Source: Propioniciclava coleopterorum (GTDB lineage: Bacteria; Actinomycetota; Actinomycetes; Propionibacteriales; Propionibacteriaceae). Taken from it: a DNA stretch of 64,000 bases. This document shows, piece by piece, positions 1 through 64,000 of this stretch; the stretch's first letter is position 1; every line of letters starts with the position of its first letter. The DNA lies in assembly GCF_011393335.1 (NCBI RefSeq), contig NZ_CP049865.1, positions 2,312,722 through 2,376,721 of the forward strand. Reading direction: 5' to 3'. The notes under the pieces were generated by a model. It was given only the letters and a program-made list of their open reading frames with translations, made no database searches and was not told the origin of the DNA. Position numbers and translations under genes: made by a program.

Positions 1-967
1 CGAACGTGATGAGGCCGACGCCGCCGACCACGGCGGTGAGGTGGTCGACCAGCGTGAGGGCGACCCCCGCCGCGAAGATCGCCAGGGCGACCGGCACCAC
101 CGTCCGCGAACCGAACCGGGCGGCGAGCCGGCCCGCCCACGGCGAGCTGAACGACCCGATCAGGTAGGTGACGAACACGAGGCTGGCGACGCCGACGCCC
201 AGGTCGAAGGGCGGCGCGACGAGACGGAACGAGAGTCCGTTGAACGCCGCGACGAAGGCGCCCATGGCGCAGAAGCCCAGGGCGTACAGCGTCAGCAGGC
301 CGCGGTCCAGCAGCATGCGCCGGGCGTTGTCGGCGAGTTCGACGCGGTTGAGCGGCGTCGGGACGAAGCGGCGCGCCGGCGGCAGCAGCACGCCCAGCGC
401 GACCGCGATCGCCAGCGCCATCGCGGCGATCCCGGCCAGCGCCGCCTGCCAGCCGAAGGCCTCGGCCAGCAGCCCGGTGAGGAGGCGTCCGGACATGCCG
501 CCGATGGCGGTGCCCCCGATGTAGAGCCCCGTCGCCGCGGTCGCCCAGTCGCCGTGGATCTCCTCGCGGAGGTACGCCGTCGCCACCGCGGGCAGCCCCG
601 CGACCGCGAACCCCAGCGCGCCGCGCAGGAGCAGCAGCAGCCCCCAGGTCGGGGCGAAGGCGGACGCGACGGCGATCAGCGCCGCGACCAGCAGGGTGAC
701 GCGCATCAGCGTGAGGCGGCCCAGCGCGTCCGACAGCGGACCGAAGACCAGCAGCGCGGCGCCCATCGAGATCGTCGTCACCGACAGCGCCAGGGTCGAG
801 GTAGCCGGCGAGACCCCGAAGGCGTCCGCGAGCAGCGGCAGCAGGGGCTGGGTGCAGTAGACCAGCGCGAAGGTGGCCAGCCCCGCCAGGAACAGCGCGA
901 ACGTGATGCGGCGGTGGGCCGGTTCGCCCGGCGTCCACCCCGGCGGCGGGGCGGAGACGGGCGGCAT
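1..967 (-). CDS. MFS transporter, drug/sugar efflux type (3' end cut by window edge)
   Basis: Major facilitator superfamily permease in the cytoplasmic membrane, read from an ATG at 965-967 to the window edge (322 codons seen). The translation shows a run of hydrophobic helices, with an early segment ending YCTQPLLPLLADAFGVSP, typical of the YnfM/AraJ-like efflux branch. A loop GPLSDALGRLTLMR matches the MFS signature between helices 2 and 3 (G-x-L-x-D-x-x-G-R). About nine or ten helices are present, and the last one or two lie outside the window. The substrate cannot be told from sequence. The gene is divergent from the DUF3151 gene, with about 150 bp between the starts. No frameshift was seen. 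Confidence 0.85.
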   Translation of the reverse strand, partial: MPPVSAPPPGWTPGEPAHRRITFALFLAGLATFALVYCTQPLLPLLADAFGVSPATSTLALSVTTISMGAALLVFGPLSDALGRLTLMRVTLLVAALIAVASAFAPTWGLLLLLRGALGFAVAGLPAVATAYLREEIHGDWATAATGLYIGGTAIGGMSGRLLTGLLAEAFGWQAALAGIAAMALAIAVALGVLLPPARRFVPTPLNRVELADNARRMLLDRGLLTLYALGFCAMGAFVAAFNGLSFRLVAPPFDLGVGVASLVFVTYLIGSFSSPWAGRLAARFGSRTVVPVALAIFAAGVALTLVDHLTAVVGGVGLITF

Positions 968-1103
968 GCGGCCATTCTTCCACCGTCGTCGGCGCCGCGG
1001 GTTCGGGCGGTCGCGGCGCTGCCCGCCGCTCAAAAACCTTGTTGTGCAGCGTCCGTGGAACGTTTTCGCCGTGTTGCGCACCGTTGCAGGGCCGGGACTG
1101 TCC

Positions 1104-1109
1104 TAGGGT
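1104..1109 (+). promoter_or_regulatory. -10 box of DUF3151 gene (leaderless)
   Basis: TAGGGT lies 7 nt before the ATG at 1117 and no Shine-Dalgarno sequence fits in between. This is the layout of a leaderless actinobacterial transcript. Confidence 0.5.
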
Positions 1110-1116
1110 GAATCGC

Positions 1117-1572
1117 ATGGCCGAAGACGCGCGCACCCTCCTCTTGGCCGCCCCCGTCGGGCGGACTGAGCTGCCGGAGGACCCGGCCCTCGCCGACCTG
1201 CTGACCGCCGGGGACGAGGCGTTCCTGGACGTCGTCGCCCGGCACCCCGACTCCTCGCTGGTGTGGGCGCTGCTCGCCGAGGCGTCCCTGCGCGCCGGGA
1301 ACGTGCAGGGCGACCTCACCGCCTACGCGTTCGCGCGCACCGGCTACCACCGCGGCCTCGACGCGCTCCGCCGCGCGGGCTGGCGCGGCAAGGGCCCCAT
1401 CCCGTGGGCGCACGAGCCGAACCAGGGCTTCCTGCGGGCGCTGTGGGCGCTGGCGTCGGCGGCGCGCCGCATCGGCGAGCAGGCCGAGTACGAGCGCTGC
1501 GTCCTGTTCCTGCTGGAGGCGTCCGAGGAGGGCTACGTCGCCCTCGTGACCTCCCGCCCGTTGTCCCTGTGA
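1117..1572 (+). CDS. DUF3151 family protein
   Basis: Small soluble protein of 151 residues matching the actinobacterial DUF3151 family, whose function is unknown. Recognisable family motifs are HPDSSLVWALLAEASL (about residues 43-58), AYAFARTGYHRGLDALRR (about 69-86) and the PWAHEPNQGFLRAL segment. The ATG at 1117 is chosen because the family N-terminus begins there and a -10 box ends 7 nt upstream. The open frame extends further upstream, but only through promoter sequence. In many actinobacteria this family sits near purA or fructose-bisphosphate aldolase, which agrees with purA being next (inference from general knowledge). Confidence 0.85.
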   Translation: MAEDARTLLLAAPVGRTELPEDPALADLLTAGDEAFLDVVARHPDSSLVWALLAEASLRAGNVQGDLTAYAFARTGYHRGLDALRRAGWRGKGPIPWAHEPNQGFLRALWALASAARRIGEQAEYERCVLFLLEASEEGYVALVTSRPLSL

Positions 1573-1628
1573 CGCGCGACGCGGGCCGCCCAGGGACCGG
1601 ACCCTGGGCTCCCGGACGCCCCGCCCGC

Positions 1629-1671
1629 TAGAATCAGGGTGTAAGAGCCCGGATCGCACTTGCGCCGGGCT
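1629..1671 (+). promoter_or_regulatory. purA promoter (-10) and leader hairpin
   Basis: A TAGAAT -10 box is at 1629-1634, giving a predicted leader of about 55 nt before purA. Inside the leader, AGCCCGG (1646-1652) pairs with CCGGGCT (1665-1671) around a 12-nt loop and is followed by TTTCCGTTT. It resembles a short intrinsic terminator placed after the promoter, so it could attenuate purA. It could equally be the terminator of a transcript arriving from the DUF3151 gene. Confidence 0.4.
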
Positions 1672-1686
1672 TTCCGTTTGCAGTGA

Positions 1687-2979
<1,293 letters not shown>

Positions 2980-3012
2980 TCCCGCTCGCCCGGGGGGTGG
3001 CAAACGCGGGCC

Positions 3013-3043
3013 TTGCTCACCCCCACCCATTTTGGCCTACCAT
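3013..3043 (+). promoter_or_regulatory. Candidate promoter of the dehydrogenase-epimerase pair
   Basis: TTGCTC (3013-3018) and TACCAT (3038-3043) are separated by 19 bp, followed by an A-rich stretch unusual for this genome. It is placed correctly for the gene starting at 3083. The long spacer makes the call weak. Confidence 0.3.
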
Positions 3044-3082
3044 AAAACGAAATACGTGTCCCCAGGCGAGAGGCGGAGTTCG

Positions 3083-4066
3083 GTGAAGGCAGCGCGACTG
3101 TACGGGCTGGGCGACGTGCGCGTCGCGGACGAGACGGAGCCGACCCCGCGCGAGGGGGAGACCAGGGTCCAGGTGCGCGCGGTCGGGCTGTGCGGCTCGG
3201 ACCTGCACTGGTTCACCGACGGCGGCATCGGCGACGCCACCATCGGCGAACCGCTCGTGCCCGGCCACGAGATCGCCGGCATCGCGCTGGACGGCCCGCA
3301 CGCCGGGCGCGTCGTCGCGGTCGACCCCGCGATCCCGTGCGAGCACTGCGCCCGCTGCCTGGAGGGCAACCCCAACCTCTGCCCGCAGGTGCGGTTCTCC
3401 GGCCACGGCGACGTGGACGGCGGCGTCCGCGAGATCATGACGTGGCCCACCCACCGCATCTTCCCGCTGCCCGAGGGCACCACGCCCGACGAGGGCGCGA
3501 TGCTGGAGCCCCTCGGCGTCGCGATCCACTCCTGGGACCTGGGCCACGCCCGCCTCGGGGACGTCGTCTCCGTCGTCGGCGCCGGCCCGATCGGCCTGCT
3601 GCTGGTGCAACTGGCGCTGTCGGCGGGCCACACGCTCGGCACCGTGGTGGAGCCGCTGGAGCACCGGCGCGCGGCCGCCGCGGACCTGGGCGCGGGGCAC
3701 GTCGTCGCGCCCGGCGAGCCCCTGGAGCCGGCCAGCGACGTCGTCTTCGAGGTCAGCGGCCAGCCGGACGCCGTGCGCGCGTCCCTCGAGCTGGCCCGCC
3801 CGGGCGGCCGGGTCGTCCTCGTCGGGATCCCCGACGACGACGTCACGACGTTCCCGGCCGCGCTCGCGCGGCGCAAGGGCCTCACCATCGCCATCGTGCG
3901 CCGGATGCCCGAGGTCTACCCGCGGGCGATCGACCTGCTCGCGCGGGGCCGGGTCGACCTGACGCCGCTTGTCTCGCGGCGCTTCTCGATCGACGACGCC
4001 GCGGAGGCGTTCCGGCACGCGTCCGGCCGCAGCGGACTCAAGATCATCATCGACCCCGGGATGTGA
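3083..4066 (+). CDS. Zinc-dependent alcohol/polyol dehydrogenase (MDR family)
   Basis: Medium-chain dehydrogenase of 327 residues, most like the L-iditol, sorbitol or L-idonate dehydrogenase branch. It would oxidise a sugar alcohol or sugar acid with NAD(P). The catalytic zinc site is indicated by LCGSDLHW (about residues 34-41) and PGHEIAG (about 60-66). The structural zinc site is the four cysteines of CEHCARCLEGNPNLC (about 86-100). The nucleotide-binding motif is VVGAGPIGLLL. The GTG at 3083 is preferred to the upstream ATG because the family N-terminus MKAARLYG starts there and GGCGGAG precedes it. The epimerase gene begins 6 nt downstream, so the two form an operon. Exact substrate is unknown; a pentose-related role fits the neighbours. 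Confidence 0.85.
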   Translation: MKAARLYGLGDVRVADETEPTPREGETRVQVRAVGLCGSDLHWFTDGGIGDATIGEPLVPGHEIAGIALDGPHAGRVVAVDPAIPCEHCARCLEGNPNLCPQVRFSGHGDVDGGVREIMTWPTHRIFPLPEGTTPDEGAMLEPLGVAIHSWDLGHARLGDVVSVVGAGPIGLLLVQLALSAGHTLGTVVEPLEHRRAAAADLGAGHVVAPGEPLEPASDVVFEVSGQPDAVRASLELARPGGRVVLVGIPDDDVTTFPAALARRKGLTIAIVRRMPEVYPRAIDLLARGRVDLTPLVSRRFSIDDAAEAFRHASGRSGLKIIIDPGM

Positions 4067-4071
4067 GCGTC

Positions 4072-4953
4072 ATGACCGTCAACGGCACCCTCCACCACAT
4101 CGCGGACGGCGACTACAGCGCCACCGTCGCCACCGGCGGGGCCACGCTGGTCGCGCTGACCCGCGGCGGCGAGGACCTGATCGCCACCTTCGACGCGGAG
4201 GCCGAGGTCGGCGTCGGGTACAAGGGACGCGTCCTGGCGCCCTGGCCCAACCGGATCGCCGACGGCCGCTACACCTGGGCGGGCGTGGAGTACCAGCTCG
4301 GCGTGAACGAGCCGGCGACCGGGACCGCGCTGCACGGCCTGGCGTTGTGGATGCCCTGGGAGGTCGTCCGGCACGACGGGACCGCGATCACGCTGTCGCT
4401 CGCGATGCCCGGCTCGCTCGGCTACCCCTTCCCGCTCGAACTGGAGATCACCTACGCGGTGGACGCCGAGACGGGGCTGGCGGTGCGGTTCATCGCCCGC
4501 AACGCGGGGAACGTGGCCGCGCCGGTGGGGCTCTCGCTGCACCCGTACCTCACCCTGGGCGACCGCCCCGTGGACGCGTTCACCCTCGCGCTGGAGGCCG
4601 AGCGCTACCTCGCGGTGGACGACCGCCTTCTGCCGACCGGACTCGTCGACGTGGCGGGCACCCCGCTGGACTTCCGCGGCGGCGCCCCGCTGGACGGCGT
4701 GTTCGTCGACCACGCCTACGCGGCGCCCGCCGGGGACTGGGAGGCCGTGCTCCGCGGCCCGGACGGGGCGGTCGGGGTCGCCTCGGACGCACCGTGGGTC
4801 CAGGTGCACACCGCGGACGCCATGGGCCGGATCTGCCTGGCCGTCGAGCCGATGACCTGCCCGCCGGACGCCTTCAACGGCCCCGCCGACGCCGTCGCGC
4901 TGGCGCCCGGGGCCGTCCGCGAGCTCACCTTCGGCATCCGCGCGCTCGACTGA
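4072..4953 (+). CDS. Aldose 1-epimerase family protein
   Basis: Cytosolic galactose-mutarotase-type enzyme of 293 residues that interconverts alpha and beta anomers of aldoses. Family marks are APWPNRIADGRYTWAG (about residues 60-75), NEPATGTALHGLA containing the substrate His, the LHPYL motif with the second His, and VEPMTCPPDAFN near the C-terminus holding the catalytic Glu. It is a YphB/YihR-like member rather than canonical GalM. It lies 6 nt after the dehydrogenase and probably shares its mRNA. In this setting it may prepare xylose or a related sugar for isomerase or dehydrogenase, which is inference from context. Confidence 0.87.
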   Translation: MTVNGTLHHIADGDYSATVATGGATLVALTRGGEDLIATFDAEAEVGVGYKGRVLAPWPNRIADGRYTWAGVEYQLGVNEPATGTALHGLALWMPWEVVRHDGTAITLSLAMPGSLGYPFPLELEITYAVDAETGLAVRFIARNAGNVAAPVGLSLHPYLTLGDRPVDAFTLALEAERYLAVDDRLLPTGLVDVAGTPLDFRGGAPLDGVFVDHAYAAPAGDWEAVLRGPDGAVGVASDAPWVQVHTADAMGRICLAVEPMTCPPDAFNGPADAVALAPGAVRELTFGIRALD

Positions 4954-5044
4954 CCCATTCCTGTCGGCGGCCGCCCCTCGGCGGCTGTCGGTACGGCTCC
5001 GCGCCCTGCAGCTTCGCGACGCCTCCTCGGGTCGGCACCCCTGG

Positions 5045-5133
5045 AATCAACAACGACGCACTCGAAGGGCTGCTGGAGAATCTCACTAGGGGGAACGCCG
5101 GCGCGCCGGGGTTCGAGTGCGTCGTTCTTGATT
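5045..5133. repeat. 22-bp inverted repeat with 45-nt spacer between convergent genes
   Basis: The arm at 5045-5066 pairs with 5112-5133 over 22 positions with one mismatch, and the right arm runs into TTTTT. The 45-nt spacer holds a second palindrome, CCGGCGCGCCGG. It lies in the 325-bp gap between convergent galactose-mutarotase-like (+) and xylB (-) genes. A two-way terminator is the simplest reading. A small mobile-element remnant is possible, but no flanking target duplication was seen. The rest of the gap holds no gene I can support. Confidence 0.7.
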
Positions 5134-5278
5134 TTTCGCGGTCAGCCCAGGCGGGAGGCGACCGAGGCCACGCGTGGAGCGGGGTCGCCGGCGAAGCGGG
5201 CCTGTTGGGCATCGACCGACGTCGGCGTGCCGGCAGCGGCGCGAGGCCGACGACCGTTCCGGCGACCGCTCGGCCGGG

Positions 5279-6712
5279 CTACCGGGCGTCGAGGTCCGCG
5301 ACCTGGGCGGCCACCCTGTCGTAGCGCTCCTGGATCTCCGGGGTCGGGGTCGCGGTGAAGGTCTCGGACTCGACGACGCTCCACACGGGGGGCTCGGGCT
5401 CGCCCGAGGCGACCCAGGCGGCCTGGCGGGCGGCGCCCAGCGCGACGTACTGCGCCGGACGCGGCACCTCGACCGCGACGCCCAGCACCGCGGGGGCGAG
5501 CTCCCGGACGGCTCGGGACTGCGCCCCGCCGCCGATCAGGGTGACGCCGTCGATGCGGACGCCCTGGGCCCGCTGCGCCTGCATCCCGACGCCGAGGAGG
5601 CACAGCAGGCCCTCCACGCCGGCGCGGGCGACGTTCTCCGGGGTCATGTTGGCCAGCGTCACGCCGGCCAGGGTGCCGGACGCGTCGGGGAGGTTCGGCG
5701 TCCGCTCGCCGTCGAGGTGCGGCACGAAGACGATGCCGCCAGCGCCCGGCTCGGCGGCCAGCGCCAGTTCGTCCAGGCCGGCGAAGTCCACGCCGAGGAC
5801 GCGCGCGGTGGCCTGCAGGATGCGCGCGCCGTTGATGGTCGCGGTGAGCGGGAGGTAGTTGCCCAGGGCGTCCGCGAACCCGGCGACCAGGCCGGTCACG
5901 TCGCGCACCGGGGTGGCCGACACCGAGCACACCACGCCGGAGGTTCCGATCGAGACCGTCACCTGGCCGGGCGTGTGCGACAGGCCGAGCGCGGCGCCGG
6001 CGTTGTCGCCGCACCCGGGCCCGATCAGCGCGTCGCCCAGGCCGAGGGCGGGATCGCCGTGGCCGGCGGCCTCGTGCGGTCCCAGGACGCGCGGCAGCAC
6101 GATGTCGGCGACGTCGGCCTCGTCGCGGCGCAGCGCGTGCGCCAGCAGGTCGCGGCGGTACTCCCCGCTCACGGCGTCGAAGTAGCCGGTGCCCGAGGCG
6201 TCCGAGCGGTCGGTGACCAGCGTCGACAGGTCGCGGCCGCCCAGCAGCTTCCAGGTGAGCCAGTCGTGGGGGAGGCAGATCGCCGCGATGCGGGCGGCGT
6301 TCTCGGGCTCGTGATCGGCGACCCAGCGCATCTTCGTCACGGTGAAGCTCGGCACCAGCACCAGCCCGGTCGCCTGCACCCACGCCTCGGCGCCCAACTC
6401 GGCGACCAGGTCGGCCGCGCTGCCCGCCGACTTGGTGTCGTTCCACAACTGCGCGGGCCGGATCACCTCGCCGTCGGCGTCCAGCAGGACGAGGCCGTGC
6501 TGCTGCCCGCCCACGCTCACCGCCGCGACGTCGGCCAGGCCGCCCGCCTGCTCCGCGGCGGTGGTGAACGCCTCCCACCAGGCGTCGGGGTGGCACTCGG
6601 TGGCGTCGGGATGGCTCGCCGACCCCTCGCGGACCACGCGTCCGGTCTCGGCGTCCACCACCAGGACCTTGCAGGACTGCGTCGAGGTGTCGACGCCGGC
6701 GACGAGGGTCAT
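5279..6712 (-). CDS. xylB: Xylulokinase
   Basis: FGGY-family kinase of 477 residues that phosphorylates D-xylulose with ATP to xylulose 5-phosphate in the cytosol. The N-terminal phosphate motif is GVDTSTQSCKVLVVD. SVGGQQHGLVLLD (about residues 73-85) and LWNDTKS (about 96-102) match the xylulokinase substrate region, and TDRSDASGTGYFD is the usual mid-protein motif. A GTSGVV adenosine-site segment and IGGGAQSRAVRELAPAVLG occur later. The start at 6712 has an AAGGAG Shine-Dalgarno; an upstream in-frame ATG lies in the promoter and is not used. Its partner xylA is at 20941-22119. The two promoters look alike (see 6761-6807 and 22136-22181), so joint control by the ROK regulator is likely. Confidence 0.95.
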   Translation of the reverse strand: MTLVAGVDTSTQSCKVLVVDAETGRVVREGSASHPDATECHPDAWWEAFTTAAEQAGGLADVAAVSVGGQQHGLVLLDADGEVIRPAQLWNDTKSAGSAADLVAELGAEAWVQATGLVLVPSFTVTKMRWVADHEPENAARIAAICLPHDWLTWKLLGGRDLSTLVTDRSDASGTGYFDAVSGEYRRDLLAHALRRDEADVADIVLPRVLGPHEAAGHGDPALGLGDALIGPGCGDNAGAALGLSHTPGQVTVSIGTSGVVCSVSATPVRDVTGLVAGFADALGNYLPLTATINGARILQATARVLGVDFAGLDELALAAEPGAGGIVFVPHLDGERTPNLPDASGTLAGVTLANMTPENVARAGVEGLLCLLGVGMQAQRAQGVRIDGVTLIGGGAQSRAVRELAPAVLGVAVEVPRPAQYVALGAARQAAWVASGEPEPPVWSVVESETFTATPTPEIQERYDRVAAQVADLDAR

Positions 6713-6760
6713 GTCTCTCCTTCGGGACGCTCCGGCGCGCGGCGTGGCCGGCGCGACGGA

Positions 6761-6807
6761 GTTTAGTTCATTCAAGCAACATAATAGCCGGTCGGCGCCC
6801 GGGTCAA
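6761..6807 (-). promoter_or_regulatory. xylB promoter with putative XylR operator
   Basis: On the minus strand, TTGACC (6802-6807) is followed after 15 bp by TATTAT (6781-6786). Five bp further is TTGAATGAACTAAAC (6761-6775), covering the expected start of transcription. The same order and nearly the same spacing precede xylA. Confidence 0.5.
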
Positions 6808-6823
6808 GCGGTTCGCGGCCGGA

Positions 6824-7834
6824 TCAGGCGGGCGCGGCGGTCGTGCCGCGGGTGCGCAGGTGCGCCTCGAGGCGCAGGTGCTGATGCTCCGGCGTCCGGC
6901 CGCGCAACAGGTCGCTGAGCATCGCGATCGCCTGGACGCCGATCTCGGTGAGCGGCTGGGCCACGGTCGTCAGCGGGTGGGCGGCGCGGTTGGCGTCCGG
7001 GATGTCGTCGAAGCCGATCACCGACAGGTCGCGGGGGACCTCCAGGCCCATCGCGTGCGCGATCTCGATCACGCACAACGCGGACATGTCGTTGGAGGCG
7101 AAGATGGCCGTGGGCCGCTCGGGCAGGTGCAGCAGGCGCGTCGCGGGGCCGACCGCGCCGTTCCAGGTGTAGTCGCCCTCGGTCATGAGGCCGTCGGTGG
7201 ACAGCCCGTGCGCCGACATCGCCTCCCGGTAGCCGGCGCGGCGCTCCCGCGCGGACTCCAGGTCGGCGCGCCCGCCGAGGTAGCCGATCCGGCGGTGGCC
7301 GAGCTCGACGAGATGGTCGACCGCCTGCCGGGCGCCGTCGCGGTCGTCGACCCGGACGCTGGGGTAGCGCTCGCCGCCCTGGTGGGGATCGACCATGACC
7401 AGGGGCAGGTCGAGCAGCGGGTCGTCGATGAGGCTGGGGGCGATCACGATCGCGCCGTCGATCAGGCTGCCGCCCAGCCGCAGCAGCAGCCGGGACTCCC
7501 AGCCGGTCGGCGGCGGGGCGTCCCCGACGGTGCCCGACCACGCCATGATCTCCACCGCCGGCACGTGCAGCGCGCCCTGGGCGACGCCCTTGAGTACCTC
7601 GGTGGCGTAGGGCTCGAAGCCGCTCACCAGCACGCCGATCACGCCGGTGCGCATCGCGCGCAGGCTCTGGGCCCCGATCCGGCTCACGTATCCGAGTTCG
7701 TCGACCACGTTCTTCACGCGCTGGCGGGTGTCCTCGGCGACGCCGTCGCGGCCGTTCATGACCTTGGAGATCGTGGCGACGGAGACGCCCGCGCGATCCG
7801 CGACGTCGCGGATGGTGGGGCGGCTGGAACTCAT
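6824..7834 (-). CDS. LacI-family transcriptional regulator
   Basis: DNA-binding repressor of 336 residues. The N-terminal LacI helix-turn-helix reads TIRDVADRAGVSVATISKVMNG (shown in part: residues about 7-27), followed by the hinge and a periplasmic-binding-protein-like sugar domain. That domain includes TAIFASNDMSALCVIEIA and DLSVIGFDDIPDA, the classic C-terminal subdomain motifs. The start at 7834 is chosen over 7873 because the family begins with MSSSRPTIRD. It is divergent from the GH3 gene, with an AAAACGTTTT palindrome between them. It probably represses the GH3-GH67 operon and itself until a xylo-oligosaccharide or related ligand binds. The ligand is not evident from sequence. Confidence 0.92.
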   Translation of the reverse strand: MSSSRPTIRDVADRAGVSVATISKVMNGRDGVAEDTRQRVKNVVDELGYVSRIGAQSLRAMRTGVIGVLVSGFEPYATEVLKGVAQGALHVPAVEIMAWSGTVGDAPPPTGWESRLLLRLGGSLIDGAIVIAPSLIDDPLLDLPLVMVDPHQGGERYPSVRVDDRDGARQAVDHLVELGHRRIGYLGGRADLESARERRAGYREAMSAHGLSTDGLMTEGDYTWNGAVGPATRLLHLPERPTAIFASNDMSALCVIEIAHAMGLEVPRDLSVIGFDDIPDANRAAHPLTTVAQPLTEIGVQAIAMLSDLLRGRTPEHQHLRLEAHLRTRGTTAAPA

Positions 7835-7855
7835 GCGTGTCAGGCTAACGGATGT

Positions 7856-7905
7856 AAAACGTTTTCGAAACACATTGACACACTTTTGTACTGCGGCGAT
7901 ACTAA
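7856..7905 (+). promoter_or_regulatory. LacI-type operator and GH3 promoter
   Basis: AAAACGTTTT (7856-7865) is a perfect palindrome with the central CG typical of LacI-family operators. It lies 22 bp before the regulator start. TTGACA (7875-7880) and TACTAA (7900-7905), spacing 19, form a candidate promoter towards the GH3 gene. Confidence 0.5.
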
Positions 7906-7947
7906 TATGACGAGCGAGAGCACCCCATCAACGAGGAGGGCGGAGCT

Positions 7948-10236
7948 GTGCACACGAGCGCAGACCAGGTGAGCGGGACCCGGCGGGTCGACGAACTGCT
8001 GGCGGAGATGACCGTGGCGGAGAAGGTCGCCCAGCTGGGCAGCTTCTGGGCCAAGGACGGCGCGGCCGAGGGCGACGTCGCCCCGATGTCGCAGGAACTC
8101 GGCCAGGAGGCCCCGGGCTTCGACGCCGCGATCGAGGGCGGGCTGGGCCAGCTGACGCGGACCTGGGGCACGACGCCGCTCACCCCCGAGCAGGGCATCG
8201 CCGCGATGCGGGAGCGGCAGCGCCGCGTGATGGCCGCCAACCGCTTCGGCATCCCCGCGGTCGCGCACGAGGAGTGCCTCACCGGCTTCACGGCGTGGGG
8301 CGCGACGGTCTACCCGACGTCCCTGGCGTGGGGCGCGACCTTCCACCCCGAACTCGTCCACGACATGGCGCGCGCCATCGGCGAGGACATGGCGGGCGTC
8401 GGCGTCCACCAGGCGCTCAGCCCGGTGCTGGACGTCGTGCACGACTACCGGTGGGGACGCGTCGAGGAGACCATCGGGGAGGACCCCTACCTGGTCGGCA
8501 CCGTCGGCGCGGCCTACGTCCGCGGCCTCGAGGACGCCGGCATCGTCGCGACCTTGAAGCACTTCGCCGGCTACTCGGCCTCGGTCGCCGCGCTCAACCA
8601 CGGCCCCGTCCGGATGGGGCGGCGCCACTTCCGCGACGTCGTGCTCGTGCCGTTCGAGATGGCCCTGCAGGTCGGCGGCGCGCGCTCTGTGATGAACTCC
8701 TACACCGACGTCGACGGCGTCCCGTGCGCGGCCGACCGCTGGCTGCTCACCGACCTGCTGCGCGGCGAGTGGGGCTTCACCGGCACCGTCGTCTCGGACT
8801 ACTTCGCCATCCGCTTCCTGCAGAGCGCCCACCAGGTCGCCGAGAGCAAGGGGGACGCCGCCGCGCTGGCCCTGTCCGCCGGCCTCGACGTCGAACTGCC
8901 CGGCACCGACGCGTTCGCCGACCTCGCCGCGCAGGTGGCCTCGGGCGCGGTGCCCGAGGAGGTGCTGGACGTCGCCGTGCGGCGCGTCCTGGAACAGAAG
9001 GCCGAGCTCGGGCTGCTCGAACCCGGCTGGGAGCCCCGCCTGGACGCCGCCGCCGACATCGACCTGGACTCGCCGCGCAACCGGGCGATCGCGCGGCAGC
9101 TGGCCGAGGAGTCGATCGTGCTCGTCGCCAACGACGGCACGCTGCCGCTCGCCGCGACCACCAGGGTCGCCGTCATCGGGCCGGTCGCGGCCGACGGCCT
9201 CACGATGATGGGCTGCTACGCCTTCCCCAACCACGTGCTGAAGCACCACCCGGGCGTCGAGGCGGGCATGGACCTGCCCACCATCGCCGAGGCCGTGGCC
9301 GGCGAGTTCGCCGCCACGACCTTCACCCAGGGCTGCGCCATCGACGGCGACGACGCCTCCGGGATCGACGAGGCGGTCGCCGCGGCTGCCGCCGCCGACG
9401 TCGCCATCGTCACCGTCGGCGACATCGCCGGACTGTTCGGGGCGGGCACCTCCGGGGAGGGCAATGACGCGCCCGACCTGCGGCTGCCCGGCGTCCAGCA
9501 CGAGCTCGTCGAGCGGGTGCTGGCCTCCGGGACCCCCGTGGTCCTGGTCGTGTCCTCGGGCCGCCCCTACGCGCTGGGCGGGCTCGCCGAGCGCTGCGCC
9601 GCGGTCGTGCAGGCGTTCTTCCCCGGCGAGGAGGGCGCCGGCGCGGTGGCCGGCGTGCTGTCGGGCCGCGTCAACCCGGCCGGGCGGCTGCCCGTCGGCA
9701 TCCCGCGGGTCTCCGGCGCCCAGCCGTGGACGTACCTGATGCCGCCGCTGGGCCGGCGCCAGAAGGGCAACACCAGCCTCGACCCGGAGGTGATGTTCCC
9801 CTTCGGGCACGGCCTGGGCTACACCGACTTCGAGGTCTCCGACCTGGCGCTCTCCTCCGACGAGATCGCCCCGGACGGCTCGGTCGAGATCGCGGCCGAC
9901 GTCACCAACACCGGGGCGCGCGCCGGCGTCCACGTGGTGCAGCTGTACCTGCGCGACGAGGTCGCCCAGGTCACCACGCCCGTGAAGCGCCTGGTCGGCT
10001 ACGCGCGGGTCGCGCTCGAGCCGGGCGAGACCCGGCGCGTCACCTTCGCGCTGCACGCCGACCGCACCAGCTTCACCGGCCTGGACCACACCCGGATCGT
10101 CGAGCCCGGCTGGTTCACCGTCTGGGTGGGCCACAGCTCCGAGGACCTGCCGCTGAGCGGGCGCTTCCGCATCGTCGGCGACGTGCGGGCGGTGGGCCAC
10201 GACCGCGAACTGCTGACGCCCGTCACGATCGCCTGA
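7948..10236 (+). CDS. Glycoside hydrolase family 3 (beta-xylosidase/beta-glucosidase)
   Basis: Family 3 glycosidase of 762 residues without a signal peptide, so it acts in the cytosol on imported oligosaccharides. The N-terminal TIM-barrel domain has KHFAGYS (about residues 205-211) and the nucleophile in GTVVSDYFAI (Asp 284). The alpha/beta sandwich follows, then the C-terminal fibronectin-III-like domain (PFGHGLGYTDFEVSDLAL onward). Family 3 covers beta-xylosidase and beta-glucosidase activity. Xylosidase is favoured here by linkage to GH67, xylA and xylB, which is inference. The GTG start at 7948 has GAGGAGG about 9 nt upstream. The GH67 gene starts 23 nt downstream, implying an operon. 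Confidence 0.9.
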   Translation: MHTSADQVSGTRRVDELLAEMTVAEKVAQLGSFWAKDGAAEGDVAPMSQELGQEAPGFDAAIEGGLGQLTRTWGTTPLTPEQGIAAMRERQRRVMAANRFGIPAVAHEECLTGFTAWGATVYPTSLAWGATFHPELVHDMARAIGEDMAGVGVHQALSPVLDVVHDYRWGRVEETIGEDPYLVGTVGAAYVRGLEDAGIVATLKHFAGYSASVAALNHGPVRMGRRHFRDVVLVPFEMALQVGGARSVMNSYTDVDGVPCAADRWLLTDLLRGEWGFTGTVVSDYFAIRFLQSAHQVAESKGDAAALALSAGLDVELPGTDAFADLAAQVASGAVPEEVLDVAVRRVLEQKAELGLLEPGWEPRLDAAADIDLDSPRNRAIARQLAEESIVLVANDGTLPLAATTRVAVIGPVAADGLTMMGCYAFPNHVLKHHPGVEAGMDLPTIAEAVAGEFAATTFTQGCAIDGDDASGIDEAVAAAAAADVAIVTVGDIAGLFGAGTSGEGNDAPDLRLPGVQHELVERVLASGTPVVLVVSSGRPYALGGLAERCAAVVQAFFPGEEGAGAVAGVLSGRVNPAGRLPVGIPRVSGAQPWTYLMPPLGRRQKGNTSLDPEVMFPFGHGLGYTDFEVSDLALSSDEIAPDGSVEIAADVTNTGARAGVHVVQLYLRDEVAQVTTPVKRLVGYARVALEPGETRRVTFALHADRTSFTGLDHTRIVEPGWFTVWVGHSSEDLPLSGRFRIVGDVRAVGHDRELLTPVTIA

Positions 10237-10259
10237 GCGGCCCCGGAAGAAGGACGACC

Positions 10260-12227
10260 ATGAGGTACTTCCCCGACAGCGACGCCTGCTGGCTGGGCGG
10301 GCCGGGCGCGGCGCAGGTCGCCGCCGCCCGGCTGGTCGGCACCACCGGCACGCCGGTGCCGGACGCCCTCGCGGCCGACCACGCCGACGCGGCGGTCCGG
10401 CTCGGCGTCGGGGCGGGCGCCGCGGTGGTGGCGCTCGAGCTCGACCCCGACGACGACCTCGGCCCCGAGGGCTTCCGGCTCACCCGGACGCCGCAGGGCG
10501 TCGCCGTCGCGGCGGCGTCCGAGCGGGGGCTGGTGTACGGCTACCACCGGCTGCTGACCACCGGCCTGGACGCCGCGCCGCTGGGGGAGCACCGGCCCTC
10601 GGCGCCGATCCGGATGCTCGACGACTGGGACAACCTGTCGGCCGCCGAGCACCTGGGCAGCGTCGAGCGCGGGTTCTCCGGGCCCTCGATCCTGTTCGCC
10701 GACGGCGCCATGGTGGCGGACCTGAGCCGCCTGCGCGACTACGGGCGGCTCATGGCCTCGCTGGGCCTCAACGCCCTGTGCCTCAACAACGTCAACGTCC
10801 ACGACGCCGGCACCCATCTGATCGCCGACATGCTGCCCGACGTCGCCCGGGCGGCCGCGGTGCTGCGCGACTACGGCGTCACGACCTACCTGGCCGCCAA
10901 CTTCGCCGCCCCGATCACGCTGGGCGACCTGACCACCGCCGACCCGCTCGACCCGGGCGTCCGGGCGTGGTGGGCCGAGGCCTGCGCGCGGGTCTACGCC
11001 GCGGTGCCGGACTTCGGCGGCTTCGTCGTGAAGGCCGACTCCGAGGGTCGGCCGGGGCCGTTCACGTACGGCCGCACGCACGCCGACGGCGCCAACATGC
11101 TCGCCGCCGCGCTCGCGCCGTTCGGCGGCACCGTGTTCTGGCGCTGCTTCGTCTACGACTGCCGCCAGGACTGGCGCGACCGCAGCACCGACCGCGCCCG
11201 GGCGGCCGCCGACCACTTCCAGCCGCTCGACGGCGCCTTCGCCGACAACGTGGTGCTGCAGGTCAAGTACGGACCGATCGACTTCCAGGCGCGCGAGGCG
11301 ATCTCGCCGCTGCTGACGACGCTGCGCGACACCAACGTCGTGATCGAACTGCAGGTCACCCAGGAGTACACCGGGCAGCAGAAGCACGTGTGCTACCTCG
11401 GCGAGCTGTGGGCCGAGGTGCTCGGCTTCCGCATCGGGCGGGACGCCGACGGCGGGCCGAGCCTGGGGGCGCTCGTGGCGGGCCCCGCCGGGGCGCGCAC
11501 CGGCTTCGCGGCGGTCTCGAACGTCGGGGCGGGTGAGTTCTGGACCGGGCACCCGTTCGCGCAGGCCAACCTCTACGCCTACGGCCGCCTCGCCTGGGAC
11601 CCCGGGCTCGACCCCGCCGACATCCTGCGCGAGTGGATCGCCGCCACCTACGACCTGGACGCCGAGGCGTCCGCGGACCTGGAGGCGATCCTGCTGGGTT
11701 CCTGGGCGACGTACGAGGCGTACTCCGCGCCGCTGGGCGTCGGCTTCATGGTCGAGCCCGGCCACCACTACGGCCCCAACGTGGACGGCTACGAGTACTC
11801 GCTGTGGGGCACCTACCACTTCGCCGACCGGGACGGGATCGGCGTCGACCGGACCGTGGCCACCGGCTCGGGCATGACCGGGCTCTACACCCCGGAGGTG
11901 GCCGCCAGGTACGAGACGCTGGAGGCCTGCCCCGACGAGTACCTGCTGTTCTTCCACCACGTGCCCTACGGCCACGTCCTGCACTCGGGGCGGACCGTGA
12001 TCCAGCACATCTACGACAGCCACTTCGCGGGCGTCGAGGCCGTGGAGGCGATGCGCGGCAGTTGGGCCGCCCTGCGCGGAGCGCTGCCGGCGAGGGTGGT
12101 GGCCGAGGTGGACGCCCGCCTGGACGAGCAGTTGCGCTGCGCCGTCGAGTGGCGCGACCAGATCAACACCTACTTCTTCCGCAAGTCGGGGGTGCCGGAC
12201 GCCCACGGGCGGCTGATCCACGCCTGA
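10260..12227 (+). CDS. aguA: GH67 alpha-glucuronidase
   Basis: Alpha-glucuronidase of 655 residues that removes 4-O-methyl-glucuronic acid from the non-reducing end of short aldouronic acids made from glucuronoxylan. Family 67 hallmarks are RMLDDWDNL, SVERGFSG, GFVVKADSEGRPGP, GRTHADGANMLA, QVKYGPIDFQAREAISPL (the catalytic Asp and Glu region) and LQVTQEYTGQQ. No signal peptide is present, consistent with intracellular action after uptake. The start ATG at 10260 follows GAAGAAGG. It is co-transcribed with the GH3 gene. Together with the LplA/YtcP/LplB-type importer at 13-17 kb this resembles the aldouronate-utilisation systems described in Paenibacillus and Geobacillus. Confidence 0.95.
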   Translation: MRYFPDSDACWLGGPGAAQVAAARLVGTTGTPVPDALAADHADAAVRLGVGAGAAVVALELDPDDDLGPEGFRLTRTPQGVAVAAASERGLVYGYHRLLTTGLDAAPLGEHRPSAPIRMLDDWDNLSAAEHLGSVERGFSGPSILFADGAMVADLSRLRDYGRLMASLGLNALCLNNVNVHDAGTHLIADMLPDVARAAAVLRDYGVTTYLAANFAAPITLGDLTTADPLDPGVRAWWAEACARVYAAVPDFGGFVVKADSEGRPGPFTYGRTHADGANMLAAALAPFGGTVFWRCFVYDCRQDWRDRSTDRARAAADHFQPLDGAFADNVVLQVKYGPIDFQAREAISPLLTTLRDTNVVIELQVTQEYTGQQKHVCYLGELWAEVLGFRIGRDADGGPSLGALVAGPAGARTGFAAVSNVGAGEFWTGHPFAQANLYAYGRLAWDPGLDPADILREWIAATYDLDAEASADLEAILLGSWATYEAYSAPLGVGFMVEPGHHYGPNVDGYEYSLWGTYHFADRDGIGVDRTVATGSGMTGLYTPEVAARYETLEACPDEYLLFFHHVPYGHVLHSGRTVIQHIYDSHFAGVEAVEAMRGSWAALRGALPARVVAEVDARLDEQLRCAVEWRDQINTYFFRKSGVPDAHGRLIHA

Positions 12228-12231
12228 GGCG

Positions 12232-12477
12232 TCACAGGAGGCGAATCAGGCCCCGCTCGGTGCCGGCGGCCCGGTCCGAGGCGCGGTCCGCCTCGACGTA
12301 GAGCGTGAAGGTGCGGCTGCCCGACCGGGCGCGCGCCCAGTCCAGCACCTCACCGACGTCCTGGGCGGCGGTCAGACGCCACTCGTCCGTGGCGCCCTCC
12401 TCGTCCTCGAAGTAGACGCGGTAGACCGCGTCCTGCTCCCACGTCGTGTCGCGCGGGTCGACCCCGGAAGCACGCAT
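12232..12477 (-). CDS. Small hypothetical protein
   Basis: Predicted protein of 81 residues, rich in acidic and aromatic residues (for example QDAVYRVYFEDEEGATDEW), with no membrane segment or signal peptide. I do not recognise the family. An AGGAGGTG Shine-Dalgarno sits at ideal distance from the ATG at 12475-12477, which supports real translation. It ends 5 nt past the end of the GH67 gene on the opposite strand, so the two converge. Confidence 0.6.
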   Translation of the reverse strand: MRASGVDPRDTTWEQDAVYRVYFEDEEGATDEWRLTAAQDVGEVLDWARARSGSRTFTLYVEADRASDRAAGTERGLIRLL

Positions 12478-12539
12478 GTGACCACCTCCTGGCCAGAACC
12501 TACGCCGTCGCGCCCGGCCTAGCCAGAGGCCGGTGGCGC

Positions 12540-13280
12540 TCAGCTCGCGTGCGGGTCGGCGGGCGCGTCGCCCGGGTCGTCCCCATCGGCGAGGAAGTGG
12601 GACTCGATGTGGCTGAACACCGGTCGGGTGAGCGAGATCACCACCACACCGATGATGCTGCCCAGGAACGCCAGCAGCCAGTCGAACGTCCAGGCGGTGA
12701 GGATCACCAGCGCCAGGCTCATGGCCAGCAGCCCCACGGCGACCAGCGGGCGGATCAGCACGTAGGACGCCGCCAGCCGGGCCACGTCGGGGGTCCGGAA
12801 CGAGAAGTGGGCGGCGATCGCCTGGGAGAGCCAGGCCCAGGGGGCGCCGACGATGCCGAGCGCCGCGAAGGCGATCGTCCAGCCGAGCCCGACCCCCTCG
12901 GGGCGCTGGGACAGCAGGTGGATGTCGACGAGGATGAAGGCCGCGACGGCGACGACGGGGGCCCACAGCAGCAGCGACTGCCGCCAGCCCTGCCGCAGGC
13001 CGCGGCGGAACAGGGTCGAGGGCGCCGTCTCGCCGTCGAGCCGGGGGAGGGCGTACAGCACGCCGGTGAGCGCGGGGCCCAGCGACAGCGCCGTCGCCGC
13101 GAACAGGATGGCGTTGGAGACATCCGGGGCCAGCGCGACGAGCGCGACCCACCAGGGCAGGCTGACCAGGACGAACCACGCGTCCAGGACCATCAGGTCG
13201 TAGACGCGCTGGGCGAAGCGGGCCAGCGGCTTCTCGTCGAAGCCGGGGGCGGGCATCGAGGGCCCTCGGGTGGCGGACAT
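12540..13280 (-). CDS. DUF624 (YesL-like) membrane protein
   Basis: Integral membrane protein of 246 residues with about five or six hydrophobic helices. It matches the DUF624/YesL family, which is found beside sugar ABC importers of the LplABC/YtcQP class in Firmicutes and Actinobacteria and has no proven function. The start at 13280 is selected because GGGAGG lies 5-6 nt upstream; a GTG 12 nt earlier lacks a ribosome site. It follows the solute-binding gene on the same strand and is probably the last gene of the importer operon. Confidence 0.8.
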   Translation of the reverse strand: MSATRGPSMPAPGFDEKPLARFAQRVYDLMVLDAWFVLVSLPWWVALVALAPDVSNAILFAATALSLGPALTGVLYALPRLDGETAPSTLFRRGLRQGWRQSLLLWAPVVAVAAFILVDIHLLSQRPEGVGLGWTIAFAALGIVGAPWAWLSQAIAAHFSFRTPDVARLAASYVLIRPLVAVGLLAMSLALVILTAWTFDWLLAFLGSIIGVVVISLTRPVFSHIESHFLADGDDPGDAPADPHAS

Positions 13281-13307
13281 CAGGCCTCCCACGTCGGGGA
13301 ACGGTGC

Positions 13308-13334
13308 GGGGCGGCGACGTCGCGTCGCCGCCCC
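13308..13334 (-). terminator. Stem-loop after the solute-binding protein gene
   Basis: GGGGCGGCGAC (13308-13318) pairs perfectly with GTCGCCGCCCC (13324-13334). There is no T tract. Placed just after the solute-binding gene and before DUF624, it more likely protects or partly ends the upstream mRNA than stops the operon completely. Confidence 0.5.
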
Positions 13335-13358
13335 GATCGTTCCGGTGGAACCAGCAGG

Positions 13359-14999
13359 CTACTTCTTCTTCGACTTGAAGTTGGTGTAGGCCTCGTTGAG
13401 CAGGTCGGTGTACTGCTGCAGTCCCTGGCCCTTGAGCTCGGTCTGGAACGCGTCGAACTCGCTCAGCGGGCGCTGGCCGGTCACGAACTTCAGCGTGTTG
13501 GTGTCGATGAAGTCCTTCAGCGGCGTCAGCAGCAGGGTGGCCTGCTCGCGCTGCGCCTCCGACAGCGGGTGGGCCGGCGGCAGCGGGATCTGCGTCCGCT
13601 CGGCGGCCATCCGCGCCTGCCACTCCTTCTCCTCGGGGGCGAACATCGAGTGCACGAGGTCGGTGGTGCCGCCGTAGGAGAAGTTGCCGCCGGAGAACCC
13701 GAAGTCGGCGTTCAGCTTCTTGGGAGCGCCGGGGTTCATCCACTGGTAGGTGACGTCCGGCATGAGCTCACGCTCGCTGCCGTTCCGCTTGAACGTGACG
13801 CCCTCGACGCCCCACTTGGCGAACTCCTTGGCGTCGTTGTTGTAGAACAGCCAGTCCACGAACTGCAGGATCGCGGCGAAGTTCTCCGAGTCCTTGGCCT
13901 TGGCGGTCAGCATCACGCCGTTCTCCAGGCGGGTGCCGCCGACGACCTTGCCGGCCGGGCCCGCGGGCAGGATGTTCTTGGCGATGGAGTAGGTCCCGGC
14001 GCCCAGCGTCTTGTCCATGAGCGCGCGGTGCGACGACGGGTCCTGCGAGTTGCCCGAGATGACGCCGGTCTTGCCGGTGGTGAACGCGGCGATCGCGACG
14101 TCGTCCTTCTGGGTGAAGGACTGGGGGTCGAGCAGCTTCTCGGCCACGAGCTTGTGCAGGAACTCCAGCATGTCGCGGAACTGCGGCGTCGTGGCGGAGA
14201 CCACGAACTTGTCCGCGGCCTTGTCGAACTGGGCGTACTCCTGGTTGCCCCAGGTCGCGCCCGAGGTGGTGCCGTAGGAGTTGGCCACCAGGTTCAGCAG
14301 GTTGAGGCCCTGGTAGCGGTCGCTCATCACGTAGTCGCCCCCGACGAGCGGCTTGATCGCCTTCATGGCCTCGTAGACGTCGTCCCAGGTCTGCGGCTCG
14401 GAGACGCCGGCCTTCTGCAGCAGGTCGGTGCGGAAGATCAGCGTGTAGTCGGGCCACAGCTTCTCGTGCATGCCGGGCAGCAGGTAGAACTTGCCGTCCT
14501 CCTGGCGCAGCGTGTCGAGTTCGGGGTCCAGCTTGAAGTCCTTGGCGAACTTGGAGAAGTTCGGCATCTGGTCGACGTAGTCGCTCACGGGGAGCACCGC
14601 GCCCGAGGAGACGAACGCGGCCTCCTGGCCCGGGTAGACCTTCGGGATGACGATCGGGGCGTCGCCGGCGCTGATGAGCAGCGAGCGCTTCTGGTTGTAG
14701 TCCGACATCGGAACGGTGGTGACGTCGAGGGTCACCTTGGTCTTCTCGGTCAGGTGCGTCCAGAACAACCAGTCCGACTTGTACGGGTAGTTCGGGTGAT
14801 CCGAGAACAGGATCGGCAGCGTGAAGGCCTCGGTGGCCGTGAACTGCTGATCGGCCGCGAAGTTGTCCATCGCGCCCTTCTTGCTGCCCTCGGCGACGGG
14901 TTCGGTGCCCCCGCCGCCGCTGCAGGCCGCCAACGAACTCGCCAGGGCGATGCCGGCAACTCCGCCGAGCAGCGTCCGCCGCGAAATCGAATACGACAT
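13359..14999 (-). CDS. Extracellular solute-binding lipoprotein of a sugar ABC importer (LplA/YtcQ type)
   Basis: Lipoprotein of 546 residues, the large form of carbohydrate-binding protein typical of LplA/YtcQ/LipO. The N-terminus has a twin-arginine-like SISRRTLLGG motif and a lipobox LAAC (Cys about residue 26), followed by a Gly-rich linker. It should bind an oligosaccharide outside the membrane and pass it to the two permeases encoded upstream in the operon. The GH67 and xylose genes around it suggest aldouronic acids or xylo-oligosaccharides as cargo. No ATPase gene is linked, which is usual for this class because a shared MsmX-type ATPase serves several importers. Confidence 0.92.
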   Translation of the reverse strand: MSYSISRRTLLGGVAGIALASSLAACSGGGGTEPVAEGSKKGAMDNFAADQQFTATEAFTLPILFSDHPNYPYKSDWLFWTHLTEKTKVTLDVTTVPMSDYNQKRSLLISAGDAPIVIPKVYPGQEAAFVSSGAVLPVSDYVDQMPNFSKFAKDFKLDPELDTLRQEDGKFYLLPGMHEKLWPDYTLIFRTDLLQKAGVSEPQTWDDVYEAMKAIKPLVGGDYVMSDRYQGLNLLNLVANSYGTTSGATWGNQEYAQFDKAADKFVVSATTPQFRDMLEFLHKLVAEKLLDPQSFTQKDDVAIAAFTTGKTGVISGNSQDPSSHRALMDKTLGAGTYSIAKNILPAGPAGKVVGGTRLENGVMLTAKAKDSENFAAILQFVDWLFYNNDAKEFAKWGVEGVTFKRNGSERELMPDVTYQWMNPGAPKKLNADFGFSGGNFSYGGTTDLVHSMFAPEEKEWQARMAAERTQIPLPPAHPLSEAQREQATLLLTPLKDFIDTNTLKFVTGQRPLSEFDAFQTELKGQGLQQYTDLLNEAYTNFKSKKK

Positions 15000-15029
15000 G
15001 GGTATTCCTCCTTGTGGTGAGTGGTTCGG

Positions 15030-15899
15030 TCAGCCCTTGACCGAACCGAGCATGACGCCCGAGACGAAGTACTTCTGGACGAACGGGTAGATGGTCAGGA
15101 TCGGAAGGACGGTGAGGACCATGGTCACCGCCTTGATGTTGGCCGCGATCTGCGTTTCGTTGTCCACGCTCGCGCCGACGTCGTGGACGCCGCTGGTGCC
15201 GGCGATCAGGTTGCGGAGGTAGATGGTGACCGGGAACAATTCCTTCTTGTCCATGTAGAGGAAGGCGCCGAACCAGGCGTTCCAGTTGGCCACCGCGTAG
15301 AAGAGGATCATGGTGGCCAGCACGGCCTTGGACAGCGGCAGCACGACCCGGAGGAACGTCTGCACCTGGTTGAGGCCGTCGATGGCGGCGGCCTCCTCGA
15401 GTTCGTTGGGCATGCCCTCGAAGAACGACTTCATGACCAGCAGGTTGAACACGCTGATGGCGTTCGGCAGGACCACCGCCCAGATCGAGTTCTTCAGCCC
15501 CAGGGTGCTGATGAGGATGTAGTTCGGGATCAGGCCGCCGTTGAAGAACATCGTGAACACCGCGACGCCGATGAGCAGGCTGCGACCCTTGATGTGCTTC
15601 TTGCTCAGCACGTAGGCGTAGCAGGTGGTCAGCACCATCGAGATAGCGGTGGCCACCACGGTGTAGAGCACGGTGTTGCCGTAGTTGCGCCAGAACATCG
15701 GGTCGGACGCCACGGCGGCGTACGTCACGGTGTTGAAGCCCACCGGGAACAGGTTCACCTTGCCCGCGGTGATGGCCTCCTGGCTGGAGAACGACTGCGC
15801 GATGATGTTCACGAACGGGTACAGCGTCAGGAACACCACGAGCAGCAGGAAGGTCACGTTGAAGACCGTGAAGGTCTTGTACGACTGGGATTGCTTCAT
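15030..15899 (-). CDS. Sugar ABC transporter permease (YtcP/MalG type)
   Basis: Inner-membrane permease of 289 residues in the CUT1 class, with six predicted helices. The cytoplasmic coupling loop reads EEAAAIDGLNQVQTFLRVVLPLSK, shown in part at about residues 170-189, which is the EAA motif that contacts the ATPase. The N-terminal TFNVTFLLLVVFLTLYPF and the C-terminal FVQKYFVSGVMLGSVKG are typical of YtcP. It lies between the second permease and the solute-binding gene with short gaps, as in other LplB-YtcP-LplA operons. Confidence 0.92.
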   Translation of the reverse strand: MKQSQSYKTFTVFNVTFLLLVVFLTLYPFVNIIAQSFSSQEAITAGKVNLFPVGFNTVTYAAVASDPMFWRNYGNTVLYTVVATAISMVLTTCYAYVLSKKHIKGRSLLIGVAVFTMFFNGGLIPNYILISTLGLKNSIWAVVLPNAISVFNLLVMKSFFEGMPNELEEAAAIDGLNQVQTFLRVVLPLSKAVLATMILFYAVANWNAWFGAFLYMDKKELFPVTIYLRNLIAGTSGVHDVGASVDNETQIAANIKAVTMVLTVLPILTIYPFVQKYFVSGVMLGSVKG

Positions 15900-15913
15900 G
15901 ATTCAGGCCACCC

Positions 15914-16929
15914 TCACCACAGGCTCGAGCCGACGAGCTTGCGGGACAGGAAGTTGGCGCTGAGCACCAACGTCAGCCCGATGACGGACTCGAAGAGTCC
16001 GATGGCCGTGGCGTAGGAGAAGTTGTTGCTGACCAGGCCGACGCGGTACAGGTACGTCGAGATGACGTCGGCGGTCTCGTAGGTCAAGGGGCTGTAGAGC
16101 AGCAGGATCTTCTCGAAACCGACCGCGAGGAACGTGCCGATGTTGAGGATCAGGAGCGTGACGATCGTGGGCAGGATGCCCGGGATCGTGACGTGCAGCG
16201 TCTGCCGCCAGCGGTTTGCCCCGTCGATGCGGGCCGCTTCGTAGAGGTTCTCGTCGATCTGCGTGAGCGCCGCGAGGTAGAGGATCGTGCCCCAGCCCAT
16301 CGTCTGCCACACGTCCGAGGTGACGTAGATGGTGCGGAACCAGCTCGCCTCCTGGATGAAGTTGATCGGGGTGCCCCCGACCGCGCTGATGAGCTGGTTG
16401 ATCGACCCCTCCAGGGAGACGATCTGCAGGATCATGCCGGCCACGATCACGATCGACAGGAAGTGCGGCAGGTAGGACGCCGTCTGCACGAACTTCTTGA
16501 ACTTCTTGCTGCGGAGCTCGTTGAGCAGCAGCGCCAGGATGATCGGCATCGGGAAGCTGACCAGCAGCGTCAGCCCGCCGAGGATCACCGTGTTGGTGAA
16601 GACCTTCCAGAACGTGGGGTCGTTGAGGAACATCTCGATGTAGCGGAAGCCCACCCAGGACTCGCCGAACATGCTCCCGCCCGGCTGGAACTTCCGGAAG
16701 GCGATGACGTTGCCGAGCATCGGCACGTACCGGAAGATCACGAAGAAGGCGAGGGGAGCAGGGCGAGCGCGTACAGCTGCCAGTCCTTGCGGAACGCCTT
16801 GCGCCACGTCACCCGGTGTTTGGGCACCTTGCGCGGCTTGCTCGCGTTCATGGCGGCGAGCACCGCGGGGTCGCCCTGGGGTTCGCCCGTGGGCAACGCG
16901 GCCGGGTCGGCCGTATTCGTCGACGACAT
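15914..16929 (-). pseudogene. Sugar ABC transporter permease (LplB/YteP type), apparent frameshift
   Basis: Second permease of the importer. The N-terminus (ATG at 16927-16929, GAGGGAG Shine-Dalgarno) is read as MSSTNTADPAALPTGEP through WRKAFRKDWQLYALALLP. The rest, LAFFVIFRYVPMLGN and onward, continues in another frame to 15914. Adding one base to the GGGG run at 16753-16756 joins them into a protein of about 338 residues with the EAARIDGANRWRQTLHVTIPG coupling motif. That length is normal for LplB. The operon around it is intact, and five other genes in this window break in the same way, so an assembly error is more likely than real inactivation. Confidence 0.8.
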
Positions 16930-16950
16930 GCCACTCCCTCGTGTCGAATC

Positions 16951-17009
16951 CGAAGTTTCGGAAAGTTTCGTCGTGTCCGAGACTAGGGGGAGCGCTTTAG
17001 TTGTGTCAA
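16951..17009 (-). promoter_or_regulatory. Promoter and repeats upstream of the importer operon
   Basis: On the minus strand TTGACA (17004-17009), an 18-bp spacer and TAGTCT (16980-16985) form a strong promoter. The spacer contains AGCGCT with a central CG, a possible LacI-type site. Between promoter and ribosome site, AAGTTTCG occurs twice exactly 10 bp apart (16953-16960 and 16963-16970), suggesting a second protein-binding site. From 17010 to 17219 I see nothing further. Confidence 0.55.
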
Positions 17010-17219
17010 TAGACTTATCCCGATTGCCCCGAGCCCCGCCTGGACGCCGACGCGCACCCGGCGAGGGCGGGGGGCGCCGCCGTTCGGGCCAGCGTGCCGC
17101 GACAAGGGCGGATGGGGATCCCCCGTGGCGGGCATTCGGGTCACGATCGGGTGACGGGGCGTCCGCGATCGGTGCCGCCGAGCCGAGGGCTCGTCGTCGA
17201 GGTGATGTCGGTGGGGGCC

Positions 17220-18311
17220 TCAGGCCGCCGGGAAGCCGATCGCCCGCGCGTGCCGGGCGAAGCGCTCGCCCAGGATCTGGTAGCCCTCGGCGCTGGGGTG
17301 CAGCCCGTCGGGCAGCAGGGCGGCGTCCGAGGGGCCGAGCAGGTCCCGCCCGTCGGTGAAGGTGAGGTGCGCGTCCTCGCGGGCGGCGAGCACCTCGGCG
17401 ATCAGGCCGCGGATCGCGCCCACGCTCAGCGCCCCGTTCACGACGTCCGCCGGGTCGCCCTGCGGGTGCGCCCGGCCCTCGGCATCGAACCAGAGCGGCC
17501 CCGGCCGGTCCTCGCCGTCGGGGAAGGCGATGGGGGAGAGCAGCAGGATCGGCGTGGCGGGCCTGCCCTCGCGGATCGTGTCCAGGAAGCCGTGCAGCGC
17601 CGGCGCGAACGTCCGTGCCGTCATCGTCGCGCCGTTCTGGATGTTGATCCCCACCGCCAGGCTGATCGCGTCGGCGTCCGAGTCGCGCAGCGTGCGGGCC
17701 ACGAACGGGTCCAGCATCGCCTGGCCGCCGAAGCCCAGGCTCTGCAGGCGCAGGCCCAGCCGGCGCGCGGCCAGCGCCGGCCAGGTCAGCAGCGGCCCGG
17801 CCGCGCCCGAGCACTGGCTGATGGAGGACCCGTAGTGCCACCATCGCGTGCGGGTGTCCTCGGGCAGTTCCCGCAGCCCGGACGCGTCCACGCCGGCGAT
17901 CTCGGTGACGCCGCCCGGCGGCAGCCACAGCTCCACGGGGCCCTCCCCGGCCGGCAGCGGCACCCGCACGTCCACGAAGGGGGCGTGGCGGTCCGGGACG
18001 CCGTCGTCGGTGAGCGTGCAGACCCGCTCGAGGGCCGCGGACGCCTCGGCGTCCCCGCGCAGCGCGGTCACGAGCTGCGGCGGCGCCGCCTCGGGGTGGT
18101 AGACGGCCGCCCGCAGCCGCAGCGTCACGGCGTCCGCCGTCGGCCACAGCCGCAGCCGCACGCCCGAGCCGCCCCGGACGCCGCGGTGCATGTCGGCGGG
18201 CACCTGCGGCACGGTCCAGCGGGGGAGCCGGCGCGGGATCACGCCCGTGGGTGTGGCCTCGAGATCCAGCGCGCCCGCGACCTCGATGCGCGGATGGGGG
18301 AGCGTGAGCAT
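17220..18311 (-). CDS. SGNH/GDSL-family esterase
   Basis: Predicted carbohydrate esterase of 363 residues with no signal peptide. An N-terminal beta-sandwich-like region (about 1-150) precedes an SGNH hydrolase domain. Block I is WHYGSSISQ (nucleophile Ser near 163), block II is SLGFGGQ (Gly near 195), block III is GINIQN (Asn 223), and the C-terminal block is DGLHPS (Asp 335, His 338). Enzymes of this architecture often deacetylate oligosaccharides, so removal of acetyl groups from imported xylo-oligosaccharides is a reasonable guess. The start at 18311 is backed by CAGGAGG. It is divergent from the GH2 gene and shares an operator-like sequence with it. Confidence 0.82.
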   Translation of the reverse strand: MLTLPHPRIEVAGALDLEATPTGVIPRRLPRWTVPQVPADMHRGVRGGSGVRLRLWPTADAVTLRLRAAVYHPEAAPPQLVTALRGDAEASAALERVCTLTDDGVPDRHAPFVDVRVPLPAGEGPVELWLPPGGVTEIAGVDASGLRELPEDTRTRWWHYGSSISQCSGAAGPLLTWPALAARRLGLRLQSLGFGGQAMLDPFVARTLRDSDADAISLAVGINIQNGATMTARTFAPALHGFLDTIREGRPATPILLLSPIAFPDGEDRPGPLWFDAEGRAHPQGDPADVVNGALSVGAIRGLIAEVLAAREDAHLTFTDGRDLLGPSDAALLPDGLHPSAEGYQILGERFARHARAIGFPAA

Positions 18312-18324
18312 CGCAGCCTCCTGT

Positions 18325-18336
18325 GAAACGATTTTG
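18325..18336. promoter_or_regulatory. Putative LacI-type operator between esterase and GH2 genes
   Basis: GAAACGATTTTG is an imperfect palindrome centred on CG that resembles the AAAACGTTTT site at 7856. It lies in the 87-bp gap between two divergent hydrolase genes. Confidence 0.35.
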
Positions 18337-18398
18337 TTACGCTGTGATCCTAAAGCCTCGAGCCCGTCCGGCGCCCGCCGCCGCCCAGGAGGAACCCG

Positions 18399-20876
18399 AT
18401 GACCGAGTTCGTCTTCCGTCGCCCGCTCAACACCGACTGGATCTGCACGCGTCCGGCCGGGCACTTCGAACGCGTCACCGGCACCAGGCCTCCCGCCCGG
18501 GCCGTCCGGCTGCCCCACGACGCCATGCGGGACGCCGACCGCACCCCCGACGCCCCCAGCGGCGGCTCGTCGGGTTACTACCCCGGCGGCGCCTGGCGCT
18601 ACGAGCGCGTCCTGGACGTGCCCGCCGAGTGGGCCGGCCGACACGTCGGCCTCACCTTCGACGGCGTCTACGGCAACGCCCGGATCTTCGTCGACGACGT
18701 CCAGGTCGCGCACCGGCCCAACGGGTACGCCCGGTTCCACGTCGAGATCGGCTCGCACCTGGTCCCCGGCACCCCCGCCACCATCCGGGTGGACGTCCGC
18801 ACCGGTCAGGACAGCCGGTGGTACTCCGGCGCGGGCCTGTACCGCGGCGTGGAGCTCGTCGTCGCCGACGGGGTGCACCTGGCGCCCGACGGCGTCGTCG
18901 CGACCACCCCCGAGGTCGACGACGAGTATGCGGCCGTCGAGGTCGTCGCCCACGTCGTCAACGACACCGCACGGCTGCGCGTCGTCCGCGCCCGCTTCGC
19001 CCTCGCGGACGCCGGCGCGCCGGTGGCGGCCGAGGACGCCCCCGTCACCGTGCCCGCGCGCAGCACCATGACGGTGCGCCGCAAGCTGTGGATCCCGAAC
19101 CCGCGCCGCTGGTCGGTCGAGGACCCGCACCGCCACGACCTCGCCGTCCGGCTGTACGACGGCGAGGAGACCCTGGACGAGACCGCGCTGCGCGTCGGCG
19201 TCCGGACGGTGCAGGCCGACCCCTACCGCGGCCTGCGGATCAACGGGACGCCGCTGAAGCTGCGTGGCGCCTGCATCCACCACGACAACGGCGTCCTGGG
19301 CGCCGCCGCGCACCCGGAGGCGGAGGCGCGCAAGATCGCCCGGCTCAAGGCCGCGGGGTTCAACGCGGTGCGCATCTCGCACAACCCCGCCTCCCAGGCG
19401 CTGCTGGAGGCGTGCGACGCCCAGGGCATGCTCGTGATGAACGAGGCCTTCGACGCGTGGGGCGCCGAGAAGAGCCCCACCGACTACGCCGGACACTTCG
19501 ACCGCTGGTGGGCCGACGACCTCGCCGCGCTCGTGGCGTCCTCGGTGAACCACCCCAGCGTGATCATGTACTCCATCGGCAACGAGATCCCCGAGCTGGG
19601 CCGCGCCGACGGGCGGATCACCGGGCGGCTGCTCGCCGAGGAGGTGCGCAGGCTCGACCCGACCCGCCTGGTCACGAACGGCATGCAGATGCTCTTCCTG
19701 GTCGACCTGGACCGGCAGATGGAGGAGGCCGGCGGCCTCAACCAGTTCATGGGCGGTGTGATGGACCGCACCGCCGACGGCGGCCAGGGCTTCGCCGCCG
19801 GCCAGAACGTCCTGGCCACCACCCCGCGGGCGGACGCCGCCGTCGAGGAGGCCTGCTCGGTCCTGGACGTGACCGGCTACAACTACGCCGAGGCGCGCTA
19901 CGCCTACGACGCCGAGCACCGGCCCACCCGGATCAGCGTCGGCTCGGAGACGTTCCCCAGCCGGATCGCGCACAACTGGAACCAGGTCGAGGCGCACCCG
20001 CAGGTGCTGGGCGACTTCACCTGGGTCGGGCACGACTACCTGGGCGAGGCCGGCATCGGCGGGCACGCCTACGCCGAGCAGGGGGCGACCTTCCCCTACG
20101 GCCTGGGCTACCCCAACCTGACCGCGGCGTGCGGCGACCTGGACCTGCTGGGCGAGCCGCTGCCGATCGCCGCCTACCGGGCGCTCGTCTTCGGGCTGCG
20201 CACCGCGCCGGCGATCGCCGTCGAGCGGCCCCAGCACCACGGCTGGACCATCCCGGCGCCGAACGCGTGGCAGTGGACCGACACGATCGCCTCCTGGACG
20301 TGGCCCGGTGCCGAGGGGCTCACCACCATGGTCGAGGTGTACGCCGACGCCGACGAGGTCGAGCTGTTCCTGGACGGCCGCAGCCTCGGTCGCGCGCCGG
20401 TGGGGGACCAGCGCCTCCTCGTGGCCCGCTTCGAGGTCGCCTACGCGCCCGGCGAGCTGGTCGCCGTGGCGCTGCGCGACGGGGCTGAGGTGGGGCGCAC
20501 GTCGCTGGCCACCGCGGGCGAGGTGGCCGCGCTGTCGCTGTCCCGGACCGACGTCGCGCCCGACGGGACGCCGACCGTCGCCGACCTGGACGCCGACGGC
20601 GGGCTGACGTTCGTCACCGCCGAGCTGGTGGACGCCGCGGGCCGCCGCAACACGGGGTCGGACCGACTGCTCCGCGTCGAGGTGAGCGGCCCCGGCGAGC
20701 TGATCGGGCTGGGTAGCGGCGCCCCGCGCACCGAGGAGCGGTTCGACGCGTCGCAGGTGACCAGCCACGACGGCCGCGCCATGGCCGTCGTCCGCGCCAC
20801 CGGCCCCGGCGAGATCGTCGTCCGCTTCGCCGACGCCGACGGGCTCGCCGCCGAGGTGGTCGTCCCGGCCGTCTGA
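18399..20876 (+). CDS. Glycoside hydrolase family 2 (beta-galactosidase/beta-glucuronidase type)
   Basis: Family 2 glycosidase of 825 residues, cytosolic since no signal peptide is seen. In order there is a sugar-binding jelly roll (about 1-170, with SSGYYPGGAWRYER), an immunoglobulin-like domain, and the TIM barrel starting near LRINGTPLKLRGACIHHDNG. The acid/base Glu is in IGNEIPE (Glu 396) and the likely nucleophile is in VGSETFPSR (Glu 517). A C-terminal DUF4982-like and Ig-like part extends from about 620. Family 2 covers several activities, so the substrate is open; in this cluster a xylan side-chain sugar such as galactose is plausible. AGGAGG precedes the ATG. Confidence 0.88.
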   Translation: MTEFVFRRPLNTDWICTRPAGHFERVTGTRPPARAVRLPHDAMRDADRTPDAPSGGSSGYYPGGAWRYERVLDVPAEWAGRHVGLTFDGVYGNARIFVDDVQVAHRPNGYARFHVEIGSHLVPGTPATIRVDVRTGQDSRWYSGAGLYRGVELVVADGVHLAPDGVVATTPEVDDEYAAVEVVAHVVNDTARLRVVRARFALADAGAPVAAEDAPVTVPARSTMTVRRKLWIPNPRRWSVEDPHRHDLAVRLYDGEETLDETALRVGVRTVQADPYRGLRINGTPLKLRGACIHHDNGVLGAAAHPEAEARKIARLKAAGFNAVRISHNPASQALLEACDAQGMLVMNEAFDAWGAEKSPTDYAGHFDRWWADDLAALVASSVNHPSVIMYSIGNEIPELGRADGRITGRLLAEEVRRLDPTRLVTNGMQMLFLVDLDRQMEEAGGLNQFMGGVMDRTADGGQGFAAGQNVLATTPRADAAVEEACSVLDVTGYNYAEARYAYDAEHRPTRISVGSETFPSRIAHNWNQVEAHPQVLGDFTWVGHDYLGEAGIGGHAYAEQGATFPYGLGYPNLTAACGDLDLLGEPLPIAAYRALVFGLRTAPAIAVERPQHHGWTIPAPNAWQWTDTIASWTWPGAEGLTTMVEVYADADEVELFLDGRSLGRAPVGDQRLLVARFEVAYAPGELVAVALRDGAEVGRTSLATAGEVAALSLSRTDVAPDGTPTVADLDADGGLTFVTAELVDAAGRRNTGSDRLLRVEVSGPGELIGLGSGAPRTEERFDASQVTSHDGRAMAVVRATGPGEIVVRFADADGLAAEVVVPAV

Positions 20877-20889
20877 GCCCACGACGCCC

Positions 20890-20924
20890 AACGGCGCCGG
20901 CCCCGCGAGGGGGCCGGCGCCGTT
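20890..20924. terminator. Bidirectional terminator hairpin (GH2 / xylA)
   Basis: A perfect 15-bp stem (20890-20904 with 20910-20924) with a 5-nt loop lies between the convergent GH2 and xylA genes. The stem ends in AA/TT, so each strand has only a minimal T run. Confidence 0.75.
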
Positions 20925-20940
20925 GCGCGTGCGGGGAGCG

Positions 20941-22119
20941 TCAGCCGATCAGGTGCATCAGCGCGAGCTGGTGCAGGTTGACGTAGTGGTAGTCGCGCTC
21001 GGCGGCCGCGTCCACGTCGAACGCCTCGTCCTTGGCCAGGAAGTCGGCCACCGACTCGCCCTCGGCGAGCGTGGGCTCGGCCAGGTCGTAGACGCCGGAC
21101 AGCTTCATGGCCTCCTGCACGGCCGGGTCGGCGCGGAAGGCCTTCGCCTTCTCCGCCAGCTGCAGGTAGGTCTCCATGTTGGCCGCCGCCGACTCCCACA
21201 CGCCGGCCATGCCGTCGGTGCGCGACGGCTTGTAGTCGAAGTGCACCGGGCCGGTGTAGACGTGGGCGTCCGGGGTGGCCGCGAAGCCGTTGACCAGCAG
21301 GTCGACCGTGAAGAACGCGCTGAGCAGGTCGCCGTGGCCGAAGACCAGGTCCTGGTCGTACTTCGGGCCGTGCTGGCCGTTGAGGTCGATGTGGAACAGC
21401 TTGTCGCAGTACAGCGCCTGGGCCAGGCCGTGGGTGTAGTTCAGGCCCGCCATCTGCTCGTGGCCCACCTCGGGGTTCAGGCCGACGATGTCGCCGTGCT
21501 CCAGCGTGGCGATCAGGCCCAGGGCATGACCGATCGTGGGCAGGAAGATGTCGCCGCGGGGCTCGTTCGGCTTGGGCTCCAGGCCGATGCGCAGGTTGTA
21601 GCCCTTGTCCTTGATGTACCCGGCGACGGTGTCCAGGCCCTCGGCGTAGCGGGCGTGCGCGGCGTAGAGGTCCTTGGACGAGTCGTACTCCGCGCCCTCG
21701 CGGCCGCCCCACATCACGAAGGTCTCGGCGCCGAGCTCGGCGGCCAGGTCGACGTTCTTGAGCACCTTGCGCAGGCCGAAGCGGCGCACGGAGCGGTCGT
21801 TGGAGGTGAAGCCGCCGTCCTTGAACACCGGGTGGGTGAACGTGTTGGTGGTGACCATCTCGATCACCAGGCCGGCCTTGTCGGCGGCGTCCTTCAGCTG
21901 CCCGACGATCCGGGCGCGGGTCGCGTCGTCGGCGTCGAACGGGAAGACGTCGTTGTCGTGGAACGTGATGCCCCAGGCGCCGAGCTCGGCGAGCTTGTCG
22001 CTGTACTCCCAGGGATCGAGCGTCGGGCGCGTGTTGACGCCGAAGGGATCCGTGCCGGTCCAGCCGACCGTCCAGAGCCCGAACGAGAACTTGTCCTCGG
22101 GAGTTGGTTTCCGCACCAT
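20941..22119 (-). CDS. xylA: Xylose isomerase
   Basis: Cytosolic enzyme of 392 residues converting D-xylose to D-xylulose with two divalent metals. Typical actinobacterial group I motifs are [10 protein letters not shown] near the start, [11 protein letters not shown] with the catalytic His, GGREGAEYD, and [12 protein letters not shown] with the metal-binding Glu and Lys. [15 protein letters not shown] and [16 protein letters not shown] are also present. AAGGAGG precedes the ATG at 22119. It is divergent from the ROK regulator, the usual xylA-xylR arrangement. XylB, the next step, is encoded at 5279-6712 with a matching promoter. Confidence 0.97.
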
Positions 22120-22135
22120 GTCTGAAGCCTCCTTG

Positions 22136-22181
22136 CTTTTGTATTTTCAAAAAACTTATACTGTGCATGCTCTACAGTCAA
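22136..22181 (-). promoter_or_regulatory. xylA promoter with putative XylR operator
   Basis: On the minus strand TTGACT (22176-22181), 15 bp, then TATAAG (22155-22160) and, 4 bp on, TTGAAAATACAAAAG (22136-22150). The last element shares 10 of 15 positions with the site at the same place before xylB. Confidence 0.5.
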
Positions 22182-22252
22182 GGGCAATCGCACGGACCCG
22201 ACGCCGACCCCGAAGCCTGGCGCGCGGCCGATCAGGAGACGATGGAGGAGCA

Positions 22253-23473
22253 GTGGCCAGCTATCGCGTGGGGCGTCCCGTGCCCGACGAGCGCCCCGAC
22301 GCGGTGCGCCAGTCGAGCCTGCGGTCGCTCAACCTCGCCACCGTCATCCAGCGCGTGTTCGGGGCGTCGGCGCCCCTGTCGCGCGCCGACGTCGCCGCCG
22401 ACACGGGCCTGACCCGCTCGACGGTGTCGCGGCTGGCCGACGACCTGATCGCCGGTGGCCTCATCTCCGAGAGCGAGCCGCAGACCGACGGCCAGCGCGG
22501 CCGCCCCGCCGTGCCGCTCGTGCCGGCGGGGCTCACGTGGTTCGCGCTGGGGCTCGAGATCAATGTCGGTCGGCTGTCGGCGCGCGTGATCGACCTGACC
22601 GGGCAGACGCTGGCCTCCGAGGTGGCCGACGTCGACCTGCGCGACTCCCAGGCCGAGCCGGTGATCGCGCAGTTGGGGGAGATGGCGCGGCGCGTCCTGT
22701 CCTCGGCGGACGTCGGCACCACGCTGGCGGGCGTCCAGGTGGCGCTGCCCGGCCTGGTGGACGTCGACGCCGGCGTCCTGTTGCGGGCGCCCAACCTGGG
22801 CTGGTGGGACGTGCGTCCGCGCGAGGCCCTCGCCGCAGCCCTCGACCTCGACCCCGCCCTGATCGGGGTCGGCAACGAGGCCGACTTCGCGGCCGAGACG
22901 ATCGCCTGGGACGCCCCGGGCCGGCCCTCGGACATCGGCGAGTTCCTCTACGTCTCCGGCGAGGTCGGCATCGGGTCGGCCCTGGTCACCTCGGGCAAGG
23001 CGATGGCCGGCGGCCACGGCTGGGCCGGCGAGATCGGGCACGTCTGCGTCGACCGGCACGGCCCGGTCTGCGCGTGCGGGGCGCGCGGGTGCCTCGAGGC
23101 GTACGTCGGGCAGGCCGCGCTGAGCGCGACGGCCGGCACCCGCGACACCGACGAACTGATCGAGCGGCTCGCGGCCGGCGACGCCCGCGCGCTGGAGGCC
23201 GTGACGGAGGCCGCCGAGACCCTGGGCGTCGTCCTGGCCGGCGCGCTGAACCTGCTGGACGTCGCCCGCGTCGTGCTCGGCGGTCACCTGGGACGCCTGG
23301 CCGCGCACCTCATCCCCGGCATCGAGACCGAACTGCAGCGCCGCGTGGTGGGGGCGCCGTTCGAGGCGCTGTCGGTGACCTCGGTGCCCGACGACCGCGA
23401 CATGCCCTCCCTCGGCGCCGCCTACGTGGCGCTGCATCGCGTCCTGGACGACCCCGCCCCCTGGCTGGCCTGA
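22253..23473 (+). CDS. xylR: ROK-family transcriptional regulator (XylR-like)
   Basis: Repressor of 406 residues with an N-terminal winged helix-turn-helix (about 25-75, with ADVAADTGLTRSTVSRLADD) and a C-terminal ROK sugar-binding domain. The ROK zinc motif is CACGARGCLE (Cys 273, 275, 280), and the acidic sugar-site residues are in GHGWAGEIGHVCVD. The GTG at 22253 has GGAGG 5-7 nt upstream; earlier in-frame codons run back into xylA regulatory sequence. Being divergent from xylA, it most likely represses xylA and xylB until xylose binds. Confidence 0.88.
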   Translation: MASYRVGRPVPDERPDAVRQSSLRSLNLATVIQRVFGASAPLSRADVAADTGLTRSTVSRLADDLIAGGLISESEPQTDGQRGRPAVPLVPAGLTWFALGLEINVGRLSARVIDLTGQTLASEVADVDLRDSQAEPVIAQLGEMARRVLSSADVGTTLAGVQVALPGLVDVDAGVLLRAPNLGWWDVRPREALAAALDLDPALIGVGNEADFAAETIAWDAPGRPSDIGEFLYVSGEVGIGSALVTSGKAMAGGHGWAGEIGHVCVDRHGPVCACGARGCLEAYVGQAALSATAGTRDTDELIERLAAGDARALEAVTEAAETLGVVLAGALNLLDVARVVLGGHLGRLAAHLIPGIETELQRRVVGAPFEALSVTSVPDDRDMPSLGAAYVALHRVLDDPAPWLA

Positions 23474-23539
23474 GTCTGACCGGCCTGAGTCGGGCCGACC
23501 TGAGTGTGGCGGCCTGAGCCTGGCTGACCTGTGTCGCCT
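23467..23539 (+). repeat. Five imperfect 15-nt tandem repeats at the xylR stop codon
   Basis: The unit GGCCTGAGTCTGACC recurs about five times with changes (13-15 nt each), beginning with the last Ala codon and stop of the ROK gene. Most copies carry TGA in the same relative place. Confidence 0.65.
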
Positions 23540-23551
23540 AGCGCGCCGGAA

Positions 23552-23628
23552 CGGACGCCGCCCTCGCGCCGTCCGGCGCGGCTGCCCGGCTGGGCACCCG
23601 CACCGGCGTCACGCGAGGGCGGCGTCCG
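23552..23628. terminator. 17-bp inverted repeat with 43-nt spacer between convergent genes
   Basis: 23552-23568 pairs perfectly with 23612-23628. The spacer has smaller hairpins, such as TGCCC/GGGCA. It separates the ROK gene (+) and the beta-helix gene (-) and likely ends both transcripts. The design resembles the repeat at 5045-5133. Confidence 0.6.
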
Positions 23629-23637
23629 GGGTCCGGC

Positions 23638-25625
23638 TCAGTCCTCGGGCCAGATCGTCACCTCGTTGCGGCCCGCGGTGAGGCCGAACAGCGGGCCGGC
23701 GACGGCGGGCGCGTCGCGCCGCTCCCCGAGGAGGTCGACGTCGAGCACCAGCGGCGAGCCGTCCGGGTTGTCGAACTCGGCGTCCACCATGCGCACGCGC
23801 GGCAGGTCGGCCGTCGTGACGACGCCGAACCGGTGGTCGGCGACGGCCGCCGGCAGGGTGATCCCCAGCGTGACGACGCCGTCGACGTCGGTGACCCGCA
23901 CGTCGGCGTCCTCGTCGCTGACGACCGCGCCGGTCTCGCCGGCGTAGGGCCGGGCGCCGCCGAGGTAGACGTTGTCGCGCAGGTACACCGGGTTCTTGAG
24001 GTTCCAGTAGACGTTGACGTCGCCCGGGAGCGCGGCGCGCACCGCCCCCATGTACTCCTCGAACGAGGCCGGGTGGCCGTCGTAGATGCCGGTGCCGTAG
24101 GTGATGAGCGCGTCCGGCCACAGCTTCGCGTCGTACGCCTGCGCGACCTCGGTCGGGTCGCCGCCGTTGCCGACGAACACGTTGCCGATCCAGCGGTCGT
24201 CGCCGCCGTAGATGGACGCGTACCCGGCGACCTCCGTCGAGTGCGGGACATGGTAGGGCGTCGGACGCTCCATCACGGGCTGCAGCAACACGGTGCCGGC
24301 CACGAGGTTGCCCACGTAGGCGCCGCCGTCGCTCATCGTCTCGATGGCCGCGGGGGAGGCGAACACGTTGTGGTCGACCACGTAGGGCCCGTGCGACACC
24401 TCGACGTAGAGGTCGCGGCTGTTGCCGTGCAGCACGTTGCGGGAGATCCGCGTGCCCTGGGTCTGCCAGTCGCTCCAGATCCCGAGCGCGCAGTCGTGGA
24501 TGTGGTTGCCGACGATCTGGACGTCGATGGCGGCGTGCAGCTTGATGCCGCCGATCTCGTGGCCGTAGAACTCCCGCTTGGTGGCGACCGTGTGGATCTC
24601 GTTGCCCTCGATCGTGCTGAATACGCAGCCCAGGTGCCCGACGATGCCGTTCTGGCCGCAGTCGTGGATCAGGTTGTTCCGCACGATGTGCGAGCCGATC
24701 CGCTCCTTGTTCCAGCCGTACTGCCGCGCCGTGAAGACCGACTCGAGCTGGTACTGGTAGCCGGGCTTGTCGAGGCGGTGGGTGAAGTAGTTGTCGCCCG
24801 TCGAGGCCTCCTTGCCCAGCGACACCGCCGAGCACTTGGCGTCGTGGATGTGGTTGTCCTCGATGATCCAGCCCTTGGCCCAGTTGGGGCCGATCAGGCC
24901 CGGCTGGTCGGCCGTCGGGGGCGCCCACGGGGTCGCGGCGTGCGCCAGCTCGAAGCCCCGCACCGTGATCCAGTCGACGTGGTTGCGGCGCGGGTAGAAC
25001 ACCGAGCGGCGCACGTTGATCTCGACCAGGGCGGCGCGGGGGTCGGCGTCGCCCACGTTCACCCGGATCGTCGTCTCGTCGGTGCCGACTTCGGCGTGCC
25101 AGACCAGCAGCGTCCGGTCCGGGTCGGCGATCGGCATCACCTGGCCGGTCCGGTCGTCGACCACGGTCTCGCGCCGCTCGGGGACCGGAGCGCGTCGAGG
25201 TCGCCCGCCTCGTACAGGCTCACCCCGTCGAGGTAGACGTCGCCCAGATGGACGCGGGTGCCCGGCTCGAGCGGCCGCACCACCCAGTCACCCGCCAGTT
25301 CGATGGCGAACGGGTTCCAGTCGCCGAACAGGGCGTTGGGCACCGACGCGCGCCAGACCCCGTCGCCCTCGTCCTCCCAGCCGGTCACGGCCTCGGAGCC
25401 CTTGATGACGACGTGCTCGCCCTCGGCGGCGGCGTAGGTGATGCGCCGGCTGTCGCTCAGGCCGCCCCGACGGGGGTCGACCCACTCGCGGTACTCGCCG
25501 CCGTGCACCAGGACGGTGTCCCCGGGGAGGGCGAGTTGCGCGGCGTGGTTGATGGTCCGCCAGGGCGTCGCCTCGCTGCCGTCGGCTTGGTCCGACCCGC
25601 TCGTGCTGACGTGATAGACGGTCAT
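23638..25625 (-). pseudogene. Right-handed parallel beta-helix protein, apparent frameshift
   Basis: Predicted carbohydrate-active beta-helix protein of about 662 residues if repaired. The N-terminal part (ATG at 25625) reads MTVYHVSTSGSDQADGSEA and WRTINHAAQLALPGDTVLVHGGEYRE, a typical start for Pel9A-like or DUF1565-type proteins. After about residue 150 the frame changes at the GGGG run 25180-25183; one extra base restores PERRETVVDDRTGQ onward to 23638. The later part has repeated NxIHD coils such as IIEDNHIHDAKCSAVSLG and NNLIHDCGQNGIVGHLG. No clear signal peptide is seen. It may be a polysaccharide lyase, epimerase or binding protein. It stands in a decaying region, so true loss is possible here, although the break type matches the other suspected assembly errors. 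Confidence 0.75.
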
Positions 25626-25641
25626 GGCTTCCTTTCATCGT

Positions 25642-25666
25642 GGCGCGCCCCACGGTGGGGCGCGCC
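25642..25666 (-). terminator. Hairpin before the beta-helix gene
   Basis: GGCGCGCCCCA (25642-25652) pairs perfectly with TGGGGCGCGCC (25656-25666) around a 3-nt loop. It sits between the permease remnant and the beta-helix gene on the same strand and has no T tract. Confidence 0.5.
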
Positions 25667-25674
25667 GGTGGGTG

Positions 25675-25838
25675 TCACTTTCCGATGCCGGCGGTGAGGC
25701 CGCTGAGGAGTTGGCGGCGTCCGACGATGTAGAGCAGCAGGATGGGCAGCGTCGAGAGGACGACGGCGGCCAGGACGGCCGGGATGTTCACCTGGTACTC
25801 GCCCAGGACGGCCCACAGGCCCAGCGGGCATGACCCGC
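25675..25838 (-). pseudogene. Remnant of a sugar ABC transporter permease (C-terminus only)
   Basis: About 53 codons match the C-terminal end of a MalG-like CUT1 permease: PLGLWAVLGEYQVN, a hydrophobic helix VLAAVVLSTLPILLLYIVG, and the closing RRQLLSGLTAGIGK. Upstream of about 25838 the homology stops abruptly and no other helix or coupling loop is found in any frame. This looks like the stump of a second importer operon that once preceded the beta-helix gene, cut by a deletion or rearrangement. Confidence 0.75.
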
Positions 25839-26120
25839 AGGTTTTGTTCTCCGAAGATACCAAATGCTGCGCAGCTTGTGAAAGGGTTTAGTTGCGCGGA
25901 TAGACCGATTCAAAACACCTTGTCAGACGCGGTGTGAGGCGCGGCAGGTAGGTCGGGAAACCGATCACCCGGCGAGGAAAGCGGTACCCCGTATGCGCCT
26001 GCCGGGCCACCAGTGCCGACCGCATTTTGAGTGATGACGACTAGATAACGATCCAGATCCCCCCGGCGCTCGCGTTTCCCGGCGGAGCGCGCCCGGTCGA
26101 GGGTCGCGCCCCTGCATCGG
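25839..26120. other. Gene-free, lower-GC gap upstream of purD
   Basis: No open frame with family features, no tRNA and no clear mobile-element end was found. Base composition is visibly less GC-rich than its surroundings, with runs such as GTGAAAGGGTTTAG. It borders the broken permease and is probably the scar of a deletion. Confidence 0.5.
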
Positions 26121-26126
26121 TAGGCT
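26121..26126 (+). promoter_or_regulatory. -10 box of purD (leaderless)
   Basis: TAGGCT ends 7 nt before the ATG at 26134, leaving no room for a ribosome site. Confidence 0.5.
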
Positions 26127-26133
26127 CCGCCCC

Positions 26134-27408
26134 ATGGAACAGCTCACCGTGCTCGTGCTCGGCGGCGGCGGTCGCGAACACGCGCTGGCCCTCGCGCTCG
26201 CCGCGGACCCCTCCGTCGCCGGACTGCACTGCGCCCCGGGCAACCCCGGAACCGCCGCCGTGGCCACCAACCATCCGGTCGATCAGACCTCCGGGGACGC
26301 CGTCGTGGCGCTCGCGCGCGACCTGGACGCCGACCTCGTCGTCATCGGGCCCGAGGCCCCGCTCGTGGCCGGGGTCGCCGACGCCCTGCGCGCCGCCGGC
26401 ATCCCCGCCTTCGGGCCTTCGGCGGCGGCCGCCACGCTCGAGGGCTCCAAGCAGTTCGCCAAGGACGTCATGGTCGCGGCCGGCGTCCCCACCGCAGCGT
26501 CGGTGTACTGCACCACCGTCGACGAGGTCGCGGCCGCGATCGACGGGTTCGGCCCGCCCTACGTCGTCAAGCAGGACGGACTGGCCGCCGGCAAGGGCGT
26601 CATCGTCACCACCGACCGGGACGCCGCCCTCGCCCACGCCGCCGACGCGCTCCCCGCCGTCGTCGAGGAGTACCTCGACGGGCCCGAGGTGAGCCTGTTC
26701 GCGATCACCGACGGCGTCACGGCCGTGCCGCTGCTGCCCGCGCAGGACTTCAAGCGGGTCGGCGAGGGCGACGCCGGGCCCAACACCGGCGGCATGGGGG
26801 CGTACACGCCCCTGCCGTGGGCGCCCGAGGGCCTGACCGAGGCGATCATGGCGCGGGTCGTGGAGCCGACCGTCGCCGAGATGGCCCGCCGCGGCACCCC
26901 GTTCGTCGGCCTGCTGTACGCCGGGCTGGCGCTCACCTCGCGCGGGCTGCGCGTGGTGGAGTTCAACGCCCGCTTCGGCGACCCCGAGACCCAGGCCGTG
27001 CTGTCGCTGCTGGAGTCGCCACTGGGCGAGGTCCTGCACGCCGCCGCGACCGGACGCCTCGCCGAGGTCCCCCCGCTGCGCTGGCGCGCGGGCTCGGCCG
27101 TCATCGTCGTGCTCGCCGCCGACGGCTACCCCGGAACCCCGAGCCTCGGCGGCGCGATCTCCGGGCCGCGGCTGGACGGCCGCGACGGCGACGTGCACCT
27201 CGTGCACGCAGGGACGCGGCTGGCCGGCGACACGCTCGTCGCGTCCGGGGGTCGCGTCCTCGGCGCGGTGGCCCGCGGCGCCGATCTGTCCGCGGCCCGC
27301 GTCGCCGCCTACGCCGCGATCGACGACCTGGACGCGCCCACGCTGTTCCACCGCCGCGACATCGCCGAGCGCGCCGCCGCCGGCCTCATCGAGACGCCCA
27401 CGCTGTGA
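26134..27408 (+). CDS. purD: Phosphoribosylamine-glycine ligase
   Basis: Cytosolic ATP-grasp ligase of 424 residues that joins glycine to phosphoribosylamine, step 2 of purine synthesis. The N-terminus VLVLGGGGREHALA and the CAPGNPGTA segment are diagnostic. ATP-grasp elements include YVVKQDGLAAGKGV (about 149-162) and EYLDGPEVSLFA. DFKRVGEGDAGPNTGGMGAY (about residues 206-225) is the family signature, and EFNARFGDPETQ completes the active site. The gene has a leaderless promoter and overlaps the acetyltransferase gene by 4 nt. Confidence 0.97.
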   Translation: MEQLTVLVLGGGGREHALALALAADPSVAGLHCAPGNPGTAAVATNHPVDQTSGDAVVALARDLDADLVVIGPEAPLVAGVADALRAAGIPAFGPSAAAATLEGSKQFAKDVMVAAGVPTAASVYCTTVDEVAAAIDGFGPPYVVKQDGLAAGKGVIVTTDRDAALAHAADALPAVVEEYLDGPEVSLFAITDGVTAVPLLPAQDFKRVGEGDAGPNTGGMGAYTPLPWAPEGLTEAIMARVVEPTVAEMARRGTPFVGLLYAGLALTSRGLRVVEFNARFGDPETQAVLSLLESPLGEVLHAAATGRLAEVPPLRWRAGSAVIVVLAADGYPGTPSLGGAISGPRLDGRDGDVHLVHAGTRLAGDTLVASGGRVLGAVARGADLSAARVAAYAAIDDLDAPTLFHRRDIAERAAAGLIETPTL

Positions 27409-27935
27409 GCGGCCATCGTCTCCGTCACTGGCGCGCCGACGACGCCCACGTCCTGCTCGCCGCCGTGGCGGGCGACATCGACATCGCCCGGCAGTTGCCC
27501 ACGCTGGAGACGGTTTCGGACGCCCACGCGCACATCGCCAAGACCTCGGGGGACGACGATCGGGTCGCCTTCGCGATCGTCGACGGCGAGGATGCGGTGG
27601 TCGGCGGCATCGCTGCGGTCCTCAACCGGACCATGCGCACCGCCTGGGTGTCCTACTGGCTGCTGGAGCACGGACGCGGCCAGGGGCTGGCCACCCGGGC
27701 GACCGTGGCGCTGTCGGAGTGGCTGTTCGAGCACAACATCCACCGCCTCGAACTGGCGCACCGGCTCAACAACCCCGCCTCGCAGCGGGTGGCCGAGCGC
27801 GCCGGCTTCGTGCGCGAGGGCATCATGCGCGAGGAACTCGAGTACGACGGCGTCCGCTACGACACCGCGCTCATGAGCCGACTGCCGGGCGATCCCACCC
27901 CTGACGTCGAGCCGCTGCCCGGGCTGCGGCGCTGA
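27405..27935 (+). CDS. GNAT-family acetyltransferase (RimJ/RimL type)
   Basis: Acetyl-CoA-dependent N-acetyltransferase of 176 residues. The acetyl-CoA loop is seen in LLEHGRGQGLATRA (about 81-94), followed by HRLELAHRLNNPASQRVAERAGF, shown in part, which is the typical RimJ/RimL motif. The substrate may be a ribosomal protein N-terminus, an amino sugar or another amine; sequence does not decide. The GTG start overlaps the purD stop (GTGA), so it is translationally coupled to purD, although no purine role is apparent. Confidence 0.82.
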   Translation: MSGHRLRHWRADDAHVLLAAVAGDIDIARQLPTLETVSDAHAHIAKTSGDDDRVAFAIVDGEDAVVGGIAAVLNRTMRTAWVSYWLLEHGRGQGLATRATVALSEWLFEHNIHRLELAHRLNNPASQRVAERAGFVREGIMREELEYDGVRYDTALMSRLPGDPTPDVEPLPGLRR

Positions 27936-28008
27936 TCCCTCCCGGGGTTCCGTGCGGGGGCCGGACGTGACAGGCTCGAGGTCTCAAACCCCTGAGGAGG
28001 TGGAGGTC

Positions 28009-28248
28009 ATGGCACGACTCGACAGCGAGGAACGCGACGACCTGCCCGATTCCGCGTTCGCGTTCCCGGAGCAGCGCAAACTCCCGATGGTGGACGCCGA
28101 CCACATCCGCAACGCCATCGCACGCTTCGACCAGGTCGAAGACGTCACCGACGCCGACCGCGACAAGGCGTGGAAGCGCCTGGTCGCGCAGGCGCGCAAG
28201 CACGACATCGAGGTCTCCGAGGACTCCTGGCGCGAACTGGGGCGGTGA
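28009..28248 (+). CDS. Small conserved protein (DUF6582-like)
   Basis: Soluble protein of 79 residues with a strong GAGGAGG Shine-Dalgarno before the ATG. The segment RKLPMVDADHIRNAIARFDQ followed by DADRDKAWKRLVAQARKHDI resembles small actinobacterial proteins of the DUF6582 kind, often found fused to or near phage- and ChaB-like proteins. Function unknown. It converges with the secreted-protein gene at 28252. Confidence 0.65.
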   Translation: MARLDSEERDDLPDSAFAFPEQRKLPMVDADHIRNAIARFDQVEDVTDADRDKAWKRLVAQARKHDIEVSEDSWRELGR

Positions 28249-28251
28249 CCC

Positions 28252-28923
28252 TCAGCCGTCCAGCGCCTCGGACGCGGTCCGCCCCCAGCCGTGCAGCGTG
28301 ACCGGGGAGTCCGGTCCGATGTCGGTCTGGTCCACCCACGTGCCCGCGCCGAGCCCCGGCACGGTGAAGGTCACGCGGGCGGCGCGGTCGCCCGGGTCCA
28401 GCGAACTGCCGCCGCCGCGCCACTGCAGCATGAGGAAGGCGCTCTCACCCGGGGCGACGTCGAGCGGCGTCACGGGCCGGTCGACACGCTCGGGCGCACC
28501 CGGTCGGCCGTCCGCGTTGACGAAGCCGAGTTCGGGCAGCCGGTCGAGCGCCACGGTCTCGGGGCGCCCGCAGTTCCTCACCTCGACGGGGAGGTAGCGC
28601 CGGCCCAGCGCCGCCTCGACGACCCCGAACCGGAAGACCGGCGACCCGTCCGGGCAGGTGTTGGACGGGTTACTGGGCGCGAACGCGTCGGGCCCGGTGG
28701 CCGTCGGCGGCGTCCCGGGCGTGGGTGGCGTGGTCGCCGGGGTGGCGCGCGGCGGCGAGGGCGTGGCCGTGGGGGAGACGGGTGCGGGCTGGGACGGCAG
28801 CGCCGTCGGCGCGGGAGCGGGGGGCGCGTCCGGCCGGACGCTCGACAGCACCAGCGCGATGGCTCCGCCGGTGGCCAGGGCGACGGTCGCCGCGGCGAGG
28901 GCCGCCCGCGTCAGGGTGTGCAT
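28252..28923 (-). CDS. Secreted DUF4232-like protein
   Basis: Predicted exported protein of 223 residues. The N-terminal hydrophobic segment ALAAATVALATGGAIALVL is a signal anchor or signal peptide, followed by a Pro/Thr/Ala-rich linker (about 30-80) such as is common in cell-wall-attached proteins. The folded part begins at SNTCPDG and has an immunoglobulin-like pattern with a disulfide candidate (Cys of NTCPDG and VRNCGRPE), resembling DUF4232. Function unknown. The neighbouring L,D-transpeptidase has the same linker style, so both probably act at the cell surface. Confidence 0.7.
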   Translation of the reverse strand: MHTLTRAALAAATVALATGGAIALVLSSVRPDAPPAPAPTALPSQPAPVSPTATPSPPRATPATTPPTPGTPPTATGPDAFAPSNPSNTCPDGSPVFRFGVVEAALGRRYLPVEVRNCGRPETVALDRLPELGFVNADGRPGAPERVDRPVTPLDVAPGESAFLMLQWRGGGSSLDPGDRAARVTFTVPGLGAGTWVDQTDIGPDSPVTLHGWGRTASEALDG

Positions 28924-28993
28924 GCTCCGATCCCATCACGGGCTCGGGCCGCGCGGGAGCGTTCCGGGACCTCGCCCCGTACGACCCCGGTCG

Positions 28994-29986
28994 TCAGTAG
29001 ACGACGACCTTGGCGCCCACCGGGGTGTTGTCGAAGAACCACTTGGCGTCGGAGAGGCTGGCGACGTTGATGCAGCCGTGGCTCGACCCGGCGTAGCCGC
29101 GCTTGGCGAAGTCGCCCGAGTAGTGCACGTACATGTTCGGGTTGAACTTGATCGAGTAGGGCATCGACGCCTCCCAGCGGTCCGAGAACGCCTTGGCGTC
29201 CTTGGCGTACACGCTGTAGCGCCCGCTCACGGTGGGGAAGATCCGCAGCTTGCCGTTGTCGTCCTTCGTCATGCCGCCGAAGCGCACGTTGATGGTCTTG
29301 ACGGCCTGGCCGTCGCGCAGCAGCGTCAGCGTGCGGTTGCCCTTGCTGGCGCACAGCACCACGCCCGCCGCGCGGCAGGACGCCGGAGCGGCGTTGGCGC
29401 CGGGGCCGCGTCCGGACGCCAGGGCCGCCCAGGTCTCGGGTCCGATGATCGCGTTGTCAGTGATCCCGCGGGACCGCTGGTAGTTGAGGACCGCGTTGGC
29501 CGTCGACTGCCCGAAGGTGCCGTTGGGCGTCCCGACGAACAGCTTCAGCCCGGCGAGGATCTCCTGCGCCTTCTGGACGCAGCCGCCCTTGGCGTTGAGG
29601 GCGAGGGACTGCCCGGTGCAGGCTCCCACGTCCACCGGAGCCGCCGGGGCGGCCGGCTTCGTGGACGCCGCCTTGGTGGGCTTGGGGGTGCTGGACGCCT
29701 TCGGCTTGGCGGTCGTCGGCTTGGCCGAGGTCGGCTTCGCCGTGGCCTTGGGGGTCGGCTTCGGGGTCGCCGTCGCGGACGTCACCGGTGCCACGCTGGG
29801 CGTGGGCTCCGGGGTCGCGGTCGTGGGCTCGGGCATCGGCGTGGCCGGGGGTGTGGTCTCGGGCGCGGCCAGCGGGGTCTCGATGGGCGGTGTCGGTGCG
29901 AGGGCGACCTGCGGCGGCTGCACGGCACAGGCGGTGAACAGCGGTGCGACGGCCAGACACACGATGGCTGCGGCTCGGCGCTTCAT
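28994..29986 (-). CDS. L,D-transpeptidase lipoprotein with peptidoglycan-binding domain
   Basis: Cell-surface enzyme of 330 residues that forms 3-3 cross-links in peptidoglycan or trims stem peptides. It has a lipoprotein signal ending LFTAC (Cys about 20) and a long Pro/Thr/Lys linker (about 25-115). A PG-binding-1 domain follows (about 120-190, with GTFGQSTANAVLNYQRSRG), then a YkuD catalytic domain with SHGCIN, in which Cys 305 is the nucleophile and His 303 its neighbour. The start at 29986 has AAGGAG upstream. The leader before it can fold into an ordered structure (29988-30074). Confidence 0.92.
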   Translation of the reverse strand: MKRRAAAIVCLAVAPLFTACAVQPPQVALAPTPPIETPLAAPETTPPATPMPEPTTATPEPTPSVAPVTSATATPKPTPKATAKPTSAKPTTAKPKASSTPKPTKAASTKPAAPAAPVDVGACTGQSLALNAKGGCVQKAQEILAGLKLFVGTPNGTFGQSTANAVLNYQRSRGITDNAIIGPETWAALASGRGPGANAAPASCRAAGVVLCASKGNRTLTLLRDGQAVKTINVRFGGMTKDDNGKLRIFPTVSGRYSVYAKDAKAFSDRWEASMPYSIKFNPNMYVHYSGDFAKRGYAGSSHGCINVASLSDAKWFFDNTPVGAKVVVY

Positions 29987-29987
29987 C

Positions 29988-30074
29988 GGTTGCTCCTTCG
30001 GGGGAAGACCCGCCGTCAACGGCGGGCGTAGTACTGCGAGGTAAGCGTCTCGCCCGCGCGTCGGCGCCGCAACC
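29988..30074 (-). ncRNA. Structured leader of the L,D-transpeptidase mRNA (candidate cis-regulatory RNA)
   Basis: Reading the minus strand, GGTTGC (30069-30074) pairs with GCAACC (29988-29993), enclosing the whole element. Inside are GCGAG/CTCGC around ACGCTTAC and the hairpin CCCGCCGT/ACGGCGGG (30009-30026). The Shine-Dalgarno GGAG is directly next to the closing stem. I do not recognise a known riboswitch class. c-di-AMP riboswitches control cell-wall genes in actinobacteria, but their consensus is not clearly visible here. Confidence 0.35.
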
Positions 30075-30179
30075 CCGCGCCGCGCGATCGTCGCCGGATC
30101 GTGACGCGGCGAACGCCGGACGGCGTTCTCCGGGCCCCGTGGGAAGATGTCCGGGTCACCCGTGCCGCAAGGAGAACCG

Positions 30180-31613
30180 ATGAGCGTCCCCAACGTCCTC
30201 GCCACCCGCTACGCCTCGCCCGCGATGCGCGAGCTGTGGAGTCCCGAGGCGAAGATCGTCGCCGAGCGGAAGCTCTGGCTGGCGGTCCTCGGGGCGCAGC
30301 GCGACCTCGGCGTCGATTTCGGCGGCGACGATCCGGACGCCGTGATCGCCGACTACACCCGCGTCCTCGGCGACGTCGACCTCGGCTCGATCGCCGACCG
30401 GGAGCGCGTCACGCGCCACGACGTGAAGGCCCGCATCGAGGAGTTCAACGCCCTCGCCGGGCACGAGCACGTCCACAAGGGCATGACGTCGCGCGACCTC
30501 ACCGAGAACATCGAGCAGTACCAGGCGCTGAGCTCGCTCAAGCTGGTCCGCGAGCGGATCGTGTCGGTGCTCGTCGCGCTGACGCGGCTGGCCGTCCAGT
30601 ACCGCGACCAGCCGATCGCCGGCCGCTCGCACAACGTCGCCGCGCAGATGACGACGCTGGGCAAGCGGTTCGCCACCGCCGCCGACGAACTGCTCATCGC
30701 CTACGAGCGCGTCGACGAGCTGATCGCCCGGTACCCCGCCCGCGGCATCAAGGGCCCGGTCGGCACCGCGCAGGACATGCTCGACCTGCTCGGCGGCGAC
30801 CCCGACAAGCTGGCCGCCCTGGAGCGCCGGGTCGCCGAGCATCTCGGCTTCACGCGCGTCCTGACCTCGACCGGCCAGGTCTACCCGCGCTCCCTCGACG
30901 TGGACGTGATCTCGGCGCTGGTGCAGACCGCCGCCGCCCCCTCCAACGTCGCCACATCGATCCGGCTGATGGCCGGCGCGGAACTGGTCACCGAGGGCTT
31001 CAAGGAGGGCCAGGTCGGCTCGTCGGCGATGCCGCACAAGATGAACACCCGCAGCTGCGAGCGCGTCAACGGGCTGTCGGTGGTGCTGCGCGGCTACCTG
31101 TCGATGGTCGGCGAGCTCGCCGGCGACCAGTGGAACGAGGGGGACGTCTCCTGCTCGGTGGTCCGCCGCGTGGCCCTCCCGGACGCGTTCTTCGCGATCG
31201 ACGGGCTCTTCGAGACGTTCCTGACCGTCCTGGGCGAGTTCGGGGCGTTCCCCGCCGTCATCGAGGCCGAGCTGCAGCGCTACCTGCCCTTCCTGACCAC
31301 CACCAAGGTGCTGATGGCCGCCGTCCAGCACGGCGTCGGGCGCGAGCAGGCCCACGAGGCCATCAAGGAGCACGCCGTCGCGGTCGCCCTGGAGATGCGC
31401 CAGAAGGGGCTCAAGGAGAACGACCTGCTCGACCGGCTGGCCGCCGACCCGCGCCTGGGGGTGTCCCGCGACGTCCTGGACGCCGCGATCGCCAACCCGC
31501 TGGAGCTCACCGGCTCGGCCGCCGCGCAGGTGCACGCCCTGGCCGAGCGGGTCCGCGAGGTGGCGACGCTGCACCCCGAGGGTGCCGCCTACGCCCCCGG
31601 CGACGTCCTGTAG
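30180..31613 (+). CDS. purB: Adenylosuccinate lyase
   Basis: Cytosolic lyase of 477 residues acting twice in purine synthesis: SAICAR to AICAR, and adenylosuccinate to AMP. It belongs to the fumarase/aspartase superfamily. The signature loop is GSSAMPHKMN (about residues 280-289). HKGMTSRDLTEN (about 98-109) and RSHNVAAQMTTLGKRFA (about 153-169) hold further active-site residues. AAGGAGAACC precedes the ATG. It stands alone between the transpeptidase and the SDR gene. Confidence 0.97.
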   Translation: MSVPNVLATRYASPAMRELWSPEAKIVAERKLWLAVLGAQRDLGVDFGGDDPDAVIADYTRVLGDVDLGSIADRERVTRHDVKARIEEFNALAGHEHVHKGMTSRDLTENIEQYQALSSLKLVRERIVSVLVALTRLAVQYRDQPIAGRSHNVAAQMTTLGKRFATAADELLIAYERVDELIARYPARGIKGPVGTAQDMLDLLGGDPDKLAALERRVAEHLGFTRVLTSTGQVYPRSLDVDVISALVQTAAAPSNVATSIRLMAGAELVTEGFKEGQVGSSAMPHKMNTRSCERVNGLSVVLRGYLSMVGELAGDQWNEGDVSCSVVRRVALPDAFFAIDGLFETFLTVLGEFGAFPAVIEAELQRYLPFLTTTKVLMAAVQHGVGREQAHEAIKEHAVAVALEMRQKGLKENDLLDRLAADPRLGVSRDVLDAAIANPLELTGSAAAQVHALAERVREVATLHPEGAAYAPGDVL

Positions 31614-31664
31614 CCGGCCAGCCTCGGGCGCGCGGGCGCAGCTGCGCGCGGGCGGGGTGTGCCC

Positions 31665-32429
31665 TCACGGGGCTTCGGAGGCGTACCACTCCTGGGCGCC
31701 GGCGGTCCTCCCGCCGTCGATCACCAGCGACTGCCCGGTGATGAAGGCGGCGTCCGCGCTTCCCAGGAACGCCACGGCGGCTGCAACCTCCTCGGGTCGG
31801 CCGAGGCGTCCCAGCGGTGCCAGCCGCGCGACCCGGTCGCGGTACTCCCGCCCGTACTCGCCCCACAGCGGCGTCTCGATCGCGCCCGGCACCACCGCGT
31901 TGACCCGGATGCCGGGGGCGTAGTCGACCGCGAGCTGCCGGGTCAGGCTGAGGATCGCGCCCTTCGCCGCCGCGTACGCGGGGAAGCCCTCGAACCCCTG
32001 CAGCGCGTGGATCGACGACGTGATCACCAGCGAGCCACCGTCCAGGCGGGGCAGCAGTGCGCGGGCCCCGAGGAACACCGAGTCGAGGCTGACCCGCAGC
32101 TGCGCGTGCCAGGCGGCGTCCGCCAGCTCGGTCAGGCGGGCGCGCTCGTTCCGACCGACGTTGAGGACGCCGACGTCCAGCGGTGCCCCCTCGGAGGCGA
32201 TCGCGTCCCATGCGGCGGGGTCACAGGCGTCGAACAGCGCGGCCTCGGCCGTGCCGCCCGCCGCCCTGATCGCGTCCACCGTCGCGCGGGCGCCCGCAGC
32301 GTCCAGGTCGGCGACCGTGACGGCCGCGCCCTCGGCGGCCAGGCGAAGCGCGGTGGCGGCCCCGATGCCGGACCCGGCGCCGGTGATGAGGGCGGTGCGG
32401 CCGGCGTAGCGCCGGCAGGTCGTGTCCAT
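31665..32429 (-). CDS. Short-chain dehydrogenase/reductase
   Basis: NAD(P)-dependent oxidoreductase of 254 residues. The nucleotide motif is ITGAGSGIGAATALRLA (about 16-32) and VADLDAAG suggests NAD preference. NVGRNE replaces the usual NAG/NNAG. Ser is in VITSSIHALQG, and the catalytic YAAAK (Tyr near 152, Lys near 156) is followed by RVNAVVPGAIETPLW. The C-terminal FITGQSLVIDGG is standard. The substrate is unknown; this group includes glucose-1-dehydrogenase-like and 3-oxoacyl reductases. It is divergent from the EamA gene. Confidence 0.88.
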   Translation of the reverse strand: MDTTCRRYAGRTALITGAGSGIGAATALRLAAEGAAVTVADLDAAGARATVDAIRAAGGTAEAALFDACDPAAWDAIASEGAPLDVGVLNVGRNERARLTELADAAWHAQLRVSLDSVFLGARALLPRLDGGSLVITSSIHALQGFEGFPAYAAAKGAILSLTRQLAVDYAPGIRVNAVVPGAIETPLWGEYGREYRDRVARLAPLGRLGRPEEVAAAVAFLGSADAAFITGQSLVIDGGRTAGAQEWYASEAP

Positions 32430-32475
32430 GGCACCATCCCAGCACAGCCCGGCGACCCGCTACGGTGCTCGCGTG

Positions 32476-33723
32476 ATGACGAGCCCGCCCCCGCGCGCGC
32501 TGTCGGCGCGCGTCGGGATCGTGCTGCTCGTCGTCGCCGGGTTGTCGTGGGGGACCTCCGGGGTGCTGGGGACGCTGCTGGTGCGCGCGTCCGGCCTGCC
32601 GTTCCTGAGCGTCGCCGCCTACCGCATCCTGGTCGGGGGGCTGCTGCTGACGGGATTCGCCCTCGCCGGACGCCGGTTCAGGCCGCCGCGGACGCGCGCG
32701 GGGATCCTGCGGATCGCGCTGCTCGGCGGGGCGTCCGCGGTGTTCCAGCTCGCGTTCTTCAGCGCGGTCGGCGCGGTGGGGGTGTCGGTGGCGACCCTCG
32801 TGGCGATCGGGTCGGCGCCGGTGTTCGTGCTGGTGGTCGACCTCGCCACGGGGCGGCAGCGCCTGCACCCGCGCCTGGTGGCCGCGCTCGCGTGCACCGC
32901 GGCGGGCCTCGCGCTGTTCATGGGGACGCCGCCGGCGGGCATCGACCCGGCCGAGGCGCTGCTCGGCTGCGGGCTCGCGGTGGTCGCGGGGGCGGCGTTC
33001 GCGTCCATCAGTCTGCTCGGCGCCCGGCCGCACCCGGACTTCGACGACGTCACCGGGACGGCGCTGGCCTTCGGGCTGGGCGGCCTCGTGGTGCTGGTCG
33101 TCGCGGCGGCGTCCGGCGGCCCGATCGCCTTCGCCCCGACGCCGGCGTCCGTGGCGCTGGTGCTGCTGCTGGGCCTGATCCCCTCGGCGGTGGCCTACTT
33201 CGCGTACCTGACCGGTCTGAAGGCGCACAGTTCCACCACCGGCGTCCTGGTGTCGCTGCTCGAGCCGGTGACGGGCGCGGTGCTCGCCGCCGTCGTGCTG
33301 GGGGAGCGGCTGCCGCCCGCCGGGCTCGTCGGCGCGGGGTTGCTGCTGGCGGCGGTGGCGCTGGTGGCGTGGCCGCCGCGCGGCTCAGCGCGAGAGGTGG
33401 ACGCAGCAGGCGCCGGGCTCGGCGAAGGGGATCAGCTCGGCGTCGGCGTCCCCGAGGTGGCCTGCACGAGCCCGGCGTGGATCGCGCACACGACCCCCGT
33501 GTGGGCCTCGGCGGCGTCCAGGAGGGGGCAGGTGTGGAGCCGGATGGTCCGGTCGGCGACGGCGGGGGAGAACCCCAGATCCTCGAGCAGCCGGACGGCC
33601 GCCTCGGGTGACGGCGCGTCGGTCTTCGCCGCGCCCCACTCGCGCCCGATCGCGCGGGCCTGCGCGGCGGAGTCCGGGGACTCGTCCAGGTGGGCGGCCA
33701 CCGCGCTGACGAGTTCGACGTAG
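32476..33723 (+). CDS. EamA/DMT-family permease
   Basis: Membrane exporter with two EamA domains and ten predicted helices, from ARVGIVLLVVAGLSWGTSG to LLLAAVALVAWPP (about residues 300-305). The motif LLEPVTGAVLAAVVLGERL is typical. Substrate probably an amino acid or metabolite. No stop occurs where the family ends, so the frame reads on for about 110 codons antisense to the HTH regulator gene. If the CCCC run at 33450 has lost a base, as the regulator implies, the protein would end near 33611 instead. A TACGGT -10 box lies 9 nt before this ATG, with a GTG at 32473 as alternative start. Confidence 0.8.
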   Translation: MTSPPPRALSARVGIVLLVVAGLSWGTSGVLGTLLVRASGLPFLSVAAYRILVGGLLLTGFALAGRRFRPPRTRAGILRIALLGGASAVFQLAFFSAVGAVGVSVATLVAIGSAPVFVLVVDLATGRQRLHPRLVAALACTAAGLALFMGTPPAGIDPAEALLGCGLAVVAGAAFASISLLGARPHPDFDDVTGTALAFGLGGLVVLVVAAASGGPIAFAPTPASVALVLLLGLIPSAVAYFAYLTGLKAHSSTTGVLVSLLEPVTGAVLAAVVLGERLPPAGLVGAGLLLAAVALVAWPPRGSAREVDAAGAGLGEGDQLGVGVPEVACTSPAWIAHTTPVWASAASRRGQVWSRMVRSATAGENPRSSSSRTAASGDGASVFAAPHSRPIARACAAESGDSSRWAATALTSST

Positions 33724-34019
33724 GCGCTCACGGCGGGATCGCCACGTAGCGCCGACCGTCCCGCCCTGGTCAGGGTGTACCCCATCGCCGGACGCCCGCG
33801 GCCCGAGCGGGGGAGCGGCTCCGCGGACGCCAGGCCCGCCGCAACCAGGCCCTCGAGGTGGGCGCGCGTCGCGTTCGGGTGCCCGCCCAGCCGCTGCGCC
33901 AGGGTGGCCAACGGGACGCCGGCGCCCAGCTCGTCCAGCGCCGCCGCGACCCGGGCGCGCGCGGGCGGCAGCGGCTCGCCGGCCTGCAGCCGGGCGGGTC
34001 CCGTGCGTCGCGTCGTCAT
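33385..34019 (-). pseudogene. HTH transcriptional regulator with C-terminal cysteines, apparent frameshift
   Basis: Predicted regulator of 211 residues if repaired. The N-terminal winged helix (about 20-85, with ATLAQRLGGHPNATRAHLEGLVAAGLA) resembles ArsR/SufR-type DNA-binding domains. The C-terminal part has HTCPLLDAAEAHTGVVCAIHAGL, then breaks at the CCCC run 33450-33453. With one extra base it ends DAELIPFAEPGACCVHLSR, as relatives do. The cysteines (C-x13-C and C-x26-CC) could hold an iron-sulfur cluster as in SufR. It is divergent from the nitrite/NO operon, which makes it the likely controller of that operon. TATGCT (34026-34031, minus strand) ends 6 nt before the ATG, so the mRNA appears leaderless. 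Confidence 0.7.
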
Positions 34020-34138
34020 GGGAACAGCATAGTGGAATAAATACAAGGACATGTGTAAGAATGACGGCGACGGTCGGCCCCGGCCGGACTCAACGGGGCC
34101 GACCGCCCACGAACCGCCACACCAACGGAGAAGAGAAC

Positions 34139-34420
34139 ATGAGCGAACTGCCCGTCGTCGAGCGCCCCACCTGCGGCTGCGGCCACCACGACGAGGACCT
34201 GCCCGTCCTGGACGCCCGCGCCATCCCGCACGCGATCCGGCACGCCGCCATCCTCGGCTCCCTCGCCTCCCTGACCCCGGGTGGCGCCATGGCGCTCGTC
34301 GCCCCGCACGACCCGCTGCCCCTGCTGGCGCAGATCCGCGACGCCTACGGCGACGCCATCGAGGTCAGCTACCTGCAGCGCGGCCCGGAGTCCTGGACCC
34401 TGAAGTTCGCCCGCCTCTGA
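34139..34420 (+). CDS. DUF2249 protein
   Basis: Small soluble protein of 93 residues. The DUF2249 domain (about 20-93) has LDARAIPHAIRHAAILGSL, then PHDPLPLLAQI and a closing GPESWTLKF, like SirA/TusA-fold proteins. The N-terminus carries CGCGHHDED, a Cys/His-rich stretch that might bind metal. DUF2249 genes often accompany nitrite and NO reduction genes, and this one opens the operon with the NnrS-like and NirK genes. GGAGAAGAG is the ribosome site. Confidence 0.85.
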   Translation: MSELPVVERPTCGCGHHDEDLPVLDARAIPHAIRHAAILGSLASLTPGGAMALVAPHDPLPLLAQIRDAYGDAIEVSYLQRGPESWTLKFARL

Positions 34421-34460
34421 CCGAGCCGCCGCCCGCCGCGGCACCTCCACCACCGCACAG

Positions 34461-35609
34461 ATGAATCCGAGCACGCTCGATCACCCCGAGCCGGCCGCGC
34501 CCACGTCACTGGGTCACCGCGCGGCCATTCCAGCGCGCGGGCGGCCGTCTCCGGCACCCCGGACGGCCGCCCCGCGCGTCGCCCTGCTCGCCCTCGGCGG
34601 CGTCTGCATGCTCGCCGGCCTGGACGCGGCGCTCGTCGCGCTCGGCGTGTGGGCGCCGGTGACCGCCCTGTACCTGCCCGACGTGCACGGGATGGTGATG
34701 GTGCTCGGCTTCATGGGGACCCTCATCGCCCTGGAGCGCGCCCAGGCGCTGCGACAGGCGTGGGCCTACCTGGCGCCGGCGCTGCTGGCCTGCGGCGGCA
34801 TCGCCCTCGCGCTGGGCGCCCACCTGCTGGGTCAGCTGCTCCTCATCCAGGGCTGCGTGCTGTTCGCCCTGGTGTACCTCGCCCTGTGGCGCCGCGCGCC
34901 GCTTCCCCTCGTGGCGGTGCAGGTGCTGTCCACGATCCCCGCCCTGCTCGCCGCCCTCCTGTGGCTGAGCGTCGACGTGGCGGCGCTGCTGCCGCTGCTG
35001 GAGGCGTTCCTCCTGCTCACCATCGCGGCCGAGCGCGCCGAACTGGCTCAGCTCAGCCTCGGCCCGCGCGCCGCGCCCCGCCTGGTCGCGCTGGCGTCCT
35101 GGCTGGTGCTCGCGGCGTCCGCGAGCCTGCTGTGGCCCGCGGTCGGGACCCGGGCCTTCGGGCTCGGCATGGTCGCCGTCGCCGTGTGGCTGCTGCGCGA
35201 CGACGTGGTCCGGCGCATGATCCGCACCGACGGGCTGCGCCGGTACAACGCGGCGGCCCTGCTCGCCGGGTACGTCTGGCTGATCGTCGCCGGGCTGGTC
35301 TGGCTCGTCGGCGGCGTCCCCGCCTCGGACGGGCTCTACGACGTCGCCGTCCACGCCGTCTTCCTCGGCTTCGGGATGTCGATGATCATGGCGCACGCCC
35401 CCCTCATCTTCCCGGCCGTGCTCGGCCGGCCCCTCCCGTACCGTCCGTCGATGTGGCTGCCGTTGGGGCTGCTGCACGGCGGGCTCCTCCTCCGCGTCCT
35501 CGGGGACGCCTTCGGCCGGGGGCTGCCCTGGCAGATCGGATCGGTGGTCACCGTGGTCTCGCTGCTCGTCTTCGCCGCAACGGCCTTCGCGAGCGCGGTG
35601 CGCGCATGA
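34461..35609 (+). CDS. NnrS-like polytopic membrane protein
   Basis: Membrane protein of 382 residues with about eleven or twelve hydrophobic helices. DVHGMVMVLGFMGTLIALERA (about 75-94) and VHAVFLGFGMSMIMAHAPLIF, shown in part, resemble the His-containing helices of NnrS, a haem- and copper-linked protein tied to nitric oxide metabolism. The link to nirK downstream, with a 4-nt overlap (ATGA), supports a role in NO stress or in electron supply to nitrite reductase. Sequence alone does not prove haem binding. Confidence 0.72.
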   Translation: MNPSTLDHPEPAAPTSLGHRAAIPARGRPSPAPRTAAPRVALLALGGVCMLAGLDAALVALGVWAPVTALYLPDVHGMVMVLGFMGTLIALERAQALRQAWAYLAPALLACGGIALALGAHLLGQLLLIQGCVLFALVYLALWRRAPLPLVAVQVLSTIPALLAALLWLSVDVAALLPLLEAFLLLTIAAERAELAQLSLGPRAAPRLVALASWLVLAASASLLWPAVGTRAFGLGMVAVAVWLLRDDVVRRMIRTDGLRRYNAAALLAGYVWLIVAGLVWLVGGVPASDGLYDVAVHAVFLGFGMSMIMAHAPLIFPAVLGRPLPYRPSMWLPLGLLHGGLLLRVLGDAFGRGLPWQIGSVVTVVSLLVFAATAFASAVRA

Positions 35610-38302
35610 ACCCCACCGTGGCCCCACGCCCCGCCGAACCGGGCGCGCCCGCCGGACGCGGGCGCTCGCGCAGCCGACGCCTGCGCGACCGCGTGGCGAT
35701 CGTCTGGCTGGCTGCCGCCGTGGTGATCTCGGTCGTCCACCGCTGGGTGCCGAGCGCCACCTGGCTGATGATCCACCTCGTGCTGCTCGGCGCGCTCACC
35801 CATTCGGCCATGGTGTGGAGCGAGCACTTCGCGCACACCCTGCTGCGCTCCCTGCCCGACGACGCCGGACGCCGCCGCCAGGACCAGCGCATCGGCCTGC
35901 TGGGCGTCGGTTCCCTGCTGGTCTTCGTCGGCGTCCCCACCCAGTGGTGGTGGGTCGTCCTGGCCGGCGCCACGCTCGTCGCCGGGGCGGTCGTCTGGCA
36001 CGCCGTGCACCTCGTCGCCGTGATGCGCCGCGCCCTGCCGAACCGGTTCCGGATCGTGACGCAGACCTACGTCGCGGCGGCGATCTGCCTGCCGGTCGGC
36101 CTGGGGTTCGGCGTCGCGCTCGCCTTCGGGCTGCCGGAGGAGTGGCACGGCCGGCTGGTGGTCGCCCACATGGGCGCGAACCTGCTCGGCTGGATCGGGC
36201 TCACCGTGACCGGCACCCTGGTGACCTTCTGGCCCACCATGCTGCGCACCCGGATGGACGACCGCGCCGAGGTGCTCGCCCGCGAGGCGCTCCCCATCCA
36301 GCTGATCGGGCTCACCGTCCTGCTGGCCGGCGCGGTGGTCGGCTGGCGGCCGCTGGCGATCTCCGGGCTGCTCGTCTACGGGCTCGGGGTCGCCTGGTGG
36401 GGCCGGGCGCTCGTCCGGCCGCTGCGCGCGCACGGGCTGCGCGAGTTCGCGCCCGCCTCCGTCCTGGCCTCCCTGGTGTGGGCGGGCGTCGGCCTGATCT
36501 GGGTCGGCTGGCTGCTGGCGACCTCCCCGACGTGGGCCGGCGTCGCCGAGGTGATCCCGACGGTCGCGGGTCTGTTCGCGGTCGGGTTCGCCGCCCAGCT
36601 GCTCTCGGGCGCGCTGTCCTACCTGATCCCGTCGGTCATGGGCGGCGGGCCCTCGGTGGTGCGCGCCGGACGCGACTGGTTCGACCGGGGCGCCACCGTC
36701 CGGCTGATCGTCATCAACGGCGGCCTGCTGCTGTGGCTGCTGCCGGTGGCGTCCTGGGTCAAGGTGACCACCTCGAGCGTGGTGCTCGTGGCGCTGGCCG
36801 CCTTCATCCCGCTCCTGCTGGGCGGCGCGCGGGCGTCCGGGGCCGCGCGTCGCGCCCTGGCCGCCGGCGAGCCGCTGCCCGCGCCGGCCGAGCGGCCGTT
36901 CTTCTCGCTCAACCAGGTGATCGCGGGCGTGACGGCGCTCGTGTTGGCCGTGACCCTGGGCGTCGCGGCCGACCCCGCGGCGTCCGGCCTGCCGACCACG
37001 CAGGCGGCCACCGCCGGCAGCGGTGCCGTGGCGCCCACGGGGAACACGACCCGGGTCGAGGTCGTGGCCAAGGGCATGAGCTTCATCCCGAACTCCATCA
37101 CGGTGCCCGCCGGGGATCGGCTCGTCATCGTGCTGCGCAGCGACCCGAGCAACACCCTGGAGCACGACCTGATCCTGCCCACGGGCCGCACGCCCCGCAT
37201 CAAGGCGGGCGAGACCGCCGAACTGGACGCCGGCGTCATCACCGCGGACGTCCAGGGCTACTGCTCGGTCGCGGGGCACCGGCAGATGGGGATGACGCTC
37301 GACATCGTCGCCGAGGGCGCCCCGGCCGGGCACGGCGCCGGAGCCGCCCCGGGCGCGGGGGGCGCCACGCACCAGATGGGCGGCACCGGGACGGGCGAGG
37401 CGATCCCGGCCAACCCGGCCGAGACGCTGCAGCGCACGGTCGACCCCGTCCTGCCCCCGCTCACCGACGCCCGCGAGCACCAGATCACGCTGCGGGTCAC
37501 CGAGGTGCCGCTCGAGGTGGCCCCGGGACTGTGGCAGACGCGCTGGACGTTCAACGGCGCGGGCGTCGGGCCCACGCTGCACGGACGCGTCGGGGACGTC
37601 TTCGAGATCACCCTGGTCAACGACGGCACGATCGGGCACTCGATCGACTTCCACGCGGGCGCGCTCGCGCCCGACAAGCCGATGCGCACCATCGCGCCGG
37701 GGGAGTCGCTGGTCTACCGGTTCACCGCCGAGCGCGCCGGGATCTGGATGTACCACTGCTCGACCATGCCGATGAGCACCCACATCGCGGCCGGGATGAC
37801 CGGCGCGGTCGTCATCGAGCCCGACGGGCTCGACCCCGTGGACCACAGCTACGTGCTCGTCCAGTCGGAGGTCTTCCTGGCCAACGCGGCCACCGCGCCC
37901 GACCAGGCCCGCGAGATCGACTCGGACAAGGTCGTGGCCGAGAAGCCCGACCGCGTGGTGTTCAACGGCATCGCCAACCAGTACGACCTGTCCCGGTTCC
38001 AGGCGCGGGTGGGCGAGCGGGTGCGGTTCTGGGTGCTGGACGCCGGCCCCAACCGGGCCAGCGCCTTCCACATCGTGGGCGGCCAGTTCGACACCGTCTG
38101 GACCGAGGGCACCTACCTGCTGCGCCAGGGGAAGGCGGCCCTGGGCGGCACGGACGGCGGCTCGCAGGTGCTGCCGCTGCAGCCCGCCCAGGGCGGCTTC
38201 GTCGAACTGAGCTTCCCCGAGGCCGGCAACTACCCGGTCGTCTCGCACATCATGGTGGACGCCGAGCGCGGCGCCCACGGCTACGTGGAGGTCGCCCCGT
38301 GA
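35606..38302 (+). CDS. nirK: Membrane-cupredoxin-NirK fusion: copper nitrite reductase
   Basis: Three-part protein of 898 residues. Residues about 30-440 are a multi-helix membrane domain related to the NnrS-like neighbour (for example VAHMGANLLGWIGLTVTGTL). Residues about 480-575 are a cupredoxin with type 1 copper ligands His 520, Cys 553, His 558 and Met 561. Residues about 600-898 are a two-cupredoxin NirK unit. Its type 1 site is His 678, Cys 718, His 726 and Met 731. Its type 2 site is His 683, His 717 and His 822, with catalytic Asp 681 in HSIDFH. It should reduce nitrite to NO outside the membrane, with the tethered cupredoxin delivering electrons. The start overlaps the upstream gene. 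Confidence 0.9.
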   Translation: MNPTVAPRPAEPGAPAGRGRSRSRRLRDRVAIVWLAAAVVISVVHRWVPSATWLMIHLVLLGALTHSAMVWSEHFAHTLLRSLPDDAGRRRQDQRIGLLGVGSLLVFVGVPTQWWWVVLAGATLVAGAVVWHAVHLVAVMRRALPNRFRIVTQTYVAAAICLPVGLGFGVALAFGLPEEWHGRLVVAHMGANLLGWIGLTVTGTLVTFWPTMLRTRMDDRAEVLAREALPIQLIGLTVLLAGAVVGWRPLAISGLLVYGLGVAWWGRALVRPLRAHGLREFAPASVLASLVWAGVGLIWVGWLLATSPTWAGVAEVIPTVAGLFAVGFAAQLLSGALSYLIPSVMGGGPSVVRAGRDWFDRGATVRLIVINGGLLLWLLPVASWVKVTTSSVVLVALAAFIPLLLGGARASGAARRALAAGEPLPAPAERPFFSLNQVIAGVTALVLAVTLGVAADPAASGLPTTQAATAGSGAVAPTGNTTRVEVVAKGMSFIPNSITVPAGDRLVIVLRSDPSNTLEHDLILPTGRTPRIKAGETAELDAGVITADVQGYCSVAGHRQMGMTLDIVAEGAPAGHGAGAAPGAGGATHQMGGTGTGEAIPANPAETLQRTVDPVLPPLTDAREHQITLRVTEVPLEVAPGLWQTRWTFNGAGVGPTLHGRVGDVFEITLVNDGTIGHSIDFHAGALAPDKPMRTIAPGESLVYRFTAERAGIWMYHCSTMPMSTHIAAGMTGAVVIEPDGLDPVDHSYVLVQSEVFLANAATAPDQAREIDSDKVVAEKPDRVVFNGIANQYDLSRFQARVGERVRFWVLDAGPNRASAFHIVGGQFDTVWTEGTYLLRQGKAALGGTDGGSQVLPLQPAQGGFVELSFPEAGNYPVVSHIMVDAERGAHGYVEVAP

Positions 38303-38610
38303 CGGTCGGGTGACCCCCCCGGGCGCCACGACGAGGAGGCTGCCGCGTCGAGGTGCGCTTGGCTCCAGATGCGAGCCCACCAACCTGCTGATGGGCGGGC
38401 TGAGCGTCGTCGTCACCGGCTGCTCGGCCGCCTCCGGCGCGCCCGCGCCTGCCGTCCGCCACGGCGGCCTGGTCGGCCTCGCGGCGCGGGTCTGCATTGC
38501 GTGGGCTGCGCCGCGCGGTGGGCCCGCGTGAAATACCCTGGCGGGAGTGTGGGCCCGGGCATCCCTGACCGGTGGCCTGGGAGTGATCGGGCAACCGGAA
38601 GGAAGCGGAC
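38303..38610. other. Gap before the restriction-modification genes
   Basis: I see no credible gene here; a 73-codon open frame at 38310 lacks a ribosome site and family features. TACCCT (38534-38539) may be the -10 box for hsdM. This is the left junction of the probable acquired type I cassette, but no repeat or integrase trace is visible. Confidence 0.4.
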
Positions 38611-40557
38611 GTGAGTCAACTCGGCGGGTTCATCTGGGGCATCGCGGACCAGTTGCGGGGGGTGTACAAGCCGGCGCAGTACGGGACGGCGACGCTCCCG
38701 TTCCTGATCCTGCGCCGGATGGAGTGCGTGCTGGCCGACCACCGGGCGGAGATCAACGCTCTGGCCGCCACGACCCCCAACGATGACCTGCTGGCGGCCA
38801 AGCTGCGCCGCGACTTCGGGGTGCACTTCTGGAACCGGACCGACTACACGTTGGCGTCGCTGCTGGGTGACCCGGAGAACCTGCGGGAGAACGTGCTGGA
38901 CTACGTGGCCGGGTTCTCGGCAAACGTGGCCGACATCTTCGAGAAGTTCGGCTTCGACAAGACGGTGGGCAAGCTGGTCGAGAACGATCGGCTGTACCTG
39001 GTCGTGGAGGCGTTCGCCGGTATCGATCTGCACCCGGATCGGGTTTCCAACGCCGACATGGGGGAGGTGTTCGAGCACTTGATCTTCAAGTTCTCCACCG
39101 CCTCCAACGAGACCGCCGGTGAGCACTTCACCCCGCGGGACGCGATCCGGCTGATCGTGGACCTGGTGCTGGCCCCCGATGATGACGTGCTGGCCACCCC
39201 GGGCACGATCCGCAGCATCTACGACCCGACCGCCGGGACCGGCGGCATGCTGAGCGTGGCCGAGGAAGCCATCTGGGAGATGAACGATCAGGCGGTCGTC
39301 ACGTTGGCCGGGCAGGAACTCAACGACGAGTCGTATGCGGTGTGCAAGTCCGACATGATCGCCAAGGGGCAACGCGTCGACGCGATCCGCCTCGGGGACA
39401 CGCTGCGCAACGACCTGCACGCGGGCACCACCTTCGACTACTGCCTGTCGAACCCGCCCTACGGTGGCGACTGGAAGGCCGCTGCGGCGGTGGTGCGCAA
39501 GGAGAGCGAGAAGGGTGGGGGCCGGTTCGACGCCGGGCTGCCGCGCATCTCCGACGGCCAGATGCTGTTCCTGCAGCACCTGGTCTCCAAGATGCGGCCC
39601 GCGCAGGCCGGGGTGGCCAACTCGGGCGGCCGGGCCGGGATCGTGCTGAACGGGTCGCCGCTGTTCACCGGTGGCGCCGGGTCGGGGGAGTCCGAGATTC
39701 GCCGGTGGCTGATCGAGTCCGACCTGGTGGACTGCATCGTCGCCCTGCCGACGAACATGTTCTACAACACCGGGATCGCCACCTACGTGTGGATCCTGGA
39801 CAACGCCAAGCCGGCGCAGCGCCGCGGCAAGATCCAGCTGATCGACGCGACGGCCCGCTGGACGAAGCTGCGCAAGAACCTGGGCTCGAAGAACCGCGAG
39901 ATCGGTGAGCAGGACCGGGCCGCGATCGTGGAACTGTACGAGGCGTTCACCGACACCGAGGAGTCGAAGATCCTCGAACCGGCCGACTTCGGGTTCTGGG
40001 AAATCACCGTCGAGCAGCCGCTGCGGCTCCGCTTCGAGGTGACCCCGGAGGCGCTCGAGGCAGTCCTGGAGGCCAAGCCCGTCGCCAAGCTGAACCCGGC
40101 CGACCAGCAGGCTCTACGGGCCGCCCTGGACGCCCTGGCGGGCCAAACGTGGACGAACCGGGACGCGTTCGTGAAGGCGCTGCGCAACGCGCTCACCGCG
40201 CAGCGGATCACCCTGGCCGCCCCGGTGATCAAGGCGGTGTGGCAGGCGGTCGGGGAGCGCGACGAGACCGCCGACATCTGCACCGGCCCCAAGGGCAGCA
40301 TCGAAGCCGACACGGACCTGCGCGACACCGAACTGGTTCCGTTCCGCGACACGATCGAGGACTACTTCGCCCGCGAGGTCACCCCGCACGTGCCGCAGGC
40401 GTGGATCGACCACTCCAAGACGAAGGTGGGCTACGAGATCCCGTTCACCCGACTGTTCTACAAGTACGTCCCGCCGCGCCCGCTGGCCGAGATCGACGCC
40501 GACCTGGACCAGCTGGCCGCCGAGATCATCGCCATGCTGCAGGCGGTGGAGGGATGA
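38611..40557 (+). CDS. hsdM: Type I restriction-modification system, methyltransferase subunit
   Basis: Adenine-N6 methyltransferase subunit of 648 residues that works with HsdS to methylate and with HsdR to cut DNA. The N-terminal HsdM_N helices are followed by the N6-methyltransferase domain with AdoMet motif DPTAGTGGML (Asp 205) and catalytic NPPYGG (Asn 281). EHFTPRDAIRLIVDLV (about 171-186) is the conserved lead-in. The GTG start has AAGGAAG upstream. The stop overlaps the start of hsdS (ATGA). Confidence 0.95.
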   Translation: MSQLGGFIWGIADQLRGVYKPAQYGTATLPFLILRRMECVLADHRAEINALAATTPNDDLLAAKLRRDFGVHFWNRTDYTLASLLGDPENLRENVLDYVAGFSANVADIFEKFGFDKTVGKLVENDRLYLVVEAFAGIDLHPDRVSNADMGEVFEHLIFKFSTASNETAGEHFTPRDAIRLIVDLVLAPDDDVLATPGTIRSIYDPTAGTGGMLSVAEEAIWEMNDQAVVTLAGQELNDESYAVCKSDMIAKGQRVDAIRLGDTLRNDLHAGTTFDYCLSNPPYGGDWKAAAAVVRKESEKGGGRFDAGLPRISDGQMLFLQHLVSKMRPAQAGVANSGGRAGIVLNGSPLFTGGAGSGESEIRRWLIESDLVDCIVALPTNMFYNTGIATYVWILDNAKPAQRRGKIQLIDATARWTKLRKNLGSKNREIGEQDRAAIVELYEAFTDTEESKILEPADFGFWEITVEQPLRLRFEVTPEALEAVLEAKPVAKLNPADQQALRAALDALAGQTWTNRDAFVKALRNALTAQRITLAAPVIKAVWQAVGERDETADICTGPKGSIEADTDLRDTELVPFRDTIEDYFAREVTPHVPQAWIDHSKTKVGYEIPFTRLFYKYVPPRPLAEIDADLDQLAAEIIAMLQAVEG

Positions 40558-41791
40558 GCTTTCGCGAACTCCGCCTGAGCCGGGTCGCGCGGATCAAACT
40601 CGGGAAGATGCTTCAAACGGAGCCGGCAAGCGGGGCAGACATTGAGGCCGACTATCTGCGTGCGGCACACGTTCAGCCGAACGGCTTGATCTTGGACCTG
40701 GGCGATGACCAGCGCATGTGGTTCGGACCCAAGGAACTCCTTGATCACGACCTTCGGGCCGACGATGTGGTCATTGTCGAAGGAGGGGCTGGCTACGGTC
40801 GGAGCGCGCTCATCAGGACGCCGCGTCCCGGTTGGGGCTTCCAGAACTCGATCGTTCGGGTGCGCCCCAAACCTGGCATCGCTGATGGTGCGTTTCTGGA
40901 CTATGTCCTGCAAGCTCGCCTTTTTGACGGCAGCATTCCGCTCGTGTGCAGTACCGCCACGATTCCCCACTTCACCGCCGAGAAGGTTGCAGCCTTTCCG
41001 GTCCCAGTCCCGCCCCTCTCCGAGCAGCAGGCGATCGCCGACTTCCTCGGCCGTGAGACCGCGAAGATCGACGCGCTGATCGAGAAGCAAACGGCGCTCA
41101 TCGAGCGGCTGCGCGAGCGGCGTGACTCTGTGTGGTCACGCCTGTACCAAGCCGTGGAGTCCGATGAGGTCCCCGTCCGGCGGATGGTCAGTTCGCTTGT
41201 TGACGGGCCGTTTGGGTCGTCGCTCACGTCGGCCCACTACTCCGAGGCAGGTGTCCGGGTTATCCGACTGGGCAACATCGGAATCAACGAGTTCCGGGAT
41301 GAGGACCAGGCGTTCGTCTCAGAGGCCTATGGCCATCAGCTGTCGGCGCACAGCGCCCTTCCTGGCGATGTCGTCATGGCCGGGCTCGGCGATGAACGTA
41401 TGCCGCTAGGTCGGGCGGCGGTAGTGCCAAGCGGGCTTGGCTCGGCGATCGTCAAGGCTGACTGCTACAGGCTCCGTCCGATCCCGGGCGTCCTGGCCAG
41501 CTACTTGGCCTGGGCGCTGTCGGCACCTCCGGTTCGTCCCCAAGCGTTGGATCTTTCGCGGGAGCAACCCGCTCACGGCTGAACACATCGCTCGCTCGGC
41601 GGATCACGGTGCGAGTCCCCAGCTACGCCCGGCAGAAAGATCTGATGGCCGAGTGGGAGGAGCACACCGCGAAGATCGACGCGTTGATCGCGAAGGCGGA
41701 GCGGTTCGTGGAGGTGGCGCGTGAGCGTCGTTCTGCTCTGATCACGGCCGCGGTGACCGGCCAGCTCGACATCACCGGGAAGGCAGCATGA
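40554..41791 (+). pseudogene. hsdS: Type I restriction-modification specificity subunit, apparent frameshift
   Basis: Specificity subunit with two target-recognition domains and two helical spacers. The first half ends with PPLSEQQAIADFLGRETAKIDALIEKQTALIERLRE, shown here in part, and the second domain starts near VPVRRMVSSLVDGPFGSS. The frame closes early at 41582. One extra base in the CCCC run 41538-41541 restores VGSFAGATRSRLNTSLARR and the closing helix AEWEEHTAKIDALIAKAERF, ending at 41791. That gives about 412 residues, normal for HsdS, with its stop overlapping hsdR. If the break were real the complex would lose its second spacer. Base composition is less GC-rich than hsdM and the core genes, as expected of an exchangeable subunit. 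Confidence 0.85.
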
Positions 41792-44700
41792 GCGCGCAGC
41801 ACCGGGAGAAGACGTTCGAGGACGAGCTGGTTGCTCATCTGGCGGCGCACGGGTGGGAGTACAGCCCTGACGACGACGGCTACGACGTGGACCGGGCGCT
41901 GTATCCGCCGGATGTGGAGGCGTGGCTGGCCGGCACGCAGCCGCAGGAGTGGGACAAGCTGGTCAAGCCGTCCTTCAGCCCCGAGGCGCAGCGCAAGGCC
42001 GTCGACAGCTTGTTGACCCGGCTGGCGAAGGTGCTCGATCAGGACCCGAAGGTCGGGGGCGGAAGCCTGGCGGTGCTACGGAAGGGCTTCAAGCATCAGA
42101 CGGCCAGCTTCACGATGATGCAGCGGCGCCCCGAGCAGACCGTGAACGAGACGATCAACGCCCGGTACGCGGCGAACCGGCTGCGGGTGATGCGGCAGGT
42201 GCACTACTCGGTGAAAAAGCCGGCGCTGTCGTTGGACCTGGTGTTCTTCGTCAACGGCATCCCGGTGGCGACCGCGGAGCTGAAGACCGACTTCACCCAG
42301 TCGATCAACGACGCGAAGCGGCAGTACCTCTACGACCGGCCGCCGGCTGGCGAGCCGCTGCTGGGGTTCGGTAGCCGGGCCTTGGTGCATTTCGCGGTGT
42401 CCAACGACGAGGTGTGGATGACGACCCGGCTGGCCGGGGAGCAGACCCGGTTCCTGCCGTTCAACCGGGGCGTTGCCGGGCATGCGGGGAACGGCGCCGA
42501 TGAGGACGGCGGCAGCCCGACCAGCTACCTGTGGCGCGACGTGCTGGCCCGGGATGCGTGGCTCGACATTCTGGGCAAGTTCATCCACTACGAGACGACC
42601 CAGCACAAGGACCCCGACACCGGAGCGGTGGCGTCCAGCCGCGCGCTGATTTTTCCCCGCTTCCATCAGCTCGATGCGGTCACCCGCCTGGTCGCCGATG
42701 CCCGCGTGAACGGGCCCGGCCAGCGGTACCTGATCCAGCACAGTGCCGGATCAGGGAAGACGCGTTCGATCGCGTGGACGGCGCATCGGCTCGCGACGTT
42801 GCATGATGCGGCGAACAAGAAGGTGTTCGACACCGTGATCGTGGTGACCGACCGAACCGTCCTGGACGATCAGCTGCAGGAGGCCGTCAAACAGATCGAG
42901 ACCACCTCCGGGGTCGTGGCCACGATCAGCAAGCGGGAAGCATCCAAGGAATCCTTCTCGTCCAAGTCGGCCTACCTGGCCTCGACCTTGGCCGGCGGCA
43001 AGCTCATCGTGGTGGTGACCCTGCAGACGTTCCCGTTCGTGTTGGAGGCGATCCGGCAGAACAAGGCGCTGGCGGGCAGGTCGTTCGCTGTCATCGCCGA
43101 TGAGGCCCATTCGAGCCAGACCGGGCAGGCGGCGGCGAAGCTGAAGCAGGTGCTCTCAGCGCAGGAGTTCGCCGACCTGGCCGACGGCGGCGAAGTCGAC
43201 GTCGAGGCGGTCCTGGCCGCCGATGCTGCGGCTCAGGCCGACGCCCACAACATCAGCTTCGTGGCCTTCACGGCGACCCCGAAGGCGAAGACGATCGAGC
43301 TGTTCGGCACCCGCCAGGCGGACGGTTCGCCGCCGCGCGCGTTCCACGTGTACACGATGGCCCAGGCGATCGAGGAGGGCTTCATCCTCGATGTGCTGGC
43401 CAACTACACCAGCTACTACACCGCCTGGCAGTTGGCCAAGAACGCCGAGTCGAATGGATTGCCGGTCGTCCGCACCGACGAGGAGGGCAACCTGGTCGAC
43501 CAGGACGCCGCCAGGAAGGGGCTGCTGCGCTGGGTGAAGCTCCACCCGACCAACATCGCCCAGAAGGTGGCGATCATCGTGGAGTTCTTCGAGGCGAACG
43601 TGAAGCATCTGCTCGACGGGCAGGCCAAGGCGATGGTGGTGACCGACTCCCGCATGGCCGCGGTGCGCTACAAGCGTGCCATCGACGCCTACATCGCCAA
43701 GCAGGGCTACTCGGACGTGGCCACGCTGGTGGCGTTCTCCGGGGAGGTCGTCTTCTCCCCGTCCGATCTGCTGCCGGAGGACGCCGGCACGCTGATCGCC
43801 GATGAGCCCTACACCGAGTCCACCATGAACCCCGGCGTGAAGGACCTGCGGGGCGCGTTCGACACCGACGAGTACCAGGTCATGATCGTGGCGAACAAGT
43901 TCCAGACCGGATTCGACCAGCCCAAGCTGTGCTTCATGGCCGTCGACAAGCGCCTGGATGGTGTGGCGACCGTGCAGACCCTTTCCCGGCTGAACCGGGC
44001 GCTGCCGGGCAAGAAGACGATGGTGCTGGACTTCGTGAACAACCCCGACGACGTGCTGGCGTCGTTCCGGCAGTTCTACGCCGAGGCCGAACTGTCGGGC
44101 ACCACCGACCCGAACCTGATCCACGACCTGGCCACCAAGCTCGATCTGACCGATATCTACTGGGCCGACGAACTCGGACATGTGGTGGAGGTGTTCATCC
44201 AGGGCTTGGGCAACAACGCGCTCGCCGGTGCTCTCCAGCCGGTCAAGCACCGCTACATGGCCCAGTGGAAGGCGGCCCACTCGGGCCACGACAAGGCGAA
44301 GGTGAACGAACTGGACCAGTTCCGCAAGGACGTCAGTTCCTATGTGCGGCTCTACGACTTCATCTCTCAGGTGTTCGCGTTCGAGGACACCGACGTGGAG
44401 AAGCACGCCATCTTCTACCGGCTGCTGGCGCCGCATCTGCGCACCGACCAGGCGGACACCCCCGTGGACCTGACCGGCGTGACGCTGCCGCTCATCTACC
44501 AGAAGAAGACCGGCGACAAGCAGGACCTGGGCTTGGCCCAGGCGCCGGCCGCCGACCCGATGAAGCCCATCACCGGGGTCGGGACCAAACCGCCACGCGA
44601 ACCGCAGGATGTGTTGTTGGAGCGGGTCATCCAAGAACTCAACGCCAAGTTCACGGGGGAGGACTTCCGCGAAAGCCAGGTGAAGGCGTGGGTGGCGGCG

Positions 44701-44937
44701 CTGACCGAGGCGCTGCGGGAGGACCAGAGCCTGGTCGCCCAGGCGAAGGTGAACAGCCTGGAGCAGTTCCTGGCCTCCCCGTCGCTGCACGACGCCGTCA
44801 TGCTGGCCGTGGCAGAGACGCACGTGGCGCAGGGGCGGATGGCTGAGTTGTTCGGTGAGAAGGGTGCGGTCGAGCAGGCGGTCCTGGAGGCGCTCGGGGA
44901 GATCTTCTACCGGGATGAGCACGACGCGAAGAACTGA
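41788..44937 (+). CDS. hsdR: Type I restriction endonuclease subunit
   Basis: Motor and nuclease subunit of 1049 residues. The N-terminal PD-(D/E)xK nuclease domain contains LDLVFFVNGIPVATAELKT (Glu 164, Lys 166). The helicase core has HSAGSGKT (318-325), DEAHSSQTG (from 438), and VAFTATPKAKT as motif III. A second RecA domain has VANKFQTGFDQPKL and TLSRLNRALPGKK. The C-terminal region binds the methylase complex. The start overlaps the hsdS stop, so the three genes form one operon. Confidence 0.95.
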   Translation: MSAQHREKTFEDELVAHLAAHGWEYSPDDDGYDVDRALYPPDVEAWLAGTQPQEWDKLVKPSFSPEAQRKAVDSLLTRLAKVLDQDPKVGGGSLAVLRKGFKHQTASFTMMQRRPEQTVNETINARYAANRLRVMRQVHYSVKKPALSLDLVFFVNGIPVATAELKTDFTQSINDAKRQYLYDRPPAGEPLLGFGSRALVHFAVSNDEVWMTTRLAGEQTRFLPFNRGVAGHAGNGADEDGGSPTSYLWRDVLARDAWLDILGKFIHYETTQHKDPDTGAVASSRALIFPRFHQLDAVTRLVADARVNGPGQRYLIQHSAGSGKTRSIAWTAHRLATLHDAANKKVFDTVIVVTDRTVLDDQLQEAVKQIETTSGVVATISKREASKESFSSKSAYLASTLAGGKLIVVVTLQTFPFVLEAIRQNKALAGRSFAVIADEAHSSQTGQAAAKLKQVLSAQEFADLADGGEVDVEAVLAADAAAQADAHNISFVAFTATPKAKTIELFGTRQADGSPPRAFHVYTMAQAIEEGFILDVLANYTSYYTAWQLAKNAESNGLPVVRTDEEGNLVDQDAARKGLLRWVKLHPTNIAQKVAIIVEFFEANVKHLLDGQAKAMVVTDSRMAAVRYKRAIDAYIAKQGYSDVATLVAFSGEVVFSPSDLLPEDAGTLIADEPYTESTMNPGVKDLRGAFDTDEYQVMIVANKFQTGFDQPKLCFMAVDKRLDGVATVQTLSRLNRALPGKKTMVLDFVNNPDDVLASFRQFYAEAELSGTTDPNLIHDLATKLDLTDIYWADELGHVVEVFIQGLGNNALAGALQPVKHRYMAQWKAAHSGHDKAKVNELDQFRKDVSSYVRLYDFISQVFAFEDTDVEKHAIFYRLLAPHLRTDQADTPVDLTGVTLPLIYQKKTGDKQDLGLAQAPAADPMKPITGVGTKPPREPQDVLLERVIQELNAKFTGEDFRESQVKAWVAALTEALREDQSLVAQAKVNSLEQFLASPSLHDAVMLAVAETHVAQGRMAELFGEKGAVEQAVLEALGEIFYRDEHDAKN

Positions 44938-44992
44938 CTGACGGCTGTCCGCCGCCTCCTCAGCGGCCGGGGCGTCCGTCGGGCGGAAGTGT

Positions 44993-46173
44993 TCAGCCGA
45001 CCCCGACCTGCAGCAGGCGTCCGCCCGCGCCGTCCTCCAGCAGCCACAGCGAACCGTCGGGGCCCTGCTGCACGGCGCGGATCCGGTTCCCCAACGGGAC
45101 GGTCTGGGTGGCGACGGCGCGGCCGTCCTCGAGGTCGACCCGGAGCAGCGCCTGGCCCGACAGCGCGCCCAGCAGCGCGTCCCCGCGCCACGCCGGCACG
45201 GCGTCCCCGGTGTAGAGCAGCAGCGATCCGGGCGACACCGACGGCGTCCACCAGGCCGACGGGGCGACGAACCCGTCGCCGTCGGCGTGGTCGGGGATCT
45301 CGCCGCCGCCGTAGTGCGAGCCGTTGGACGCCCGCGGCCAGCCGTAGTTGCCGCCCGGCTCGATCAGGTTGAGTTCGTCGCCGCCTTGGGGGCCCATCTC
45401 CGAGGCCCACAGCCTGCCGGCCTCGTCGAAGTCGAGCCCCAGCACGTTGCGGTGCCCGTAGCTCCAGATCGCCTCGGCACCCGGCCGGTCGGCGAACGGG
45501 TTGCCCGGCGCGGGGGTGCCGTCGGGCAGCAGCCGCAGGATCTTGCCCAGGGTGGTCGACAGGTCCTGGGCGGGCTCCATCTTCTGCCGGTCGCCCGAAC
45601 TGACGAACAGGTGGGCGCCGTCGGGGGAGAACGCCAGTCGGTGGCTGAAGTGCCCACCGCCCGACGTCGGGGGTTGCCGCCAGATCGCCGTGAGACCGTC
45701 GAGTCGGGCGGCGTCGCCGTCGACGGTGAGGCGGCCCCGGCCGACGACCGCGCCGGACGCCGACCCGTCGCCCTCGACCCAACTCAGGTACACCGTGCCG
45801 TCCTCGGCGAAGGTCGGCCCCGGCACGACGTCGCCCAGTCCGCCCTGCCCTGCCACCCGGACGCGCGGCGTGCCCGCCACGGCCAGTTGCTTCCCGGACG
45901 CCGGGTCGATCAGGTGCAGGGCGCCGGTGCGCTCGGTGACGGCCAGCCAGGGCGTCCCCGGAAGGAAGGCCATCGCCCAGGGCTCGTCGAACGTGGCGCG
46001 CTCCGTCGTCATCACGGAGGGGGAGCCGTGCCGCCCGAGGTCCCGGTCGCTCCCGGCGACGGGGCCGTGACCGGCGGCGGCGACGGTGGGTTCGCGGGAC
46101 CGGACGCGGTGCAGGCGGTCGCCGACAGCACGCCGGCCAGGGCCAGCGCGGACGCGGCGATCCGGGGGTTCAT
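44993..46173 (-). pseudogene. PQQ-dependent sugar dehydrogenase lipoprotein, apparent frameshift
   Basis: Predicted soluble-type glucose/sorbosone dehydrogenase on the cell surface, about 393 residues if repaired. The N-terminus (ATG at 46173) is a lipoprotein signal, MNPRIAASALALAGVLSATAC, with a Pro/Gly linker. The catalytic part begins MTTERATFDEPWAMAFLPG in a different frame. One extra base in the GGGGG run 46019-46023 joins them. Six-bladed propeller motifs include SHRLAFSPDGAHLFVSSGDR, GHRNVLGLDFDEAGRLW, EMGPQGGDELNLIEPGGNYG, shown here in short form. Residues such as the catalytic His and Arg are in those motifs. If no repair is assumed, translation from the internal ATG at about 46012 would give a cytosolic protein, which is unlikely for this family. 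Confidence 0.8.
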
Positions 46174-46266
46174 GTCCCGACGCTACCCGGACGCCCCCAA
46201 TCCCCGGCAAGCCCCGGGACGCCGTTCGCCGCGGCCGCGCCCCAGGAGCGGCGAGATCGTTCCCCC

Positions 46267-46312
46267 TTGCGCTCGGCAAAACCCGGGTCTAACCTACAAC
46301 CAAATGGTTGTA
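46267..46312 (+). promoter_or_regulatory. arsR-type promoter with palindromic operator over the start codon
   Basis: TTGCGC (46267-46272), 17 bp, TAACCT (46290-46295), then ATG 8 nt later. TACAACCA/TGGTTGTA form a perfect 8-bp inverted repeat with a 2-bp centre (46295-46312) that covers the transcription start and the start codon. It is a likely autoregulatory operator. Confidence 0.6.
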
Positions 46313-46693
46313 TATGAAGGCTCCGAGGAGCAGACGAACCGGATCTTCCGGGCCCTGGCCGACCCGACGCGACGTGACATCGTCCGCCGGACGGTGTCGG
46401 GCGAGGCGTCGGTCTCGGAGCTGGCGGCGGCCTACGACATGTCGTTCGCCGCGGTGCAGAAGCACGTCGCGGTGCTCGAGGCGGCCGGGCTGGTCGCCAA
46501 GGAGCAGCGCGGACGCGAGCGCATCGTCCGCGGCCGACCCGAGGTGCTGCGGCACGTGCACGCCGTGCTCGACGAGCTCGAACTGCTGTGGCGCACCCGG
46601 ATGCAGCAGCTGGACGACCTCTTCGCGCAGGAGGCCGAAGCCGACGCCGCCACCCGACCCCACGACGGCACGCCGCCGCCCCCCGTCCCCTGA
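46304..46693 (+). CDS. ArsR-family repressor (SdpR-like)
   Basis: Helix-turn-helix repressor of 129 residues. RIFRALADPTRRDIVRR (about 12-28) and VSELAAAYDMSFAAVQKHVAVLEAAGLV (about 35-62; motif in key residues SELA, AVQKHV, LEAAGLV) match the SdpR/YczG branch, which lacks the usual metal-binding CxC. Such repressors are nearly always paired with an SRPBCC/AHSA1 protein, and here that gene follows after 73 nt. The inverted repeat over its own start codon suggests autorepression. The signal is unknown. Confidence 0.88.
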   Translation: MVVYEGSEEQTNRIFRALADPTRRDIVRRTVSGEASVSELAAAYDMSFAAVQKHVAVLEAAGLVAKEQRGRERIVRGRPEVLRHVHAVLDELELLWRTRMQQLDDLFAQEAEADAATRPHDGTPPPPVP

Positions 46694-46766
46694 CCGATCG
46701 GCCCGCCGGAGAGCGACGGACCCACCACCATTCGGCCGACCCCGGCCATCACCCGAAGGAACCGAC

Positions 46767-47741
46767 ATGCCCATCACCGATGTCACCCGCGACCTCGACG
46801 CCCTCACGCTCACCGTGGTGGCCGAGTTCCCCGTCCCCGTGCAGCGCCTCTGGGACGCCTACACCGACCCGCGCCAGATCGAGAAGTTCTGGGGCCCGCC
46901 GACCTTCCCCGCCACCTTCACCCGCCACGACGCCCACGCCGGCGGGCGCAGCGACTACGTCATGACCGGCCCCGACGGCGAGCGCCACGGCGGCTACTGG
47001 GAGTGGCTGTCCGTGGACGCCCCCCGCTCCTTCGAGGTCGTCGACGGCTTCGCCGAGGCGGACGGCCGCCCGAACACCGACCTGCCCACGACCCGCGCCC
47101 GGTTCGCGTTCGAGCCGGCCGGGGCGGGGTCGCGCGTGACGTGCGTGTCGACCTTCGGGTCGTTGGCCGAACTCGAGCAACTCGTCGCCATGGGCATGGA
47201 GGAGGGCATGCGCGAGGCCATGGGGCAGATCGACGCCGTGGTGGCCGACCTGGCCTCCTTCGCGGCAGGGCGCGGCACCCAGACCCAGCTCCTCGACGAC
47301 ACCCGGGTGCGGATCACCCGCATCATCCGCGGGTCCGTCGAGGACGTCTGGCGCGCCCACCACGAGCCCGCCCTCATCCAGCGCTGGATGCGCGGCCCCG
47401 ACGGCTGGGTCATGCCCGTCTGCGAGCTCGCCTCCGAGGTCGGCGGCACGTTCCGTCAGGAGTGGGAGACCGACGAGGGTGCCGACCGGTTCGGCTTCAC
47501 GGGCACGCTGCTGGAGTCGACGCCCCCGTACCGCGAGGTGAGCACCGAGCAGATGATCGGCACCGACGGGCCGGGCACCGTGAACGAGCTCACGCTGACC
47601 CCGGTCGAGGGCGGCACGCTGCTCGCCCTGGTCATCACCTACCCCGACGCCGCGACGCGCGACGCGGTGCTGGCGACCGGGATGGCCGAGGGCATGGAGG
47701 CCGGCTACGCCCGCCTGGACGCCGAACTCCAGGCCGCCTGA
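46767..47741 (+). CDS. Tandem SRPBCC (AHSA1-type) domain protein
   Basis: Soluble protein of 324 residues made of two AHSA1/START-like domains in a row: about 10-165 (VPVQRLWDAYTDPRQIEKFWGPP, short form) and about 175-320 (VRITRIIRGSVEDVWRAHHEP and IQRWMRGPDGW). These hydrophobic-pocket domains bind lipids or small molecules; partner ArsR proteins are thought to respond to related ligands. The double-domain form may come from an internal duplication. It is in an operon with the ArsR-family repressor. Confidence 0.87.
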   Translation: MPITDVTRDLDALTLTVVAEFPVPVQRLWDAYTDPRQIEKFWGPPTFPATFTRHDAHAGGRSDYVMTGPDGERHGGYWEWLSVDAPRSFEVVDGFAEADGRPNTDLPTTRARFAFEPAGAGSRVTCVSTFGSLAELEQLVAMGMEEGMREAMGQIDAVVADLASFAAGRGTQTQLLDDTRVRITRIIRGSVEDVWRAHHEPALIQRWMRGPDGWVMPVCELASEVGGTFRQEWETDEGADRFGFTGTLLESTPPYREVSTEQMIGTDGPGTVNELTLTPVEGGTLLALVITYPDAATRDAVLATGMAEGMEAGYARLDAELQAA

Positions 47742-47805
47742 CCGGCTGATCCGAGCGGTCGGCCGGCCCCCGGTCGTCCGGCCGCTCATGCCACGGTCGA
47801 CACGT

Positions 47806-47843
47806 GCGTCGGGTGCGGACGGAGCCCCGCCCGCACCCGACGC
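47806..47843. terminator. Bidirectional terminator hairpin
   Basis: A perfect 13-bp stem (47806-47818 with 47831-47843) with a 12-nt loop lies between convergent SRPBCC and FAD-oxidoreductase genes. Confidence 0.65.
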
Positions 47844-47855
47844 CCGCGGCCCGAA

Positions 47856-49244
47856 CTACGCCGAGACCGGCCGGTTGCTGCGCAGGACGCCCTGGGGGTC
47901 CGTCGCCGCCTTGATCGCCTGCAGCCGCGCCCTGGTCGCGTCGTCCCACCAGGTGTTGGCCTCGTCGTGGCCCAGGAAGTTCATCGGCGTCCGACCCGCC
48001 GTCGACGTCGCGGCGCAGTCGGCGATCCGGCCCAGCCAGCCCGCGAACACGGGCTCGAGCTCGGGTGCCGGCAGCAGCGCGAACGCCGTCAGGGAGTACG
48101 GCTCGGCGATCGGGCCGTGGCTGCCCAGATCCACGGGCGGCTCCGCCAGGCGGCCGCCGAGCTGGCGGATCTGCACGATCGCGACCGGGCAGTCGCTCCC
48201 CGGCCCCACCGTCGCCTCCAGCGCGTCCGCCGTCGCCGCGTCGAGCTCGTTCAGCAGCGTGGACACCGACAGCACGGGCGTCGGGTCGACGGGCTCCTCG
48301 GCCAGGTGGGGGATCTGCTCGGGCCCCAGCGGGCCGACCGAGTCGCGGATGGCGCCCGGGATGGCGCGCAGCGGCGCGAGCAGGTCGTCCAGTTCGTCCG
48401 CCTCGCCGAGGTGCGCGACCGCGACCGTCACGAAGTGGCCGCCGCGCAGGGGTTCGGGGATCTCCGGCAGGGGCGGCAGCGCCATGGCGTGCCACCAGGC
48501 CGTGAAGGTGTCCGGCGCCCGCTCGCAGACCGCGCGGAAGGCGTCGAGCACCGGACGCAACCGGTCGATCGGCCACCACAGCTGCCCGCCGTGGATGACG
48601 GGGGCCGGGTGGAGGCGCAGTTCGAGCGACACGACCACGGCCAGGTCCCCGCCGCCGCCGCGCAGCGCCCAGAGCAGGTCGGGGTCCGCGGCGTCCACGT
48701 GCCGCAGCGTGCCGGTGCCGTCCACCACGTCGGCGGCGACGATGCTGTCGCAGCCCAGCCCGAAGGCCCGCCCGAACCAGCTCAGCCCGCCGGTCAGGGT
48801 GAGCCCGACCACGCTGGGGTCGGGGTTGGAGCCCGACAGGAAGGTCAGCCCCGTGCCGGCGAGGGCGGCGCCGAGCTCGCCGGCGTTGACGCCCGCGCCG
48901 ATCCGGGCGGTCCGTCCCTCGACGTCGATGTCGATCCGATCCAGTGCGCGGGTGCGCAGCAGCAGGGAGCCGCTGACGTCGGCGCCGGCCCCGTGACCGC
49001 TGGGCTGGACGCAGACCTGGACGCCCTCGGCGCCGGCCCACTGCACGGCCCCCACGACGTCGTCGACGTCGTCGACCGCCAGGACGGCCAGCGGGCGCTG
49101 GTCGACGTTGAGGACCCACGGCGCGCGCACGCGGTCCCAGTCGGGGTGCTCGGGGGTGAACAGGTCGCCCGAGACGCGCAGGCGCAGGGCGTTCAGTGCC
49201 GCGGTCGACAGCGTCGGGCCGGGCGGTTCGAAGGTGTGGGACAT
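47856..49244 (-). CDS. FAD-binding oxidoreductase (BBE/PCMH type)
   Basis: Flavin oxidase or dehydrogenase of 462 residues. The PCMH-type FAD domain includes VQPSGHGAGADVSGSLLLRT, with the His of SGHG that commonly binds FAD covalently, and SVVGLTLTGGLSWFGRAFGL. The C-terminal berberine-bridge motif is NTWWDDATRARLQAIKAATD, shown in short form. The Cys that often makes a second FAD bond is not obvious. Oxidases in this family act on sugars, alcohols or secondary metabolites; the substrate is unknown. GGGAGGAG precedes the ATG at 49244. Confidence 0.87.
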   Translation of the reverse strand: MSHTFEPPGPTLSTAALNALRLRVSGDLFTPEHPDWDRVRAPWVLNVDQRPLAVLAVDDVDDVVGAVQWAGAEGVQVCVQPSGHGAGADVSGSLLLRTRALDRIDIDVEGRTARIGAGVNAGELGAALAGTGLTFLSGSNPDPSVVGLTLTGGLSWFGRAFGLGCDSIVAADVVDGTGTLRHVDAADPDLLWALRGGGGDLAVVVSLELRLHPAPVIHGGQLWWPIDRLRPVLDAFRAVCERAPDTFTAWWHAMALPPLPEIPEPLRGGHFVTVAVAHLGEADELDDLLAPLRAIPGAIRDSVGPLGPEQIPHLAEEPVDPTPVLSVSTLLNELDAATADALEATVGPGSDCPVAIVQIRQLGGRLAEPPVDLGSHGPIAEPYSLTAFALLPAPELEPVFAGWLGRIADCAATSTAGRTPMNFLGHDEANTWWDDATRARLQAIKAATDPQGVLRSNRPVSA

Positions 49245-49556
49245 GGGTGCTCCTCCCGATGGTGCGGCGGTCGCGCGCGCCGGCCGAGGGCTGGAGCCGC
49301 GCTGCTCGACTCGACTGCGCCGTGGCGGCGGGGTGTGGGCGTCGACGGTCCGAGGAGACGGGAGCGCTGCGCCACGGGTGAGCGGCTCAGCGTGCACGCG
49401 AACCATGGTGAGCGCCCTTGTCCCCGCGTGTCCTCCCCCGAAACGGGTGAGGAGGGCGGCAACACCGCGGGCGGGGTGCCCGAAGCACACGATCCCGGCG
49501 TGTCCGCGCGGTCGGAGCTGTCTCGGACAGCGCCGGTGGGGGCACGCCGTCCGGCC
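49245..49556. other. Gap between FAD oxidoreductase and purC
   Basis: No protein-coding pattern or RNA gene is recognised. The region should contain the promoter of the oxidoreductase gene (-) and upstream control sequence of purC (+). Confidence 0.4.
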
Positions 49557-49562
49557 TACCAT
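49557..49562 (+). promoter_or_regulatory. -10 box of purC (leaderless)
   Basis: TACCAT ends 6 nt before the GTG start at 49569. Confidence 0.5.
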
Positions 49563-49568
49563 CGAAGG

Positions 49569-50465
49569 GTGACCGACGACTACTACGGACTCGACCTCCC
49601 CCTCGTGTACGCCGGCAAGGTGCGGCGGATGTACGCCCTGCCCGACGCCGAGCCGTCGGAGGAGCGGGGGACCGGCCGGTTCCTGATGGTCGCCACCGAC
49701 TCGATCTCCGCGTTCGACCACGTCCTGAGCTCGATGATCATGGACAAGGGTGCCGTGCTGACCCGGATGAGCCTGTGGTGGTTCGACCAGCTCGGCGACA
49801 TCGTGCCGAACCACGTGGTCTCCACCGACGTGCCGCCGCCCGTGTCCGGACGCGCCGTCGTCACGGAGCGCCTGGAGATGATCCCCGTCGAGTGCGTCGT
49901 CCGCGGCTACCTCACCGGCTCGGGCTGGGCCGAGTACAAGAAGTCCGGAACCGTCACCGGCATCGAGCTGCCCGCCGGACTGCGCGACGGCGACCGGCTG
50001 CCCGAGCCGATCTTCACCCCGGCCATCAAAGCCGAACTGGGGGAGCACGACGAGAACGTGCCCTTCGAGACGATCGTCGCGCTGCACGGTGCCGACACCG
50101 CCGAGGAACTGCGCCGGCTCTCGCTGGCGCTCTACTCCCGCGCGGAGGGGATCGCCCGCGAGCGCGGCGTCATCCTGGCCGACACCAAGTTCGAGTTCGG
50201 ACGCCGCCCTGACGGCACGATCGTGCTGGCCGACGAGGTGCTCACGCCCGACTCGTCGCGGTTCTGGGACGCCGAGCGCTGGCATCCGGGCGGCGCGCAG
50301 CCCAGCTTCGACAAGCAGTTCGTCCGGGACTACCTCGCCGAGGAGTCCGGCTGGAACTCCGATTCCGACGTGCCGCCGCCCGCGCTGCCGGCGTCCGTGG
50401 TGGCCGCGACCCGCGACCGCTACGTCGAGGCGTACACCCGGCTGACGGGCCTGCCGTTCAACTGA
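49569..50465 (+). CDS. purC: SAICAR synthetase
   Basis: Phosphoribosylaminoimidazole-succinocarboxamide synthase of 298 residues, the longer eukaryote/actinobacteria-like form. It condenses CAIR with aspartate using ATP. Motifs are YAGKVRRMYAL (about 13-23), FLMVATDSISAFDHVL, VECVVRGYLTGSGWAEY and LADTKFEFG with DEVLTPDSSRFW. The GTG start is set by the -10 box 6 nt upstream; the open frame extends far upstream antisense to the oxidoreductase but has no family similarity there. Next genes are purS and purQ. Confidence 0.96.
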   Translation: MTDDYYGLDLPLVYAGKVRRMYALPDAEPSEERGTGRFLMVATDSISAFDHVLSSMIMDKGAVLTRMSLWWFDQLGDIVPNHVVSTDVPPPVSGRAVVTERLEMIPVECVVRGYLTGSGWAEYKKSGTVTGIELPAGLRDGDRLPEPIFTPAIKAELGEHDENVPFETIVALHGADTAEELRRLSLALYSRAEGIARERGVILADTKFEFGRRPDGTIVLADEVLTPDSSRFWDAERWHPGGAQPSFDKQFVRDYLAEESGWNSDSDVPPPALPASVVAATRDRYVEAYTRLTGLPFN

Positions 50466-50509
50466 CGCCCACGGGGCGCCGGGTGGGCCGTGGCGAGCGG
50501 CGGTTCGGA

Positions 50510-50515
50510 TAGGAT
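50510..50515 (+). promoter_or_regulatory. -10 box of purS-purQ (leaderless)
   Basis: TAGGAT ends 7 nt before the ATG at 50523, indicating that purSQ has its own promoter separate from purC. Confidence 0.5.
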
Positions 50516-50522
50516 CGCGGGC

Positions 50523-50768
50523 ATGGCGCGAGTGATCGTTGACGTGATGCCCAAGCCGGAGATCCTTGACCCCCAGGGCAAGGCGGTCACCGGTGCCCTG
50601 CAGCGACTGGGTTTCACGGGCCTGACGGTCCGCCAGGGCAAGCGCTTCGAGATCGACGTGGACGGCGACGTGACGCCCGAGCGCCTCGACGAGATCCGGG
50701 ACGCCGCCGAGAAGCTGCTGGCCAACACCGTGATCGAGGCCTTCGACGTCCGGGTGGACGCCGAATGA
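50523..50768 (+). CDS. purS: FGAM synthase subunit PurS
   Basis: Small bridging subunit of 81 residues that links PurL and PurQ in formylglycinamidine synthase. The sequence [21 protein letters not shown] (about 5-24; key words [13 protein letters not shown]) and [12 protein letters not shown] are diagnostic, with a closing [12 protein letters not shown]. The stop overlaps the purQ start by 4 nt, ensuring coupled translation. Confidence 0.95.
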
Positions 50769-51442
50769 CCCGCGTCGGCGTCGTCACCTTCCCGGGTTCC
50801 CTGGACGACCAGGACGCCCGCCGCGCCGTGACGCTCGCGGGGATGGAGGCCGTCCCGCTGTGGCACGCCGCCCACGACCTGGAGGGCGTGGACGCGGTGA
50901 TCCTGCCCGGCGGCTTCTCCTACGGCGACTACCTGCGCTGCGGCGCCATCGCGCGCTTCAGCCCGATCATGACCGAGATCGTCGCCGCCGCGAACTCCGG
51001 CCTGCCGGTGCTGGGCATCTGCAACGGCTTCCAGGTGCTGTGCGAGTCGCACCTGCTCCCCGGCGCCCTCATCCGCAACGACCGCCGCACCTTCGTGTGC
51101 CGCGACCAGACCCTCAAGGTCGAGTCGCGCGACACGGTGTGGACGTGCGCGATGGAGGAGGGTCAGGAGATCGAGATCGTCCTGAAGAACGGCGAGGGCC
51201 GCTACATCGCCGACGACGAGACGCTGGCCCGCCTCGAGGGCGAGAACCAGGTGGTGTTCCGCTACCTCGGCGTGAACCCCAACGGCTCCTCCAACGACAT
51301 CGCCGGCGTCACCAACGCCCGCGGCAACGTGGTGGGACTGATGCCGCACCCCGAGCACAACGTCGAGGCCCTCACCGGCCCCTCGCTGGACGGCCGGCTG
51401 TTCTTCGACAGCCTCACGCAGTTCCTCTCGGCGCGCGTCTGA
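50765..51442 (+). CDS. purQ: FGAM synthase glutaminase subunit PurQ
   Basis: Class I glutamine amidotransferase of 225 residues that supplies ammonia to PurL. The nucleophile Cys lies in [10 protein letters not shown] (about residue 86), and the His/Glu pair is in MPHPEHNVE near the C-terminus. The N-terminal [18 protein letters not shown] and [17 protein letters not shown] are typical. It is followed by a strong terminator; purL is encoded 5 kb further on the same strand. Confidence 0.96.
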
Positions 51443-51470
51443 GCCCACGCACCGACGCCCACGCACGCAC

Positions 51471-51502
51471 GAAGGCCGCGCCCCCGCCGGGGCGCGGCCT
51501 TC
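51471..51502. terminator. Bidirectional terminator (purQ / ABC permease)
   Basis: A perfect 14-bp GC-rich stem (51471-51484 with 51489-51502) with a 4-nt loop lies between convergent genes. Short T-containing tails follow on both strands. Confidence 0.8.
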
Positions 51503-51508
51503 GTCGTC

Positions 51509-53176
51509 CTAGACGCTGATGTCGTCGGAGTCGCTCAGCTTGAAGAACAGCAGCAGCGACAGCACGGTCGTGATCGTCAGGATCGTCGACAGGGCCGCGG
51601 CGGTGCCGTAGCTGGCCCGCATCACCTCGGTGAAGATCGCCACCGACATGGTCGCGGTCTTGCCGGTGTAGAGGATCAGCGTCGAGCTGAGCTCGTTGAT
51701 GACCGTCACCCAGCTCAGCACCGCGCCCGACAGGACGCCGGGCAGCATGGCCGGCAGGGTGACCCGCACGAACGACTTCATCGGGCGGGCGCCGAGGCTG
51801 ACGGCGGCCTCCTCGATGTTGGGGTTGATCTGGTGCAGGATCGCGGCCGAGGAGCGCACCGTGTACGGGACGCGGCGCACCACGTACATGATGACCAGGA
51901 TGGCCACCGTCCCCGACAGCATGAGCGGTGGCCGGTTGAACGTCAGCAGCATCGTGATGCCCAGCACCGCGCCCGGGATCACGTAGGGGAACATGATGAA
52001 CATGTCGAGGATCCGCGTCAGGATGTTCGCCCGCCGCACCGACACGTAGGCCACCAGGACGCCCACCACCACGATGATGACGATCGCCATCACGCCGAAC
52101 AGGAAGGTGTTGATGACCGGGGTCATCATGCCGTCCAGCACCTGCCGGTAGCTCTCCAGGGAGAACCCGGGCACGAAGATGACGCCCTTGGTCTTCAGGA
52201 ACGACGTGTACACCACGGTGAGCTGGGGCAGCGTGGCGACGAACACGATGATCCACAGGAACGCGTTCACCGCGACGGCGCGCCAGCCGTGCAGTTGCTT
52301 GGGCTTCATCGGGTTGAGCGCGCTCATCAGGAACTTGCGCCGGTTGCCCAGCCAGTTCTGCACCCAGAACACCACGCCGGCGATCACCATCAGGATCACC
52401 GAGATCGCGGCGGCGAAGTTGGAGCTGCCGCCCGTCTCGCCGACGAACTCGTTGTAGATCAGCACCGGGAGCACCGTGTAGCCCTCGCCGATCAGCTGCG
52501 GGGTGCCGTAGTCGGCGATGGCCCGCATGAACACGATGACGCTGCCGGCCAGGATCGTCGGCACGATGACGGGCAGGATCACCTTGGTGGCGGTCCGCCA
52601 GGCGGTCGCCCCCAGGCTCTCGGACGCCTCCCCGACCGACGCGTCCATCTTGCGCAGCGCGCCGCAGGCGTACAGGTACAGGTAGGGGAACAGCTTCAGC
52701 ACGAACACCATGGCGATGCCGTTGAAGCCGTAGATCGACGGCATCTCGAAGCCGGTGGTGTCGGACAGGAACCGGGTCACGATGCCCGCCCGGCCGAACA
52801 GCAGGATCCACGCGTAGGCGCCGATGAAGGGGGGCGACAGCAGCGAGATGATGATCAGGATGTCCATGGTGCGCTGGAACCGGATCCTGAACCGGGTCAC
52901 GAAGTAGGCCATCGGGACGGCGATCACGACCGTCCAGAACGTGACGACCAGCGTCACGACCAGGCTGTTGACCAGCGCGCTGCGGTAGTACTCCCGGCCG
53001 AAGAACTTCGCGAAGTTGTCCAGCGTCCAGGTGTGGGTCTCGGGGTCCTGGAAGCCCGAGACGATCAGCGTGACGAGCGGGTAGACCAGGAACAGCCCGA
53101 AGCCGGCGAACGCCGCCCAGGTCACCCAGGTCCAGAAGTCAGGACGCCGCCGCTGCCCGATCGTTGCCGACGACAT
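51509..53176 (-). CDS. ABC transporter permease, FbpB/ThiP type (fused two-domain)
   Basis: Membrane permease of 555 residues with two repeated six-helix domains, the layout of ferric-iron and thiamine permeases. Each half has an EAA-type coupling loop: ASVGEASESLGATAWRTATKVILP and NIEEAAVSLGARPMKSFVRVTLP (key words EASESLGA and EEAAVSLGA). It works with the ATPase (start overlaps its end by 38 nt) and the lipoprotein at 54359. The cargo may be Fe(III), a phosphonate or another small anion. Confidence 0.88.
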   Translation of the reverse strand: MSSATIGQRRRPDFWTWVTWAAFAGFGLFLVYPLVTLIVSGFQDPETHTWTLDNFAKFFGREYYRSALVNSLVVTLVVTFWTVVIAVPMAYFVTRFRIRFQRTMDILIIISLLSPPFIGAYAWILLFGRAGIVTRFLSDTTGFEMPSIYGFNGIAMVFVLKLFPYLYLYACGALRKMDASVGEASESLGATAWRTATKVILPVIVPTILAGSVIVFMRAIADYGTPQLIGEGYTVLPVLIYNEFVGETGGSSNFAAAISVILMVIAGVVFWVQNWLGNRRKFLMSALNPMKPKQLHGWRAVAVNAFLWIIVFVATLPQLTVVYTSFLKTKGVIFVPGFSLESYRQVLDGMMTPVINTFLFGVMAIVIIVVVGVLVAYVSVRRANILTRILDMFIMFPYVIPGAVLGITMLLTFNRPPLMLSGTVAILVIMYVVRRVPYTVRSSAAILHQINPNIEEAAVSLGARPMKSFVRVTLPAMLPGVLSGAVLSWVTVINELSSTLILYTGKTATMSVAIFTEVMRASYGTAAALSTILTITTVLSLLLFFKLSDSDDISV

Positions 53177-54275
53177 TGCTGGTCACCCCCTCGATGAGGG
53201 TGCGGCCGGATCCGTCGAAGACGTTGACGGCCCGGGCGTCCAGGCCGAGGTCGATGCTGTCGCCGATCTCGAACAGCCGCGTCCCGAAGTCGGCGCTCTG
53301 GTTGACCAGGAACTCCCGGCCGTGGGGGTCGTCGAGGATGTACTGGACGTGCGCGCCGAGGAACTGCCGCAGCCGCACGGTCCCGGACAGTCCGGTGGGG
53401 GAGTCGGCCACCACGAAGTTCTCGGGGCGGACGCTCACGACAACCTCGTCGCCGGCGGCGACGTCGGCCCGCAGGGTGTCCAGCGCCAGGGTGTAGCCGC
53501 CTGCCAACCGCAGCCCGCCGCGTCCGCCCGCGTTCTCCAGGACGGTGGCGTCGAAGCTGTTGGAGTGGCCCACGAAGCCGGCGACGAACTGGTTGAACGG
53601 GCGCCGGTAGATCGCCTCGGGGCTCGCGATCTGCTGGATCTCACCCGCGTTCATGACCGCGATCCGGTCGGAGACCGACAGGGCCTCCTCCTGGTCGTGG
53701 GTGACGTAGACGGTGGTGATGCCGATCTCGCGCTGGATGTCGGCGATCGCCTGCCGGATCTCGATGCGCAGCTTGGCGTCCAGGTTCGACAGCGGCTCGT
53801 CCATGAGCAGCACCTGCGGGTTGATCACGATGGCCCGGGCCAGCGCGATGCGCTGCTGCTGGCCGCCCGACAGGTTCTCGGGGAACCGCTTGGCCAGGTG
53901 CTCCATCTTCACCTTGGCCAGCATCTCCAGGGTCCGGCGCTCGGCGTCCGTCTTGGGCACCTTGCGGTTCTCCAGGCCGAACATGACGTTCTTCTCCACC
54001 GTCATGGAGGGGAAGATCGCGTAGTTCTGGAAGACCATGCCGTAGTCGCGCTTGTAGACGGGCACATCGTTGATGACCTGGTCGCCGAACGCGATGGTGC
54101 CGCGCTCGATGTCGATGAAGCCCGCGATCATGCGCAGCAGCGTGGTCTTGCCGCAGCCGCTGGGGCCCAGGAGGGTGAAGAACTCGCCGTCGTGGATGTC
54201 GGCGGACAGGTCGGGGATGACGACCGTGTCCCCGTATCGCTTGGTGATGTTGCGGATGGTGATGGGAACGCTCAC
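53139..54275 (-). CDS. ABC transporter ATP-binding protein, FbpC/PotA type
   Basis: ATPase of 378 residues. Walker A is GPSGCGKTT (about 37-45), the Q-loop is in GMVFQNYAIFP, the signature is LSGGQQQRIALARA, and Walker B is VLLMDEPLSNLD with the H-loop VTHDQEEA. A C-terminal TOBE domain (about 290-378, with VRPENFVV) is the regulatory part. The GTG at 54275 is chosen because VSVPITIRNITKRYGD matches the family start; the open frame further upstream is out-of-frame reading of the solute-binding gene. Confidence 0.92.
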   Translation of the reverse strand: MSVPITIRNITKRYGDTVVIPDLSADIHDGEFFTLLGPSGCGKTTLLRMIAGFIDIERGTIAFGDQVINDVPVYKRDYGMVFQNYAIFPSMTVEKNVMFGLENRKVPKTDAERRTLEMLAKVKMEHLAKRFPENLSGGQQQRIALARAIVINPQVLLMDEPLSNLDAKLRIEIRQAIADIQREIGITTVYVTHDQEEALSVSDRIAVMNAGEIQQIASPEAIYRRPFNQFVAGFVGHSNSFDATVLENAGGRGGLRLAGGYTLALDTLRADVAAGDEVVVSVRPENFVVADSPTGLSGTVRLRQFLGAHVQYILDDPHGREFLVNQSADFGTRLFEIGDSIDLGLDARAVNVFDGSGRTLIEGVTSNVVGNDRAAAAS

Positions 54276-54295
54276 GGTGTCCTCGGCTCGGGTCG

Positions 54296-54329
54296 GCTCC
54301 GCCGGGGCCGGGAATGACCCCGGCGGAGC
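54296..54329 (-). terminator. Stem-loop after the Fbp-like solute-binding gene
   Basis: A 12-bp perfect stem (54296-54307 with 54318-54329) and 10-nt loop lie between the binding-protein gene and the ATPase gene on the same strand. It is probably a partial terminator or mRNA stabiliser, as at 13308-13334. Confidence 0.55.
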
Positions 54330-54358
54330 GGGAAACGGTGGTGGAAGGAAGCCGTCGG

Positions 54359-55408
54359 CTACTTGGTGAACAGGTCCATGAAACGGTCCTTGACCTTGGA
54401 GCCGTTCGCGTCCATCCAGGCCTTGTTCTCGGCCACGACCTTGAGCGTGTCGAGCGCGGGGAAGTTCTTCTGCGTCACGTCGGCGCGGACGGTGCGCAGG
54501 CCGTATTCCTCCATCTTCGACTGGTAGTCCTTGCCGGTGAGGAAGTTGATGAAGGCCTTGCCGTTGTCGGTGTTCTTGCCGTTCTTGATGAGCATCACGT
54601 AATCGGCCAGAACCATCGTCCCCTCCTGGGGGTAGACGGTCTTGATCTCGGGCTGGACGGCCGCGTACTTCACCGCGTTGGTCTCGTTGGTGATGCCGAC
54701 CGCGTACTCGCCGGTGCTCACCATGTTGAACACGTTGGAGGAACTGCCCTGCATCTTGTTGTCCAACTGCTTGGCGAACTTCTCGACGTACGCCCAGCCG
54801 TCCTCGGGGTTGCCGTTGCCCATGGCGTGCAGCATGTTGACGATCTGGGACAGGGAACTGGACGACTTGGCGGGGTCGGCGAACGCGATCTTGCCCTTCA
54901 GCGCCGGGTCGAGCAGCGACGCCCAGCCGTCGACGGTGGCGCCGCCGGTCTGCTTGGTGTTGACCATGATCGAGTTGAGCATGATCGAGAACGGCACGAG
55001 GCGCTTGTCGCCGCCGGCCTTGGACTGGTAGTCGGGCAGGAAGGACGCGTCGTCGGCCGGGACGAACTCGGCGAAGCTGGCCAGCGCGGGCGCCACGGAC
55101 TGCCCCAGGCCACCCCACTGCACGTCGGCCAGCGGGTTCGCGCCCTCGGCCTGGATCCGCTTGATGAGCTCGCCGGTGCCCGCGCTGACGACCTCGACCT
55201 CGTAGCCGGACTTCTTGAAGGCGGCCACGGCGGGCTCGTACTGGTCCTTCGGCGAGGACGTGTACAGGCTCAGCACCTTGGAGCCGCCGGCGGGGGCGCC
55301 GCCGCCGGTGCCGCCCGTGGCGGGGGTGCCGTTGTCGGAGGAACAGCCGGCCACGACCAGCCCGCCGGCGACGCCGCCGGCCATCATCAGGAACGTTCTG
55401 CGCTTCAT
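54359..55408 (-). CDS. ABC transporter substrate-binding lipoprotein (FbpA-like)
   Basis: Lipoprotein of 349 residues. The N-terminus MKRRTFLMMAGGVAGG has Tat-like arginines, and the lipobox is VAGC (Cys about 22) followed by a Gly/Thr linker. The body (VLSLYTSSPKDQYEPAVAAF; ADVQWGGLGQS; GITNETNAVKYAAV) fits the AfuA/FbpA/PotD-like family that binds ferric ion, polyamines or phosphonates. The iron-binding tyrosine pair of FbpA cannot be assigned by eye. It is the first gene of its operon. Confidence 0.87.
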   Translation of the reverse strand: MKRRTFLMMAGGVAGGLVVAGCSSDNGTPATGGTGGGAPAGGSKVLSLYTSSPKDQYEPAVAAFKKSGYEVEVVSAGTGELIKRIQAEGANPLADVQWGGLGQSVAPALASFAEFVPADDASFLPDYQSKAGGDKRLVPFSIMLNSIMVNTKQTGGATVDGWASLLDPALKGKIAFADPAKSSSSLSQIVNMLHAMGNGNPEDGWAYVEKFAKQLDNKMQGSSSNVFNMVSTGEYAVGITNETNAVKYAAVQPEIKTVYPQEGTMVLADYVMLIKNGKNTDNGKAFINFLTGKDYQSKMEEYGLRTVRADVTQKNFPALDTLKVVAENKAWMDANGSKVKDRFMDLFTK

Positions 55409-55474
55409 CGTGAAACCCCTTGTGAAATCAGAGTGGACGCCCAGCCCTCGGCTTCGGGGGCGGGCGGTACTCGG

Positions 55475-55480
55475 ATTCTA
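55475..55480 (-). promoter_or_regulatory. Candidate -10 box of the Fbp-like operon
   Basis: TAGAAT on the minus strand lies about 65 nt before the start at 55408. No convincing -35 element is seen. The rest of 55409-55609 has short repeats (GAATGCG twice; CGGCC/GGCCG) but no gene. Confidence 0.4.
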
Positions 55481-55609
55481 GAAAGGGCGAGAATGCGGCC
55501 GATAGTGGCCGGGAATGCGCCGGCGTCACGGTTTGGTGATGCACGTCACGAAGGGGCCGTCCGCGATCACGCGCCGATCACGGACGGCCTCGTCGAGGCG
55601 GGGGAGTGC

Positions 55610-56530
55610 TCAGCGTTCGGCGATGGAGAGGCGCTGGTACAGCGGGTGCCCGGGGGCCAGGGCGAGCAGCGCCTCGGCGCCGTCGATCCCCTCCCCGACG
55701 GGGGCGGTCAGGGCGAACGTCGGCCACTGCAGCGTCAGGTAGTCGGTGAAGCGTCGCCGAACCCGGTCGCTGCGGAACACCCCGCCGATCGCGGCGACGC
55801 GTGGCACGGTCCGGCCGCCCAGGTGGACGCGCTGCAGGGCCGCCTGCACGGACTCCGACAGGTGGGCGGCGGCCTTGTCCAGGATGTTGCCGGCGACCCG
55901 GTCGGACGCCGCGAGCTGGTTGACCTGCGCGGAGAACGCCGCGATCCGCGCCACCCGGTCGGGGTCGCCCTGCAGTTCCAGGTAGGCGTTCTCCAGGTCG
56001 GGGAACTGCTCGGCCAGCAACGCGGTCAGGCCGGTCATCTGCCGCCGGCCGTCGTAGCCGCGCATCGCGGCCTCCATGGCGGTGCGGCCGATCCAGTACG
56101 CGGAGCCGGCGTCGCCGATCAGGTTGCCCCAGCCGTCCACGCGCGCGGCGTCCCGGGGCCCGACCGCGAGGCAGATGGTGCCGGTCCCGGCCGCGATCAC
56201 GCACCCCTCGCCGTCGCCGAGCGCCCCGAGGTAGCTGGTGATCGAGTCGTGCGCGACGATCACGCGCCGGACGCCGGCGTCCACCAGCAGGGCCAGCAGG
56301 TCGTGCGCCGTCTCGCGCCCCAGGCCGGACGAGCCGATCGCGACGGTGTCCACCGGGGCGCCCGCGGCGTCCAGGCCGGCGCGCACGAACGACTCCCACT
56401 GCGACGCCAGCGGCGTCGAGGTGCGGACACCAGGCAGGGTCAGGTCGCCGCGGTCCGGGACCCCGACGAAGCGGACGCGGGTCGAGGACTGCCCCGCGTC
56501 GAGGGCGAGTGCTGCGACCTGCACGGTCAT
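55610..56530 (-). CDS. BadF/BadG-type kinase (N-acetylglucosamine kinase-like)
   Basis: Actin-fold ATPase of 306 residues. The phosphate-1 motif is ALDAGQSSTRVRFVG (about 8-22), phosphate-2 is IAAGTGTICLAVG, the connecting RVDGWGNLIGDAGSAYWIGR matches N-acetylglucosamine kinase, and AAIGGVFRSD is the adenosine region. It would phosphorylate an amino sugar or related sugar in the cytosol. It is divergent from purL with GGGAGG before its ATG. Substrate not proven. Confidence 0.85.
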   Translation of the reverse strand: MTVQVAALALDAGQSSTRVRFVGVPDRGDLTLPGVRTSTPLASQWESFVRAGLDAAGAPVDTVAIGSSGLGRETAHDLLALLVDAGVRRVIVAHDSITSYLGALGDGEGCVIAAGTGTICLAVGPRDAARVDGWGNLIGDAGSAYWIGRTAMEAAMRGYDGRRQMTGLTALLAEQFPDLENAYLELQGDPDRVARIAAFSAQVNQLAASDRVAGNILDKAAAHLSESVQAALQRVHLGGRTVPRVAAIGGVFRSDRVRRRFTDYLTLQWPTFALTAPVGEGIDGAEALLALAPGHPLYQRLSIAER

Positions 56531-56667
56531 GGGCGACCTCCCGTTGTCTAGGGGTGCGACCCCGAACGGCGGGGCACCCATCACGCTACCGTCCGGCGGC
56601 GCGCGCGTCAGGCCCCCGTCCGGTTCCGGGGGAGCGGGCGCGGGCGCCGCGGGTCGGCGCGGCACGG

Positions 56668-56673
56668 TAGATT
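56668..56673 (+). promoter_or_regulatory. -10 box of purL (leaderless)
   Basis: TAGATT ends 7 nt before the GTG at 56681; it excludes the in-frame TTG at 56672, which lies inside the box. Confidence 0.5.
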
Positions 56674-56680
56674 GAGCGGC

Positions 56681-58939
56681 GTGGTTGACACGGTAGAGAA
56701 CGCTTGGGCCACCCCCGACGCAGAGCAGCCCTGGGCCGAGCTGGGCCTGAAGGCCGACGAGTACGCGCGCATCAAGGAGATCCTCGGCCGCCGCCCCACC
56801 GGGTGCGAACTGGCGATGTACTCCGTGATGTGGTCGGAGCACTGCTCGTACAAGTCGTCCAAGAAGCACCTGTCCCGGTTCGGGGTCCTCGGCGATCAGA
56901 CCCCGCGCGGTCCGCTGCTGGCCGGCATCGGTGAGCAGGCGGGCGTCGTCGACATCGGCGGCGACTGGGCGGTGACGTTCAAGATCGAGTCCCACAACCA
57001 CCCCTCCTACGTGGAGCCGTACCAGGGCGCCGCCACCGGCGTGGGCGGCATCGTGCGCGACATCCTCGCCATGGGCGCCCGCCCGATCGGCGTGATGGAC
57101 CCGCTGCGGTTCGGCCCGCTGGATGCCCCCGACACCCTCCGCGTGCTGCCGGGCATCGTGTCCGGCATCAGCGGCTACGGCAACTGTCTGGGGCTGCCGA
57201 ACATCGGCGGCGAGGTGCTGTTCGACGCCACCTACGCGGGCAACCCGCTGGTCAACGCGCTGTGCGTCGGCGTCCTCAAGCACGACGACCTCAAGCTGGC
57301 CAAGGCGACCGGCCTGGGCAACAAGGTCATCATGTACGGCGCCGCCACCGGCGGCGACGGCATCGGCGGGGCCTCCATCCTGGCCTCCGAGACCTTCGAC
57401 GCCGACGGGCCCGCCAAGCGTCCCAGCGTCCAGGTGGGGGACCCCTTCATGGAGAAGCTGCTCATCGAGTGCACGCTGGAGCTGTTCGCCGCGGGGATCA
57501 TCACCGGCATCCAGGACTTCGGCGCCGCCGGCATCTCGTGCGCCACCTCCGAGCTGGCCAGCGCCGGCGACGGCGGCATGCACGTCGATCTCGACACCGT
57601 CGTGCTGCGCGACCCGACGCTCTCGCCCGAGGAGATCCTCATGAGCGAGAGCCAGGAGCGCATGATGGCGGTCGTGCGCCCCGAGGACGTCGACACCTTC
57701 CTGGGCATCTGCGCCAAGTGGGACGTGCTCGCCACCGTGGTCGGCGAGGTCATCGAGGGCGACCGGCTGTTCATCGACTACCACGGTGAGCGCGTCGTGG
57801 ACGTCGACCCCCGCACCGTCGCGCACGACGGGCCCGTCTACGACCGGCCCTCGGCGCGTCCGACCTGGATCGACGCCCTCAACGCCGACCGCGCCGAGGA
57901 CCTGCCGCGCGCGGCGTCCGGCGCCGAGTTGGCGGAGGAACTGCTGACGCTGGTCGGCTCGCCGAACCAGGCCGACAAGAGCTGGATCACCGACCAGTAC
58001 GACCGCTACGTGCGCGGCAACAGCGTGCTCGCGCAGCCCGAGAACTCCGGGATGCTCCGCATCGACGAGGAGACCGGGCTGGGCATCGCCCTGGCCACCG
58101 ACAACAACCCGCGGTTCTGCCTGCTCAACCCCTACCTGGGCGCGCAGTTGGCGCTGTCGGAGTCCTACCGCAACGTCGCCGCGTCCGGCGCGGAGCCCGT
58201 CGCCATCACCGACTGCCTCAACTTCGGCTCGCCCGAGGACCCCGACGTGATGTGGCAGTTCATCGAGTCGATCATGGGGCTGGTGGACGGCTGCCGCGAG
58301 CTCGGCACCCCCGTCACCGGCGGCAACGTGAGCTTCTACAACCAGACCGACGGCGTGAACATCCACCCGACGCCCGTGGTCGGCATGCTCGGCGTGATCG
58401 ACGACGTCGCCGACCGGGCGCCGATGGGCTTCGCCTACCCCGGGGACGCCGTGCTGCTGCTGGGGGAGACCCGCGACGAGCTGTCGGGGTCGTCCTGGGC
58501 CGACGCGGTGCACAGCCACCTGGGCGGCATGCCCCCCATGCCGAACCTCGCCGCGGAGAAGGCGCTCGGACGCGTCCTGATCGAGGCGTCCAAGCGCGGG
58601 CTGCTGAGCTCGGCGCACGACCTGTCCGACGGCGGACTGGCCCAGAGCCTGGTCGAGTCGTCGCTGCGCAACGGGCTCGGCGTCTCCCTGACGCTGCCCG
58701 CGGGCGACACGACGACGTGGCTGTTCTCGGAGTCCCCGGCGCGCGCCCTGGTCTCGCTGTCCGGCGAGCACTACGCGGCGTTCGCCGAGTTGTGCGCCGG
58801 TGCCGGCGTCCCGGTGACGCGGCTGGGCGAGGTCACCGGCGAGGGCGTCCTGGAGGTGCACGGCCAGTTCACGCTGCCGCTGGAGCAGATCCGCGCGCGC
58901 TGGGAGGCGCCGATCCGCGACGCCATGGCGGCGCACTAG
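56681..58939 (+). CDS. purL: FGAM synthase subunit PurL
   Basis: Large catalytic subunit of 752 residues, the small-PurL form that needs PurS and PurQ. It converts FGAR to FGAM with ATP. Key motifs are [19 protein letters not shown] with the catalytic His, [21 protein letters not shown] (about residues 100-119), PNIGGEV, and [14 protein letters not shown]. In the second half, [10 protein letters not shown] and [14 protein letters not shown] are seen. The start is moved to GTG 56681 on promoter evidence. It ends 3 nt before the DUF4870 gene. Confidence 0.96.
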
Positions 58940-58942
58940 ATC

Positions 58943-59911
58943 ATGGGCGACCCGCGGGAGCCGGGCGGGCAGGCGTCCCCTGACCGTCCCGACCCCGTGC
59001 CTCCGCAGCCGGGGGCGTCGCCGCAGTATCCGGGGCAGGGCTGGCGCCCGCAGCCGCCGGCGCCGCAGCAGCCGCCGTACGCCGGGCACCCCGGCCAGGG
59101 ATCGCCGTACGGCGGGCACCTCGGCCAGGGATCCGCGCCGTGGGGTGCTCCCGCGCCGCAGCCGGCCCCGTCGTCGGGGACGCCGCCGTGGGGTGCGCCG
59201 ACGCCGCACTCGGCCCCGCCGTCCGGTGCCGGGCCCTGGGGTGCGCCCGCGCCGCACCGGGCCCCGTCGTCCGGCGCCGAGCCGTGGGGCGCGTCCGCTC
59301 CGCAGCCGGCCCCGCCGCCCGGCGCCCGGCCGTGGGGCGCGTCAGCTCCGCAGCCGGCCCCGTCGTCGGGGATGCCACCCTGGGGTGCCCCCGCGCCGGC
59401 CCCCGGCGCCCCGGACGCCTGGCAGCGTGCGGCTTGGCCCGCGCAGGGCTCCGGCCGGGTCGAGCCGGCGACCCCCGCCGACGCGCCCTACGCGGGCGAC
59501 GTGCTGTGGCGGCACGACCAGCATCAGGGCTACGGCGATCTGCACCTGCCCGTCGACCGGAACGATCCCTGGGCCGGCGCGCCGCTGCGGGGCGCGGAGC
59601 GGTTCGCCGTCCCGGCCGCGCACTGGACGCCGCTGGTCAGCACCTGGATCGGCCCGACGATCCTCCTGCTCACCGTGGGGGAGACCGACCTGCGGGTGCG
59701 CGAGCACGCCCGCGCGTCGCTGAACTTCGAGATCACGATGGCCCTGCTCCTGCTGTTGGCGTCGCTGACGCTCGCGGTCGGGTGGGCCGTCGGGTTCGTG
59801 CTGGTCCCCCTCGTGGTCGGCTTCTGGCTCGTGGCGCGCGTGGTCGCGACCGTGCGCGCCGGACGCGGCCGGCTCGTCCGCTACCGGGGCGCCCTCCCGG
59901 TCATCCGGTAG
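58943..59911 (+). CDS. DUF4870 membrane protein with Pro-rich repeats
   Basis: Protein of 322 residues. The N-terminal half (1-165) is low-complexity Pro/Gly/Ala/Gln, including six 16-residue repeats of the PWGAPAPQPAPSSG type. The C-terminal part is DUF4870, with two or three helices (STWIGPTILLLTVGE; ITMALLLLLASLTLAVGWAVG; VLVPLVVGFWLVARVV) and the conserved REHARASLNFEI. Function unknown. It starts 3 nt after purL, so it is likely co-transcribed with it. Confidence 0.82.
   Translation: MGDPREPGGQASPDRPDPVPPQPGASPQYPGQGWRPQPPAPQQPPYAGHPGQGSPYGGHLGQGSAPWGAPAPQPAPSSGTPPWGAPTPHSAPPSGAGPWGAPAPHRAPSSGAEPWGASAPQPAPPPGARPWGASAPQPAPSSGMPPWGAPAPAPGAPDAWQRAAWPAQGSGRVEPATPADAPYAGDVLWRHDQHQGYGDLHLPVDRNDPWAGAPLRGAERFAVPAAHWTPLVSTWIGPTILLLTVGETDLRVREHARASLNFEITMALLLLLASLTLAVGWAVGFVLVPLVVGFWLVARVVATVRAGRGRLVRYRGALPVIR
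59132..59416 (+). repeat. In-frame 48-bp tandem repeats (six copies)
   Basis: Codons 64-158 of the DUF4870 gene form six units of about 16 residues starting xxPWGA. Copies differ at several positions but stay in frame. Such tracts change length between strains. Confidence 0.8.
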
Positions 59912-59934
59912 CCCGGGCGTGGCGATAACGCCGC

Positions 59935-59940
59935 TATGAT
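59935..59940 (+). promoter_or_regulatory. -10 box of the sortase gene (leaderless)
   Basis: TATGAT ends 7 nt before the GTG at 59948; the ATG at 59936 lies inside this box and is not the start. Confidence 0.5.
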
Positions 59941-59947
59941 GGCCCGC

Positions 59948-60634
59948 GTGAGTAGCACGACGACCCCGCGGCGAGCGCTGCTGGCGCCCCAGGGGCCGCG
60001 GCGGCGCACGCGCCCCGCCCTGGTCGTCCTCGGGCTGGCGTTCCTGCTCCTGGGCGGCGGCGTGCTGGGCTGGAGCGTCTACCAGCTCTACTTCGACCCG
60101 CTGGTCGACCCCCGGGTCGCGCAGGCGGAGGTGTCGGACCTCCGCGACGAGTGGCAGCGGCAGCCGGTGGACGGCAAGCCGATCCCCGGCGAGGCGATGG
60201 CCCTGCTGCGCATCCCCGGCTTCGGTGAGTCCTTCGAGCAGCCCGTCCTCGCGGGCACGACCCAGGCGACGCTGAAGAAGGGGCTGGGCTGGTTCGACAA
60301 CACGGCCGAGGCGGGCCAGGTCGGGAACTTCGCCGTGGCCGGACACCGCGGCTCCAAGGGGCCCTTCGCCCCGATCATGACGCTCAACAAGGGTGACAAG
60401 GTCGTCGTCGAGACCCGCACCGCGATCTACACCTACGAGCTGACCAACAACCCCCGCGACATCACGGTCAAGAGCAGCGAGATCTGGGTGCTGGACCCCG
60501 TGCCCGGCGAGCCCGCCGCCATCCCCACCGAGCCCCTGCTCACGCTGGTCACGTGCGAGGACCTGTTCCACTCGCCCGACCGCACGATCAGCTTCGGCCG
60601 GCTGGTCGACACCCAGGCCAAGAAGCAGCCCTGA
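59948..60634 (+). CDS. Sortase (class E type)
   Basis: Membrane-anchored transpeptidase of 228 residues that attaches surface proteins to the cell wall. It has a basic N-terminus, a single helix PALVVLGLAFLLLGGGVLG (about 25-43) and an extracellular sortase domain. The catalytic triad is His 133 (VAGHRGS), Cys 203 (TLVTCED) and Arg 212 (SPDRTIS). Class E sortases of actinobacteria recognise LAxTG-type signals, but no substrate with such a signal is seen in this window. The GTG start is fixed by the promoter. Confidence 0.9.
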   Translation: MSSTTTPRRALLAPQGPRRRTRPALVVLGLAFLLLGGGVLGWSVYQLYFDPLVDPRVAQAEVSDLRDEWQRQPVDGKPIPGEAMALLRIPGFGESFEQPVLAGTTQATLKKGLGWFDNTAEAGQVGNFAVAGHRGSKGPFAPIMTLNKGDKVVVETRTAIYTYELTNNPRDITVKSSEIWVLDPVPGEPAAIPTEPLLTLVTCEDLFHSPDRTISFGRLVDTQAKKQP

Positions 60635-60664
60635 CCGCCGACGGACCGCTGTTCCGCCAGCCGG

Positions 60665-60670
60665 TAGACT
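60665..60670 (+). promoter_or_regulatory. -10 box of purF-purM (leaderless)
   Basis: TAGACT ends 8 nt before the GTG at 60679. Confidence 0.45.
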
Positions 60671-60678
60671 CCCGTCAC

Positions 60679-62151
60679 GTGACCTGTACGGACGCTGTGC
60701 GCTTCGACCCCGTCGGTGACCCCAAACCCAATGAGGAATGTGGGGTGTTCGGCGTGTGGGCGCCGGGCGAGGAGGTCGCCAAGCTCACCTACTACGGCCT
60801 GTTCGCGCTGCAGCACCGCGGCCAGGAGTCGGCCGGCATGGCGGTCAGCAACGGCGACCGCATCATGGTGTTCAAGGACATGGGGCTCGTCTCCCAGGTG
60901 TTCGACGAGCCGACGCTCAACTCCCTGACCGGGCACCTGGCCATCGGGCACGACCGCTACTCCACGACCGGCGCGTCGGTGTGGAAGAACGCGCAGCCCA
61001 CCTTCCGTTCGACGCACAACGGCGGGCTGGCGCTGGCCCACAACGGCAACCTGACCAACACCGAGGAACTGGAGGCCTGGCTGCGCTCGCGCGACGAGCA
61101 CGCCAAGATCATCGCCAAGGACTCGATGGACTCCACCAACGACACCTCGCTGGTGACCGCGCTGCTGGCGACCTTCCCCGGCACCACCTGGGACGCCGCG
61201 CTCAACGTGCTGCCGCGGCTCGAGGGTGCCTTCTGCTTCACCTTCATGGACTCCTCGGCGCTGTACGCCGCCCGCGACCCCCAGGGCATCCGCCCCCTGG
61301 TGCTGGGACGCCTCGAGCGCGGCTGGGTCGTCGCGTCCGAGACCGCGGCGCTCGACATCGTGGGCGCGACGTTCATCCGCGAGGTCGAGCCCGGCGAGCT
61401 GATCGCCATCGACTCCGGCGGCCTGCGCTCGGTGCGCTTCGCCGAGGCCAACCCGAAGGGCTGCCTGTTCGAGTACGTCTACCTGGCGCGCCCCGACACC
61501 GTCATCGCCGACCGCCGCGTCCACTCGGTGCGGGTGGAGATCGGCCGGACGCTGGCCATGGAGGCCCCGGTGGACGCCGACCTGGTGATCCCCACCCCCG
61601 AGTCGGGCATCCCCAGCGCCATCGGCTACGCGGAGGCGTCCGGCATCCCCTACGGGCTCGGGCTGGTCAAGAACTCCTACGTGGGGCGCACGTTCATCGA
61701 GCCCTCCCAGACGATCCGTCAGCTCGGCATCCGGCTCAAGCTCAACCCCATCCGGGACGTCATCGAGGGCAAGCGGCTCGTCGTGGTCGACGACTCGATC
61801 GTGCGCGGCAACACCCAGCGCGCGCTGGTGAAGATGCTGCGCGAGGCGGGCGCCGCCGAGGTGCACGTCCGGATCAGCTCGCCGCCCGTGGAGTGGCCCT
61901 GCTTCTACGGCATCGACTTCGCCACCCGCGCCGAGTTGATCGCGCCCGGCATGTCGACCGAGGAGATCTGCCGCTCGATCGGCGCGGACTCGCTGGCCTA
62001 CATCAGCCTGGAGGGGCTCGTCGCCTCCACGGGCGTCCCGAAGCGGCGGCTGTGCCGCGCGTGCTTCGACGGGCAGTATCCGTTGCCGGTGCCCGCCGGC
62101 GTCGCCGAGGAGATGCGCCTCAACGTGCAGCAGGAGGAGACCGATGAGTGA
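60679..62151 (+). CDS. purF: Amidophosphoribosyltransferase
   Basis: First enzyme of purine synthesis, 490 residues, using glutamine and PRPP. The N-terminal nucleophile is Cys 21 in NEECGVFGVW, so a 20-residue propeptide would be removed. The glutaminase domain has HNGNLTN and GHDRYSTTG. The phosphoribosyltransferase PRPP loop is VVVDDSIVRGNTQ. RRLCRACFDGQYP gives two of the cysteines of the iron-sulfur cluster typical of the Bacillus-like form. The end overlaps purM by 8 nt. Confidence 0.96.
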   Translation: MTCTDAVRFDPVGDPKPNEECGVFGVWAPGEEVAKLTYYGLFALQHRGQESAGMAVSNGDRIMVFKDMGLVSQVFDEPTLNSLTGHLAIGHDRYSTTGASVWKNAQPTFRSTHNGGLALAHNGNLTNTEELEAWLRSRDEHAKIIAKDSMDSTNDTSLVTALLATFPGTTWDAALNVLPRLEGAFCFTFMDSSALYAARDPQGIRPLVLGRLERGWVVASETAALDIVGATFIREVEPGELIAIDSGGLRSVRFAEANPKGCLFEYVYLARPDTVIADRRVHSVRVEIGRTLAMEAPVDADLVIPTPESGIPSAIGYAEASGIPYGLGLVKNSYVGRTFIEPSQTIRQLGIRLKLNPIRDVIEGKRLVVVDDSIVRGNTQRALVKMLREAGAAEVHVRISSPPVEWPCFYGIDFATRAELIAPGMSTEEICRSIGADSLAYISLEGLVASTGVPKRRLCRACFDGQYPLPVPAGVAEEMRLNVQQEETDE

Positions 62152-63207
62152 GCCCACCAGCGCCTACGCCGCGGCCGGCGTGGACATCGAGGCCGGGGAC
62201 CGCGCCGTCGAACTGATGAAGGCCCACGTGGCCCGCACGCGGCGTCCCGAGGTGCTGGGCGGCCTGGGCGGCTTCGCCGGCTTCTTCGACGCCTCCGCCT
62301 TCAAGAACTACGACCACCCGGTGCTCGCCACGTCCACCGACGGCGTCGGCACCAAGGTCGCGATCGCGCAGGCGCTCGACAAGCACGACACGATCGGCTT
62401 CGACCTCATCGGGATGCTCGTGGACGACCTGGTCGTCGTCGGCGCCGAGCCGCTGTTCGTCACCGACTACATCGCAACCGGCAAGGTCGTCCCCGAGCGG
62501 ATCGCCGCGATCGTGCAGGGCATCGCCGCCGCGTGCGAGGCCGCGGGTGCGTCGCTGCTCGGCGGCGAGACCGCCGAACACCCCGGCCTGCTGGACCCCG
62601 ACGAGTACGACATCGCCGGCGCCACGACCGGCGTCGTCGAGCGCGACAGGATCCTCGGCCCCGACCGCGTCCGCCCCGGCGACGTGGTGCTGGGCCTGGC
62701 GGCGTCCGGGCTGCACTCGAACGGCTACTCGCTGGTGCGGCACGTGCTGCTCGAGCGGGCGGGCTGGGCGCTGGACCGCGACGTCCCCGAACTGGATCGG
62801 ACGCTGGGGGAGGAACTCCTGACCCCCACGCGCGTCTACGCCCGCGACATCCTCGCCCTGATCGACACCGCCCCCGTGCACGCGATCAGCCACATCACCG
62901 GCGGCGGCCTGGCCAACAACCTCGTGCGGGTGCTGCCCGCGGGCGTCCGCGCGACGCTGCGGCGCGACTCCTGGACGCCGGCCCCGATCTTCTCGCTCGT
63001 GCAGCAGGTCGGAGGGGTCTCGCAGGCCGACATCGAGGCCACCCTGAACATGGGCGTCGGCATGGCGCTCGTCGTCCCGCAGGACTCGGTGGACGCCCTC
63101 GCGCGGGAGGCGTCCGAGCGCGGGCTGGACCCGTGGGTGATGGGGAGGTCTCGGCCGCCGAGGGCGAGGCCACGGTCGCGTTGGTCGGCGAGCACGGCGG
63201 CGCGTAG
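62144..63207 (+). pseudogene. purM: Phosphoribosylformylglycinamidine cyclo-ligase, apparent frameshift near the C-terminus
   Basis: AIR synthetase, converting FGAM to AIR with ATP. The first 330 or so residues are intact: STDGVGTKVAIA, GMLVDDLVVVGAEPLFVTDY, LLGGETAEHPG and ISHITGGGLANNLVRVLP. After DPWVMG the frame is lost at the GGGG run 63142-63145. One extra base gives EVSAAEGEATVALVGEHGGA and a stop at 63207, total 354 residues, the normal length. Without it the protein would carry a foreign tail to 63361. All other purine genes here are intact, so a sequencing or assembly error is more likely than loss. Confidence 0.88.
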
Positions 63208-63302
63208 CCGGTCCCACCCGGGTCGGTATCGACCCTGGTCGCGGGTCCGCTCGGCACCGGTTCCTCGCGCAGGTCCGGCGTGTCCATGCCCGCCCGTCGG
63301 CT

Positions 63303-63330
63303 TTGTCCACGCCTCGAACTCGGGTACCAT
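63303..63330 (+). promoter_or_regulatory. Promoter of the DUF3073 gene
   Basis: TTGTCC (63303-63308), 16 bp, TACCAT (63325-63330), about 63 nt before the ATG. The leader includes AAGGGGG upstream of the start. The remaining gap from purM (63208) holds nothing else recognisable. Confidence 0.55.
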
Positions 63331-63393
63331 CGGCGTCACGAACAGAACCTCACGCGGCTAGACCGCCATGAAGCTAAGGGGGTCGACCCGGAC

Positions 63394-63633
63394 ATGGGGC
63401 GCGGCCGTGCAAAGGCGAAGCAGACCAAGGTCGCTCGCGATCTGAAGTACCGTACCTTCGACACCGATTTCTCCTCCCTGGAGCGTGAGCTCCGCGGTGG
63501 CCAGTCGCCGTACGGCGCCTCCGCCGCCGAGGACGACGTCGACGACACCGAGGACGAATACGACGACGATCCGTACGCGGACGACGACGACGAAGCCGAC
63601 GATGACGACGCTGCAGGACGCGGCGGGTACTGA
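63394..63633 (+). CDS. DUF3073 protein
   Basis: Small protein of 79 residues of an actinobacterial family of unknown function. The basic N-terminus MGRGRAKAKQTKVARDLKYR is diagnostic, followed by TFDTDFSSLERELRG and an extremely acidic tail rich in Asp/Glu with Tyr (about 45-73). It usually lies next to purM, as here. The strongly split charge suggests nucleic acid or ribosome contact, but this is only inference. Its end overlaps the hydrolase start by 32 nt. Confidence 0.9.
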   Translation: MGRGRAKAKQTKVARDLKYRTFDTDFSSLERELRGGQSPYGASAAEDDVDDTEDEYDDDPYADDDDEADDDDAAGRGGY

Positions 63634-64000
63634 TCGACCACACCCCCAACGGTGGCGACCCGATCCTCTGGAGGGGTTCGAGCACCGCGATCTGCCCCTG
63701 ACCGCGCAGCCGCTTCCGGGTGAGTCCCTCGATCCACTGGTCGGCACGCTGATCCGACGCTCCGATCCGGAGTTGCGGCGCAGCGCGCGGGCCGTGCTGC
63801 ACGTGCACGGGTGGAACGACTACTTCTTCCACCCGCACGTCGCCGAGTTCTACGAGGCGCAGGGTTACGCGTTCTACGCGCTCGACCTGCGCCGCTACGG
63901 CCGCAGCCTGCGCGCGGGGCAGTTCCACGGGTACATCGACGACCTCGACGACTACCGCGAGGAGATTGACGGCGCCGTCGCGGCGATCCGGCGCGAGCAC
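63602..64000 (+). CDS. Alpha/beta hydrolase (cut by window edge)
   Basis: N-terminal 133 residues of a lysophospholipase-like alpha/beta hydrolase. AVLHVHGWNDYFFHP (about 62-76) holds the HG oxyanion region, and FYALDLRRYGRSLR (about 89-102) is the usual second strand and loop. The nucleophile elbow lies beyond the window. The ATG at 63602 falls inside the acidic tail of the DUF3073 gene in another frame; a later start is possible, but the matching sequence begins close to here. Confidence 0.75.
   Translation, partial: MTTLQDAAGTDRPHPQRWRPDPLEGFEHRDLPLTAQPLPGESLDPLVGTLIRRSDPELRRSARAVLHVHGWNDYFFHPHVAEFYEAQGYAFYALDLRRYGRSLRAGQFHGYIDDLDDYREEIDGAVAAIRREH

Follow-up and report, generated by a model that had tools for sequence, protein, structure and literature searches.

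Why should six good genes within one stretch of a bacterial chromosome each break at a short run of G or C, and why should a single added base be enough to rescue each of them? The question is raised by a stretch of 64,000 nucleotides (bases 2,312,722-2,376,721, hereafter the window) of the 3,671,901-base, single-contig genome of Propioniciclava coleopterorum. By purF, its nearest named relatives include P. flava, P. sinopodophylli, P. soli, and P. tarda. Are the bases absent from the bacterium, or only from its published sequence? A preliminary description of the window offered two readings, a homopolymer-shortened consensus and a clone in a slippage-mutator state. Here, we weigh these readings and several others against the window, a sample of the rest of the genome, and the genomes of relatives.

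Six frame breaks in the window

All six breaks were found exactly where they had been described, at G/C runs of 4 to 5 bases (Table 1). In our by-eye reading of the translations on both sides, the protein resumes at each of the six sites in the frame that fits one missing base, a shift equivalent to two extra bases modulo 3.

Table 1. Frame breaks at G/C runs in the window (window coordinates).
Gene	Run	Position	Strand	Open stretches and location of the break
lplB-like permease	GGGG	16753..16756	-	15917-16996 and 16741-18336, in two frames
GH120-like beta-helix protein	GGGG	25180..25183	-	23641-25287 and 25140-25634
HTH regulator	CCCC	33450..33453	-	33435-34364 and 33388-34089; near C-terminal end
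hsdS	CCCC	41538..41541	+	39909-41579 and 41462-41788
Sugar dehydrogenase	GGGGG	46019..46023	-	Between lipoprotein leader (46015-46182) and glucose/sorbosone dehydrogenase domain (44996-46288)
purM	GGGG	63142..63145	+	61940-63358 and 62152-63204; C-terminal end

Independent backing is strongest for the beta-helix protein, purM, and the sugar dehydrogenase. In the beta-helix protein, the PF21258 domain is divided over two frames (model positions 67-121 in the first open stretch of Table 1 and 1-62 in the second), alignment with the protein of relative G011 gives a frame jump of the one-base-short type, and the one relative alignment available carries a net extra base. When purM is set against relatives in 17 distinct alignments, 15 show a net extra base, one no change, and one the opposite. 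The leader of the sugar dehydrogenase is in frame with the enzyme in relatives and in a different frame here; the GSDH domain itself is whole in a Pfam search, and the net change is absent from the single DNA alignment that spans the break. The HTH regulator has a net extra base in two of three relative alignments and the opposite in the third. For the permease and hsdS, the predicted breaks come from the protein reading alone: the Pfam domains BPD_transp_1 and Methylase_S were found only on the downstream and the upstream piece, respectively, and no alignment with relatives crosses either break. The region at 38300-44937 carries type I restriction genes, hsdS and an HsdR-like gene, and among 16 relatives searched it has DNA matches at an E value of 1e-30 in G004, G007, and G021 only.

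All six genes had been described as broken. The breaks are present in the sequence of all six, but their severity was overstated for two. The uncorrected purM frame still spans positions 2-328 of the 332 of TIGR00878, and the frame of the HTH regulator is altered at the C-terminal end only; because these breaks alter only C-terminal ends, neither gene need be inactive as written.

The pattern beyond the window

Is the pattern confined to the window? A codon-model Viterbi decoder, which allows frame changes but charges for each of them, was run on the window and on twenty 20-kb stretches taken from across the chromosome. Together these make up 464 kb, with the stretches outside the window amounting to about 11% of the genome. 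The scan returned 44 frame changes other than proper gene joins, 39 of them of the one-base-short type. Removal of possible gene overlaps left 41 strict events, 36 short and 5 extra (binomial p about 8e-7 for the short excess). The same scan of six relatives gave 9 strict breaks in 763,747 bp: 6 in 400 kb of G001 (4 short), 2 in 100 kb of G008 (neither short), 1 in 100 kb of G015 (short), and none in 164 kb of G005, G009, and G011. Short events are evenly distributed among the 20 stretches (mean 1.9 and variance 2.3 per 20 kb, which is near-Poisson), fall on both strands, affect G runs as well as C runs, and hit the sampled genome irrespective of gene function. Thus, the wider count that the preliminary description had called for makes the six sites a local sample of a recurring pattern. 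Extrapolated to 3.67 Mb, the scan implies roughly 320 breaks, a number that may be low because the scan has low sensitivity.

That sensitivity can be gauged in the window itself. The first codon-model setting gave no events there, the main setting detected one of the six sites (near 25180, flagged as a possible gene overlap), and a lower penalty detected three, together with further events at 22277 (short), 35577 (short, possible overlap), and 53140 (minus strand; extra, possible overlap). The event at 22277, on the plus strand, lies near the start of a gene at 22139-23470 for which no clear N-terminal piece was seen. At the lower penalty, the strict events numbered 44 short and 7 extra in the 464 kb, against 8 short and 5 extra in the 400 kb of G001, a weaker contrast with the relative. 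The five extra events of the main strict set could each represent two shortened runs, which are equal to one extra base modulo 3; a run of at least 5 lies near 4 of the 5. In one apparent gene (L033:10569-11989), two successive extra changes occur, which could be pairs of shortened runs.

Comparison with relatives

We used tblastn to align the predicted proteins of five congeners with the DNA of P. coleopterorum and with one another's DNA. The P. coleopterorum DNA gave 15 frame-changing places over 108,090 covered bp, every one of them short, and the five congeners gave no frame jumps over 512,042 covered bp; both totals include repeat counts of bases where loci overlap. Some of the P. coleopterorum stretches aligned with extra relatives had been chosen as event-rich; this choice inflates the rate, but the direction should be unaffected. 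An earlier, smaller set was likewise one-sided: 79,309 bases gave 8 jumps, all of them short, and the relatives gave none. The 36 of 41 strict events put the claimed short direction beyond chance, and the protein alignments supply the comparison with close relatives that had been proposed. Two other counts were set aside. A tblastn search without composition correction gave mostly spurious matches in this GC-rich DNA and was left out, and a DNA-level net frame count against relatives (36 short, 37 extra) was replaced by the protein-based one because it included intergenic DNA.

Could six accessory genes, unrelated to one another, simply have decayed into pseudogenes in the ordinary way? The hsdS, permease, and beta-helix genes belong to dispensable classes, and the permease stretch has no DNA match at an E value of 1e-30 among the 16 relatives. 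Decay, however, would mix stops, insertions, and larger deletions, and the pattern recurs over the sampled genome, with conserved genes included. We reject decay, to which we would assign only a very slight chance; the short direction and the break counts relative to those of related genomes contradict it.

Run context and run lengths

If single bases were dropped from homopolymers, do the breaks lie at such runs? A G/C run of at least 4 lies within 25 bases of 36 of the 39 short events and all 5 extra events, against 41% of random positions, and within 14 bases of 32 of the 39 short events; neither count uses hand-set windows. At a finer scale, we examined 20 sites, namely, 14 of the 15 homology sites and the six window sites (the fifteenth homology site being the beta-helix break in the window). 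A run of at least 4 lies within 12 bases at all 20, against 30% of random stretches of the same size, with the windows of 6 of the 20 sites set by hand. Over these sites, 69 of 81 alignments with relatives carry a net extra base, 6 show no net change, and 6 show the opposite. Three of these six opposite alignments come from one site (L037, position 16710), where the DNA alignments stand 3 to 1 against a missing base and the proteins of three relatives still give a short jump. Among the 69 alignments that carry the extra base, just 13 show a longer unbroken run, a low number that is to be expected where third codon positions vary. From this context, we infer that the missing base would have belonged to the G/C run.

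Run lengths point the same way. The ratio of six-base to five-base G/C runs is 0.061 here and 0.11 to 0.18 in six relatives, and six-base runs number 15.7 per 100 kb here and 18 to 50 in the relatives, with G008 close at 18.0. The GC content is about 73% (72.6% in the sampled parts). The two rRNA operons differ in the 3' part of the 16S gene by a G run of 5 versus 6 beside a substitution (L281, about 1011-1015, and L282), and their remaining differences are substitutions and spacer changes; the 5/6 difference could be an error or real variation.

Type I specificity genes are sometimes phase variable, a point in favor of programmed or phase-variable frameshifting at G/C runs. Yet the runs are just 4 to 5 bases long, the frame is unbroken at the sites in most relatives (the 69 of 81 alignments above), and no function is common to the affected genes. 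On these three grounds, we reject both programmed frameshifting and phase variation, for which we see next to no chance.

Genes hit elsewhere in the genome

Which genes carry breaks outside the window? For 35 of the 44 events, we compared the pieces one by one with NCBIfam (E-value limits of 1e-3, 1e-3, 1e-30, and 1e-10); for 17 of 39 in-frame pieces, there was no match at the limits used. The clearest division is in dxs, which is cleanly split over two frames (model positions 5-442 and 444-612 of 616). No second copy over the cutoff was found in the genome, where a weak match elsewhere covers only positions 433-614, and all 9 other genomes carry a full-length open copy. In an actinobacterium without the mevalonate route, dxs would be essential. 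HemW and a LutB/LldF protein are divided over two frames in the same manner. Dihydropteroate synthase (folP) has most of its length in one frame and shows a short jump against the proteins of four relatives, and aconitase loses its last codons only. A molybdopterin oxidoreductase at L036:5966-9149 lies in three frames, with two short breaks; its best NCBIfam match, the tetrathionate reductase TtrA, falls far below the cutoff.

Might the bases truly be missing from an organism that carries hundreds of -1 slips in its G/C runs and tolerates frameshifts genome-wide? Its functional proteins would then have to arise by transcriptional or translational slippage at the runs, and we regard this as very improbable.

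A slippage mutator?

The preliminary description's second reading has a plausible basis in actinobacterial biology. In a real slippage-mutator lineage, a DinB-type polymerase would make -1 slips in G/C runs, NucS repair of the actinobacterial type would leave them uncorrected, and a bottlenecked strain would have fixed hundreds of them. Both the direction and the run context fit. Passages of a study of mycobacteria (PMC9346131) name DinB1 as the chief source of the -1 frameshifts that arise spontaneously in short homopolymers, those of C and G included, and report that NucS leaves indels uncorrected. Common to both cases are -1 slips, short runs, and an actinobacterium with NucS. Because DinB1 makes -1 slips and NucS leaves indels, direction alone is no proof of error; the preliminary description was right that the direction is one-way, but as proof of error it is weaker than claimed, given that, in these passages, mycobacterial DinB1 favors -1 too.

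What, then, speaks against a mutator? DinB1 mutagenesis differs from the pattern here in that +1 slips are also produced. According to the same passages, -1 frameshifts are only about twice as common as +1 in Mycobacterium tuberculosis isolates, and slips per 1e8 cells number 10 to 74 for +1 in 5-base runs and 5 to 18 for -1 in 4-base runs (PMC9346131). Here, insertions are nearly absent, and all 15 homology events are short. Selection should also remove slips in needed genes, an expected sparing that is contradicted by the split in the only full-length dxs. The five congeners have no frame jumps. The C-terminal domain of NucS, the one repair protein that we examined, is complete in a 234-amino-acid open frame, as in two relatives. 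Finally, by our own arithmetic, for roughly 2 to 3% of 5-base runs to be shortened in the absence of selection, about 1e5 or more generations would have to pass at the wild-type rate, or about 1e4 with DinB1 overexpressed. We consider a slippage-mutator clone unlikely, with a small chance at best, given that dxs is split, that insertions are almost absent, and that the relatives are clean.

A probable homopolymer-shortened consensus

In total, the observations outlined above make it very probable, in our judgment, that the breaks are consensus errors from a homopolymer-shortened assembly, the first of the two readings in the preliminary description. Several observations favor it: of the assemblies compared, this one alone shows the excess; the breaks lie in the context of runs; dxs, folP, and hemW are among the genes hit; relatives have intact frames; and the ratio of six-base to five-base runs is low. 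In this model, the assembly would under-count some G/C homopolymers by one base, as is typical of long-read-only or insufficiently polished assemblies, and each base lost from coding sequence would shift the frame; therefore, intact genes would look like pseudogenes. We infer that the cause lies in sequencing and consensus, and that the consensus was probably built from long reads only.

Similar errors have been described. In passages of one study of long-read bacterial assemblies, indels are mostly false deletions and are commonest after runs of 4 to 5 bases (PMC12007338), and in a passage of another, leftover homopolymer indels give rise to frameshifts (PMC8812927). As in the unpolished assemblies described there, the changes here are single-base deletions that fragment genes and are not shared with relatives. 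One difference concerns the Kastor case (59% GC), for which the passage in PMC12007338 gives A/T-run errors as about twice as common as G/C-run errors; here, G/C runs alone were examined.

Meaning for the genome and for Actinobacteria

The breaks are likely not a genuine biological feature of P. coleopterorum. The approximately 320 apparent frameshifts that we extrapolate are likely false, those in dxs, folP, and hemW among them. Because they are likely false, statements about gene loss, auxotrophy, or pseudogenes in this organism are unsafe until the assembly is polished, and the caution over pseudogene calls urged in the preliminary description was sound. For Actinobacteria, an argument from one direction alone cannot tell assembly error from biology; needed genes and relatives can. 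Many of the apparently dead genes of this genome are probably intact in the living bacterium.
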